A stretch of DNA of 64,000 bases from Porpolomopsis calyptriformis (lineage: Eukaryota > Basidiomycota > Agaricomycetes > Agaricales > Hygrophoraceae): the NCBI GenBank assembly GCA_951640195.1, contig OX621164.1:3329098-3393097 (forward strand), in the 5' to 3' direction. The notes beneath the pieces are model-generated. The model did not search any database. It was not told where the DNA came from and saw nothing but the letters and a program-made list of their open reading frames with translations. Numbering within the stretch: the first letter of the stretch is position 1; each line of letters starts with the position of its first letter. Below are positions 1 to 64,000 of this stretch, in pieces. A program made the translations under genes and the position numbers.

Positions 1-542
1 GCTTCGATGCCAGGCAAGTAGTCTGGGCACCTGGACAGGCCATTGGCTTTATTCTTCCTACCTGGAACATATTCAATTTTGAACCCAAATCTAGACAGAT
101 CCTCAGACTAATGAGTTTGGCAATTTGACAAGCGAAGATTCTTGGAGAAATATCGTAAAGCCAGACTATCTGTCCTGATGAGAATATTATGTCTCACTCC
201 TTTGAGGAGGTGGCACTATTGTTTGAAAGAATCAATGATTGCCAGGAGTTCTAGATCATAAGTTGGATAGTTCTTTTCAGCAGGGGAGGTTGATCTTGAG
301 TGGTAGCCAACAGGTTTCTAGTGTCCATCGTGAAGCTGAGAGAGTATTCCTGCGATCCTGATAATAGAGGCATCGGTTTCCAGACAATAAGGGAGATCTC
401 GATCAGGAATGTGAAGGACAGGCGCATTCATTAAGAGGGATTTGATGTTGTCAAAGGCTTCTTGTCTTTGGGGGGTCCATTCCCACACAGTTTCATTGTG
501 CAAGAGTTCATAGAGAGGAGTAGCGACTTTGGAGAAACCTTT

Positions 543-753
543 TGTCACAACTGTAGTTGCAAGTCTTTTCGTCAATCACAAGGCAGGCCTTGGAGCTTAA
601 TAAGTCTAGTAGGATGTAGAAGAAAGTCCTGACGGGGACGTCCTCATAAAGGGTGATGATTCCTTCTAAGTTAAGTTTTACTTCTACAAAGAAGTTGTTT
701 TGCGAGTTAAATCCGTTGTGTGCCTCTGCTGAGAGTTTAGGGAATATGGGCAT
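543..753 (-). CDS. ORF A of LTR-like copy 1 (N-terminal part, open at element end)
   Basis: It starts at the ATG at 753 (MPIFPKLSAEAHNGF) and stays open to the element border. This stretch is highly conserved in all four copies, with the core EGIITLYEDVPVRTFFYILL and SSKACLVIDEKTCNYSC unchanged or nearly so. It starts about 150 nt downstream of a TATA box (about 896-904). In an intact retrotransposon this would be the beginning of a Gag-like protein that starts inside the LTR and continues into the internal region, which is missing here. I do not recognise the family. Confidence 0.55.
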
Positions 754-895
754 GAACGATTGGCTCAGTAGTTATGGGTTTATGTTTCTCTTTTCTTGTT
801 CTGATGGAAAAGAAGTCTGATGATTCTGATTGCATTCGTGCTACTACAAGTAATCTTACAGGAGGATGAAGTGATGATCTGCTTTGCCCTCAGGG

Positions 896-1213
896 TTTAT
901 ATAGTATTTCTGAAATAGGAGTCATTATGAGTCAGCCTCCGCAGTCACCCCATTTTCTATTGTTCACAGCCTTCAAATAAGGTTTGCCATTGTTCCTAGT
1001 CATTCTGCAAAAGGCTGTGTGCTTCTGATGACTCAATTCTATTGGGCATAGCCTTCCGCAGAATGAGGCTGTGTTATCTCATGACTGGTTTCTATTGTTC
1101 TTCTGGTCATGAGATTGCTGTTGTTTCTATCTCTTGCCTGGCGTATCGGGTTTCTCTTCTTTGACTGAGGAACCTCCTTTTGGTCTTCCCTTTGTTTCTG
1201 AGCATATAAAAGG
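896..1213. promoter_or_regulatory. Divergent TATA boxes in LTR-like copy 1
   Basis: TATATAAA reads on the minus strand (896-904) ahead of ORF A, and CATATAAAAG reads on the plus strand (1203-1212) about 50 nt ahead of the spliced gene. The same pair is present in the other copies. The arrangement is a bidirectional promoter of about 300 bp. Confidence 0.6.
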
Positions 1214-1259
1214 TGTGGGGTTGTATCCCTACGCTTCAGTTCAGTCCTTGTCAATCATC

Positions 1260-2089
1260 ATGACTCCTTCCCACCAAGGCCACTACGTCCGATTCTTCAA
1301 GCAGTCTGGAGTGGTGCACCGCACTGCTCCTGTCTTTCTCGATTGCGATTCGTTTCACTACTACCTCCAGTGCATCCCCTCCGACGCCGACCTCTGTTGG
1401 TCTTCCTTCTCCTGTTTCGCTTGCGGTGGCAAGCACAAAGTCAAGAAATGTCCGTTCGTTCGCTGGCCAATCCAGCATGCTTGTGGGTTGATGGAGGATC
1501 CGCTTGGTGAGTATTTTGTTTTGTCTTTATTAGTCTGTGTTTGTTGATAATAGGCTTTCCTTTTCTTAGCTTGGGATGATGACGCCCCTCCCCCTACTTC
1601 CCAGCTCCCTTTAGAGGAGCAGGTTAATTGGGGGTCTGACAAATGGGCTGATTCCCTCCCTTCTGTCAAGAAGGAGGCAGTTGACTGGGCTGCCAGTCCC
1701 CCCTTCCGTCCTTGGACCCCTGGTCTAATGAGTTCTTTATCTAGTGGTAAGCTCTCAATTCTCTCACTCTCTTCATGATTGTTGACTCTTTATTCTTAGT
1801 GGAAGATTTGTCATCGTCGTTGACTAACGTCAACGTTAAGATCGAGGAGGAAGAAGTTCCTCCTAGTTTGTTATGGAGTCCCACCAACGATTGGTTGGGT
1901 GAGGAAGCGAGGAAGATAGCAATGAGTTTCGTCGAGGGGAAGGCTGCTGAGTTGCAGGCCTCTGGTGGTGACACTAATGGAGCAATCTACTGGGGTAACA
2001 AATTGGCTGCTTTGGATGGTCAAGTAGTTTCTAGTTTCATAGAGTTTTTGAGAGATAGTATGGTGCAGGAGATTGCCAAGACAGACTAG
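1260..2089 (+). CDS. Three-exon zinc-knuckle-like gene inside LTR-like copy 1 (gene B)
   Basis: Exons 1260-1506, 1570-1746 and 1800-2089; introns 1507-1569 and 1747-1799, both GT-AG. The product is about 237 residues. Exon 1 encodes MTPSHQGHYVRFFKQSG and a cysteine cluster CFACGGKHKVKKC, i.e. CX2CX3HX4C, one residue short of the retroviral zinc knuckle. Exon 2 is proline- and tryptophan-rich. Exon 3 encodes VPPSLLWSPTNDWLGEEA and FIEFLRDSMVQEIAKTD and looks helical. The splice phases join cleanly, and the same junctions work in copy 3. I chose the ATG at 1260 because the TATA box lies at 1203-1212, downstream of the earlier in-frame ATG at 1134. No family recognised; a nucleic-acid-binding role is inferred only from the CCHC-like cluster. 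Confidence 0.65.
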
Positions 2090-3949
2090 TATAAATAGTT
2101 AGTCGGACATGGACTCCTCCCTTTGTACAAGTAGTTTCCGCTGCCAACAAAGACAGCCCCCCTTCCAAAGAGAAAAGGCATAGAAAAGAAAGGAAAAGGA
2201 CAAAGAAAAGAGAGGAATTTTTAAGAGAGTGAACGCCAATTTCATGACACCTTTGATGTATCTCCACCAGAAGTTTGCACTGCCCAAGAAGGATTGGAGT
2301 TGTTTCACCATTTCTGGAATAGGCCAAGACATAATGGCATCAACCTTCTTCAGATTGGTGGTGATTCATCCTTTGGATAGAACTACTCCGAGGTAGATGA
2401 CTTCTTCCTTCTCGAACTGGCATTTGATGGGTTTGCATGAGAGTCTGTATCTCTTCATGATATCTAGAGTTTTAAAGGTCCAATATTGCAGTTCTTGTAA
2501 ATCATCTCCACAAACAAGCACATCGTCAATATAGATGAAAATGTTTCTGGAATCTAGGACTTCTTTGAATCTTGTGTTGATCATCCATTGAAAGGTGGCT
2601 GGGGAGTTTCATAAACCAAAGAACATTACGGTGGGTTCAAAAGCACCTGCTTCAGTGATGAAAGTGGCTTTCCATTCATCACCTTCCTTGATCCTAACAT
2701 TGTTGAATCCCCATTGGATATCCATGACCATGAACAGAGATGCTGTTAGGAGTTTCAGTCGTTGGAGAATTTGATGAAGAAGGGGAAGGGGATAGTAGTT
2801 AGGGACTGTGTGTTCATTGAGGTAGCGATAATCTTTGATAGGGCGTAAACCAGTGTTTTTACCTTTAGTGTTCACTTCCTCAGCTTTTTTCCCAAAGAAG
2901 AACAGAGAGACTTGTTTCAACTTGGAAGTCTGTATTCATCCAGTAGATAGGTTTTCATCAATAAACTTGTATAAGTGATCCATCTCAAGAGGGGACATTG
3001 CATATTTCGCACCTTTGACTGGTTTAAAGGTTTCATCCAGTTCTATGGCGTGGTCGAACTCTGAATGCAGTGGAAGGTGGTTGAAGGATCTTTGGCAAAG
3101 ACGCTAGAGTAGTCTTTCCAGTATACCTCCAGTACAAACTTTTGCATATCTTCTTCCACCATGCTAGCTCAGGATTCATCCAACTTTGATACACATCGAT
3201 TCATGGCCAGCTTGACCAATTCCATTCCTGGTGACTCCGCATCGCTGACTATCCATTGATGGAGGATCTCTTTGCTATCTAGAGCTAGTATTGCCTCTTT
3301 CCAATCGATGTTGGGATTGTGCTTTTTGAGCCATGGGAAGCCAAGGATAATATCTGTCTTGGATCTGAGATTGGTCACTTCCAATCGGATCTGTTCATTG
3401 TGTCCTCCAGGAGCCTCTAACCAAATATCAATATCGTTCTCGATGGGTCCACCTCAGTTTTCAGATCCATTGGCATTCCATATGGGGATTGGGGTTTCTA
3501 ATCATGTTAGAGTAAAATTGTGGCAAGTTGTGAAGGATTCATCCATGAAATTTCCAGAGGCTCTGCTATCAACCAGAGCAGTGGCCAGAACATGTCGACC
3601 AGTGTTGCTAGCTTCAATCCAAATGTCCAAGATGAGTCTAAGATTGCCTTCTTCAAGAGTACCAAGAATTTGGAATAGATTGCATGGGGTAGTGGTACAT
3701 TCTCGAGTAGATACGTCCATAATAGCAGGCAAAACATTCGGACTCCTTAAAAACCCTGTTCTTTCAGTTCCTTGACGAGCTGAGCTTTTCTCTCTTTCGG
3801 CCAGCGATTGATCCCACAGTTGTCCACCACTCGGATAGTCTCCTCCATAGTAGCTGGGGAAACCATCTCGTTGACTTGTTCTGTCTTGATACCTCGTATG
3901 TTTCATCCTCGACCTTGTCCTGTGTATTGTCTTCCTCATTTTCTGGCAG

Positions 3950-5280
3950 AGGCACTACTCAATGGGTGTGCTGATGAAGAAGAGGTGAGAGGGGAATTGG
4001 GACACTTGTCAACCCAATGACCTGGTTCTCCACAGTGATAGCAGTTGCCTCATGGAACTTGCGATATTGATGATGAGGAAGCTGTCTCCTATTTGATAGG
4101 AGCAGAGGAGGGAGTTCAAGTCACCGGTCAAGCCATGGTCTCCCTTGGAGTGTAGTAGTTACTCCGGGGAGTGGCACGACACTTAAGTGTGAGCTTGAGA
4201 CATTGTTGGTTGAAAATGGAAGCTTTTCTCTTCCATGTGTTGAGGGTAGGTGGGATGGGATCAAGGGCATAGATCCTTTCGAGGATCCAGGGGTCAAGGC
4301 CATTTCGGTAAAAAACTTTGAGTGCATTGTTGTTGAATCCTGTTTCATCCATGAGGGCTCCAAATTGTACATTATAATTGTCCACAGTGGAAGATCCTTC
4401 AGTTACCTTTTGAATCTTGACCTGCACTGTCACTTTAGCATCAACATCTCCAAAGCTATCCTTGATTAACTCCATGAAATCCTCGTAGTTGGCTCCGATC
4501 CATTGGTTGTGATTGAAATCTTGAGTCTACTGTTGTGCCCATGATTGGGTGACACCTTTCTTCATAAACGACAAAACATAGGTAATCTTCTGTCTGTCAG
4601 ACCACAGGCTGTCATCGAGAACTAGACAACAAGCTTGGATGAAGTCAAGACATTTGGCTGCAGACCCATTGTATTCATCAGGTTTAGCTATCTTGATGGG
4701 GGGTGGAGCGGGTTGTTGAGGCAAGGGGGGTTGTTGAGGGGGCTGAGGAGGTTGAGGAGGCTGAGGCTGTTGTTGTTGTTAGAGCTGAGCGATCAGCTGA
4801 GTTTGTTGAGCAATAGTCTGCTCAAGTTGGCGAACGGTGGCCATTAAGGTCGTAAGGTCCATAGAAGGGTTGGCAGGGGCATTAGTGGACATTCCTGACA
4901 TGTTAGTAGATGTTATGGGTAGTGGAGTTGTTGGAGCTGTTGGTGTTGGTGTCACAGAAGAAAGTTGAGAATAAAGGGAACCATATTGTCCTGGTGGGGT
5001 GGCAGCTCATTGGTGAATCGGTCTTGTTGCTGAAGTTGAAGATGAAGAGAAAAGTCCTCTTGTTCTTAATCAAGTTTGCAGTCCTAGGGGAGTAGGGGCG
5101 GGAGCAGGAGTGGGAGCAGCTAATGTTTCTTCAAGATCAGAGGAAAAGGAGGGTTCTTGATCTTGGATAGTAGCTGAAAAGGTCGATCTCAAAAGAGGGT
5201 TATTGTATTGTTCAGTGTCTGAGTTGTCAGTAGAAGCAAGGATGGAGGGTAAGAGTAAGAGGAGTGATGTCGATGATCAC
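3950..5280 (-). pseudogene. E1 gag remnant
   Basis: Capsid-like segments are visible at 4527-4724 (KIAKPDEYNGSAAKCLDFIQ, then SFMKKGVTQSWAQQ) and 4128-4475. A zinc knuckle follows near 4030-4070 on the minus strand (CYHCGEPGHWVDKC, CX2CX4HX4C). The N-terminal part is a low-complexity Q/P region near 4690-4790. The segments match the E2 gag in order (compare KIADLTEYDGTPEKLEDFI). Stops and frame shifts break it. Confidence 0.78.
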
Positions 5281-5339
5281 AATGGTGGAGCAAGGTTTGG
5301 ATAAGCAAGTGGGAGAGAACCAGAAGGAAGTCTGATTCT

Positions 5340-5736
5340 TGTTATAAACCAGTTGTTTAGAATGCATTTTACTTCGGGTGTTCTGTCCCAAGAGATATGG
5401 TATAGTTCTAAGTCCTTGTTATGAGTAGCTAACAAGGAATCAGACTTAAAGTCTGATACGTACAGAAGTACCCTTTATATACTGACTACTTATCTGTGTG
5501 AGTCAGTGTGACATAAACATGTGTAGAGATAAGGGATGAGTCATCGTGATTGATGACAAATCATAAGGGGTTGAAACATAATGGAAACAAAGTGTGTCTG
5601 CATATGGATAGAGTAATGGGGAATCCCGGAGAAAGGCAATGGGGAATCCCAACGAAAGAATGTGGGGAATCCCAAGATAAGATAAAGGTTTACATGTGAT
5701 AAGATAAGAGAAAAGAGAAAAATTGCAACCGTGACA
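5340..5736 (-). repeat. 5' LTR of E1
   Basis: On the minus strand it begins TGTCACGGTTGC at 5736 and ends TTATAACA at 5340. The following leader AGAATCAGACTTCC parallels that of E2. A TATA box (GTATATAAAGG on the minus strand) lies near 5470-5480. The U3 holds three copies of GGGGAATCCC at 5618, 5641 and 5664, spaced exactly 23 bp, and a GATAAG cluster at about 5680-5712. The partner LTR is outside the window. Confidence 0.72.
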
Positions 5737-6745
5737 GTCACAATTCAAACTCCTCATTGTTCTTTTATCTATTATTCCTATTTCCTATTGTTCTCATTGC
5801 CCATTGTTCTCAAACATATATAAAGGGCCCCCTTTTGACTAGTGAGGAGTTCAGTTTACTCTCAGTTCACTTTTACCACACTTTATCCCCCCCCTCCCCC
5901 CTCTTCCCTTGAACTCACCACCTAGTAGTTAGTACCTAGTGCTACCCCTTATTGATACTACTTGTCTGTAGTCAATACATCCAATCTAGTCTAGTCTATT
6001 AAGCTTATACCCTGTGTAATTTCGCCTAAGCCCTCTTATGTAAAGAACCAATGTTAGGTTCGCGATAGACGAGTTATACCCCTAGTACCAAGTGGATAAC
6101 TAAGGATGGGCTGACCTTGCCCATCCAACTACTCTTATATACATGATACAGTACCCTATACCCTAATGACTAATCAAGGACTGTAAGTAGTGCTGACTAC
6201 ACAGTTAGACAGAGCCAGCTAAGCTATCACAAATCTAGTTTACATGATCTGATAAATCTAGTCAAAGATATGAGATAAGAAAGGGATGACTAACCATGAC
6301 CAAATAGGATATGTCTGTGGACCAGGTAACCAGTCCCGGACACGTATGGCATGGAATGCAATTGTAACAACCAACTTAGGAATTACCTCTTGACATATTC
6401 TGTAAGTTGAAGATAGCTATTGTGGACTATCTTATCTTACCCCAGCCCCTGCTTATTCATCACATTCTCAAAGTCTCAGTCCTTATTGGAGAGATCTCAC
6501 TGTGATACATATTCTTCTAAGTCAGCCATTGACTTAATTCTTGCTCTCTCAGTCAATACTATCCATTAAGTTTGGATAGCCTGTTTATCTGTACATCCTA
6601 GCCAAGGATTACTCAAGCCCCATTAAAGGAGGAAGTGATCATTACCCAATCAATCCATATCTCCCCCAAACAACTAGGACTTACTTGATTGATGTATAAC
6701 TCCAGTAGTTCTAGAAGTGAAGTATTTATATTTCACCTGATATAA
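5737..6745 (+). repeat. 5' LTR of element I (partial)
   Basis: It aligns with 27908-28594 and 48371-49052, from GTCACAATTCAAACTCCTC to TTCACCTGATA. It includes the TATA-like ACATATATAAAGGGCCCCC near 5813-5831 and is interrupted by the 318 bp solo LTR at 6052-6369. The left part is missing because E1 lies there. The internal region begins after it with TTTGGAGCCCAC, the likely primer-binding site. Confidence 0.78.
6052..6369 (+). repeat. Solo LTR (TGTTAGG..TGTAACA family)
   Basis: A 318 bp segment present in the LTR of element I but absent from both LTRs of element II. It starts TGTTAGGTTCGCG, ends CAATTGTAACA, and is flanked by ACCAA on both sides (6047-6051 and 6370-6374). The empty site in element II reads AGAACCAACTTAGG, which confirms insertion. 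The 142 bp segment at 18649-18790 also begins TGTTAGG and carries TTGTAACA near its end, so it may belong to the same broad class. Confidence 0.85.
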
Positions 6746-9211
6746 TTTGGAGCCCACTGTGAGGGGTATTGTGATTGATTGTAATCTCACTCCCCAAGTT
6801 ATTCAGACCCCACTCATCAACATAACTCCTGACTTAGTATTCAACTCTTACTATGTCTGGATAGTCTCAAGTCCAATCTCAGTTTACACGCACCCCAGAC
6901 ATGATGCCCCTTCTGGGACAGAAGTCTGCTTCACCCAAGTTCAGTGGAAGCTATGAGCAGATCAAGCACTTCCTCAGACCCTTTAATCAGCTATGTAAAG
7001 TCTACAATGTACCTGATGTGGAGAAGGGTGAACACCTGATTGACTATTGTTCTAGTAAAGTAGTCTAGTTAATTGAAGCCCTTGAAAGCTATAGGACCAA
7101 TGATTGGCCCAAGCTGGAAGCTGATCTCAATAGGTACTATGATACTGCCTTAAAGGAAACTCAATACATTGTCAAGGACCTACTCTCCTTCACTCATAAG
7201 TGGAAGACTAGGCAAATCTATTCATTAACACATCGGAAGAAGTATGAGAGAAGATTTATCACTATTGCAGGATGGCTACAAGCCAAGCAGAGAATCTCAG
7301 AAGATGAACAAGCTGCTTATTTCTGGAATGGAATTAACAAGACTCTCAGACAGGTAATTGAGGCCAGACTTATTAATGCTTCTGGAACTACCCCTCTGGA
7401 TGTTACTTCTCCATTCCCTATGAAGAAAGTAATCAAAGTAGCTGAAGTGTTATTTGAACGTAACTGGTTTGATATTAACCTAGGTGACTCTGACTCAGAT
7501 ATCCCTGGAAGGGATAATGAAACAGAGTCAGACACATCAAGTGATAACTCTTCATTATCTGATGAAGAAAGTGAAGCTGAAAGGAGACCTAGAAGGAAGA
7601 AGAAGAATAATAGTAAGAAGTTCCATAAGAGCAGATGGGATTCTGATAATGAAGATCTCAAGAAACCCTCAAAGAAGACTAGTCAGAAGAAAGAAGATCA
7701 CAAGGGTAAGAAGGCATCTAGCAAGTCTACTACTCCAGTCCAAGATGAAGTAGAATCTCTTGTTAAAGAGATGGGAAAACTCTCCCTAGATGATTTACAC
7801 TATGGACTTGCCTACTATAAAGCCCTCAAACTTGACCCTGATATTGCTAGGTGTATAAAACCACCTACTCTTCAAGTATCTTCCCAAGATCTTCTATACT
7901 TCCCTCTTCAAACACATTCCCTATATCCAATACTCCTAGGAACACTGGAGACACAATCACTTGTTATGGTTGTGGAAGTAAAGGATATGGAATGTCTAGT
8001 TGTCCCAAGATTGATGAACTCATTGCTTCAGGCACACTTATATGTGATGCAAACAGGAAGCTAGTATTCAAGAATGGTACTTTTATTCATCAACTCCCTG
8101 AAGAGACCTTTATCTAAGCTGTAGCAAGACTCACTCAAGACAAGACTAAGCCTATCCAGACTTATTTCCTTACTCTGCAAAGTGATTACTCAGATTACTA
8201 CCTATCAGAACCTGAGTTTGAGAAAGATGATTCAGGTGTATATGTAATCCCAGCCACTGAGTATGAACCAGAAGTCCAGGATGAGGATGTACAAGTTATG
8301 GCTGTAGACAGAGTCCCTCATAAGATTACTACAGCTAGGAAGGAAGTATTTGATGGAGTCTATCCCCCCATGAAGTCTAGAACCAAAAGGAAAGAAAGCA
8401 CAGCTGCTACCCAGGGTTCTCATCCATTCCCAAGCACTACACCTAAAGCTGCCCCCTTATGATTCCAAACTCATCTCCCAACTGAGGTACCAAAGCCTCA
8501 TCATGACAAAGACTTTATTAAGGCACTGCCTACACCTATTGATACCAGAGTTAAATGAATTCCTCCCACAGAAATTAATAAAGATATTGACATGAAGGAT
8601 ATAACTAGAAAATCCAGAGTTAAACAGACTACACCCCTACCCCAAGATACTACAGAATTAGTGCCCTAAGTCTCTACTAAATCTCCAGTCTGTCAATTAG
8701 AAATATCCTCTACAATTGGTGACAACCAGGTAGTTAATCGGATTCTTGACACATTAGTTACCCTGAAAGTCAGAGAAGTCCTAGGATCATCCAAGGAAAT
8801 ATCTGATAAACTCTCAGAAATGATCAAAAGGAAGAATGTGAAGACCACTGTTCTAGCTACTTCCTTTCTCACTAGGGACAGAGAGGAACTGATAAAGCTC
8901 CAGGTTGAATGTGATAAGCACCCTGTATCTGCTATCATTGACACAGGATCCCAATTGAATGTGGTTAGTAAGGATGCCTGGAAACTAATCCTTCAGAGAC
9001 CTAGGGACCTAACTAAGATGTTAGTTATGAATGATACTAATGGAGGTGTAGGAACCCTTGCTGGATTGGTATCTAATATCCCATTAACCTATGGAGGTAT
9101 TACTACCTATGCCAATCTCTTTATTGGGGAGTCAGTCCCCTTTGATTTATTACTTGGACACCCATGGCTACATGATAATCTAGTCATGATTGATAAAAGA
9201 ACACAGGGAAC

Positions 9212-9579
9212 TGTCACGAACACTTTTTTCCTTTTTCTTTTAGTCATGCTCAATTAGTCTTTGCTCCGTTTACCCTTCCGCTTTACCGCTTTACATACAG
9301 AGGCTAGTCACATGTACTTTCTTTCCGACTCTTCACGAGTCACATTCCGTTTCCGCTATTCTTTCTGTGACTCTTCACAAGTCACATTCCGTATTCTGCT
9401 TTGTAATCGTCCATACAACTGACTCATGCCGACTCAGGTAGTTAGTATATAAAGCCTGATCTCTAGTCAGTAGGTTAAGTTCGATTCCTAGTTAGCTCCC
9501 TCACTCTTTGGTCAAATTCTATTTCCTCATCAGCCCCTCCAATGCGAGAAGTAAAACCTTCGACCACTGAATCATAACA
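9212..9579 (+). repeat. 5' LTR of E2
   Basis: TGTCACGAACAC..ATCATAACA, 368 bp, with a TATA box (AGTATATAAAGCC) near 9447. Two copies of a palindromic GACTCTTCACRAGTCACATTCCG module lie upstream of the TATA box, plus TGACTCA sites, which resemble Gcn4/AP-1 sites. Confidence 0.9.
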
Positions 9580-9733
9580 AGAATCGAACTTCCTTCTTGC
9601 GCAACAAATCACTCTCACTCTGGATCCCACTGAAGACTTAACAAGGTCAATCTTTTCATCTGCGGATTCAGATACTCCCTTTCAACCAATAGTATTCCAA
9701 ACCCCTGCACAATCCATCATCCCTCTTTCCCCC

Positions 9734-11188
9734 TTGTCATCATCACTGAACTCAATGTCTCAAACATCTCAACAAGAGTATGAAGCCGAACAATCTGTTC
9801 CCACACCGGGACCCAGCAACATTCCCCCCACCATTCAAGAAGAAGAAGAAGATGTCGTCCCATTTAACATGGAACAAGAGCTCAAAGATCTGAGAGCACA
9901 AATCGACCAGTTCCGTGGCTGGTATTATAACGAGGTCGACGTAAATGATGAACTTTGTAAAGAGCTAAAAGCCCTCAAAGAAGGTCGACAAGAAGAATTT
10001 GAACCAGCCACCCCTCCCCCACGACAACAATCTATGCTTCAAGGACCTGGGCTTTCCCCATCAAACCCTTTTGTTTATGCCCCAAGAAGAACCCAATCTG
10101 TCCAACCCCCTTTCCAACCATCCTTTCCCACCAACCCTCAACCAACTACCCAGATGACTGTTCCCCCTGTGCTCCCTGCCCCTACCAAAATCAAAATTGC
10201 TGATCTGACCGAATACGATGGAACCCCAGAGAAGCTAGAAGACTTCATTCACCAATGTTGACTCAACTTTGTGGTCAAGGACTACAACAACAAACAGAAG
10301 GTCATCTATATGCTCTCCTATCTCAGTGACGGCAACCCACAGGCTTGGGGACGACTGTTTACAGAGACGGTTGACGGAATGAGGAACTACGTGTGGAATT
10401 ATGCAACATTTTTGGATGAATTTCGAGAAGCATTTGGAAGGATCAACCCAGTGGCGAAGGCGCAGATCGAGCTAGAGAAAGTAAAGATGACAGGAATGAT
10501 AGAAGACTACAACCTTCGGTTCATGCAGCATGCGACAAGAACTGAGTACAACGAGGCCGCCCTTCTTCGTTTTTACAAAGCCGGACTCCCCCAGCCAATC
10601 TGGACACGGATTTGCTCGATGGATAATATGCCATCAACTTTGCTGGATTGGATGACGAAAGCGGCCCAATTTGAGGAACAGTACCAGGAACAACGAGCCG
10701 AACAAGCATTGTGGTCAAGTTGAGACCAAAAAGGAAAGAAGTCCAAGACCAAGTCGAGTCCCTGAGGAAACCCTTCCTGCTCCACCACCACTACTTCATC
10801 CCCAATTAAACAAGAATCGAGAGAAGCCTCTCTCAAAACTGTGAAACGAGACAACTCCTCTATTACCTGCTACAATTGTGGCAAAAAAGGACACTACGCC
10901 AACGAATGTCGAAGCCCACACGCTGAAGATGTTCCGGCACATCAAGAGACCTCAACTTCTACTCAAGGAAAAGGAGGAAATTGCGGTTGAGGCAAAGGAT
11001 GAAATATCCGAATGATCAATCGGATTGACACAGAAGAACCGGAAGCGCGGATAGAGGAAGTACCGGAGGACAACGAGAAAGAAAAAAGAACGGCGAAGGA
11101 CAACTTGAAGGATATGGGAATTGCGAATTGGGACAAGGAGAGACGGGCTGCGCTAGCTCGAGCGTTAAAAGAGCAAAAGGATTTTTAA
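9734..11188 (+). pseudogene. E2 gag
   Basis: About 485 codons in one frame, broken only by TGA at 10259, 10721, 10988 and 11000. The N-terminal third is acidic and proline-rich. A capsid-like region follows from KIADLTEYDGTPEKLEDFI through MLSYLSDGNPQAWG to LLRFYKAGLPQPIWTRI. A zinc knuckle CYNCGKKGHYANEC (CX2CX4HX4C) sits near 10868-10910. The frame ends at TAA 11186-11188. Pol is in the -1 frame and is already open here, so Gag-Pol would be made by -1 frameshifting in the overlap before 11188. I see no perfect slippery heptamer. Confidence 0.82.
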
Positions 11189-13735
11189 TCCAGCCAAGTG
11201 CTGAAAGCCTGAGCACTTTGGCTGTGTCCCATGTATGTGTACCATCATCTATGAAAAGTTTTCATTTTCTTGGCACACTTGAACAGGGCAAAGGCACTCT
11301 CGAATTTTATCTTTGGATTACGAGTGCCAACAATCTTCGACGAGTGGCTATCATAGCACTCATTGACTCTGGCGCCTCAGGGAATTTTATTGACGAAGCA
11401 TTCGTTCGTCAAATGGAGATATCGACCTATCCGTTGGATGAGGTTATACCGGTACGAAATGCTGATGGTTCCGAGAACCGAGGAGGTTCCATCACGCATG
11501 ATACAGACCTGTTTATCGAGGCACCAGATTTATCTTTTCGAGAATGAATCCAGTTGGAGGTCACCAACTTAGGAAGAAAACAACAGGTCATCCTCAGCTT
11601 CCCATGGCTCTTGCGACACAACCCCACCATCAATTGGACAAAAGGCACCTTAACCTTTGCATCTGGTGACACGCTGTTCAGTAGTATACGAGTCAGAGTG
11701 TTGCCCCCACAGGAAGAACTCTACGTCTTTGATTCGAGTCTGAAACATGACTCTTTCATTCACTTGGTTGGAGTCAACCACTCCCGACCAGTTTCTATCG
11801 AGGAGGACATCAAATCCTTCATTCCCAGTCGTTATCATAATTTCTGGCGTGTTTTCCATACCGCAGAATTCGACAAACTCCCTCCTCAATACTCCTTTGA
11901 TCATGCGATCAACCTCTACCCAAACACTAAATTTCAAGTCAGAAAACTTTATCCTCTTTCTCCCTATGAACAGGTAGAACTTAACAAGTTTATTGATGAA
12001 AATCTCCAAACAGGTCGGATATGTCCGTCGAAATCACCTCAAGCTGCCCCTTTCTTCTTTGCGAAAAAAGCTGAAGAGATCAATGCCAAAGGTCTCAGTG
12101 CTGGTTTACGTCCTATCCAGGACTATCACTATATCAACTCAAAAACCATTCCTGATCGCTATCCCCTTCCCCTTTTATCAGAAATCCTCCAAGTACCAAA
12201 GCTCGCCACTGCTTCTCTCTTCACTGTTATCGATATTCGATGGGGATTTAATAACATATGACTCAAGGAAGGCAATGAATGGAAAGCAGCTTTCATCACC
12301 AATCGAGGACTCTTTGAACCGACCATTATGTTCTTTGGACTACGGAACTCCCCAGCATCTTTTCAATGAATGATAGATGTTCTCTTCAAACCTGTTCTGG
12401 ACTCTGGTTGTGTTTATATCTATATTGACGACATTCTTATCATGGGTGACACCCCTGAAGAAATCCGCCACTGGACCGACGAAACCCTTAAACTCATGGA
12501 GAAGAATCAATTATCCGCCAAACCCGTCAAATGCCAAATGGAGAAGACCTCTGTTACCTATCTTGGTACAATCATCAGCAAAGGTCAACTCGCTATCAAC
12601 CCAAAGAAGGTGGACACTATCATCAATTGGCCAACACCCCAGAAATTGCGAGATCTTCAATCATTCCTTGGCACTACCAACTTTTGGCGCTGCTATATCA
12701 AAAGTTTCTCCTCAGTGGTTCATCCTCTTTGTGGCCTTTTACGGAAAGACCAACCTTGGGATTGGTCTCCCTTATGTCAAAAAGCCTTTGAACAACTCAA
12801 ACATCTCGTCACCACAGCCCCTGTCCTTCTTACTCCCTGACCGGACCTCCCTTATCTCTTGGAGACCGATGCCTCTGATTTTGGTATTAGCGTGGTCTTG
12901 TCTCAGAAACACGACAATGGTTGGCACCCTGTCGGCTTTTTCTCGAAGTCCTTGCTCCCTGCCGAATATAACTATCCTACCCACGATCTGGAAATGCTTG
13001 CGATTATCACTTCCCTCAAGTACTGGTGCTATCTTTTAGAAGGCGCAAGGGATACTGTGTTGATAAAAACGGACAATTTAGCGCTCAAGTATTTCATGCA
13101 GAACAGATCCCTTTCCAGACGACAAGCACGTTGGATGGAATTCTTAGGTAGATTCAACTTCAATATTGAGTATTCCCCTGGAGTCAAAAACAAAGCCGAT
13201 GGACTCTCTCGCCGACCTGATCACCGCCGAACAGATAAAGAAGAACTAGAAGGTCAAGCCCTCCTTCCTCCTGAACGTTTCATCAATACTATCATTTCCA
13301 TGTCCGAACCCTCTTTCATGTCAAGACTTCATTTCCCCGACTTCGATCAAATCCCAGAGGACATTCGCATCAAACTATCTGATTCCTCTTCCAGCTACTC
13401 CTTCACTGACGGAATTGTGAGAGATGTAGGAGATCATATTGTCGTGCCAGCGGATGTATCGCTACGCACAGAGATAATTTGATTGACCCACTCCCTACCC
13501 CATGGAGGCTATCCCAGAATCAAGAAGACACGTGAGCTTGTGTTGCGGAACTACACCTGGAGTAGTGCTGCCCCTGACATCTGTCATGAAATTGGCGTTT
13601 ACTCTCTTAAAATTTCTCTCTTTTCTTCATTCTTTTCTTTTCTGTGCCTTTTCTCTTTGGAAGGGGGGCTGTCTTTATTGGCAGCGGAAACTACTTGTAC
13701 AAAAGGAGGAGTCCATGTCCGACTAACTATTTATA

Positions 13736-14566
13736 CTAGTCTGTCTTGGCAATCTCCTGCACCATACTATCCCTCAGGAACTCTACGAAACTAGAAACTA
13801 CTTGACCATCTAATGCGGCCAACTTATTACCCCAATAGATTGCCCCGTTGGTATCTCCACCAGAAGCCTGCAACTCAGCAGCCTTCCCCTCGACGAAACC
13901 CATTGCTATCTTTCTCGCCTCCTCACCCAACCAATCGTTAGTGGGGCTCCATAACAAACTAGGAGGAACTTCTTCCTCCTCGATCTTGACGTTGACGTTA
14001 GTCAACGACGATGACAAATCTTCGACTAAAAAGACAGGGAATCAGCAACCATGAAGAGAGCGAGAGAGTTAAAGGCTCACTACTAGACAAAGCACTTATT
14101 GGACCAGGGGTCCAAGGACGGAAAGGGGGGCTGGTAGCCAAGTCCTCAGGCTTAGCATCATCAAAAGGGAGGGGATACCCCCAACGATCGGAACTCCAAT
14201 CAACTCGCTCCTCTAAAGGGAGCTTGGAGGTAGGAGGAGGGGCGTCATCATCCCAAGCTAAAAAAGGAAAGCCTATTATCAACAAACACAGACTAATAAA
14301 GACAAAACAAGATACATACCAAGCGGATCCTCCATCAAGCCACAAACATGCTGGATTGGCCAGCAAACATACAGACACTTTCTGACCTTATGCTTGCCAC
14401 CGCAAGCAAAGCAAGAGAAGGAAGACCAGCAGAGGTCGGCGTCGGAAGGGATGCGCTGAAGGTAGTAATGAAATGAATCGCAATCGAGAAAGACAGGAGT
14501 GGTGCGATGCACCACTCCAGACTACTTGAAGAATCGGACGTAGTGGCCTTGGTGGGAAGGAGCCAT
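13736..14566 (-). pseudogene. Gene B in LTR-like copy 2 (broken)
   Basis: Same three-exon gene as at 1260-2089, from ATG at 14566 to a stop at 13736-13738. The zinc-knuckle-like cluster and exon 3 are well kept. The conserved FKQSG has a TAG in place of CAG, and the second donor site is altered, so this copy probably makes no protein. Its exon 2 carries RVDWSSDRWGYPLPFDDAK, a different version from copies 1 and 3, which suggests two subfamilies. Confidence 0.7.
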
Positions 14567-14614
14567 GATGATGAACAAAGATTGAACTGAAGCATAGGGA
14601 TACAACCCCACACC

Positions 14615-14940
14615 TTTTATATGCTCAGACACAAAGGGAAGACCAAAAGGAGGTTCCTCAGTCAAAGAAGAGAAACCCGATACGCCAGGCAAGAGATAGA
14701 AACAACAGCGATCTCATGACCAGAAAAACAATAGAAACCAGTCATGAGGTAACACAGCCTCATTCTGTGGAAGGCTATGCCTAATAGAATTAAGTCATCA
14801 GAAGCACACAGCCTTCCGCAGAATAACTAGGAACAATGGCAAACCTTAATTGGAGGCTGTGAACAATAGAAAATGGGGTGACTGCAGAGGCTGACTCATA
14901 ATGACTCCTACTTTAGAAATACTATATAAACCCTGAGGGC
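14615..14940. promoter_or_regulatory. Divergent TATA boxes in LTR-like copy 2
   Basis: CATATAAAAG reads on the minus strand (14615-14624), about 50 nt before the ATG of gene B. TATATAAA reads on the plus strand (14933-14940), 133 nt before the ATG of ORF A. This matches copies 1, 3 and 4. Confidence 0.6.
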
Positions 14941-15072
14941 AAAGCGGATCATCACTTCATCCTCCTGTGAGATTACTTGTAGTAGCACGAACGCAATCAG
15001 AATCATCAGACTTCTTTTCCATCAGAACAAGAAAAGAGAAACACAAACCCACAACTACTGAGCCAACCGTTC

Positions 15073-15283
15073 ATGCCCATATTCCCTAAACTCTCAGCAG
15101 AGGCACGCAACGGATTCAACCCACAGAACAACTTCTTCATAGAAGTAAAACTTCACTCAGAAGGAATCATCACTCTTTACGAAGACGTCCCTGTCAGAAC
15201 TTTCTTCTATATCCTACTAGACTTATTGAGCTCCAAGGCCTGCCTTGTGATTGATGAAAAGACTTGCAACTACAGTTGTGACA
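15073..15283 (+). CDS. ORF A of LTR-like copy 2 (open at element end)
   Basis: MPIFPKLSAEARNGF to the border. Seventy codons are open and nearly identical to copies 1 and 3, ending ..EKTCNYSCD at the TGTGACA terminus. Read as an LTR, this is the 5' coding part of the missing internal region. Confidence 0.55.
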
Positions 15284-16575
15284 ACATCCGTGTATTCGTA
15301 TCATCCTGTCTGACCTGCCAACAAGTCAAGCTTTATCCTTCAAAGCCTGCAGGTCTCCTAGAACCCATTCCCCCTTCGTCTTGACCTTGGGAAGAAATCA
15401 CTGCTGATCTAATCGCGGAACTCCCCCAATCATCAGGCTACGATGCTGTCTTAGTCGTTGTTGATCGTTTTACCAAACGCGCTCATTTCATTCCAACGAC
15501 TTCGAACATTTCAGCAGAAGGAGTCGCAAAACTCTTTAGGGACAACATATGGAAACACCATGGCTGGCCAAAGAAGATCATAACCGACCGAGGAACTCAG
15601 TTCGCTTCCAAATTCGCGAAAGCTCTCAACACTTATTTGGGAATCATCTCCGGTCTATCCACCACTTATCATCCCCAAACCGATGGTCAAACGGAACATA
15701 CCAATCAAGAACTTGAACAATACCTTTGTTTATATACTAATTTTATGCAAGATGATTGGTCCAACTGGCTATCTCCAGCTGAATTCATGTACAACAACCG
15801 ACAACACTCCTCAATGAAACACACTCCCTTTTACCTTGATACTGGCCAACATCCTTTCGTCCCATCTATCCCCGCGACCTCTACTCCTAACCCCGCAGCA
15901 GATGCTTTTCACGATCATCTCACAGAAGCCTGTGAAGCCACAAAAGCTCTGGAAACAATGGCTGAAACCATAAAATGCTTTGCAGATTGTAAACGGAAAG
16001 ATACCCAGCTTCAAATAGGTCAATTTGTTTATCTTGATACCCATAATCTAAAAACAGGTCATCCAACCCTCAAACTCGATGTCCGACGCACTGGACCATT
16101 CAGAATTCTAGAAAGAATCGGAAAAGTCTCTTATCGCCTGGCCCTTCCCTTATCATGGAAAATACATAACGTCTTTCACGTTTCACTCCTGAGACCCACT
16201 AACATCAACTCCGATCTCCATCTAGAAGAAATGGATGATAATCTCTGCCCACCTCCGGATGTTATTCAAGAAAAAGAAGAATACGAGGTTGAACAAATCC
16301 TTCAGCATCACAGGTCTACACAACATCGTACGTATTTGGTCAAATGGGTCGGCTATCCCATTGAAGAAGCAACTTGGGAGCCGAAGAAGAATCTCATCTA
16401 TGCGAAAGAACGAATTCTAGAATATGAATGATCAATTCAAACGGCGACTTAGTCATTCTTTCACGGTATCAACCCCCCTCGTTTATATTTTTCACCTTTG
16501 TCACCTTTTCCAAACTCCGACTCATCCTTATAATCTCTTTCGTGTCCCTCTCTCACCCTCAAAATCAACATCGCT

Positions 16576-17154
16576 ATGCCTGCAGAACGCTCTTATCAAA
16601 CTGCCCACAAGTCTACTGGTGGTTGTCCACCCCGTGCTCCTCATATGTCTACTAGAGGACAACCCCCTCGTCGCACTCTCCCTCCGCTCACTTCCACCTC
16701 CTCCGCCTACAGTGAAGCTGAGCTTGCCGGACAACTCTGGCTGCATAACCGATGCACACATAGTTGAGACCTTACCATATGGCCAGAGGAAATCATCGTG
16801 CCACCTATCCCACCTGAGCAGATCATCGAGTCATTAAAAAGGGATGTCGAATACTACAAGAACGAAATTGTGAGATTAAACGAAGAGTTGTACAACCAAG
16901 GATTGAGTTTGGATGGGAAGAGAAGAGTGAGTGAATATTGGCGAGAACAGGCCAAACATTGGGAGGCGAAATACGAGGAAGTCATAAAGGTACTTCCCCA
17001 TCTTGATTCCCCGGCTCCCCCTGTTTTCCCGGGTCCACTCATCATTCCCCCCGGTTCGTCGTTGAACCCCATCACCATCCTCGATGATGACATTACTTCC
17101 CCGGCCGACATTATTTCCCTGTCAACCGCCATCTCTGATAAGGACTTATCCTAG
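16576..17154 (+). pseudogene. E2 ORF3: small coiled-coil protein after integrase
   Basis: From ATG 16576 to TAG 17152-17154, 193 codons, interrupted once by TGA at 16765. The N-terminal part is rich in P, S and T. A helical segment follows (IIESLKRDVEYYKNEIVRL, then LSLDGKRRVSEYW). Then comes an EYWREQAKHWEAK motif and a proline-rich tail with PGPLIIPPGSSLNPI. It lies between the pol end and the 3' LTR in the same orientation. A similar ORF of about 196 codons occupies the same place in family B at 46511-47098. Function unknown. Confidence 0.68.
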
Positions 17155-17234
17155 TCCTTCCCCTCCACCACACCCATCAACACTCTCGAAGTCACCTTGA
17201 ATTTCGGGATGAAATTCCTTTTGATGTGGGTGTA

Positions 17235-17602
17235 TGTCATGAACACTTTTTTCCTTTTTCTTTTAGTCATGCTCGATTAGTCTTGACTCCGTTTACCCTT
17301 CGACTTTACCACTTTACATACAGAGGCTAGTCACATGTACTTTCTTTCTGACTCTTCACGAGTCACATTCCGTTTCTGCTATTCTTTCTGTGACTCTTCA
17401 CAAGTTACATTCCGTATTCCGCTTTGTAATCGTCCATACAACTGACTCATGCCAACTCAGGTAGTTAGTATATAAAGCCTGATCTCTAGTTAGTAGGTTA
17501 AGTTCGATTCCTAGTTAGCTCCCTCACTCTTTGGTCAAATTCTATTTCCTCATCAGCCCCTCCAACGCGAGAAGTAAAACCTTCGACCACTGAATCATAA
17601 CA
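17235..17602 (+). repeat. 3' LTR of E2
   Basis: TGTCATGAACAC..ATCATAACA, 368 bp, the same length as the 5' LTR with scattered substitutions. Followed directly by the GGAAC duplication and the continuation of element I gag-protease. Confidence 0.9.
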
Positions 17603-18648
17603 GGAACTTACCTCTTGTTCAAGCACCCAAAGAATTCAGGGGCCAAATATGAGATATTTGTAGCCCCTCAGGTTCCCTCCTTAGGGTACCACATTAATCC
17701 AAGCCCAACTGTTAGGCCTGAGTTAGCAGTACAGTATGTGCTGCACTTACCAATACAGCTACTGGAAGTAGTTCAAGCCTAGCTGCCAACTAGCCTGCAA
17801 GTTCTAAGCTCCACTCGAACTTACTTCCAGAAGTGTCAGTACTGACTATAACCTTGGAACCAACAGAGAACAATAAGAATTCAAGCTCAGATGTGATATA
17901 TCCTATTATGGGTATTACAAATCCTCTGACAAATGGACTCCGTGATGGAGGTTTATTGTTTTTTAGTGCATATCCAACTGAATTAGTTACTAACAATGGG
18001 AATTCTATTTATAAAGACACCACCATTGTTCCCAATAAGTATATAAGTCCAAATTTTATTCCAAAGAGGCAATCATTACCACTGAAAATAATGCCTCATG
18101 CCCAGTCTACATCCCAAAGCACTCCCTATGTCCATATGACACCTTTTTTACTGCCCCCTTTTTCCCCCAACATCCTCCTGCTCCCAGTGCATGTCAACTG
18201 GGGACCCCTCCCTCACAAGGGTCCTGACATGTTCAGCTTGATGGCCCAAGCCATCGCTGAATGTATCACTCATCCTATGGCTCCCTCCATGACCTTTATA
18301 GTCATATCCCTATATGCCTAATGGTTCCCTCCCCAGCTGGACAAGCATGGGATCCTATTTGAACACAGGATCCTCCTCAATGCCCCTCTTGCGGCCATCA
18401 CCTCAGAGAATCCTTATGCCCCCCCCTCTGTGAGGGTGGGGTAACTCTACTTCAAGTTCTACCCCAATGCATTAGTGGTTAGGGAAGTAGCCCTGGCTGC
18501 GCCCCCTCCTTCCCTGGGCACTGGGGGCTCTCGCATCTCCACCAAGCCATCTCCAGCCTGGAGAAGTGGCCCAGAGGTAATTTGTGAGTACCTGGAAGAT
18601 GTAAATCAGATGCAAACTGATGTACCTCCAGTAACACGATGCACTGAC

Positions 18649-18790
18649 TGTTAGGGTCCGGTCATAACCCTGGCATGCAATGTGCAACCATATATATACT
18701 GGGTACCGCATACCAAGATGAGCTTGGTATTGTGATGCTTTTAGTGTAGTGGTGACCACCTTCAATTGTGCCCAGTCATTGTAACATAGA
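18649..18790. other. 142 bp insert between target duplication and E3
   Basis: Element II lacks this segment. It starts TGTTAGGGTCCGG right after CTGAC (18644-18648) and reaches the E3 LTR through TTGTAACATAGA. The only matching CTGAC is after E3 (26198-26202), so the segment and E3 are bracketed together. A remnant of a TGTTAGG-type LTR is possible but I cannot find its own duplication. Confidence 0.5.
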
Positions 18791-19267
18791 TGTTACGACT
18801 TCCTTGTTGTTCATCCACTTGTCCTCTGTCTGTGACTTCTGTGACCTGTCACGCCGATCGGTCGGTCACACGTCACATGTGAACACGTGACACTGCCGAT
18901 TGAACCTCCACCCACTTTCCTTTCGATTTCTCCTTCTCAATTATCTTATCTTATCTCCCCATCTAATCTTATCTTATTGCAAGTTCTCATAGATTGGAGG
19001 CGTTTGTGCTATTGGTTGATGAAGACGTGCTCCACAGTTATTCCGTAGTAGCTGCGCAAGGCTGCGCATTGCTGTGCATTAGTCAGCCATTCCATGGAAC
19101 ATCCCTGTAGCGATCACTATCACATTCCAGACTCAGATAGATATAAGTAGAGTACGATACGCTTGTATCTTCCTTAGTCTTGAATTTCAACATCGTTTCC
19201 TCTATCTTATGCGATAGACTCTTTGTTGTTCCCGGAAGCTACCTGAGACACCACTGCCGACGTAACA
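18791..19267 (+). repeat. 5' LTR of E3
   Basis: TGTTACGACTTCC..GACGTAACA, 477 bp. It contains a dense cluster of GTGAC/GTCAC half-sites around 18835-18895 including CACGTG, and a run of TATCTTATCT (GATAAG on the other strand) near 18943-18985. Confidence 0.88.
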
Positions 19268-19348
19268 GAAATTCAAGACTCCCTCTTACCTAGCTTCTTT
19301 CTGCAAGAGTCCCTGGTCAAGATTCATCTGACACCAACCGCTTTCTCA

Positions 19349-21310
19349 TTGAGTTATCAAGTGAAAGCCATTGCTGTTGCCTATCCGGAAGCTGTCAGGC
19401 TCCCCCTCATCAGGTCCATCCTCTTTTGTTTCGAGAACCACAGTGACCAACCGCATGGTATTGAATTCGACCACCACCCTGGACCCATCTTCCCTCGATC
19501 CGCCCCCGTCCTACTCTCCCCTTCACCCATCCCCTCAGGCTTCCTCGAGTCAGCTCATTAGCTACTCCGAGCAAGAAGCCATCGATGCTCTAGAAATCGA
19601 ACAGGCTCAACTCGTAGCTCTTATACTCGAGTTCTCCCACCTCACATTCGAACTCTCTCCTCCCGCCTCCACCAATCTTTCCCCCATTTTGTCTCATTCT
19701 TCACTTTCTTTGGATTCCTTTCATACTGCCCCCTCGCCCCCAGATTCAGATGACGGTTTAGACCCTTTCATTGAAATCGAACCACAAACATTCAATCGCG
19801 TTCATATCAGAGTTTATCATTCCCCTGCGCTTGTTGCAAATTTTCTTGCTTCCTCCATTCGTGTTTTCTACCATCGCGGATCTTCTCGCATTAGAGAGAT
19901 CCACGTCCGAGACAACCTCCGACCACGCCTCCCTGTGCAGGTTCCCGTCGACCAAGCTTCAGGCTCACAGACGACGAATTAGAGTTCCAGGATGCCATTG
20001 ACACTGCTGAGATATTTTCACCTTTATCATCTCAGATTCTCGACCCTTCAACTCCCTCTGTCTTTGAGGTTCTCGGCCCAACCACTCTCCCTGCCCCAAC
20101 TCCACGACCCGTAGGAACACCCTTGTTTGGACGTCCTTGCTTTCTCCAAACACCACCTCAGCCTCTCTCTCACTCATCATCCTCTCCTGAGAAGGCAACC
20201 ACCTCCAATTCCCTGCAATGACCACTTCCAAAAACCCCTCGGAAGCCGAAAGACTCTCCCCTCCAAGAGGAACCCCCCCCTGAATCGGATCCAGCCCCTC
20301 ATTTCCCTCTTCCTTCTTCTTCTCCTTCTGGTACTCCACCACCCCCGAATCCAAATCCACTCCCCCCTTCGCAAACAACACCAATGCCCTCCGCGTCAAA
20401 CAAAATAAAGCTTGCCTAACCCGACTCCTTCAATGGCGATAAAAGGCTGTACAAGAATTGGTTCCGACAAGTAATTATTTTTCTCCGTGGCAGCGATGTC
20501 ACCGACCCTGAGAAAATGATTCTCGTCACACTCTCGTACATGAAGGAAGGTGTAGCTGCTGAGTGGGTGCAACAATATGTCGACACGTTCTTCGGTCACA
20601 CTGATGCTGCTGGCAACCTTGTCCCTCTTGGGACTTGGGCCACCTTCACTGCCTTGTTGGATGCGACTTTCGTCGACCACGCCATTGAGCAATGTGCTCG
20701 CGAAGAAGTTGAGCATTTCACTCAAGGACAATTGAGTATCACAGACTACTTCGTAAAATTGGAACTCTTGTTCCGTCAAGCTGGTCTCGCTGGCCAGGAT
20801 AAAGAATGTATCCGCATCATCAAGAAGAATGTCCGCCAGGACATAATTCGGCAAATGTATGTGAACCTGCCACTCCCCACCAAGTACAACAAATACCACG
20901 AGAAGGTAAAGGCCATCGGACAGCTCATGGAACATTTCCGTGAGCAAGAACGCTATCAACGTCCAAACGCCCCCCTTCCTTGTCTGTCTTTCAGGCTGTC
21001 CATGCCTCGTTTCCAACCCCCGCCCCAGCAAGATCGTCAGGTGCCATCTGGCATCATTCACGGTGGTCAAGGGTTGCCCATGGACCTCAGTAAGACACGT
21101 CAAGTTAACAAGTGCTACAACTGTGGCCAGGTCGGACATTTCCATCGGGATTGTCCTCAGGAACTCAAGAAGGTCAACATTTGTGCCCTCCAGCATGAAC
21201 TGACACACGACGAGCTCTCGGAGTTGATGAACTTCCTTTCCAAAGAGGAACACACCCCAGAGGAACCTACCCCCAACTCGATTGAACAGGATTTTGGCAA
21301 CGGTCATTAG
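19349..21310 (+). pseudogene. E3 gag region
   Basis: The capsid-like core is SFNGDKRLYKNWFRQVIIFL, MILVTLSYMKEGVAAEWVQQ and ..FVKLELLFRQAGL. The zinc knuckle CYNCGQVGHFHRDC is near 21112-21155, and the frame ends at TAG 21308-21310. An in-frame TAA at about 20417 replaces the CAA kept in E4. Upstream, a separate frame (19371-19982, no ATG at its opening) with SQLISYSEQEAIDALEIEQ is also conserved in E4. The true N-terminus may therefore use a frame change or a spliced leader. Confidence 0.75.
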
Positions 21311-21312
21311 AG

Positions 21313-24300
21313 ATGCGCTCCCTCTATTCAACAGAAAGTTGTTTGCTTTGGCATTGCGAACAGACAGTATCGGACTTTTCTCCTTCTCCTCTTTTTTCTC
21401 TTTGTAAAACTTCGATGGCATGTACATTACCAAATACCACCAAGCCCGTCAATAAGACTAGTCCCCCACTGTCCGTGCCTAGTGTGAACATTGAGCACCC
21501 TGAATCCCCTCAAACTCCTATTCCCGAACCATTGTCTCTCCCTTCTGTCGATCCAATCAACATCAATTCTCTTTCTTCCCCTCTAGAAATTGTTAATGCC
21601 ATTAAGGAACAAGCTAATTTTGCAATTCCCATTCTCTCCAAATAGTCTCACCCTGCCCGATTGCGAGAGATGACTCAGGACACAATCGATCAAATCAATT
21701 CCCTCACAACAGAGAATGCCATCCGAGCTCTGAACGAACTCAAAGAACCCCATGTGTTCATTCGTGGCTCTGGAGGAAATCAGCTAACTCTCAAAACTGT
21801 CATTACTACCTTGGATAATCGCGCCAAACACCTTGCTACTGCTCTTGTCGACAGTAGCTGCAAAGGTTCATGCATTGATGTTAAGTATGTCCATGAATAC
21901 GATCTGCACACTACCAAGCTTGCTCGACCCATCCCTGTACATAACGCAGATGGTCAACCCAATTCTGAAGGGCCCATCTTGGAAATGGTCGCGTTGGAGT
22001 TTAGGATCGGTTCCCACATCGAACGGATTAACTTCGGCATCACGAACCTCAGCAAGTCTCAGGTTTTCCTCAGCCGTGATTGGCTGAAACTCCACAACCC
22101 CTCCATTGATTGGAAGGCAAATTCTCTTGTTCTCGATCAATGCTCTCCTGATTGTCGTCCCTCTCCTTTCCCTGATACCATCAACACCAACAACCTCAAC
22201 CTTGAGGATAACAACCATCTACTCATGGTGGACCTCAACCCTGCAATCCAAATTCAGTTGGTTGGCATGAAATCACAGGATCTCGCAATTAAGGCCTGGG
22301 AAGAAGACCAGAAGAAGGACCGCACATGGAAAGAGATTGTACCTGAATACCTCCATGAATTCCAAGACGTCTTCACCAAGGAAGACTTCAACGAACTCCC
22401 TCCAAGTCATCCCTGGGACCACGCAATCGAACTTCTCCCCGGAACCGAAGAGAAACTTGACTGTAAGGTCTACCCACTCTCTGTGGATGAACGTGCTCAA
22501 TTGGATGAGTTCCTGGAAGAAAACCTCCACACTGGACAGATTCGAAAATCAATTTCTCCCATTGCCTCCCCATTCTTCTTCATCAAGAAGAAGGATGGTC
22601 GACTACGCCCTATCCAGGATTACCGGAAGCTCAATGATATGACCATTAAAAACTGCTACCCCCTTCCTCTGATCAATGAACTGATCAACACCCTACAAAC
22701 GCCCACTACTTCACCAAACTGGACGTTTGCTGGGGATACAACAATGTTCGGATCAAGGAAGGAAACAAACATAAGGCTGCGTTTAGAACCAATCGCGGCT
22801 TATTTGAACCACTGGTCATGTTTTTCAGTCTCACGAACTTGCCAGCTACCTTTCAGAACATGATGAACGACATTTTCCACATCCAAATCATTGAAGGATA
22901 TGTCTTAGTATACATCGACAATATCCTCATCTTCGACAAGGACCTCGAAACGCATCACCAACATGTTTACAAAGTAATAACCACACTTCGTGAACACAAA
23001 CTCTACCTCAAGCCAGAGAAATGCGATTTCAACCAACGCCAAGTGGAATATCTCGGAGTTGTTGTGTCTGAAGGCCACATCAAGATGGACCCTGTTAAGG
23101 TTCAAGGGATCACCAACTGGCCAACCCCAGAATGCAAGCGCGATGTTTAGGCCTTTCTTGGATTCTGCAATTTTTACCATCAATTTATTCATCACTTCGC
23201 CGGAATTGCCTGCCCCCTTAATGTGCTAACTGGAAATGCTCCTTTTGACTGGACTCCCGAATGCCAGGATGCCTTCGACGCCCTGAAAATGATCATTACC
23301 ACCTCTCCCGTTTTATCTATTGCCAACAATGACGATTTACTCCATGTGGAAACCGATGCTTCCGATTACGCTTTGGGTGCTGTGCTATCACAAAAACAAA
23401 ATAATATCTGGAAGCCCATTGCCTATATCTCCAAATCGTTTATGCCTATGGAACAAAATTACCAGATCTACGACCGCGAATTGCTTGCAATCATGACCGC
23501 ACTCCAAGAGTTCAGAAAATGGCTCCTGTCTGCTAGGCAAGTCTTTGAGGTTTGGACAGACCACACCAACCTCCAGTACTTCAAACTGCCACAGAAGTTG
23601 AATAGACGCCAGGCTAGATGGCTCACGGAGCTGCAGGATTATTACTTCTCCCTCCACCACGTCGCCGGTAAGGCCAACTCCAAGGCTGATATCCTGTCGA
23701 GGCGACCAGGTTTTGAGAGGGGGGTGAACGACAATAACGACACTATTTTACTTCTGTCTAATCTCTTTCCTGCCTCAGATCACCCTATTGTAGACCTCCG
23801 TCAGGTTCAACACGAGATTGAACCCATTAATTTCCGCTCACGAATCGGGAATTCATATCGTAACAAAGAAACACAAGCCACACTCCTTCAAGAAAAACGT
23901 GAAAACAATTGGAAGACCCAGGACAACGGCATCAAGACCTTCCTGGACCGAATCTATGTCTCAAGGGATCTCTCTCTCCGCGGCGACATCATTGCCCAAT
24001 ACCATAACAACCCTCTCTCCGGACACTATGGCTCCTTCAAAACCACTGAAGCCATGTGTTGCGACTACTGGTGGCCCACCGTCAAGAGAGATGTCAACAC
24101 TTATGTCTGTGGTTGCGAAACATATCAATGCACCAAGGCCTCTTGGTTATCCACGAAGACTCCCCTACACCCCTTTGATCCCTCCACCCGACCATGGGAT
24201 ACGATCACAGTCAATCTTGTTGGCCCCATACCTGAATGTCAGGGCTACAACGCAATTCTCACCATTGTTGATCATTTCTCCAAGGCAGTCAAGTTCGAGG

Positions 24301-25728
24301 CTACTCACATCGAACTGAACTCCAAGGGATTTGCCAAAATCATCTGGGATAGAGTCATCCAAGACCATGGTATTCCCTGACGCATCATCCACGATCGTGA
24401 TCCGTGGTTCATTTCCAAATTTATGACTAACCTCTTTCACCTTCTAGGCACCTCCCAGAATGTTTCTACTGCTTACCATCCCCAAACCGATGGCCAGTCC
24501 GAATGAATGAATCAGACGCTTGAACAGTACCTCTGCGTCTTCATCAACCATCGTCAGGACAATTGGAAGGAATGGCTCGCGTTGGCAGAGTTTTTGTACA
24601 ATAACTCCGTTCATGCAGCCACACGACAAACTCCTTTTTATGTCAATTAAGGCTAAGACCCCTGGATGGGAAGCAATACCGCAGAGGAAGTCTGAAATGA
24701 ATCCGCGACCCAATTCGCTGGTCGGATGAAAAAGATTCATCAAGAAGCTGAAGCTGCCCTCAAGGAAGCGAATGAGAAAATGAAGATCGCTCATGACAAA
24801 CACGTTCGAACTGTATAAGAGTACTTGCCAGGAGATAAAGTATGGTTAGCTGCCACCAACATCAAAACCAAATGACCCATGAAGAAGTTGGATAATAAAC
24901 GCTTCGGACCTTTCAAGGTCATTGAAAAGGTTGGTCACTCCACCTATAAGCTCGAACTCCCTCATGAATGGTTAGGACTATATCCGGTCTTCAATAAGTT
25001 ATATCTCTCTCCTTACCATCCCCCTTCCTTTCCAAATCAAAAAAGACCTCCCCCTCCTCCCCCACTCCAATTAGAGGATGACGTCGAATATGTCGTCGAT
25101 GAAATTCTGGATTCCCAACTACGACAAGGAAAACTCCAGTACCTCGTACATTGGGAAGGTTACACTAGTGAGGAAAATACCTGGGAACCTGAGACCAATG
25201 TCAAGAACTCTCAGGAATTGGTCGACGAGTTCCACACTCTCCATCCCGAATGACCAGCCCCAAGGCTTCAACTACGAGTCATCCATATGGACGACTTCTT
25301 CAGAATTGACGAACAGCTCTATGACCCCATCACAGACTCAACAGGCGAAGACTACAAACCGCCTAAGGTCAGCGATAATATTGACGTTCTCATTCCGTTG
25401 TCCCCAACTGAAGTCGATTGGCTCTTCAACCATGACTTCAATGGTTCCGCCCTTCTTCCTCCCCTCCCACCAACCACACGACGAGTTTGGATTTATGAGT
25501 CGAGCCCAGTAAACGCGATCACAGTTGTTCTACGACTGGATGATCGAGCCCAAGAACTCCAACTCTATCAACTCGTCTCTCCCTTGTCTGCTTTGGAAAT
25601 CCGTTGTTGGTATCAATATCATCTCCCGACCTCTCCCTGTTATGCGCCAAGATGGTTACTCTGAGATTGCTCAAGACATCTCCAATGCCTATATTAACAT
25701 CGCGCGGACGCGAATTTGAAGGGAGGGT
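21313..25728 (+). pseudogene. E3 pol with chromodomain and C-terminal tail
   Basis: ATG at 21313, two bases after the gag stop (TAGAGATG). The protease active site reads ALVDSSC instead of DSG. The RT motif is YIDN at 22911-22922. RNase H has VETDASDYALG near 23350. Integrase has TVNLVGPI where E4 keeps TVDLVGP, so the first catalytic Asp is lost. The chromodomain is DVEYVVDEILDSQLRQGKL to ELVDEFH. A further conserved tail follows (MDDFFRIDEQLYDPI to CYAPRWLL). Lesions: TAG at 21643 and 23148, a one-base deletion near 22697, TGA at 24378, about 24503, 24872, 25251 and 25662, and other stops around 24650-24820. Confidence 0.86.
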
Positions 25729-25730
25729 GA

Positions 25731-26197
25731 TGTTACGACTTCCTTGTTGTTCGTCCACTTGTCCTCTGTCTGTGACTTCTGTGACCTGTCACGCCGATCG
25801 GTCGGTCACACATCACATGTGAACACGTGACACTGCTGATTGAACCTCTACCCACTTTCCTTTCGATTTCTCCTTCTCGATTATCTTATCTTATCTCCCC
25901 ATCTAATCTTATCTTATCGCAAGTTCTCATAGATTGGAGGTGTTTGTGCTATTAGTCGATGAAGACGTGCTCCGCAGTTATTCCACAGTAGCTGCGCATT
26001 GCCGTGCATTAGTCAGCCATTCCATGGAATGTCCCTGTAGCGATCACTATCACATTCCAGACTCAGATAGATATAAGTAGAGTATGATATGCTTGTATCT
26101 TCCTTAGTCTTGAATTTCAACATCGTTTCCTCTATCTTATGCGATAGACTCTTTGTTGTTCCCAGAAGCTACCTGAGACACCACCACCAACATAACA
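25731..26197 (+). repeat. 3' LTR of E3
   Basis: TGTTACGACTTCC..CATAACA, 467 bp, about 10 bp shorter than the 5' LTR because of a small deletion near 25996. It shares the GTCAC cluster and the TATCTTATCT run. Confidence 0.88.
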
Positions 26198-27565
26198 CTG
26201 ACACCCTCCATCCCCCCACTCGCGACCTGCAAATGGACCCACCTGGGTTAAATCGCTACATCCCTGCCCCCTCATCCATCGACTATGACTATGAGGGTGA
26301 CAACACCAACACAGAAATGTTATTGCCCATGGAAGTAGAGTGTGGGTGGGACGACTACCCAGCCGACAACTAGGAGCTAGGTGCACCCCTGTCACCCCTG
26401 GCCATGGTTCTCCTCACCACATCCGCATGACCCCCCCCTACCCATCCAATATCCCCTCCCACTCTGACACCCCCTCAGTAACACCCAGTCATTACTTGAT
26501 ACACAGTGGGCCTGGACCCATGACTCAGTGTTGCCCCCGCCCCCACTGCCAACTTCCCTGTTCAACATGGTTAGCCCAGCCCCCACAACCACAGCCATCC
26601 ATGTCCCCACCCAATCCCCCACTAGTGACGCCCTGATGTTACTAGTCAGCTCATATGGGCACACCTACGTGTGCCCCCACACTCAGTCCTTCCTGGAGTG
26701 GGACCATGGCACATACAAGTACCCACTAGCCCCCACACTCTGCTACTTCCCACTCCCCCCCATTGATGCACCCCCTTATTCCTTCCATCACTACCTATAT
26801 CCATCTCTAATAATGACAATGGCATCTACTGCCCATCACGTCCCCCCCTTGATTCCCCCCTGTATACCCTGTACTCTCCTACTAACATATTGTATGACAG
26901 TAGTGTGTCCCTGTGCAAGTGCAGTGACCCTTTTGTAAATACCTTGTACAACCATTATCACATGTATGTAAATAGTGCCAGGCACCATTGGGATGTCCAC
27001 ACAGAATCAGATGCCTCCTCTGAAGATGATGTATCCTTTGTATACCCTTCCAATACATTGTCTTCCCTCTACATGCCTGATCTAAGTGACAATCAAGAGA
27101 CTAATATCTGTCCTCCCTCCCCTATGAAACCCATGGTCTTCAGAGACACCCACAATACCCTTACTTCCCTTCAATCAACTCACTATCCAGAGCAGACCCT
27201 GCTCAACTAGCTGCAGGCAGAACCTGTACTCAGCTTACTAGAGCCCATGTACATCCTGAATATTACAGCTAAGGGGGAAGGCTTGCCTTCACTCACATGA
27301 CCCACTATGCAGTCCCTCATTGGGCCTGTCCATTTTATTGACAGTGCCAAGGTCCACCTAGCCTTCTTGGCTGGAATCTGCAAGACCCTTCATACATGCA
27401 TTGGGTATACTGCTACTATCCTCAACACCCCTGCCTGGAAGACTTATGTCTATATCATGCCAGTCAGTAACCTAGCCCACCATTACTTTCTATACCACAG
27501 CCAACTGTTTCCTCATTGGAGGAAAGAAGCCTCATGCACCCTATACCAGATGCCTTGGTGCCCTT

Positions 27566-28594
27566 TGTTATGATCCCAAACTGATTTAGTATTAAACTTA
27601 ACCAAAGATCATGCATTTAGCAAGTAGCATCCATAGCTCAAATATCCTTTATCTTATCTTATCTTATCTTATCTTAGATAAGATATCACTGTCCCTCACA
27701 CATTATCTTATCTCAGATAAGATACACTACTATCTTTACCTATGCTATCTTATCATGGACATAGCATTCTTCCCCATTGTTCTCTGAGTCAGAACAACTT
27801 ATATCCCATTTCTCTATTGTTCTGTTATCACTCCATTGTTCTCTGAGTCACTATGACTCATACTAATCTCCTCCATTGTTCTCCTCATTGTCTGACTCAT
27901 GGTGAGTCACAATTCAAACTCCTCATTGTTCTTTTATCCATTGTTCTTATTTCCTATTGTTCTCATTGCCCATTGTTCTCAAACATATAAAAAGGGCCCC
28001 CTTTTCACCAGTGAGGAGTTCAGTTCAGTTCAAGTTCATTTTCCCCCCCACTTTTACCCCACTCCCTCCCCTCAGTCTATCCTCCCCCTTTTCCTTGAAC
28101 TTACCCCTAGTACTACCTCTTATTGATACTACTTGTCTATAGTCAATACATCCAATCCAGTCTAGTCTATTAAGCTTATACCCTGTGTGATTTCACCTAA
28201 GCCCTCTTACGTTAAGAACCAACTTAGGAATCACCCCTTAACGTATTTCTGTAAGTTGAAGATAGCCACCGAGGACTATCTTATCTTACTTCAGCCCCTG
28301 CTTATTCATCACATTCTCTAAGTCTCAGTCCTTATTGGAGAGACCTCACTGTGATACATATTCTTCTAAGTCAGCCGTTGACTTCATTCTTGTTCTCCCA
28401 GTCAATACTATCCATTGAGCTTGGATAGCCTGTTCATCTGTACATCCCAGCCAAGGATTACTCAAGCCCCATCAAAGGAGGAAGTGTCCATTACTCAATC
28501 AATTCACATCTCCCCTGAACAACTAGGACTTACTTGATTAACATACAACTCCAGTAGTTCTAGAAGTGAAGTATTTATATTTCACCTGATATAA
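27566..28594 (+). repeat. 5' LTR of element II
   Basis: TGTTATGATCCC to TTCACCTGATATAA. It holds an inverted TATCT/GATAA array (about 27648-27726), many TGACTCA/GAGTCA sites at 27785-27910, and the core promoter CATATAAAAAGGGCCCC near 27984. The likely primer-binding site TGGAGCCCACCG follows. Confidence 0.86.
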
Positions 28595-30218
28595 TTTGGA
28601 GCCCACCGCCAGGGGATATTGTGATTGATTGTAATCTCACTCCCCAACTTATTCAGACCCCACTCATCAACACAACTCCTGACTTAGTGTTCAACACTTA
28701 CTATGTCTGGACAGTCTCAAGTCCAATCTCAGTTCACACACCCCCCAGACATGATGCCCCTTCTGGGACAGAAGTCTGCTCCATCTAAGTTCAGTGGAAG
28801 CTATGAACAGATCAAGCACTTCCTCAGACACTTTAATCAGTTATGTAAAGTTTACAATGTACCTGATGTGGAGAAGGGTGAACACCTTATTGACTACTGC
28901 TCTAGTAAAGTAGTCCAGTTAATTGAAGCCCTTGAAAGCTATAGGACTAATGATTGGCCCAAGCTGGAAGCTGATCTCAATAGGTACTATGATGCTGCCT
29001 TAAAGGAAACTTGATACTTTGTCAAAGACCTACTCTTTTTCACTCGTAAGTGGAAGACTAGGCAAATCCATTCATTAACACATTGGAAGAAGTACGAAAG
29101 AAGATTCATCACTATTGCAGGATGGCTGCAAGCCAAGCAGAGAATCTCAGAAGATGAACAAGCTGCTTATTTCTGGAATGGAATTAACAAGACTCTCAGA
29201 CAGGTGATTGAAGCCAGACTTATTAATGCTTCTGGAACAACCCCTCTGGATGTTACTTCTACATTCCCTATGAAGAAAGTAATCAAAGTAGCCAAAGTGT
29301 TATTTGAACGTAATCAGTTTGATATCAACCTAGCTGACTCTGACTCAGATATCCCTGGAAGGGATGATGAAACAGAGTCAGACACATCAAGTGATAACTC
29401 TTCATCATCTGATGAAGAAAGTGAAGCTGAAAGGAGACCTAGAAGGAAGAAGAATAATAATGGTAAGAAGTCCCATAAGAGCAGATGGGATTCTGATCAT
29501 GAAGATCTCAAGAAACCCTTGAAAAAAACTAGTCAGAAGAAAGAAGATTACAAGGGTAAGAAGGTATCTAGCAAGTCTACTACTCCAGTCCAAGATGAAG
29601 TAGAATCTCTTGTTAAAGAGATGGGAAAACTCTCCCTAGATGATTTACGCTATGGACTTGCCTACTATAAAGCCCTCAAACTTGACCCTGATATTGCTAG
29701 GTGTATCAAACCACCTACTCTTCGAGTATCTTCACCAAGATCTTCTATGCTTCCCTCTTCAAACACATTCCCTATATCCAATACTTGTCCTAGGAACACT
29801 GGAGACACAATCACCTGTTATGGTTGTGGAAGTAAAGGACATGGAATGTCTAGTTGTCCCAAGATTGATGAACTCATTGCTTCAGGCACACTTATACGTG
29901 ATGCAAACAGGAAGCTAGTATTCAAGAATGGTGCTTTTATTCGTTGACTCCCTGAAGAGACCTTTATCCAAGCTGTAGCAAGACTCACTCAAGACAAGAC
30001 TAAGCCCATCCAGACTCATTTCCTTACTCTGCAAAGTGATTGCTCAGATTACTACCTATCAGAACCTGAGTTTGAAAAAGATGATTCAGGTGTATATGTA
30101 ATCCCAGCCACTGAGTATGAGCCAGAAGTCCAGGATGAGGATGTACAAGTTATGGCAGCAGACAGAGTCCCTCATAAGATTACTACAGCTAGGAAGGAAG
30201 TATTTGATGGAGTCTATC

Positions 30219-30578
30219 TGTTATGTCAGCAGAGGGACTCAGGTTGCTTGACGTAAATCACAGAGAGACCAGCGCATAAACTGGTGGTGATAATGTTAAA
30301 GGACAAATCTAAGGGAGATACAAGCGTTCTGTACTCTACTTATATCTACCTGGGCCTGGGCTGTGATTGTGATAACCACAACGATGATCCATAGAACAGC
30401 TGACTAATGTGCAGCACTACACAGCCTTGCGTAGCTACTGCGGAGATCACCTCTGATCTATGAGGAGATAAGATAAAAGATTAGATAAGGAGAGATAAGA
30501 TAAGATCAAGTTGAAGATAAGATTAGATAAGACAAAAAAGGAAAGTTGGTGAGATAACAAAACGAAGTAACTGTAACA
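30219..30578 (-). repeat. 3' LTR of E4
   Basis: On the plus strand TGTTATGTCAGC..CTGTAACA, 360 bp. It is preceded in coding direction by a polypurine stretch (GAAGAGAGGGTGA on the minus strand). A GATAAG-rich block lies at about 30468-30533. Confidence 0.88.
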
Positions 30579-30589
30579 TCACCCTCTCT

Positions 30590-33500
30590 TCAAATTCGTG
30601 TCTGCGCGACATTAGAACAGGCATTGGAGATGTCTTAAGCAGTCTCGTAGCAACCACCGAGGTGCATAGCAGGGAGAGGTTGGGAGGTGGTATTGGTACC
30701 ATTGATGAATCTCTGGAGCGGACAAGGGAGAGACTAATTGGTACATTCGGAGTATTTGACCTTGGCTATCCAGTCGCAGAACAGTAGTTACAGCATTGAC
30801 AGGACTGGATTTGTAGATCCACGCTTGACGAACGGATGAAGGCAAGTGGGGGAGGAAGATGGAACCATTGAAATTGCATTCAAGTAGACAATCAACCTCT
30901 GTGGGGTGGAGTGGGATGAGAATGTCGATGCTATCACTGACCCTTGGCGATTTGTAGTCCTCGCCAGTGGAATCCGTGATTGGGTCGTAAAGACATTCAT
31001 TGATTCTGAAGAAGTCATCCATTCGAATTACGCGGAGCTGGAGTTGAGGAGTTGGTCATTCGGGGTGGAGAGTATGAAACTCATCGACCAGTTCCTGAGC
31101 ATTCTTGACATTCGACTCAGGTTCCCAGATATTTTCCTCACTGGTGTAACCTTCCCAGTGTACCAGGTATTGAAGTTTTCCTCATTGCAGATGAGAGTCC
31201 AGAATTTCATCAAGACATATTCAGAGTCGCCTTCTAGTTGGATTGGGGGAGGAGGGGCAGTTTTTTTCTGATTGGGAAATGCAGGAGAGTGATGAGGAGA
31301 GAGGTAGGATTCATTGAAGACTGGATGGAGTCCCAACCACTCATGGGGGAGACTGAGTTTGTAGGCAGAGCGGCCAACCTTTTCAATGACCTCGAAGGGA
31401 CCGAAGTATTTGTTATCGAGTTTCTTCATTGGTCATTTGGTTTTGATGTTAGTGGCAGCCAGCCATACCTTATCTCCTGGCAAGTATTCTTGCACAGTTC
31501 AGACATGCTTATCATGGGCAGTCTTCATGATTTCGTTTGCTCTCCTGAGGGCAGCTTCAGCTTCTTGATGAACATTCTTCATTCGATTGGCAAATTGGGT
31601 TGCAGACTCATTTCGGACTTCTCTCTTGGTGTCGTTTCCTTTCCAGGGGTTTTGGCCATAATTGACATAGAAGGGGGTTTGTCACATGGCCATGTAGACT
31701 GAGTTATTGTATGAAAATTCAGCTAGTGCGAGCCATTCCTTCCAATTATCCTGGTGATGATTGACGAAGACACGAAGGTACTGTTCAAGCGTCTGGTTCA
31801 TTCATTCGGATTGGCTGTCGGTCTGGGGATGGTAAGCTGTGGAAACATTCTGGGAGGTGCCCAGAAGATGGAAGAGATCAGTCATAAATTTGGAAACGAA
31901 TTGCGGATTGCGATCGTGGATGATACGTCGGGGAACACCATGATCTTGGATGACGCAGTCCCAAATGATCTTTGTGAACCCTTCAGAGTTCAGCTCGATA
32001 TGGGTGGCTTCGAACTTGACAGCCTTTGAGAAATGATCGACAATTATGAGGATCACATTGTAGCCCTGACATTTGGGTATGGGGCCAACGAGATCGACTG
32101 TGATCGTATCCCAGGGTCAAGGTGGGGGGTCGAAGGGATGGAGTGGGGTTTTCACAGGCAATCGGGATGCCTTGGTGCATTGGCATGTTTCACAACCACG
32201 AACATAGGTTTCAACATCTCTCCTGATGGTGGGCCACCAGTAGTTGCGACACATAGCTTCAGAAGTCTTGAAGGAGCCATAGTGTCCAGAGAGAGGATTG
32301 TCGTGGTATTGAGCAATGATTTCGCCATGGAGTAGGGTGTCCTTTGAGATGTAAATCTGGTCCAGGAAGGTCTTGATGCCATCGTCTTGGGTTTTCCAAT
32401 CAGTTTTACGTTTTTCTTGAAGGAGTGTGGCTTGTTTTTCTTTGTTTCAGTATGAATTTCAAACTTGGGAATGGTAATTAGTGGGTTCAATCTCATGTTG
32501 AACCTGGCGAAGATCTATGATAGGGTGATCCGAGGCAGGAAAGAGATTAGACGGGAGTAAAATAACATCATCATTGTCATTCACCCCCCTCTCAAAACCT
32601 GGCCGTCTCAACAGGATATCGGCCTTGGAATTGGCCCTGCTGGCAACATAGTGGAGAGTGAAGTGATAGTCCTGAAGCTCCATGAGCCACCTAGCCTGGC
32701 GCCTGTTCAGCTTCTGAGGCAGCTTGAAGTATTGGAGGTTGGCGTGGTCTATCCAAATCTCAAAAACTTGCTTGGCCGATAGCAACTACTTGTGGAACTC
32801 TTGGAGCACAGTCATAATTGTGAGTAGTTCATGGTCGTAAATCTGGTAATTTCATTCCATAGGGGTAAAAGCTTTGGAGACATAGGTGATGGGCTTCCAA
32901 ATGTTGTCTTGTTTTTGTGATAATATAGCACCCAATGCATAGTCTGAAGCATCAGTTTCTACATGGAGTAAGTTGTCGTTGTTGGTGATAGAGAGGATGG
33001 GAGAGGTTGTAATGATTGTTTTCAGGGTGTCGAAGGCATCCTGGCATTCAGTGGTCCAGTTGAAAGGAGTGTTTCCAGTTAACATATTGAGAGGTTGGGC
33101 AATCCCGGCGAAGTGATGGATGAATTGACGGTAGAAGTTGCAGAACCCAAGAAAAGCTTGGACATCTCGTTTGCATTCAGGGGTTGGCCAGTCAGTGATT
33201 CCTTGGACCTTGACAGGGTCCATCTTGACATGGCCTTCTGACACGATGACACCGAGGTATTCCACTTGGCATTGGTTGAAGTCACACTTCTCCGGCTTGA
33301 GGTAGAGTTTATGTTCGTGAAGTGTGGTCATAACTTCGTAAACATGTTGGTGGTGCATTTCGAGATCCTTGTTGAAGATGAGGATGTTGTCTATATAGAC
33401 TAGGACGTGTCCTTCAATGATTTGGACGTGGAAGATGTCGTTCATCATGTTTTGGAATGTTGCGGGCGAGTTGGTGAGACCAAAGAACATGACAAGGGGT

Positions 33501-35005
33501 TCGAACAAGCCACGGTTGGTTCGGAATGCAGCCTTATGTTCATCTCCTTCCTTGATCCTTACATTGTTGTATCCCCATCAAACATCTAGTTTGGTGAAGT
33601 AGCGGGTGTTCTGCAGGGTATCAATCAACTCATTGATCAAAGGGAGGGGGTATCTGTTCTTGACAGTCATATCATTTAGCTTTCAGTAATCCTGAATAGG
33701 GCATAGTCGACCATCTTTCTTCTTGATGAAGAAGAACAGGGAAGCAATGGGGGAGATTGATTTTCGAATTTGTCCAGTGCGGAGGTTCTCTTCCAAGAAC
33801 TCATCCAATTGAGCGCGTTCGTCCATGGAGAGTGGGTAGACCTTACAGTCGAGCTTCTCTTCAGTTCCAGGGAGAAGTTCAATTGTGTGGTCCCAGGGAC
33901 GACTTGGGGGGAGTTTGTCGAAGTCTTCCTTGGTGAAGACGTCTTGGAATTCATGGAGATATACGGGTACAATTTCCTTCCAGTTGTGGTCTTTCTTCTG
34001 GGCTTGCCAAGCCTTGATCGCGAGGTCCTGAGACTTTGTTCCCATCAAGTGAATCTGGATGGCGGGGTTGAAATCAACCATGAGTAGTTGATTGCCATCC
34101 TCAAGGGTGAATTCGTTGATATCGACAGAATCCAGGAGAGTAGAAGGATGACAATCAGGGGGACAACGATTGAGAATGAGAGAGTTGGCCTTCCAATCGA
34201 TGGAGGGATTATGAACCTTTAGCCAATCGTGTCCGAGGAAAATCTGAGACTTGCCAAGGTTCGTGATACCAAAGTTGATCCATTCGATGTGGGTTCCGAC
34301 CTTAAGCTCAAGTGTGACCATTTCGGAGATGGGTCCCTTGGAATTGGGTTGTCCATCAGCATTGTGTACCGGAATAGGTTGAGCGAGTTTAGTTGTATGG
34401 AGGTCGTTCTCGCGAATGTACTTGATATCAATACACGAACCTTTGCAGCCGCTGTCGATGAGAGCAGTTGCGATGTGTTCAGCATGACTATCCAAGGTAG
34501 TGATAACGGCCTTAAGGGTCAATTGATTCCTGGAGCCTGAGCCACGAATGAACACATGAGGTTCCTTGAGTTCATTGAGGGCTTGGATGGCATTCTCCAT
34601 TGAAAGGGCGTTGATCTGATCGATCGTGGTTTGAGTCATCTCTAATGATCAGGCAGGGTGAGACCACCTTGAGAGAATGGGGATTGCATAATTAGCCTGT
34701 TCCTTAATAGCGTTAACGATTTCTAAGGGGGAAGAAAGAGAGTTGATGTCGATCGAATTGACAGAAGGGAGAGACGATGATTCGGGAATGGGAGAGTTGG
34801 GGAATTCGGGGCACTCAGTGCTTGCATCTGGCATAGACAGTGGGGGACGAATTTCATTAACAGGCTTGTTGGTATCTAATATTGTACACGCCGTCGTACT
34901 AGTGCAAAGAATGGAAAGAGGAGAAGAGGTAACAAGGGGGGTATCTGATACTGTCTGTTCACAATGCCAGAGTAGGCATGATTCCATTGAGTAGAGTGAG
35001 CGCAT
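30590..35005 (-). pseudogene. E4 pol with chromodomain and C-terminal tail
   Basis: ATG at 35005, right after the gag stop (TAGAGATG). The protease keeps ALIDSGC. RT has YIDN (33386-33397), as in E3. RNase H has VETDASDYALG. Integrase keeps TVDLVGP and IIHDRNPQF. The chromodomain carries a one-base deletion near 31213, after EYV. The tail (MDDFFRINECLYDPITDST to CYAPRWLLRDC) is conserved. Other lesions: TAG near 34655, TGA near 33680, TGA near 32848, TAG near 32788 (TGG in E3), and TGA codons shared with E3 after integrase SE and before the tail. Confidence 0.85.
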
Positions 35006-35007
35006 CT

Positions 35008-36450
35008 CTATCGACCGTTGCCAAAATCCTGTTCGTCGTTGTCGGGGGCGGGCTCGGGTGAGTTGTGTTCCTCTATGGAAAGGAAGTTCATCAACTCAGA
35101 GATCTTGTCGATGGTTAGTTCATGCTGAAGTGCGCGAATGTTAACTTTCTTGAGCTCCTGTGGGCATTCCCAATGGAAGTGGCCGACTTGTCCACAATTG
35201 TAACACCTGTTGGTCTGACGCGTCTTGCTCAGGTCCATGGGTAGGCCCTGTCCTCCATGGATGGTGCCAGACAGCACTTGCTTGTCCTGAGGAGGTGGGG
35301 GGTGGAAGGTTGGGCGAGAAGGGGGGGCCGACGGGCTCTGACGACATTCCTAATCATGGAAACGTTCCAGCAATTGGCCAATGGCCATGACCTTATTGTG
35401 GTACCTGGGGTAGGTGGTGGGGAGTGGGGGCGACATATACATTTGATGAATAATGCTCTGGTTAGCATTCTTCTCGAGGATCCAGATGCATTCTTTATCC
35501 TGGCTGACGAGGCCAGCTTGGCGGAACAAGAGTTCCAACTTGACGAACCAATCTACGATACCTAAACGTCCTTGCAAGAAATGTTCCACTTCCTCATGGG
35601 CACATTGCTCCATGGCATGGTCGGTGAAGACAATATCCAAAACGTCCACAAAATCCTTCCAGGGGCCGAGGGGGAGGAGGTTACCAGTGGCGGGGTCTGT
35701 TCGGCCAAAGAAGGCATCCACGTACTGCTGAGCCCACTCGGTGGCGATGCCTTCTTTCATGTATGACAAGGTGACGAGAATCATCTTCTCAGGGTCGGTA
35801 ACTTCACTGCCGCGAAGGAAGATGATGACTTGGCGGAACCAATTCTTGTAAAGTTTTTTATCGCCATTGAAGACATCTGGTTGAGTGAGCTTGATGGTTT
35901 TCAATATGGAGGCTATGGGAGCTGTTGGTTGTGTGGGGGGAAGTGGGTTTGGATTTGAAGGCGGTGGGGGAGACGAAGAAGGGGAAGGAGCTGGAGAGAA
36001 ATGAGGGGAAGGATTCTGTTTGGGGGAGGGAGACCTTCTCGGTGGAGGGGAGTCTTTCAGTTTCCGGGGGTTTCCGGAAGTGGTTGTTGTGGGGTAGCAG
36101 AGGTGGTCACCTTCGAGGGAGAAGGAGAAGAAGACAAGCGAGACAGAGGTTGAGGTGGTATCTGAAGGAAACGGGGACGTCCAAACACAAAGGGCGAAGG
36201 TGTTTCTGTGGGTCACGGAGAAGGGGCAGGGAGAGTGGTGGGTCCAAGAATGGAGTAGATGGAGGGAGTCGAAGGGTCGAGAATCTGAGATGATAAGGGT
36301 GAGAATATCTCAGTGGTGTCGACGGCGTCCTGGAACTCTAGCTCGTCATCTGTGAGCCCGAAGCTGGGTTGACGGGATCCTGCATGGGTTGGCATGGTGG
36401 CAAATTGTCTCGGACGTGGATCTCTCTGATGTGACCAGAGGATCCACAAC
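35008..36450 (-). pseudogene. E4 gag
   Basis: From the LTDDELEFQDAVDTTEIFS region at about 36350 to the stop at 35008. The middle part is proline-rich, and a capsid-like core runs over 35350-35900 (SIKLTQPDVFNGDKKLYKNW is nearly identical to E3). The zinc knuckle CYNCGQVGHFHWEC is near 35165-35210. A separate conserved frame upstream (36536-36964, STLISYLEQQAIDTLEVKRA) parallels that of E3. A stop near 35352 interrupts the core frame. Confidence 0.75.
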
Positions 36451-37077
36451 GGTAGAAAACGCAGATGGAAGAGGTGAGAAAATTGGCAATGAGAACCGGG
36501 GAATGAAAGATTCTGACTTGAATGCGATTAAACGTTCATGGTTCAATTTTGAGATATTGGTCAAGACTGTCGTCTGAATCCAGGGGAGACGGGGCAGTAT
36601 AATATGAGTCCAAGGAAAGGGAAGAACGAGACGAGGCAGGGGAAAGGTTGGCAGAAGCGGGAGGGGTGATGTCAAAGGCAAGGTGGGAAAACTCGAGCGT
36701 AAGAACTTCGAGTTGGGCTCGTTTGACTTCTAGAGTGTCAATGGCCTGTTGTTCCAAGTAGCTGATGAGCGTACTGGATGAGGCCTGAGGGGATTGATGA
36801 GGTGGGGAGTAGGACGGGGGCGGAGTAGAAGAGGAACGATCCAGGGTGGTGGTTACTCTCGATACCATGCGAGGATGTGCCGAAGTGTCTCTCATGGTTC
36901 TCAAGGCAAAAGAGGATGGGTCGGTCAGGGGGAGCCTGTCGAGATTCCAGGGAGGCAACAGCAACAGTTCTTGTCTGATAACTCAAGGCAAGAACGGTTG
37001 GTGTCAGACGAATCTTGACCAGCGACTCTTGAGAAGAAAAGTGAGGTGAGTAAGAGATTTGTCCTTCTGTTATGTCA

Positions 37078-37452
37078 GCAGAGGGACTCAGGTCGCTTGA
37101 CGTAAATCACAGAGAGACCAGCATATAAACTGGTGGTGATAATGTTAAAGGACAAATCTAAGGGAGATACAAGTGTTCTGTACTCTACTTATATCTACCT
37201 GGGCCTGGGCTGTGATTGTGATAACCACAACAATGATCCATGGAACAGCTGACTAATGTGCAGCACTACACAGCCTTGCGTAGCTACTGTGGAGCACGTC
37301 TTCATTAGCCAACGGCGTTATCACCTCTGATCTATGAGGAGATAAGATAAAAGATTAGATAAGGAGAGATAAGATAAGATCAAGTTGAAGATAAGATTAG
37401 ATAAGACAAAAAAGGAAAGTTGGTGAGATGACAAAACGAAGTGACTGTAACA
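37078..37452 (-). repeat. 5' LTR of E4
   Basis: TGTTATGTCAGC..CTGTAACA on the plus strand, 375 bp. It differs from the other LTR mainly by a short extra segment near 37292-37320. GATAAG-rich block at about 37337-37410. Confidence 0.88.
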
Positions 37453-40102
37453 CTATCCCCCTATGAAGTCTAGAACCAAAGGGAAACAAAGCACAGCTGC
37501 TACCCAGGGTTCTCATCCACTCCCAAGCTCTACTCCTAAAGCTGCCCCCTTACGATTCCAAACTCATCTCCCAACTGAGGTACTGAAGCCTCATCATGAC
37601 AAAGACTTTATTAAGGCACTGCCTACACCTATTGATGCCAGAGTTAAATGAATTCCTCCCACAGAAATTAATAAAGATATTGACATGAAGGATATAACTA
37701 GAAAATCCAGAGCTAAACAGACTGCACCCCTATCCCAAGATACCACAGAATTAGCACCCCAAGTCTCTACTAAATCTCCAGTACATCAATCAGAAATATC
37801 CTCTACAATTGGTGACAACCAGATAGTTAATCAGATTCTTGACACATTAGTTACCCTGAAAGTCAGAGAAGTCCTAGGATCATCCAAGGAAATATCTGAT
37901 AAACTCTCAGAAATGATCAAAAGGAAGAATGTGAAGACCACTGTTCTAGCTACTTCCTTTCTCACTAGGGACAGAGAGGAACTGATTAAGCTCTAGGTTG
38001 AATGTGATAAGCGCCCTGTATCTGCTATCATTAACACAGGATCCCAATTGAATGTGGTTAGTAAGAATGCATGGAAATTAATCCTTCAGAGACCTAGGGA
38101 CCCAACTAAGATGTTAGTTATGAATGATACTAATGGAGGTGTAGGAACCCTTGCTGGATTGGTATCTAATATCCCATTAACCTATGGAGGTATTACTACC
38201 TATGCCAATCTCTTTATTAGGAAGTCAGTCCCCTTTGATTTATTACTTGGACGCCCATGGCTACATGATAATCTAGTCATGATTGATAAAAGAACACAGG
38301 GAACTTACCTCTTGTTCAAGCACCCAAAGAATTTAGGGGCCAAATATGAGATATTTGTAGCCCCTCAGGTTCCCTCCTTAGGGTACCACATTAATCCAAG
38401 CCCAACTGTTAGGCCTGAGTTAGCAGTACAGTATGTGCTGCACTTACCAATACAGCCACTGGAAGTAGTTCAAGCCTAGCTACCAACTAGCCTGCAAGTT
38501 CTAAGCTCTGCTCGAACTTACTTCCAGAAGTGTCAGTACTGACCATAACCTTGGGACCAACAGAGAACAATAAGAATTCAAGCTCAGATGTGATATATCC
38601 TATTATGGGTATTACAAATCCTCTGAAAAACGGACTCTGTAACAGAGGTTTATTGTTTTTTAGTGCATATCTGACTGAATTAGTTACTAACAATGGGAAT
38701 TCTATTTTTAAAGATGCCACCATTGTTCCCAATAAGTATATAAGTCCAAATTCTATTCCAAAGAGGCAATTGTTACTGCTGAAAACAATGCCTCATGCCC
38801 AGTCTACATCCCAAAGCACTCCCTATGTCCATGTGACGCCCTTTTTACTGCCCCCCTTTTCCCCCAACATTCTCCTACTCCTGGTGCACGTCAACTGGGG
38901 ACCCCTCCCTCACCAGGGTCCCAACACATTCAGCCTGATGGCGCGAGCCATCACTGAGCGGATAGCTCACCCCATAGCTCCCTCCACCACTTTTATGGTC
39001 ATGTCCCCTTACGCCCAACAGTTCCCTCCTTAATTGGATGAGCACGGGATCCCGTTCGAACACGGGATCCTCCTCAATGCTACTCTCGCAGCCATCACTT
39101 CTGACAATCCATATGCCCCCCCCTCTGTCAGGGTGGGGCAGCTGTATTTCAAATTCTACCCCAACGCACTGGTAGTTAGGGAAGTAGCCCCAGCTGTGCC
39201 CCCTCCTTCCCTGGGTGCTGGAGGCTCTCGCGTCCCCACCAAGCCATCTCCAGCCTGGAGAAGTGGCCCAGAGGTGATTTGTGAGTACCCAGAAGACATA
39301 AATCAAATGGAAACTGACGTACCTCCAGTGACATGGTGTGTTGATGCTTTCCATCCCCCCACTTGTGACCCGCGAATGGACCCACCCAGGTCCAATTGCT
39401 ACATCCCTGCCCCCTTGTCCATCAACCATGACTACGAGGGCAACGACACCAACATGGAAATGTCATTGCCCATGGAAGTAGAGCACAGGTGGGGCGATTA
39501 CCTAGTCAATGACCAGGAGCCGCACGCGCCCCCATCGCCCCTGCCCATGGTCCTACTCGCTACGTCCGCACGACCCCCCCCGCCTGTTCAACACCCCCTC
39601 CCACTCCGACGCCCCCTTAGTGACACCCAATCGTCACTCAATGCATAGCGGGCCCGGACCCACGACTCAGCATCGCCCCCACCCCCACTGCCAACTTCCC
39701 CATTCAACGCAGTCGGCCCAGCCCCCACAACCACAACTATCCACGTCCCCACCTGATACCCCACTAGCGACACCCTGATGTCGCTAGTTCACTCGTATGG
39801 GTGCACCTATATGCACCCCCATGCTTAGTCCTTCCTGGTGTGGGACTACGGCACATACAACTGCCCACTAGCCCCCACACTTCGCTACTCCCCACTCCCC
39901 CCCATCGACGCATGCGACGAGCACCCGACCACTTGTTGCACCCCCTTGTTTCTCCCGTCACTGCCCACTTCCGTGTCCGACGATGACAATGGCATCTACC
40001 ACCCGTCGCGCCCTTCTCTTGATTCCCCCCTGTATACCCCATACTCACCCACTGATGTATTGTACGATAGCAGTGTATTCCTGCGCGAGCACAGGGACCC
40101 CT

Positions 40103-40313
40103 TGTCACAACTGTAGTTGCAGGTCTTTTCATCAATCACAAGGCAGGCCTTGGAGCTTAATAAGTCTAAGAGGATATAGAAAAAGGTTCTGACAGGAACG
40201 TCTTCATAAAGGGTGATGATTCCTTCCGTGTTAAGTCTGACTTCTACAAAGAAGTTCTGTTGTGGGTTAAATCCGTTACGTGCCTCTGCTGAGAGTTTAG
40301 GGAATATAGGCAT
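40103..40313 (-). CDS. ORF A of LTR-like copy 3 (open at element end)
   Basis: ATG at 40313; MPIFPKLSAEARNGF through EDVPVRTFFYILLDLLSS to the element border. Nearly identical to copies 1 and 2. Confidence 0.55.
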
Positions 40314-40696
40314 ACACAGTTGGCTCGGTAATTGTGGGTTTATGTTTCTCTTTTCTTGTTCTGATGGAAAAGAAATCTGATGATTCTGATTGCGTTTGTG
40401 CTACTACAAGTAATCTCACAGGAGGATGAAGTGATGATCCGCTTCGCCCTCAGGGTTTATATAGTATTTCTAAAATAGGAGTCATTATGAGTTAGCCTCC
40501 ACAGTCACCCCCTGTTTCTATTGTTCACAGCCTCCAGTTTAAGGTTCGCCATTGTTCCTAGTCATACTGCGGAAGGCTGTGTGCTTCTGTTGATTCAATG
40601 CTGTTGGACACTGCCTTCCGCAGCATTGGGGCTGTGTTGTCTCATGACTGGTTCCTATTGTTCTTCTGGTCATGAGATCGCCGTTGTTTCTATCTC

Positions 40697-41654
40697 TTGT
40701 CTGGCATATCGGGTTTCTCTTCTTTGACTGATGAACCTTCTTTTGGTCCTCCCTTTGTTCCTAGTCGTATAAAAGGTGTGGAGTTGTATCCCTATGCTTC
40801 AGTTCAATCCTTTTCAATCATCATAACTCCCTCCCACCAAGGCCACTACATTCGATTCTTCAAGCAGTCTGGAGTGGTGCACCGCACTGCTCCTGTCTTT
40901 CTTGATTGCGATTCATTTCATTACTACCTCCAGCGTATCCCCTCCGATGCTGACCTCTGTTGGTCTTCCTTCTCCTGCTTTGCTTGCGGTGGCAAGCACA
41001 AAGTCAAGAAGTGTCCATTCATTCGCTGGCCAATCCAACATGCTTGCGGCTTGATGGAGGATCCGCTTGGTGAGTACTTTGTTTTGTCTTTATTAGTCTG
41101 TGTTTGTTGATAATGGGCTTTCCCTTTCTTAGCTTGGGATGATAACGCCCCTCCCCCTACTTCCCAGCTCCCTTTGGAGGAGCAGGTCAATTGGGGGTCC
41201 GACAAGTGGGCTGACTCTCTTCCTTCCGTCAGGAAGGAGGCACTTAACTGGGCTGCCAGTCCCCCCTTCTGTCCTTGGACCCCTGGTCTATTAAGTCCCT
41301 TATCTAGTGGTAATGCTCTCAACTCTCTCGCCCTCTTCATAACTGCTGATCTCTTATCTCTTAGTTGAAGATTTGTCTTTGTTGTTAACCAATGTTAACA
41401 TCAAGATTGAAGAAGAAGAAGTTCCTCCTAGTTTGTTGTGGAGTCCTACTAATGATTGGCTGGGTGAAGAGGTGAGGAAGATTGCAATGGGCTTTGTTGA
41501 GGGGAAGGCTGCTGAATTGCAGGCTTCTGGTGGAGATACCAATGGGGCAATCTATTGGGGTAATAAGTTGGCCACATTAGATGGTCAAGTAGTTTCAAGT
41601 TTCATAGAGTTTCTGAGGGACAGTATGGTGCAGGAGATTGCCAAGATGGATTAG
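40697..41654 (+). CDS. Gene B in LTR-like copy 3
   Basis: Exon 1 ends at 41069, then exons 41133-41309 and 41365-41654; introns 41070-41132 and 41310-41364 are GT-AG. All three exons are open and join in frame. The protein keeps CFACGGKHKVKKC and the exon 3 core PPSLLWSPTNDWLGEE. The ATG used in copy 1 is ATA here, so translation would need another start. No in-frame ATG upstream could be confirmed, because codons other than ATG can open this frame near 40697. It is nearly intact apart from the start. Confidence 0.6.
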
Positions 41655-42715
41655 TCTGAATAGTTAGTCGGACATGGACTCCCCTTTTTGTACAAATAGT
41701 CCCTGCTGCCAATAAAGACAGCCCTTCCAAAGAGAACAGGCATAGAAAAGAAAGGAAAAGAGCAGATTTTTAAGAGAGTGAACGCCAATTTTATGACACC
41801 CCTTCATAAATACGTCATATGATAGATATCACGAATATGTAAATGGTACCGGGCACCATTGGGATGTCCGCACAGAATCAGATGCTTCCTCTGATTCTGA
41901 TATCTCCTCTGAAGATGATGTATCATTTGTATACCCTTCCAATACATTATCTTCCCTTTACATGTCTGATCTAAGTCACAATCAAGAGACTCATATCTGT
42001 CCTCCCTCCCCTATGAAACCTATGGTCTTCAGAGACACCCCCAATACCCTTACTTCCCTTCAATCAACTCACTATCCAGAGCAGACCCTGCTCAACCAGT
42101 TGCAGGCAGAGCCTGTACTCAGCTCAGCAGAGCCCATCTACATCCTGAATATCACAGCCAAGGGGGAAGGCTTGCCTTCACCCACACGCCCCACTATGCA
42201 GTCCCTCATTGGGCCTGACCATTTCATTGACAGTGCCAAGGTCCACCTAGCCTTCTTGGCTGGAATCCGCAAGGCCCTTCATACATGTATTGGGCATACT
42301 GCTACTATCCTCAACACCCCTGCCTGGAAGACTTATGTCCATACCATGCCAGTCAGTAACCCAGCCCACCATTACTTTCTATACCACAGCCAACTGTTCC
42401 CTCATTGGAGGAAAGAAGACTCATGCACCCCATACCAGATGCCTTGGTGCCCTTATCCTAATCCATTTGTTTTTCCTGTTGAGCAGGAGAGAGCTGGGTG
42501 TAACCCATTGCTCTCAGAAGAAGAAGCAGAGTTTTTTCTGTATTCAGCTGCTGTATTTCAAGCAGCAAACAGACTACTTCTTACTGATGCAATCAATGCA
42601 GTTCTCAACATGGAATTTCATAACCCCTCCCTTATCTCAGATCTGTTTAATGAAGGGTACTTTGGTCCTTACTTTAACACCAGAAACCTTCAGGTTTATC
42701 CTCAGGATTAAACCT

Positions 42716-45700
42716 ATAGCTAACTCCCTCTCCCATATGCAAAACTCACTTACTTTGTCCCCTACCCCAAGATACCCTCTTCTATGCTCAGACCAATCAT
42801 TTTGCCCACTGTTCTCCTTAAATATGATTCATACCAAGGCAATCCCACCTAGTTTAGCTACTCTCCATACCAACCCCATATTACCCAATCCTAGTAATAA
42901 GAAACTACATGCATTATGCACACCTCAAATCAACAATCCTCAGAGTTATCACATCAAATGTTACTCAATAACTATAAAAGAAGATACTGAGTATACCCCC
43001 TCTTATGAACCAGAGCTAGCCTACCCTGAAGATGATAATAAAACTACACCTGCCAATTCAGAAGCCGACTACTACTACTTTACAGATGAAAACAAGATGG
43101 CAAGAGAATACCTCAACATTGACGACACTGTTATGATTCCATCTGATAACCTAGATAGCAAAGGTTTCCACAAAGTGTTCACAGCCTACAAGAAGGTTAG
43201 TCAAAGGACTTACCCAGTGTCTGGGACATTCCCTGAAGCTGCTAGAGTAATCAGAAAGTTCCCTCATAACCCTTTATCCACCCTCCCTCCCTTACCAAGA
43301 CAGCTGCCTGATTTCTCTCCAACTCCAAGACTCACCAAAGCTCGACTAGAATTTCTAAAGGTAAATGAAGAAGGGTTCCTTCTCCCTGAAGAAGAGAAAC
43401 TATTCAATCATGTTATGTGGCTTAACTAGGAAGCTATTGCCTTTGAAGATCCAGAATGAGGAACACTCAAAGAGTCATACTTTTCACCATATATTATTCC
43501 AACTATCCTGCACACCCCTTGGGTGTACAAGAATATCCCTATCCCTCCAGGGATTTGTGAGAAAGTCATAGAACTCTTGAAAACCAAGATTGATGCAGGA
43601 GTCTATGAGCCAAGTCAATCATCCTATCGATCACGATGGTTCTGTGTCTTGAAAAAGAATGGAACCCTAAGAATTGTTCATGACCTTCAGCCCCTAAATA
43701 AAGTCACCATTAGAGATGCTGGTCTCCCTCCCATTGTGGATGATTTTGTAGAACCATTTGCAGGATGCCAATGTTACACAGTCTTTGACCTTTTCTGGGG
43801 ATTTGATGCTAGAAAGGTCCATCCAGCCTCACGAGATCTTACTGCCTTTTATACACCACTTGGACTTCTTCGTATCACTTTATTGCCCATGGGATTCACT
43901 AACTCACCAGCTGAATTCCAGAAATGTATGACTTTCATTCTTCAAGATGAAATCCCTGTAGTCGCAAACATCTTTATTGATGACTTGCCAATTAAAGGGC
44001 CTCCCTCAAGATTTCTAGATAAAGATGGAAAGCCAGAAGTACTTCCTGATAACCCTGGAATCAGAAGATTTATTTGGGAACATGCCTTAGATGTACACCG
44101 TGTTATGCACTGAGTAAAATGTGCAGGTGGAACCTTTGCTGCTAAGAAATCCCAGATATGTAGACCTAATGTGCTTATAGTTGGACAGAAGTGTACCCCT
44201 GAAGGACGTTGTCCAGAGGATGACAAAGTATCCAAGATCCTCAAATGGCCCCCTCTCAAGACTCCTAAAGAAGTATGAGGCTTCTTAGGATTATGTGGAA
44301 CAGTACGTATTTAGATTCAAGACTACTCTCATCTGGCCAGACCTCTCACAGAATTGGTTCATAAAAATGCAGAGTTCATTTGGGATGATAGAAGACAAGA
44401 AGCCTTTGATACACTAAAACAGAAAATTGCCTCAGCTCCAGCCTTACATCCAATTGACTATCAATTAGACAATCCAGTTATATTATCTGTAGATAGCAGC
44501 TTTATTGCTGCAGGATTTATCCTGTCCCAAATTGATGATGAAGGAAAATGTTGTCCAGCTAGATATGGCTCACTACCCATGAATGAAAGAGAGGCCAGGT
44601 ATTCCCAGCCTAAACTTGAATTATATGGACTATATCGTGCACTACGCCATTGGAGACTATATCTTATTAGAGTTAAGAATCTCCATGTTGAAGTTGATGC
44701 CAAGTATATCAAAGGCATGCTTAATGAACCAGATCTCCAACCCAATGCTGCTGTTAACAGATGGATCCAAGGGATTCTATTATTTAATTTCAAACTTATT
44801 CACATACCTGCCACTCAATTCAGAGGACCAGATGCCCTTTCTAGAAGAGAGTTAGCAGAGGATGAAGAATTCCCTATTCATAGTGATGCATGGTTAGATG
44901 ACCTCGCATTACTTATCCACGTTCCTTTACTTCAACCAATTAAAGATTTTTCATTTGTAACTGCTACATTCCTCCCTTACTCTTCATATGCCCTTCCTTC
45001 ATCATCCACAAGATCACGCCAAGACCTTTTATTATTAGAAATTTATAAATTCCTTTCTACTTTTCATCTACCCCATTTCTCAAGTTTACAGGAGCGAAAA
45101 AGATTTATCAAGAAAGCCACACAGTTCTTTGTGAAAGAAGAAAAGATGTTTAAAAGAAGCAACAAGTCACCATTACTAGTAATTCTAAAGCCAAAGAAGA
45201 GGCTTGCTATCCTCACTCAAGCCCACGAAAACCTAGGCCATAAGGGAGAACAAGCAGTCTTTGAAATTATCCGCATACGATTCTTCTGGCCACATCTTAG
45301 AACAGATGTCCACCATCATATCTCCTCATGCCATGAGTGCCAAATCCGAAGCCTCAAATGAATGGAGTTACCTCCTACAAATTCCACACCTACTACTCTT
45401 TTCGAAAAAGTGTATATTGATGTTATGTTCATGCCCCCATCTGCTGGATTCCACTTCATTGTTGCAGCTTGTGATGACCTTACTGGAATAGTTAAAGCCA
45501 AGGCCTTACATAGGAATGATTCCCAGAGCCTAGCTAAGTTCTTCTGGGAACAACTTTATTGCCAATATGGAGCAATTGGTCATGTTGTGACAGATAATGG
45601 AAGTGAAGTTAGAGGAGCATTTGAAATACTGCTGCAGAGACTGAATATACCCCAAGTTCAGATCTCTCCATATAACAAGCATGCCAATGGAGTTGTAGAA

Positions 45701-46426
45701 CGTGGTCACTTTACGTTATGAGAGGCTATCATCAAGTCAAGTGACAAAGATAAATTTGGAAGGATCAGAAACTGGCACAAACAGGTGGAGATAGCAGCCT
45801 TTGCTGACCGAGTTACAGTCAGTAGTGTCACAGGATATTCCCCATATTATCTCCTTCATGGAATGCATCCCTTATTACCCTTTGATCTTGCAGAAGCTAC
45901 CTTCATGGTTGAGGGTTTCCAATCAGGATTATCAACCTCTGATCTCCTTGCCCTGAGGATTAGACAGCTAGAACGATGTCAAGAAGATATTGACAAAGCT
46001 GCTGAAACTCTAAAGAAAGCTCGTTTCAAGTCTAAGCAACAGTTTGAACACTGTTTCAGGAAGCATCTCATCAGAAGATATTATAGACCAGGAGAACTAG
46101 TCCTTGTCAGAAATAGCTGATTAGAATCTACCTTAGGAAGGCTCAAGACAGAACCAAGGTAACTTGGCCCATATAAGGTAGCCAAGAGAACAACAAGAGG
46201 AGCCTACATCCTCCAGGAACTGGATGGAGCTGAACATGCGGAACATTATGCTGCATTCCGCTTACTCCCCTATGTCTATCGAGATAGCCCTACCCTATAT
46301 AGATTATCCCATGATGATGAGATTGCCAATGGACAAATAGCTTCCAAGGACTCCAATCATCAATCAGAACCCGGCGATCTGGACACTGATATTGAAATAG
46401 GAAGTTTAAGTAATGAGACTTCCTAA
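42716..46426 (+). pseudogene. Element II pol: RT, RNase H, integrase
   Basis: One frame. An N-terminal extension of about 260 residues has no recognised domain. RT follows from about 43523 (YKNIPIPPGICEKVIELL, FCVLKKNGTLRIVHDLQPLN, FIDD at 43973-43984). RNase H is at 44354-44900 (LSVDSSFIAAGFILSQ). The integrase zinc finger has HENLGHKG and SCHECQ, and the core has YIDVMFM, TDNGSEV and NGVVERGHF. A GPY-type end reads LGPYKVAKRT. No chromodomain seen. Stops: TAG 43427, TGA near 43457, TGA 44111, TGA 44276, TAG 44312, TGA 45359, TGA 45719, TGA 46118, TAA near 46160. Catalytic residues appear kept. Confidence 0.86.
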
Positions 46427-46510
46427 TCAAGACTTAATCTTCGATCAGATCTGGTCACCTGATGTAAACTGCATGCCTCCACACTTGCTTATTACTTTTC
46501 GTTAATCTAG

Positions 46511-47098
46511 ATGACAACAAACTACCCTTCACTGCCAAGTCCCCCCCCTCCACTCAAAACCAAACCCCTCAGTATGTTGACACCCTACTCCACCAAAGTG
46601 CAATACCAATGGTTCAACTGGGACCAGACAAACCTGGACAACCAAGCCGCGCCCAGCAGCCTCCCCCCACCTACAACACACATGCTGCTGCCCCCACCTC
46701 TCACTGCCCACAACTGCCATAACCCCCACTGACCCCTTAATGCCCTCATGCCTGCAATGGATGAGGCACCAGCTAATCCGTCAAAGGATGATATCATCAC
46801 GACCCTACTTAGGGATCGACAACAGCAAGATGTGTACCTCTGGAAGCTCGAGAGCAAGCTCTTTGAGCTCAACAGCAAACTTGTAGGACAGGAGCTAGCG
46901 CTACATTTAAGGGCGGAAATGATTGAGTATTGGATGGATCAAGCTACATACTGGGAGTCTAGGTGTGTAACAGCATATGGGCAAAGCGCATTCATCCCAT
47001 CTATCCCCCCCCTTCCCCCCAATGTCATTATCCCTCCTTCATCTCTCATTGGTGCCAATGGCCCCATGGAGGAAGAACCCTTAGATAGGGAGTAGTAG
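46511..47098 (+). pseudogene. Element II ORF3: coiled-coil protein related to E2 ORF3
   Basis: ATG 46511 to TAG near 47096, about 196 codons with a single TGA near 46730. Proline-rich N-terminus, a helical stretch (DDIITTLLRDRQQQDVYLWK), then IEYWMDQATYWESR and a proline-rich tail LPPNVIIPPSSLIGA. This matches E2 ORF3 in length, position after integrase, EYW..QA..WE motif and proline tail. Function unknown; a structural or assembly role is only a guess. Confidence 0.68.
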
Positions 47099-47303
47099 TC
47101 CTTCCCTATACACGCATCACCAATTCTTCATTTTATTTTCGTATAGCCCTTTTTACTCTTTTTACTACAATGTCATATAAAGAATCTCTTACTAGGAGTA
47201 ATCCATGTAAATAGGAGAGATATTGGGTAGATAATTAATATGTAAACCCTCTACAAGCAACAGAATCGTTAAAGGATCGACTAAGATTTCAGCTCAGGCT
47301 AGT

Positions 47304-47317
47304 CACGTGCCTATAAA
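47304..47317 (+). promoter_or_regulatory. CACGTG and TATAAA ahead of ORF4
   Basis: CACGTG at 47304-47309 and TATAAA at 47312-47317, about 77 nt upstream of the ORF4 ATG. They lie inside the element, far from both LTRs, which suggests ORF4 has its own promoter. Confidence 0.45.
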
Positions 47318-47393
47318 CCAGGTTCAGTTCACAAGCCACGATATCGCACTCACCACTATCCAACACCACCCTCAACCTTTACTTTTTGTCACA

Positions 47394-47954
47394 ATGCAAT
47401 CATCCACTTCCCTCACTTCTATCCCCAAATCTAACTATGAGGACACCGCCAACTCGTCCACATGCACTCTCCTTCATGAATCTCATCTTTTCCGTGCCTC
47501 GGTCGAAATCGAATGGCTACCCCCCATATACATCTCTGGGCCAAGAACTGGCCTAATTCTTCCAGACCACTCATATCCCCCACCCCAAGCTACCTCCACC
47601 CCCACTGTACTTGCTACTGCTCAATGACTACAAAGCGGTTTTCAGTCCCTCAACTGGGAGGGATTTGTTTTCCATCTCAGCCGTATTCAAGGTGGTCCTA
47701 TTCAACTGGGATCCCTCATTCAATTCTGCTATCCAAGCAACCAAGTCCAAAGACAAGGACGAGCAATAATTACTAGCGTCTGGATCGTCGCAAAATCGTA
47801 TTGGGTGTTGGAGGCACATTTGGAGTGGGAAGATGTTGATATTTTGCTTGTGGTAGATCAGAAAGATGCTAGGATGGAAAAGAAGGAACCTTGGAATGGA
47901 TGGTTGGGAAAGTTTTTCCCTTGCTGTACCGAATATGAGACTTTGTCTATATAG
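47394..47954 (+). pseudogene. Element II ORF4 between ORF3 and the 3' LTR
   Basis: ATG 47394 (MQSSTSLTSIPKSNYED) to TAG 47952-47954, 186 codons with a single TGA at 47625. The first half is serine/proline-rich. The second half looks globular: NWEGFVFHLSRIQGGPIQLG, then RAIITSVWIVAKSYWVLEAH, then GWLGKFFPCC. No transmembrane segment or signal peptide is evident, so an envelope-like protein is unlikely. Not found in E1-E4. Element I is cut before this point, so its presence in the family rests on one copy. Confidence 0.55.
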
Positions 47955-48030
47955 AAGATTATCAGGTCGATAGACATTGTATATACAAGAATCAACTGAG
48001 GATAGTTGTAATTTCTTTGTCCCCTGCAGA

Positions 48031-49052
48031 TGTCATAATCCCAAACTGATTTGGTATCAAACTTAACCAAAGATCATGCATTTAGCAAGTAGCATCCATA
48101 GCTCAAATATCCTTTATCTTATCTTATCTTATCTTATCTTAGATAAGATATCACTGTCCCTCACACATTATCTTATCTCAGATAAGATACACTACTATCT
48201 TTACCTATGCTATCTTATCATGGACAATAGCATTCTTCCCCATTGTTCTCTGAGTCAGAATAACTCATATCCCATTTCTCCATTATTCTGTCATCACTCT
48301 ATTGTTCTCTGAGTCACTATGACTCATATTGATCTCCTCCATTGATCTCCCCATTGTCTAACTCATAGTAAGTCACAATTCAAACTCCTCATTGTTCTTT
48401 TATCTATTGTTCCTATTTCCTATTGTTCTCATTGCCCATTGTTCTCAAACATATATAAAGGGCCCCCTTTTGACTAGTGAGGAGTTTAGTTCACTCTCAG
48501 TTCACTTTTACCCCACTTTATCCCCCCCCTCCCCCCTCTTCCCTTGAACTCACCACCTAGTACTCAGTACCTAGTGCTACCCCTTATTGATACTACTTGT
48601 CTGTAGTCAATACATCCAATCTAGTCTAGTCTATTAAGCTTATACCCTGTGTGATTTCACCTAAGCCCTCTTATATAAAGAACCAACTTAGGAATTACCT
48701 CTTGATATATTCTATAAGTTGAAGATAGCCATTGTGGACTATCTTACCCCAGCCCCTGCTTATTCATCACATTCTCAAAGTCTCAGTCCCTATTGGAGAG
48801 ACCTCACTGTGATATGTATTCTTCTAAGTTAGCCATTGACTTAATTCTTGCTCTCTCAGTCAATACTATCCATTAAGTTTGGATAGCCTATTCATCTGTA
48901 CATCCTAGCCAAGGATTACTCAAGCCCTATCAAAGGAGGAAGTGATCATTACCCAATCAATCCATATCTCCCCTGAACAACTAGGACTTACTTGATTGAT
49001 GTATAACTCCAGTAGTTCTAGAAGTGAAGTATTTATATTTCACCTGATACCA
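48031..49052 (+). repeat. 3' LTR of element II
   Basis: TGTCATAATCCC to CACCTGATACCA, 1022 bp. It shares the TATCT/GATAA array, TGACTCA sites and core promoter with the 5' LTR. It ends in CCA where the 5' LTRs read TAA. No clear polypurine tract precedes it. Confidence 0.84.
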
Positions 49053-49750
49053 CCCTTCTATCTTAGTAACTAATACTTAGTTTACTCAATAGTACATACC
49101 TTTGGTCACCAAGTGACTTTACAAAGACTAGTAACAAATTGCCAAATAGAAGGTGACTTCACAGGTGTCTAACCTTTAGCAGTAAGGATCAGTTGCTTGT
49201 TGAACTTATCTATGATTGATTCTAGAACAACAAACAGGAGGGGCAATGTGTTTCCAGGGTACAGTGTTGATAGTTTCTAGATGACTTGAACACCCTAGAT
49301 AGGTTGAGTCTCAGAAACAGTGTATTGCAGTGCCACCTTTTTTATTATGGCATTGAAGTGTGAGAATCTTTCAAGTTATCTAAAGCTCTCTCCCTTTTTA
49401 TCTCTTTCTTAAAATCACTAACCACACAATTGTGTCCTACAGTAATTAAAAAGGCAATAGATTCACCTTTGATAAGAGAATTAAGCTGATGAGAGCTATC
49501 CTAACTATGGGATCAAGTATAAGGGTTAGTGCTGAATCAAAAGTGGTAATAGGTGGAGGGGCTGTATTTTTTATAGATATGTGTGGAGAGGAGGCTTATT
49601 CACAAGAAGAGAAGCTCATGTTGGTAATACCTGCCATCAATCCAGGTATGTCTAGAGGCTGTATTGGGGTCTTTATTAGCTTATCTCCTTTTATCAGCCA
49701 TTTGAATTTGCGAATAGACCTACCCTCAGCTAAAGGTCCCATGATAGGCA
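49053..49750. other. AT-rich region without recognised gene
   Basis: Short frames exist on both strands, but none gives a convincing protein. It may be old transposon sequence; it does not match the missing 3' half of element I. Confidence 0.5.
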
Positions 49751-49754
49751 AAAC

Positions 49755-49874
49755 CCAAGGACTGTGGAGGCACAGTCCTTGTGAGTAGAGATTATCCTTT
49801 TAGGGAGCTAGTATTTGTGGTAGTATAATAGTACGGAGTAAGGGATAAAGTAGTAAAATCAATGTAAGGGTGAT
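49755..49874 (+). repeat. 120 bp repeat unit, copy A
   Basis: Begins AAGGACTGTGGAGGCACAGTCC (a small hairpin), passes GATTATCCTTTTAGGGAGCTAG and ends with GTGGTAGTATAATAGTAC and GTAAGGG. Copy B lies at 50009-52019, split by fold-back element FB2. Confidence 0.6.
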
Positions 49875-49983
49875 ATAGCAATTCAAGCACACAATCCAGG
49901 ATTTATTATTGGTAAGTCATTAGTAATTATAATAACTTACTAATAATAAATCCTAGATTGTGTGCTTGAATTGCTATATCACC
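49870..49983. repeat. 114 bp near-perfect palindrome
   Basis: Two arms of about 49 bp (GGTGATATAGCAATTCAAGC outward to AATAATAAATCCTAG) around a short AT-rich loop. Probably a tiny inverted-repeat element. A second hairpin, AGATAATCTCTACTCACAAG with its complement, follows at 49989-50053. Confidence 0.75.
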
Positions 49984-50273
49984 TAAAAAGATAATCTCTA
50001 CTCACAAGGACTATGTGCCTCCATAGTCCTTGCAAGTAAAGATTATCTTTTTGGGGAGCTAGCATTTATGCATTAGCAAAACCTAAAAATACTTGAGGTA
50101 CTTGATATTACTTGATACCACTAAAATCTACTTGATACACTTAGTTAACTTAATTTAAATAATATCAAGTAAATTAAGATATAATTAAGGATATTAAGAT
50201 ATTAAGAGAAAACATTTTACTTATTATACTTTTACCTTATTAACTTGAAGCTACTTGAAGCTACTTGAAGTAC

Positions 50274-50631
50274 TGTTAGACATATATTCTTTCTTTTCCT
50301 TTGCTTGTCTATTCCTATTTACATTAGACAGTTTACACCAATAACCACTTAGCTACCCAAGCTCTGCTTAGTAATAGAAGGTGACCAAGCCATATCTATA
50401 TTCAGTCTACCATCACTCTCCTTATCTACATGACTCATCTATAGTCATTATAACTCACATGTAGTCAGTATAACTTATACATAGCTAGTATATAAAGCTA
50501 GCAGCAGATAGACTTAGGATAAGCTGTGTATTTCATTAACACTCCCAATCAGTAGTCTACTAACTCTTTAAAACCCTATACTCAGAGCCTGAAGTAAAAC
50601 CTTGTGATCAACCCTAGACTGCTGTCTCACA
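50274..50631 (+). repeat. Solo LTR, G1-like
   Basis: TGTTAGACATAT..GTCTCACA, 358 bp, target duplication AGTAC on both sides (50269-50273 and 50632-50636). It contains AGTATATAAAGC and GAAGTAAAACCTT near the end, as in the E2 LTRs, so it is probably a relative of family G1. Confidence 0.85.
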
Positions 50632-51153
50632 AGTACTTGAAGTACTTGAAGCATGTAATAAAGCTACTTGAAGTATTGAAGGCTACTTGAGGCTACTTAA
50701 AGCTACTTGAAGTGCTTAAAACTACTTGAAATTACTTAAAGCTACTTAAAATTATTTTATCTATATAGAATTCTCCAAGTTTTTCAAGTATAAATGAATT
50801 AGTGTCAAGTGCTTCAAGCATTTAAGTAACTTTATTAAGTATTTAAGCAACTTTGTCAAGTATTCAAGCAACTTTATTAAGTATTCAAGTATTCAAGTAA
50901 CTTGGTTAAGTACTTCAAGTATTTAAGTAACTTTATCAAGTACTTTATCAAATACTTCAAATGCTTCAAGTGTATTAAGTAACTTATACTAAAAATGTGA
51001 AATTTTCTAAGTCCAAAACTTACACATACTTATAGAGAATCCATATTATTTTTATATAGTAGTAAATAGTCTAGTGGTTAATATATATAAACTTTGTACT
51101 TTATTCAAGAGTGTGAGAGTTTAAATCTAGTTCAGTATAATATTAATTAATTA

Positions 51154-51898
51154 TTATTGCCATTTGCAGAGGAGTTTGCGGAGCATGAACTTTATTATAA
51201 ATGTGGCAGATATTATATATTATTAATAACTCAAGAAATACTTGATGGATTTTTAAGATTTTATAATGGAAAAATATATATTTACAAGGGCTAGGTGCCC
51301 CCATAGTTATCTTGGAGGATCTTAGCATTTGAGAGAAGTTATAGACATGTATTTACTTTTAGAGATAATATAATATGTGTAGCTAATAACTTTTTAACTA
51401 AAATAGTTATCAAAAAGGTAGTAGTGTGAAAGTTGGTCTAATATTTAATACCTAGGTGCCCCTATATTATATATATGAGAAATCCTTAGAATTGGTAAGT
51501 ATTCTTTAGAAGAATATTTAGAAAAATATTATACAAACTATATAGGTTACAGTTAATGTAAAATATTATATTATATACTTTAAACTATTGGGGCACCTAG
51601 GTATTAAATATTAGACCAACTTTCACACTACTACCTTTTTGATAACTATTTTAGTTAAAAAGTTATTAGTTACACATATTATATTATCTCTAAAAGTAAA
51701 TACATATCTATAACTTCTCTCAAATGCTAAGATCCTCCAAGATAACTATGGGGGCACCTAGCCCTTGTAAATATATATTTTTCCATTATAAAATCTTAAA
51801 AATCCATCAAGTATTTCTTGAGTTATTGATTATATATAATATCTGCCACATTTAGAATAGAGTTCATGCTCCGCAAACTCCTCTGCAAATGGCAATAA
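51154..51898. repeat. 745 bp inverted-repeat element
   Basis: Arms of about 310 bp (TTATTGCCATTTGCAGAGG.. and complement) at high identity around a loop of about 120 bp at 51468-51589. It carries GGGCTAGGTGCCCCCATAG and CCTAGGTGCCCC motifs related to the hairpins near 49760 and 50020. No target duplication is clear. Confidence 0.8.
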
Positions 51899-52151
51899 AA
51901 TAGCTATTAAGCAAGCTTTAAGTAATTTCAAGTAGCCTCAAGTAAATTTAGGTTTTCCTGATGTGGTAGTATAATAGTACAGGGTGTAAGGGATAAAGTG
52001 GTGAAATTGATATAAGGGCCAATATGAGCTAAACAAATGAAAAAGGGAGAAGAGGGAGGGCAGCAAGAAAAAGAGCAGATAGGCAATGATTAAAAACAAC
52101 TAAGATAAAGGAAGCCAAAGGCTTTGGAGATAGGAGAGGGGTATAAAGGTA

Positions 52152-53746
52152 CAGTGGGCCAAAAAACTGTTTCAATGTTTTGCAAGTTTGACTTGACAGT
52201 ATTATATCTCATGATATAAAATAGAGAGAATTATGAAAATATTATAGAAGATAGCCCTTCACCTTGGGTTTAAAACAAGCTACTAAATGTTACAATTGGT
52301 AAAGTTTTTCCAGAGATATTCCTTGTCAAATCTGGTTATATCATTGAAACAGTTGTTTTGCTGAGGGCTTATACTAGTATTTAGTACTTAGTATAGCCTC
52401 CCTTAGCCTTCAATACAGCTTCTACATGTCTAGGCATACTCTCTATGAGTTTCTGACATACCTCCACTCCTATTTTATCCCACTCTACTTATACCCTCTC
52501 CCACAACTCCACAATTCCATTAGGGGTACCTCAGTCAGCTAACCTCCTTTTCAAGTGACTCTAGAGATGCTCAATAGGATTGAGATCAGGGGATTGGGCA
52601 GGCCACAAGAGGACTTCATATCTATGATCCTTCAACTATTTTTGAGCCTTCTTGCAGGTATATTTGTCTTGTTGGAAGATAAAGTCTTCTGGGGTCTTGT
52701 CATAGAATTGGATAGTTTGTTGAAGCTCCTCCACCAGAATCTTAATATAAAGGTCTCCATCCATTATTCCATCAATCTTGCAAGCATACCCAATCCCTTC
52801 CCAAGCCATGCAGCCCCACATCATGAGAGAACCACCTCCAAACTTCTTTGTCCCCTCTACTAGCCTATCACTCAAACCCTCCCCTGGCTTTTTCCATACC
52901 CATTTCCTACCATCTGACCCTAAGCGATTGATTTTAGTTTCATCTGACCACACCACCTTCTTCCAGTCCTCTGTGGTCCAATCTTGATCCCTTAAAGCAA
53001 AGTCCATTCTCTCCTTCCTATGCCTCTTAGTGAGTAAAGGTCTTTTCTTCTTCACCACAGCCTTTATCCCCACTTCTTTCAAGCCATTTTGAACAGTTTT
53101 GGAAGAGAGAGGTTGGTTGGTAACATTCCTAAGCATTTGGGTAACTTCCACAGCATTTTCAACCTTCCCAGAGCCAATAAGACAAATTGCATAGTGAATA
53201 TTAGAGGTAGAAAGCTTTGAAGGACATCCTCCAGAAGATTTGTAGAGATAAGGGCAATGTCTGGAGCATAGTCTGGAGATAGTAGCATTGGAAGTACTAG
53301 TTATATCTGAGATTTGGTGACCAGAATAACTAGAATCAACAAGGGAGAGAATGTAATTGCAGTCAGTAGTAGAAAGGCTTTTCATGATGATGGTGGTCAA
53401 GTTCAACTTTCTCTTTGGGTTTGTTTGTTACTGTTCAACACTCACATGATCCACAGGTCACTTTTGGAACCAAACATATCATAACAGTCTTCACTTATAA
53501 GTTAAAATATTATCTTTTCTAGATTTTAGTACCTTAGCAAAACAACTGTTTCAATGATATTACCAGATTCGAAATGGAATATCCCTTGAAATACTAGACT
53601 GATTGTCACATTTATAGGCTTGTTTTGAACCCAAGATGAAGGGCTATCTTTTCTAATATTCTTATAATTTCATCTATTTGATATCAAAGGATATAATAAT
53701 ATCAAGTCAAACTTGCCAAATATTGAAACAGTTTTTTGGCCCACTG
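52152..53746 (-). mobile_element. Tc1/mariner element with long terminal inverted repeats
   Basis: 1595 bp, flanked by TA on both sides. The termini read CAGTGGGCCAAAAAACTG in inverted orientation, and similarity between the arms continues for about 220 bp. Each arm has a 13-bp motif AACTGTTTCAATG at its outer end and the same motif inverted at its inner end (52165, 52342, 53544, 53721). Transposase is on the minus strand. Confidence 0.93.
52381..53406 (-). pseudogene. Tc1-like transposase (DDE), inactive
   Basis: 342 codons in frame including the final stop. An N-terminal helix-turn-helix region (ISDITSTSNATISRLCSR) is followed by the linker KRHRKERMDFALRDQDW. Catalytic Asp in VVWSDETKINR, second Asp in FIFQQDKY, third acidic residue in SPDLNPIEHL. 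Only 31 residues separate the last two instead of the usual 34, so a three-residue deletion is likely after QQD. Four internal stops in the last third (TAG, TAG, TGA, TAA), each explainable by one C:G to T:A change. Confidence 0.9.
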
Positions 53747-53748
53747 TA

Positions 53749-55230
53749 CTATATAAATAGGTTGCACACCATTCTATCTCAGAGCAGCCTCTGCTACAAC
53801 TGTAGTACTAATCTGAGACAATGCATAGACCTGTAGGCACAAAAGGCGGTACCTTTATGTGAGAATTGGAGCAGAGCTTATAAGAGGCTAGCACAAGTGT
53901 ATAGCTGAGGACTCAGAAATCCCTCAATCCCTTGGAATTTGAGATTACTCCAACCTTTAATATACTCATTACTATGTAAAACTAACTCATAGGGGCATGA
54001 TATGTGTGGGATATTATACTGACAGTGCATATTACTAGTTTAGTAACCAAGTGTCAGAAATATCTGTGCCAAACAAGCACACTCATTTCACATACTCTCA
54101 GATGATGTCATGACATCTTGCACCAAATAAGCATACTTGTTCTGCACACCTTTTATAGTGTTTATACCAAAATAACTAAAGAGAGTATAACTCAAGAACT
54201 AGTAGTTAGATTCACTCCAAACTTAGTTTACTGGACTTTCTGAAATGTCCACCAAATGAGCACACTCATTTGGCACACTCTAAGCAACTGCCACTCAGAT
54301 CATCCATAATAATCCCTTTTACCCTTTTATTTTACTTCATTCTGTACTCTTATTGGATCCCCTTTAAAGACTATATTACAGACTATTATCCCTTACATAT
54401 TAGGTCCCTATGACCCTCAAGCATTTGTCCCTTATAGTCCTTCATAAATTCCCCATTCATAACTTTATATATATAGATACACCTTTTTGTAGTATACCCT
54501 CTAGTTTTGACTTACTCATCTACATACTGTGGTTCTACCCTGAATCTAACAGTCTCTTTGGAACACTTATCAACTCTATATTGTGTTGTGTTAGGCCTAG
54601 AGAACCCCCTTGGGACCTTAGTCCTAACACTAAGATAGTTCACACTCATTTGTAGGCACTAGTTTAACAACCTTGATTTTAGCTAAAGGTGGACTATATG
54701 TAGGTGTGAAAGGTGCACATCACTTCCATCTAAGCTCAGTCTCCACAGTGTCTAATGCTTCAGCTGTATCCATTGAAGATACTGAGAGTTGGATAGCTAT
54801 TAACCTCTAGCTATTAATGATGTGAGTTTCAAGCTACCCTTACTGCACTCACTTTACTCATTCCTGGCATTTTGTAACACAGAGCAACAAATACAAGTGG
54901 ACAATTATCAATCACTCTTCCTATTCTTCCTTATCATTAGTGTGGTCTTACTGCTTATATGGTGCCTGATTATTTCTGCTACAACTACTCCTCTGGGGAG
55001 CTATTATCTACTAACAGTGTGTTCTACTAGGTAAAGCCTGGGGACACTTGCTGGGAAATCACCAAGACTCATAGGTGCAAACTCAAGAACCTCATCAATG
55101 CAAATAAGGAATGAATTATAATAGGCTAATGCCTGGAAGCATAATGTGTTTGCCTGGAGCTTCACTACCCTTGCCATTGACAAAGAAGTGAACTCACATA
55201 CCTTTGATACTCTCTTTATAGACATTTTTG
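53749..55230. other. Region without recognised gene
   Basis: AT-rich, short frames only. GCACACTCATTT-like motifs recur at 54075, 54260 and 54645. An imperfect hairpin (GTTAGG..CCTAAC) lies near 54590-54630. No protein family recognised. Confidence 0.5.
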
Positions 55231-55234
55231 GTTG

Positions 55235-55650
55235 ATTTGTTTAGGAGGTTGTCAAAGCTATGGCAGCAGGCTGTGAGACACCTATTATTCTGCTGTTGTC
55301 AAATCCAAGTCAGCTAGTTGCTGTTGATCCAGGTAATGCAAATAAGTGCATTGATTTACCCTGGATTGGGTTTTGGAGTGATGTGTGTTTAATCCTGCAA
55401 GGTAATAGATAAGATGATTATCATGGCAGCCAGACATCTTGCATCTTTATCTCCTGCTCTCACTGATCCCAATGATGCACTCCTTCCAGACTTTGTAGAC
55501 TTGCCAAGTGTTAATTTGGAGATAGCAGTGGCAGTGGCTAAGGAGACTATCAAGGAAGGGTTAGTGGGAGTGGAATGGACAAAGGAGGAGGCAAGGGCCA
55601 AAGTGAAGGAAATGCAATAGCAGCTATCTATTAGCTGTATATGTATGATA
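55235..55650 (+). pseudogene. C-terminal fragment of malic enzyme
   Basis: Translated pieces read EVVKAMAAGCETPIILLLSN, then GNANKCIDLPWIGFWSDVC, then DKMIIMAARHLASLSPAL and VNLEIAVAVAKETIKEGL with WTKEEARAKVKEMQ. Order and motifs match the NAD-binding C-terminal part of malic enzyme (malate to pyruvate, decarboxylating). The segment between the second and third pieces is in another frame, and the codon after KEMQ is TAG. Without the N-terminal domain or an open frame it cannot be functional. A captured or left-behind host gene fragment. Confidence 0.75.
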
Positions 55651-55789
55651 AGGATGGTAACTACTAAGTGGTAAGTCTTCAATTTTGGTTTGATTGATGA
55701 GTAGCATTTAAATGGCATTCTGGATTAGGGCCTTGCTATGAGGGACAAAATTGGACAAAATTGAATTTCTATCTGATTTAGCAATACAA

Positions 55790-56590
55790 AATCATGCAAA
55801 AATATGCAGGAATATGCAGGAATATGCAAGAATATGCAAGAATATGTAGGAATATTCAAAAGAATGCAGGAATATGCAAAAGAATGCAAGAATATCCAAA
55901 GGAATGCAAGAATATCCAAAAGAATGCAAGAATATCCAAAAGAATGAATAGAAAATATACAAAAGAATGCAAGAATATCCAAAAGAATGAATAGAAAATA
56001 TGCAAAATTATGCAGAGTTGTGCAAAGTTATGCAGAGTTGTGCAGAGTTGTGCAAAGGTGTGCAAAGTTATGCAGAGTTGTGCAGAGTTGTGCAGAGTTG
56101 TGCAAAGGTGTGCAAAGTTATGCAGAGTTGTGCAGAGTTGTGCAGAGTTGTGCAAAGGTGTGCAAAGTTATGCAGAGTAGTGCAGAGTTATGCAAAGTAG
56201 TGCAAAGTTATGCAGAGTAGTGCAGAGTTATGCAAAGTAGTGCAAAGTTATGCAGAGTAGTGCAGAGTTATGCAAAGTAGTGCAAAGTTATGCAGAGTTG
56301 TGCAAAGCTATGCAGAGTAACTCTGCACAACTCTGCACAACTCTGCATAACTTTGCACACCTTTGCACAACTCTGCATAACTTTGCATAACTCTGCATAA
56401 CTTTGCATAACTCTGCATAACTTTGCACAACTCTACACAATTCTATTCTTTACACACCTTTGTATAATCCTGCACATTCCTGCATAATCCTACACATTCC
56501 TGCATATTCCTGCACATTCCTGCATATTCTTGTACATTCCTGCACATTCTTGCATATTCCTGCATATTCCTGCATTCTTTTGCATATTCC
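55790..56590. repeat. Mirror-arranged tandem repeats of FB1
   Basis: About 10-bp units (GCAGGAATAT, later GCAAGAATATCCAAAAGAAT) and about 10-21-bp units (TGCAGAGTTGTGCAAAGTTA) run to 56318. The complementary units run outward to 56590. A single strand could fold into a hairpin of several hundred bases. Confidence 0.85.
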
Positions 56591-56753
56591 TGTCATGAAA
56601 TTGGCATTCACTCTCTTAAAATTCTGCTCTTTTCTTCACTTTTCTTTGTTTTCACATCTTTTCTCTCTGGAGGGGGCTGTCTTTATTGGCAGCAGAAACT
56701 ATTTATACAAGAGGGGGAGTCCATGTCTGATTAGCTATATTAAACTAATCCAT

Positions 56754-57316
56754 TGATGCAATGTGGAGCCATCTGAGCTCTGGGATCTGCCCTGAGAGAT
56801 GATGGGAGGCACAATAGAAAGGAGCTATCAAAGAAATCATAAAAATCAAAGAAATAGAAGAAATCGGAAATTCAGAGCACTCTCTAGAGTGCTAGAGGCA
56901 GTCAAAGAGGCTCAAACATGAAGGACTGGATGTGGGACGATGGAATCTATCTTCCTTCTCTATGATACAAACATATCTACAAGTAAATATATCTGTGAAA
57001 ACAAAGATCCTTTTATATGCTATATAGTAAAGGGATGAGACTTCTGAACAAAGCCACCAGTGAAAGGGTCAATGGAAACAATGGAAATCTACACAATGGA
57101 CATCTGGCTATCAGATGCATCCTTTGATATGAGCTGCAATCACGGATCGAAGGATCGAAGAATTCGAAGAAATTTGGAGAATTCAGAGATAAATCACTGG
57201 ACAGGAAGCTGAATCGTGTAGTCAAGGACATCATAGAAGTGTAGTAGACATCTGGGGGATCACGTCGATATATAAAACATGTCCTCCAGAGCTCAGGGGA
57301 CCAAGGGGTTGTATCA
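56754..57316. repeat. 563 bp insert in copy 4
   Basis: Absent from the other copies. It starts TGATGCAA, ends TTGTATCA, and CAGAGCTCAG recurs in inverted orientation near both ends. It is flanked by CCAT and CTAT, an approximate 4-bp duplication. Either a solo LTR (TG..CA) or a short inverted-repeat element; no coding frame. Confidence 0.6.
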
Positions 57317-58126
57317 CTATCTTGGCTATCTCCTATACCATACTATCCCTCAGGAACTCCATGAAACTCGAAACTACTTGACCATCTAATGTGGCCAACT
57401 TATTTCCCCAATAGATTGCCCCATTGGTATCTCCACCAGAGGCCTGCAACTCAGCAGCCTTCCCCATCACAATCTTTCTTACTTCCTCACCCAACTAATC
57501 ATTGGTGGGACTCCACAACAAACTGGGAGGATTTTCTTCCTCCTCGATCTTGACATTGATATTGGTCAATGACATTGACAGATCTTCCACTAAGAAATAA
57601 GGAGTCAACAAATATGAAGAGAGTGAGAGAGTTTAGAGCTTACAACTAGAAACAGGACTTGGACCAGGGGTCCAAGGACAGAAGGAGGGACTGGCAGCCT
57701 AGTGCTCAGGCTTGGGATCAGCAAAGGGGAGAGGGTGCCCCCAACAATTGGAACTCCAATCAACTCGCTCCTCTAAAGGGAGCTGGGAAGTAGGGGGAGG
57801 GGTGTTATCCCTAGCTAAAAGAAAGGGAAAGCCTATTATCAATAAACAAAGACTGATAGAGACAAAACAAGATACTCACCAAGTGGATCCTCCATTAAGC
57901 CACAAGTATGCTAGATCAGCCAGCAAACATATGGACACTTCTTGACCTTTTGCTTGCCACCACAAGCAAAGCAGGAGAAAGACGACCAGCAGAGGTCAGC
58001 ATCAGAGGGGATACGCTAAAGGTAGTAATGGAATGAATTGCAATCAAGAAAGATGGGGGCAGTGCAATGCACAACCCCAGACTGCTTGAAGAATTAGATG
58101 TAGTGACCTTGGTGGGAGGGAGTCAT
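57317..58126 (-). pseudogene. Gene B in LTR-like copy 4 (broken)
   Basis: ATG at 58126 and the zinc-knuckle region are recognisable. Exon 2 has a TAG, and the 563 bp insert separates the last codons. Exon 2 follows the copy 2 type. Confidence 0.65.
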
Positions 58127-58934
58127 GATAATTGACAAGGATTGAACTGAAGCATAGGGATACAACCCCTCACCTTTTATATGCCTACAGGCAAAGGGAG
58201 GACTAAAAGAAGCTTCCTCAGTCAAAGAAGAGAAACCTGATACACTGGGCAAGAAATAGAAACAATAGTGATCTCATGACTAGGAGAACAATGGGAACCA
58301 GTCATGAGACAACACAGCCCACTGCTGTGGAAGGCTATGCCCAATAGAGTTGAGTCATCAGAAGCACACAGCCTTCCACAGCATGACTAGGAACAATAGC
58401 AAACCTTAAATCGGAGGCTGTGAACAAATGGAAAAAGAGGGTGACTGCAGAGGCTGACTCATAATAACTCCTACTTAGGAAATACTATATAAACCCTGAG
58501 GGTGAAGCGGATCATCACTTCATCCTCCTGTGAGATTACTTGTAGTAGCATGAATGCAATCAGAATCATCAGACTCCCTTTCAATCAGACAAGGAAAGAG
58601 AAACACAAACTCAAAACAATTGAGCCAACTGTTCATACCTATATTCCCTAAACTCTCAGCAGAGGCATGCAACAGAACTTCTTTGTAGAAGTCAAACTTA
58701 ACACTGAAGGAATCATTACCCTTTATGAAGACGTTCCTATCAGAACCTTTTTCTATATCCTCTTAGACCTATTGAGCTCCAAGGCCTGCCTTGTGATTAA
58801 TGAAAAGACTTGCAACTACAGTTGCAACAATTCCTGCATATTCTTGCATTTGTTTTGCATTTGTTTTGCATGATTTTGTATTACTAAATCAGATAGAAAT
58901 TAAATTTTGTCCAATCCAGGCCCTCATACCTTGC

Positions 58935-59416
58935 ATTGTTCTGTGACTCTGTTAAGTTTGGTTGATGATTGTCTAAATTTTCAGAAATACTTTTCCAAGG
59001 ACTGTCATCCTGATTGTGCAGATTATTGTTGAATACTGGACCTGCATGATCTTGGATTGATCCCAAATGCCTAGACCTTCAAGTATCAATAGGAGAGACT
59101 GAAAAAGATAGTTGCATTGGTCAGCAAACAAGCAGTTGCATTGGATGATGTTGAAATGTTGTTTCCAATTTTCATTTAAAAATTCATACATTCACTCTTG
59201 CATACGCAACACCATTTTTGTACCATAATCAAGGGTCTTATCCAACTTCCATGGTTGTGTTGAACATTCAGAGTCAAACATCATCGTAACTCACACGCAT
59301 CCAACTGATGGTCACACTCAGTCAGATCACGCCATCATACAACTCACGGGTGTTGTACACCGAGCAACTCAGTTCGTAACATAAGTATTCCACACTGAAA
59401 GAAACTCGTTCCACTT
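58935..59416. other. Intergenic region, no gene seen
   Basis: Between fold-back element FB1 and the stop codon of the RRM gene. It probably includes the 3' untranslated region of that gene in its last part. Nothing else recognised. Confidence 0.55.
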
Positions 59417-60804
59417 TTACCTCCGATCATCATACCGTCGATCGTAGTCCCGTCTGTCATAGTCACGATATCCGCGATCATAATCCCGTCCACCACCACC
59501 GCCACCACCACCGCCACCACCACCGCCACCACCGCGATATTCATCGTACCGCCCGCGACGTCGATCATCATAATCACGCGAGTAGCGGCTGTCGTACGGT
59601 CGAGGATCATACGGGCGTTCAACTGCCCACATTATGAAAAACGGGTCACTTAAAACCGACAATTTGACGTACAATCACTCCGCTTCGGCGGTCCGTAGTA
59701 CCTGCCCGGAGTAGGCGTCCTAGCACGTCCTCTACGAGCCTGTCCACATTCAGCCGTTAATTGTCTTTGAAATTTTAAAAAAAATTAATCAATCACCTTT
59801 TCTACCGTCATGTTCTTGCCCATCAGGTCAGTTCCGTTCAGCGCCGTAATAGCTGCCTCTGCCTCCTCTCCGGTCTCCATGGTCACAAATCCAAACCCAC
59901 GGGACTCGCGGGTGTGAGGATCGTACATGACCGAAGCCTTCTTGACCTATACATGAATCAGAACAAGAAACAAGAGAAATGGAAGAAGACTCGAACCCGG
60001 CCGATTTTGGCAAACGCAGCTTCCAAATCACGAGTGTCAACCTTATGACTCAGGCCGGAAACGTGGAGGTTGTTTCCAGGATTGACATCCCCACCGCGGC
60101 TGTTTACGAACAAGTGTGAATTAACTATAGGAAGGGAAAACTAGACACCGACCTTCTGTCACTATCCCTGTTACCCCCAGGGCTCCGGCTCCTGCTCGAC
60201 CTTCGCAGGGGCTCGCCTCCTCTATCATGGCCGCCAGGGGAACGCACGGCGGTGGTTGAGTTCCAGCCAGGGTCCTCGGCGACCAGGCCGTTCCCGTTGT
60301 TCAGGTCGTGCGCGGGGATGCTGATGCCGCTGTTTGACGGCGCGATGTCTTGGGATTGCCAGGCTGAGAGAAGGAGAAAAAAAAAAGGGGGGGAGGGGGG
60401 ATGTGAGGGGGGGGAGGAAAAAGCGAATGGTCAGGGTGGGTTTTATTATGCCGGGAGTTAGTGGGGAGTGTATGACGACGTGTGTCCTCCAAGGCGAGAA
60501 AATGAAAAGGGGAGAGAACCGTGGAAAATTATTTCTCTCGATGTTGGCCTTGAGCCAGAAAGAAATGGAGGGGACTCGAAAGATGGGAGGTTCGAACAAA
60601 ATATGAGGGGGGGATTAACGAGACAACTGGGGTGTCTGATGATGCATGTATGATGCGATGGTGTGTACTGAAGTTTTCTGAGGCTGGTGTCTTTTATTTT
60701 TTTTATTTTAAATTTTCACCGTGTGGCGGAAGAGAAGAGAAAGAAGAGTGAAGAACGCGTCGTCGTGGTCGCTGTGCTGATGCTGAAGACGTACCGTCAT
60801 CCAT
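59417..60804 (-). CDS. Tra2-like RRM/SR splicing factor
   Basis: Exons (minus): 60795-60804, 60153-60363, 59997-60099, 59797-59946, 59679-59739, 59417-59622. All joins are in frame and give 246 residues. After MDDAWQSQDIAPSNSG comes an RS-rich segment (RRSSRSRSPGGNRDSDR). The RRM follows, with RNP2 LHVSGL near residue 85 and RNP1 RGFGFVTM near residue 125. Next is a linker RRGRARTPTPGRYYGPPKR, typical of Transformer-2 proteins, and a C-terminal YD/DR-rich tail around a 15-glycine run. Such proteins bind exonic splicing enhancers in the nucleus. The first exon has only ten coding bases and is followed by a 431 bp intron; the other introns are 50-57 bp. Intact and divergent to SMC4. Confidence 0.88.
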
Positions 60805-60963
60805 GTTGAGCGAAGTCGTTGAGATGTGGGTGGGTGAGAGGAAGTAGATTGTGGTTTGATGAAAAAAAGAGGAAGAAAAAAAAAATGATTTTTTTGGTTT
60901 CACTGCCAAATGTCACGTCACGATTTTGTGACTTTATCACGTGATCTTACCACCCCTTCAACC
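60805..60963. promoter_or_regulatory. Divergent promoter between the RRM gene and SMC4
   Basis: 159 bp between the two start codons. It contains TGTCACGTCACG (60910-60921) and a palindromic TCACGTGA (60937-60944), an E-box/CRE-like pair. No TATA box is evident. Confidence 0.55.
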
Positions 60964-63900
60964 ATGCCTCCTCGTCGATCAACACGCTCAACGAAGACTC
61001 TAACCGAAGCAGTACATCCAGTACCGACAAATCCATCGAAACGGAAGCGAGGTGACGTACAGCCAGAGGAGAAGGAAAATGTCGCAAAGCCGCCATCGCG
61101 AACTCGGAAGACGGCCAACGCGAAGGCGAACGTGGCCGCTAACACCAAAGTTCACGCGACCACGCGTTCCAAAGGTCCGCTCAAGGAAGTGATCAAGAGT
61201 GAGGAGGAGATACAAGACGAAGATGAAGATGAGGTGCCTCCCGTGAAGAAAGTGCGTCCTTCGCCTGAACTGGAAGATTCGGAGGAAGATGTCAAGGAAG
61301 TCAAGTGGAGAAAAGGGCGTAAAACACCCGCAGGTCCTGCTAAGCAATCAAAGTCGAACGTGGTCAAGAAGGCTGTAAAGGAGAAGGACATGGATATAGA
61401 CGATGATGAAGAGGAATCTGACAGGGTGTCGAGAGATCGCGCAGCCGCGAGTAGGGCAAACAGTGCCCGAGTATCCACCCGGCCTGCGAGGGCTTCAACC
61501 AGGTCTAAGCGAGCCAACCCTGTGGACATTTCAGATAGCCCAGAGGAGCAGGATGAGGAAGAGGAGGATCCAAAAGTTCTTTCTCGAGGAAGGAACTCGC
61601 GGACAAAGGCGTCATCCAACAAAGTTCCCAGCCGGTCCTCACCAAGTTTAGTACGCGTTAAAGACGAAGACGCTCATTCTGACGAGGAAGAGGATGAACG
61701 CGTCGTCAAGGGCAGAAAAGCCAAACCCGCCGCACGTGCTGGAAAAACCAGGGGTGGTGCCCCTCCTTCCCGCTCCTCCAGGAAGCCATCCGAGCACTCT
61801 GAACCGCCAGACAGCGAATCCCAGCCCGAGTCCTCCGCAAAGACAAAGCGCACATCACTCAGTTCTGCTGATTCAAGTAATCAGGTCGAAGATGGTGCCG
61901 GCGTGGCGGGAGTCGACAGCGCCAGTCTTGCCGTACCCGAAGAAGAAGAAAAGTCACTTCTGGAACCGAAGCCTGTCCTTCTCATACCCCCCCTCTCTCA
62001 AAGCCAGCCACCACCCCCGGAAGAACCGCGGGGACCGAAATCACGTCTAGTTATCCATAAAATGGCACTTGTCAACTTTAAAAGCTATGCAGGGAGACAG
62101 GAAATAGGCCCTTTCCATAAGGTACGTTTCCTTCGTCTGTATGCGGAATACAATCCTTAACGATTTTCTCAGTCCTTCTCGTCTATCGTCGGCCCGAATG
62201 GGTCTGGTAAATCCAATACGATCGACGCGCTCTTATTTGTATTTGGCTACCGCGCGTCGAAAATGAGACAGGGCAAACTGTCCGAGCTTATTCACAACTC
62301 TGCGCGATACCCTGATCTGGACGACTGCAGCGTAGAGGTTCATTTTCGCGAAATTATTGATTTGGTGCGTGTCATCTGGGCTTGAACGACATAAGCGTTT
62401 TTGCTTTGCTTATCTTGCGTTTATTCTTCAGCCTGGACCTGACGCGTTTAAAGTGGTCCCCAACTCACAGCTTGTTGTTGCCCGCCAGGCGTTCAAGAAT
62501 AATTCTAGCAGGTATACTATCAACGGACGGGCGAGCAACTTTACCGAGGTGCAGACATTGCTCAAAGGAAGGGGTATCGACTTGGATCATAAACGATTCC
62601 TTATCCTCCAGGCAAGTTTCTTCTTGTTTAGAAACCCATAAATCATTCCCTAAATTTTCACATAGGGTGAAGTAGAGTCCATTGCGCAAATGAAACCCAA
62701 AGCACCGTCGGAGCATGAAGACGGTCTTCTTGAGTACCTAGAGGACATTATCGGGACCTCGAAATATAAAGAACCTATTGAGGAGGCGCTTCTCGAAATG
62801 GACCGACTCCAGGAGGATCGTGCTGAGAAAATGAACCGGCTCCGGATTGTAGAGCGCGAGAAGAACGCGTTGGAGGATAAGAAGAAGGAAGCGGAGGATT
62901 ATCTCAGGTTGCAGAACGAGCATGTCCGGGCGCTGTCTAGGTTGTGGCAGTGGTATTTGTGGAAATGTCTGATCAACGACGAGGAGTTTGAGAAGAAGAT
63001 GGTGGGTTTGTTTCCAGCTCCTTGTGTCTTCCTAACGCAGTGTTTTGTTGTTAGGCCCGTGTTGAAAAGGAGCTGGCTGAGGAGACCGAACGTAATAAGG
63101 ACGATATCACACACTTGGAGATGCTTGAGAAACATTATAAGGAGCGCGGGGAAGCGTACAAGGTCGGTGTGACTTCCCAGATGATGCGGCGTGCAGACTA
63201 AAAGGTCTTTTCGCGATGTTAGGAAGTTCAAGCTGCCGCTGCCGAGGCTGTAAAGGATCTGGCCGCACATGAGAAGCAAGAAGTTGGTCTGGAAGAAAGA
63301 CGCAAGCATGCTAATGGGAAGACCAAGAAGTTGAAGAAATCCTTGCAAGAAGTGCGTCCAGGCTTGGTCATTTTCGTGATCCTTTTCCGCTTAACAGACT
63401 TTCGCAGGACCAACATTCTCTAACCACGGCTGGTCATACCGTCTCGGATAGTGTAGAGAAGATGGAAAGAGAGAGAACAAAGCTAGACGAGTTGGAGGCT
63501 TCACTGGAGAAAGAGGAGAAAGTCCTAGAAGGGATTCGAGACAGTTTGAAAGGTATATATACCTCTCAATATTTCGATCTAGGCCATTCTGACGTTTGTA
63601 TCCGTCATCCAGACAAAACACAGGTGTTCCATGATCAGATTGAGGTAAAACAGAAAGAACTCCAGCCATGGACGGCAAAGATCAATAGTCAGCAAGCGGA
63701 GATTGATGTTGCGTCCAGCGAACGAGACGCGTTGGCTAAGAAAGCGGAAGCCGTGAAGGAAGCTAGCCTGGAAGCGCAGGAGAATCTTCGTAAATTGCAG
63801 AGTGATCAGGAAGCAAAGGTGAGAGCTCTCGCGCGGAAAATATCAAGCAGGTCTGATATTGTTGCTCCAGTCCACCGAGCTGGAGAAATTGAAGGCGAAT

Positions 63901-64000
63901 AAGGATAATCAGCAAAAGGAGCTCAGAGCGACGGAGAAGAAGCTCAAGGTACTCTCTTCTGCCTTTGCGCCCCTTATCTTTTGGGTAATTGGGAAGTCCG
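60964..64000 (+). CDS. SMC4: SMC4 condensin subunit, 5' part
   Basis: Exons: 60964-62121, 62173-62364, 62432-62611, 62666-63001, 63055-63162, 63223-63351, 63408-63552, 63613-63819, 63871-63948, continuing past the window. The first 360 or so residues are a charged, low-complexity extension. The SMC head begins at LVIHKMALVNFKSYAGRQEI, with Walker A GPNGSGKS at 62191-62214 and FLILQGEVESIAQMKPKAPS typical of SMC4. A long coiled coil follows from about residue 600. The intron after 62611 begins GCAAGT (GC-AG type); the rest are GT-AG. I chose ATG 60964 (ACCATGC) over the in-frame ATG at 60910. The product works with SMC2 in condensin to compact mitotic chromosomes. It appears intact as far as seen. 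Confidence 0.93.

Follow-up and report, generated by a model that had tools for sequence, protein, structure and literature searches.

Solo LTRs of a chromovirus in Porpolomopsis calyptriformis with a spliced antisense gene in their predicted U3 region

Four solo LTRs and the element to which they belong

The window analysed here, a 64-kb stretch of contig OX621164.1 of Porpolomopsis calyptriformis, contains four inserts at the coordinates given in the earlier note, each flanked by the 5-bp target-site duplication (TSD) claimed there. The positions are as follows:

543..2249, minus strand (the element sense strand): solo LTR copy 1, TSD CCTTT on both sides
13582..15283, plus strand (the element sense strand): solo LTR copy 2, TSD ACATC
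40103..41798, minus strand (the element sense strand): solo LTR copy 3, TSD CCCCT
56591..58829, plus strand (the element sense strand): solo LTR copy 4, TSD ATTCC, split by another repeat
56754..57316, no strand assigned: foreign repeat of about 563 bp inside copy 4, with the ends TGATGCAA...TTGTATCA

Copies 2 and 4 lie in the opposite orientation to copies 1 and 3. The length of copy 4, 2.2 kb, is due to the insertion of the foreign repeat, which occurs at at least 39 other places in the genome at 90-92% over 56754-57316 (best 40 of 399 candidates scored). Ends of the TGTCA...TGACA type, as previously proposed for all copies, are exact in copies 1-3, while copy 4 ends with ...CAACA. Similarly, the proposal that every copy resides in another mobile element holds for copies 1 and 2, which are located within pol of other Ty3 elements, and for copy 3, which lies within a repeat that has another copy near 26.9 kb (26930-26956), one resembling the empty site; it is not established for copy 4.

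The window holds single LTR copies only, and most copies observed are single, as would fit the alternative raised in the earlier note, namely that the inserts are an independent element, compact and non-autonomous, for which a Ty3 integrase acts in trans. However, a genome search with copy 1 and an interior piece, with inspection of 15 interior loci, identified paired direct copies of the 1.7-kb sequence around a gag-pol interior elsewhere in the assembly. At seven of the 15 loci both LTRs are complete, with TG...CA ends and in direct orientation, all seven pairs are flanked by an identical 5-bp duplication, one per pair, and the PBS and the polypurine tract (PPT) lie exactly at the inner LTR edges. 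These seven complete pairs, in direct orientation around the same gag-pol interior, reject the independent element, to which we assign virtually no probability. As the earlier note had preferred, all four inserts represent solo LTRs of one family, and the sequence of copy 1 also forms the LTR pairs of full elements such as L009 and L010. A perfect 5-bp duplication is present in 26 of the 29 distinct copies whose flanks were compared (30 flank rows, with L012 and L047 representing one place). As to the others, the right flank of L050 is element interior, L013 adjoins a fragment of another copy, and in L002 the duplication is absent.

Among the matches listed, the LTR occupies about 147 separate places on 14 of the 17 contigs of the 33.5-Mb genome, compared to 15 substantial interior matches. 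This count combines 40 of 45 copy-1 rows (five partial ones were dropped), 150 listed of 331 matches and 40 further rows, with neighbours up to 1,750 bp apart merged; copies interrupted by an insert may have been counted twice. As the genome searches scored the best 40-150 candidates each, all copy numbers are partial and represent lower bounds. One contig, C17, is mitochondrion-like, with a NAD1 match containing TGA codons.

The element is 8.76 kb long, with a 5.35-kb interior (gag-PR-RT-RNaseH-IN-chromodomain) between LTRs of 1.7 kb. In L010, a piece-by-piece search returned the Pfam domains RVP_2, RVT_1, RT_RNaseH, Integrase_H2C2 and rve in this order, and a chromodomain (PF00385, E 1e-15) is located at the integrase C-terminus, downstream of rve and SH3_Tf2-1. 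The element is a Ty3/gypsy chromovirus. The nearest named polymerase relatives, with 45-50% identity, come from Grifola, Ganoderma, Phanerochaete and Trametes, and other, closer ones reach up to 58% over the whole piece. Eight further interiors, all near-complete, share 94.9-97.9% identity with the L010 interior. As gag-pol contains in-frame stops in all ten interiors examined, none of these ten looks autonomous at present.

In ten of ten elements, the best complement to the PBS within the LTR is positioned 27-31 nt after the sense TATA box. The score of the complementary run is 11 in six elements, 10 in one and 8 in three; among 300 shuffles of one LTR (that of L009), the score was at most 10, and a score of 8 was also reached. 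Thus, six of the ten elements exceed all 300 L009 shuffles in PBS pairing, and the three with a score of 8 pair less well. The pairing suggests that the element is probably self-priming like Tf1; for Tf1/Tj1 of fission yeasts, the excerpted text of PMC4600332 describes a PBS whose complement is the 5' end of the mRNA of the element itself, and here we infer the same from sequence. The leader also contains a TGG further in, where a tRNA primer could match.

A divergent promoter and a spliced coding gene within U3

The predicted regions of copy 1 and the antisense gene in all four copies are:

543..876, minus strand: predicted R-U5 of copy 1
863..876, minus strand: predicted 5' end of the element mRNA and putative self-primer, with its complement in the PBS that follows the 5' LTR; placed by TATA spacing and PBS complementarity
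877..2249, minus strand: predicted U3 of copy 1, with the divergent promoter and the entire antisense gene
895..903, minus strand: TATA box of the sense promoter, which drives the element, TATATAAAC; 41 of 42 copies match exactly
1204..1213, plus strand: antisense-gene TATA box, ATATAAAAGG; 39 of 42 copies match exactly
1260..1506, plus strand: exon 1, copy 1, with a CX2CX3HX4C motif; internal-branch omega 0.16
1507..1569, plus strand: intron 1, copy 1, GT-AG
1570..1746, plus strand: exon 2, copy 1, the least constrained exon
1747..1799, plus strand: intron 2, copy 1, GT-AG
1800..2089, plus strand: exon 3 including the stop, copy 1, the most constrained exon
13736..14566, minus strand: antisense gene, copy 2 (exons 14566-14320, 14257-14081, 14025-13736); stop at codon 15
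40823..41654, plus strand: antisense gene, copy 3 (exons 40823-41069, 41133-41309, 41365-41654); start codon ATA, not ATG
57317..58126, minus strand: antisense gene, copy 4, decayed (exons 58126-57880, 57814-57644, 57589-57317); several stops

The three copies in which the antisense-gene TATA box is not exact keep TATAAAAG at this position. The ATG begins 47 bp past the last base of the box, and the antisense transcript is predicted to start about 25-30 nt after ATATAAAAG. The gene resides within both LTRs, antisense to gag-pol, and not between pol and the 3' LTR; its stop is separated from the LTR edge by 160 bp in copy 1 and by 154 bp in copy 2. The predicted product comprises 237 amino acids, with a zinc-knuckle-like motif (CX2CX3HX4C) and a conserved C-terminal part; for the exon 2 segment, a second version is present in other copies. 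A complete three-exon gene had been proposed for each of the four copies. The gene is confirmed, but its frame is intact in copy 1 only; in copy 4, exon 3 ends at the edge of the insert (57317).

Both introns have GT-AG borders in all 42 aligned LTR copies. The total exon length is 714 in 34 copies, 711 in six and 708 in one, the 42nd being copy 4, which is cut by the insert; intron lengths vary (62-66 and 53-58), and exon indels keep the frame. The frame is intact in 25 of the 42 copies, or in 21 of 34 without the eight (L022-L029) that were fetched by protein similarity and are therefore biased toward conserved genes. On internal branches, we found N 107 and S 235, with changes at the three codon positions of 66/34/242 and an omega of 0.21, compared to 0.77 for a pseudo-frame in the promoter and 2.6 and 3.1 for shifted frames; these controls reject a chance ORF. 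When the eight protein-fetched loci and copy 4 were dropped, internal omega across the remaining 33 copies was still 0.21 (p 4e-30), with 0.16 for exon 1, 0.35 for exon 2 and 0.13 for exon 3. Third codon positions are on average 0.19 apart among the 42 copies. The antisense gene is coding, and the previous claim that the LTR contains an entire gene running antisense to the transcript of the element is supported, with evidence of selection.

The LTR pairs of seven elements, which record changes after insertion, gave N 71 and S 42 (omega 0.74, p 0.13), compatible with neutrality; by codon position, these changes are distributed 47/20/46, and six involve stops. Terminal branches yielded an omega of 0.41-0.42 (0.31 for exon 3, p 3e-16), which we put down to pre-insertion history because the LTR pairs give 0.74. 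There may be weak residual constraint after insertion, as the LTR-pair value is below 1 and second-position changes are few. Constraint on internal branches together with near-neutral LTR pairs indicates selection on replicating elements, and not detectably on resident copies.

The encoded protein matched none of 293 candidates at E 0.001 in a search of 5.8 billion proteins, and none of 4581 candidates gave an alignment at E 1 (best candidates scored in both cases). Pfam returned no match for any of six family members at E 10 within the HMMER filters, TRP28 (PF04195) included, and a PDB sequence search gave one weak, unspecific row (E 0.028). AlphaFold models of exon 1 (pLDDT 47) and exon 3 (pLDDT 52) were too poor for use. 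The 150 listed of 331 genome matches are all 79-99% identical to the query and, checked in part, look like family copies.

Alternative explanations and a possible role of the protein

Leaving the function aside, we consider it highly probable that the inserts are solo LTRs of a chromovirus whose U3 contains a selected, spliced antisense gene. Another reading would be that the antisense unit acts as RNA, in antisense or siRNA control of the element, and that its open frame is incidental. The excerpted text of PMC7264820 considers antisense transcription from LTRs as a means of retroelement regulation, and such a transcript would overlap with the genomic RNA in its 3' part. However, RNA action alone predicts neither the codon-position bias of 66/34/242 and the omega of 0.13-0.16 in exons 1 and 3 nor the frame-keeping indels and conserved splice sites; as the sole function it is contradicted by the codon evidence, and we regard this explanation as very improbable. 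It appears unlikely, too, that a cellular gene was recently captured in U3 and is carried as a passenger. Introns and a promoter of its own do resemble a host gene, and transduction is mentioned as a possible source of the extra ORFs of plant elements (PMC7264820, in part), but the gene is present in 42 of 42 aligned LTR copies with diverged third positions and under purifying selection, the listed genome matches resemble family copies, and no relative was found among the best candidates scored from the 5.8 billion proteins. A remote host relative of the gene may nevertheless exist.

The gene might also be kept for the host, domesticated or beneficial as proposed for the sag gene of endogenous MMTV, with the LTR as its vehicle. 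In line with this, many copies are intact, terminal-branch omega is 0.41, and the LTR gene has six stops in total over 237 codons in each of 17 LTRs from ten elements, compared to 54 in the gag-pol pieces of nine of these elements and five in the tenth; according to excerpts of PMC3026287, most endogenous mouse MMTVs likewise retain sag while the virion genes decay. However, change between paired LTRs is as expected under neutrality and includes stops, and the strong constraint lies on branches common to several copies. We therefore consider maintenance for the host rather unlikely, although one domesticated copy may be present among the many.

For a gene selected as part of the element, the mechanism is most probably as follows. 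The LTR is as long as 1.7 kb because its U3 contains the accessory gene. From predicted start sites, the 300-bp divergent promoter would direct element RNA one way and a three-exon mRNA for the 237-residue protein the other. As the gene lies between the PPT and R, every round of reverse transcription places it in both LTRs, and its introns survive retrotransposition because the gene is antisense to the genomic RNA, from which they cannot be spliced. LTR-LTR recombination leaves gene and promoter in a solo LTR. We tentatively suggest that the protein could be a nuclear accessory regulator acting in trans from resident copies, e.g., in anti-silencing or in control of the element's own divergent promoter. 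It might further be speculated, with considerable doubt, that the LTR is a self-contained gene-delivery unit and that the dispersed solo LTRs, on the order of 100 loci, form a trans-acting pool with a regulatory or helper role toward the few full elements; an antisense U3 gene with its own promoter would avoid intron loss, double with each insertion and persist in solo LTRs.

Comparison with known systems and implications

There are precedents for genes encoded in an LTR, such as MMTV sag, and for extra ORFs in antisense orientation, as in Grande, Retand and Boty; Tf1 and Tj1 are not known to have an LTR gene. The body of HTLV-1 HBZ lies mostly outside the LTR, and the gene would hence be absent from a solo LTR. 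HBZ resembles the present gene as an antisense accessory gene with a spliced form and a promoter in the 3' LTR (PMC10186651, in part). The earlier note reasonably calls genes contained entirely in an LTR rare, but MMTV sag provides a precedent: as described in the excerpts of PMC3026287, the exceptionally long LTR of MMTV (about 1.3 kb) is likewise due to an encoded accessory protein. In contrast, sag has sense orientation and is expressed from spliced viral mRNAs, whereas the present gene runs antisense and possesses a TATA box of its own as well as internal introns; MMTV has an unrelated host, and a sequence relation was neither found nor expected.

Among fungi, Boty/BcGypsy1 of Botrytis cinerea, also of the Ty3/gypsy type with an extra antisense gene near the 3' end, has brtn antisense to gag-pol between pol and the 3' LTR (PMC7264820 and PMC8365987, citing Zhao et al. 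2011; both in part). Compared by description only, the present gene differs in lying wholly in U3, twice per element and also in solo LTRs, and in being spliced. An antisense accessory ORF is shared by Grande (gene23), RIRE2, Retand (TRP28) and PvRetro13, and that of Grande has its own promoter and a nuclear product (excerpts of PMC7264820 and PMC11963269). In these excerpts the plant ORFs sit between pol and the 3' LTR and introns are not mentioned, whereas the present gene is spliced and located in the LTR; the TRP28 domain of Retand had no match in the six members of the present protein family searched at E 10. Crapaud of Podospora is likewise a fungal chromodomain LTR element, in which variation is concentrated in U3 and interior and LTR evolve differently; the excerpted text of PMC10787394 does not mention a U3 gene. 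Our literature search, with most subscription papers and Repbase outside its scope, returned no account of a spliced antisense gene that lies entirely within U3 or the LTR and is hence present in solo LTRs.

The gene represents a clear case of a spliced protein gene that is part of an LTR and selected at the level of the mobile element, and intron retention offers a reason for its antisense placement. Constraint before insertion with none detected after it provides a test that can be reused for other accessory ORFs, such as those of Grande and Retand. For annotation, the roughly 147 places among the matches listed in the 33.5-Mb genome could pass as a host gene family. Solo LTRs, usually seen as inert scars, are predicted to be still able to express an element protein and, if the trans-acting pool proves true, they would be active players in the life cycle of the element.

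The element and its solo LTRs

The features of the window considered here are:

543-2249, copy 1 of a 1.7-kb LTR-like insert
13582-15283, copy 2, inverted relative to copies 1 and 3
40103-41798, copy 3, oriented as copy 1
56591-58829, copy 4, inverted relative to copies 1 and 3
56754-57316, repeat of about 563 bp inserted in copy 4, with ends TGATGCAA...TTGTATCA
9212-17606, another Ty3/gypsy element, in which copy 2 is nested
18789-26197, a further Ty3/gypsy element
30217-37452, a third such element; in all three, LTR-like direct repeats measure about 360-480 bp
6365-8364 and 28213-30218, 2-kb repeat pair, 94% identical
52636-53427, Tc3-like transposase fragment (PF01498)

Searching the window's own assembly (33.5 Mb, 17 contigs) with copy 1 gave at least 45 matches, of which 40 span essentially all of it (best 40 of 292 candidates scored), including two pairs in the same orientation about 5.35 kb apart (loci L009 and L010). 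Reading of 15 interior loci, these two and 13 more from an interior-piece search, revealed LTR-interior-LTR elements of about 8.76 kb. Both LTRs are complete in seven loci, all seven with identical outer 5-bp duplications; in the remaining eight, at least one LTR is cut short, broken up or beyond the sequence retrieved. A piecewise search of the L010 interior yielded Pfam-type matches to Retrotrans_gag, RVP_2, RVT_1, RT_RNaseH, Integrase_H2C2, rve, Tf2-1 SH3 and Chromo. From the paired LTRs with their duplications and the interior domains it follows that the element is a Ty3/gypsy chromovirus and that the window copies are solo LTRs. The earlier note had favored solo LTRs over a compact non-autonomous element moved in trans by a Ty3 integrase, and the direct pairs around a gag-pol interior bear this out. 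In-frame stops occur in gag-pol of all ten interiors examined. When the listed matches of three genome searches are merged, LTRs occupy about 147 separate places, spread over 14 of the 17 contigs, compared to 15 interiors found as substantial matches; thus, most copies, a subset of which was inspected individually, are probably solo LTRs.

Each window copy is surrounded by a perfect 5-bp duplication of its own, as previously noted. Copies 2 and 3 align to copy 1 at 88-91% identity and copy 4 at about 83%; the extra length of copy 4 is due to its inserted repeat, which occurs in at least 39 other genome places at 90-92% and around which flank inspection revealed no clear target duplication. Elsewhere, three LTR copies adjoin or lie within other copies of the same LTR, two (L011, L012) inverted and with 5-bp duplications, one (L013) in the same orientation and without.

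The sequence TTAGGACGAAGTG... lies directly behind the 5' LTR, and the best LTR match to its reverse complement is located 27-31 nt downstream of a conserved sense TATA box in ten of ten elements, with run scores of 11 in six, 10 in one and 8 in three (maximum 10 in 300 shuffles of one LTR). The same arrangement is described for self-priming Tf1 and Tj1 (PMC4600332), and the present element is probably self-priming in like manner. Based on this location, R would begin near position 876 of copy 1 (minus strand) and U3 would occupy the rest up to 2249. All nine elements whose sequence reaches the 3' LTR edge have a purine-rich tract, ending GGGGGTAA, ahead of that LTR.

Since the neighbouring Ty3 repeats measure only about 360-480 bp, the 1.7-kb LTR looks, judged from length, as though a gene with its promoter (a cassette of about 1.2 kb) had been added to an LTR of ordinary size. 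Reverse transcriptase pieces of these three neighbours are 44-47% identical to the LTR-gene family (longer matches). Open frames in the 2-kb repeat pair (7069-8064, 331 aa; 29015-29947, 310 aa) matched no Pfam family, and no Pfam match was obtained for frames of 392 and 423 aa (42251-43429, 60889-62160) in transposon-rich sequence.

A spliced gene within U3

The LTR gene resides in U3 and runs antisense to the transcript of the element. In copy 1 it comprises:

three exons, of 247, 177 and 290 nt, the last with the stop codon
two introns, 63 and 53 nt long

The three-exon antisense gene proposed earlier is upheld by the alignment, in which both introns are kept, with GT...AG ends, in 42 of 42 copies (length ranges 62-66 and 53-58). 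The exons total 714 nt in 34 copies, 711 in six and 708 in one, the remaining one is copy 4, which its insert interrupts. Twenty-five of the 42 copies have an intact frame, or 21 of 34 when eight loci fetched by protein similarity (L022-L029) are excluded. Upstream, ATATAAAAGG is exact in 39 of 42 copies, and the ATG follows 47 bp after it. None of the 150 matches listed (of 331) in a genome protein search covered residues 1-237 in one piece. In L042, L044, L049 and L040, exons 1 and 3 are alike while exon 2 is a second version that shares about 60% identity with the usual form and looks like a swapped segment.

The 237-aa protein has a CX2CX3HX4C motif, invariant in six aligned variants and with a nearly invariant His among 29 exon-1 sequences. 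It also contains an acidic stretch, and its C-terminal part is conserved. We take the motif to be zinc-knuckle-like after the CX2CX4HX4C pattern. No relatives were found among the best candidates scored in protein database searches, or by Pfam and PDB sequence searches. AlphaFold models of exons 1 and 3 were too poor for use (pLDDT 47 and 52), the C-terminal part being drawn as helices in such a model.

Selection and age of the LTR gene

Substitutions were counted by parsimony on a FastTree tree. On internal branches of the 42-copy set, non-synonymous changes number 107 and synonymous ones 235 (66/34/242 by codon position), which against a spectrum-matched expectation of 235:107 gives an omega of 0.21, compared to 2.6 and 3.1 in shifted frames and 0.77 in a promoter pseudo-frame; for terminal branches omega is 0.42 (shifted frames 1.4 and 1.9, promoter 1.1). 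Without copy 4 and the eight loci from the protein search, 33 copies remain, with an internal omega of 0.21 (p 4e-30; exons 1/2/3: 0.16, 0.35, 0.13) and a terminal omega of 0.41 (0.54, 0.76, 0.31). As paired LTRs of one element are identical at insertion, their differences are post-insertion: seven pairs, 1.4-2.9% apart, show 71 non-synonymous and 42 synonymous differences (47/20/46 by codon position), with omega at 0.74 (p 0.13). Our reading is that purifying selection acted while the element lineage replicated and is not detectable in resident copies, the terminal branches being a mixture of pre- and post-insertion regimes. Transitions account for 225 of the 233 pair differences and CpG-type sites for 178 (L009, L010, L039, L041, L042, L044, L046), which suggests deamination of methylated C, a methylation-linked C-to-T mutation of the family.

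Among ten elements, the LTR gene differs pairwise by means of about 0.06-0.07/0.05/0.16-0.17 at codon positions 1/2/3 and a pol piece by 0.026/0.027/0.068, a coding pattern of similar ratio. Divergence of the LTR gene is more than twice that of the pol piece. The LTR types thus seem to predate the expansion of the current interior, a pattern that recombination among LTR variants would give; in crapaud, too, interior and LTR evolve differently (PMC10787394).

A possible role

An accessory gene encoded in an LTR has a precedent in MMTV (PMC3026287), and no report of a gene that lies wholly within U3 and is antisense, spliced and self-promoted was found in the literature searched. Position, strand, conservation and element-level selection of the LTR gene are established by the data. 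Lying between the PPT and R, it would be copied into both LTRs; being antisense, its introns would escape recognition in genomic RNA; and, carrying its own promoter, it may stay expressible in solo LTRs. By analogy to Grande gene23 and HBZ (PMC7264820, PMC10186651), it might be speculated, at somewhat less than even confidence, that its likeliest role is to regulate, as an accessory protein in the nucleus, transcription or silencing of the element in trans.
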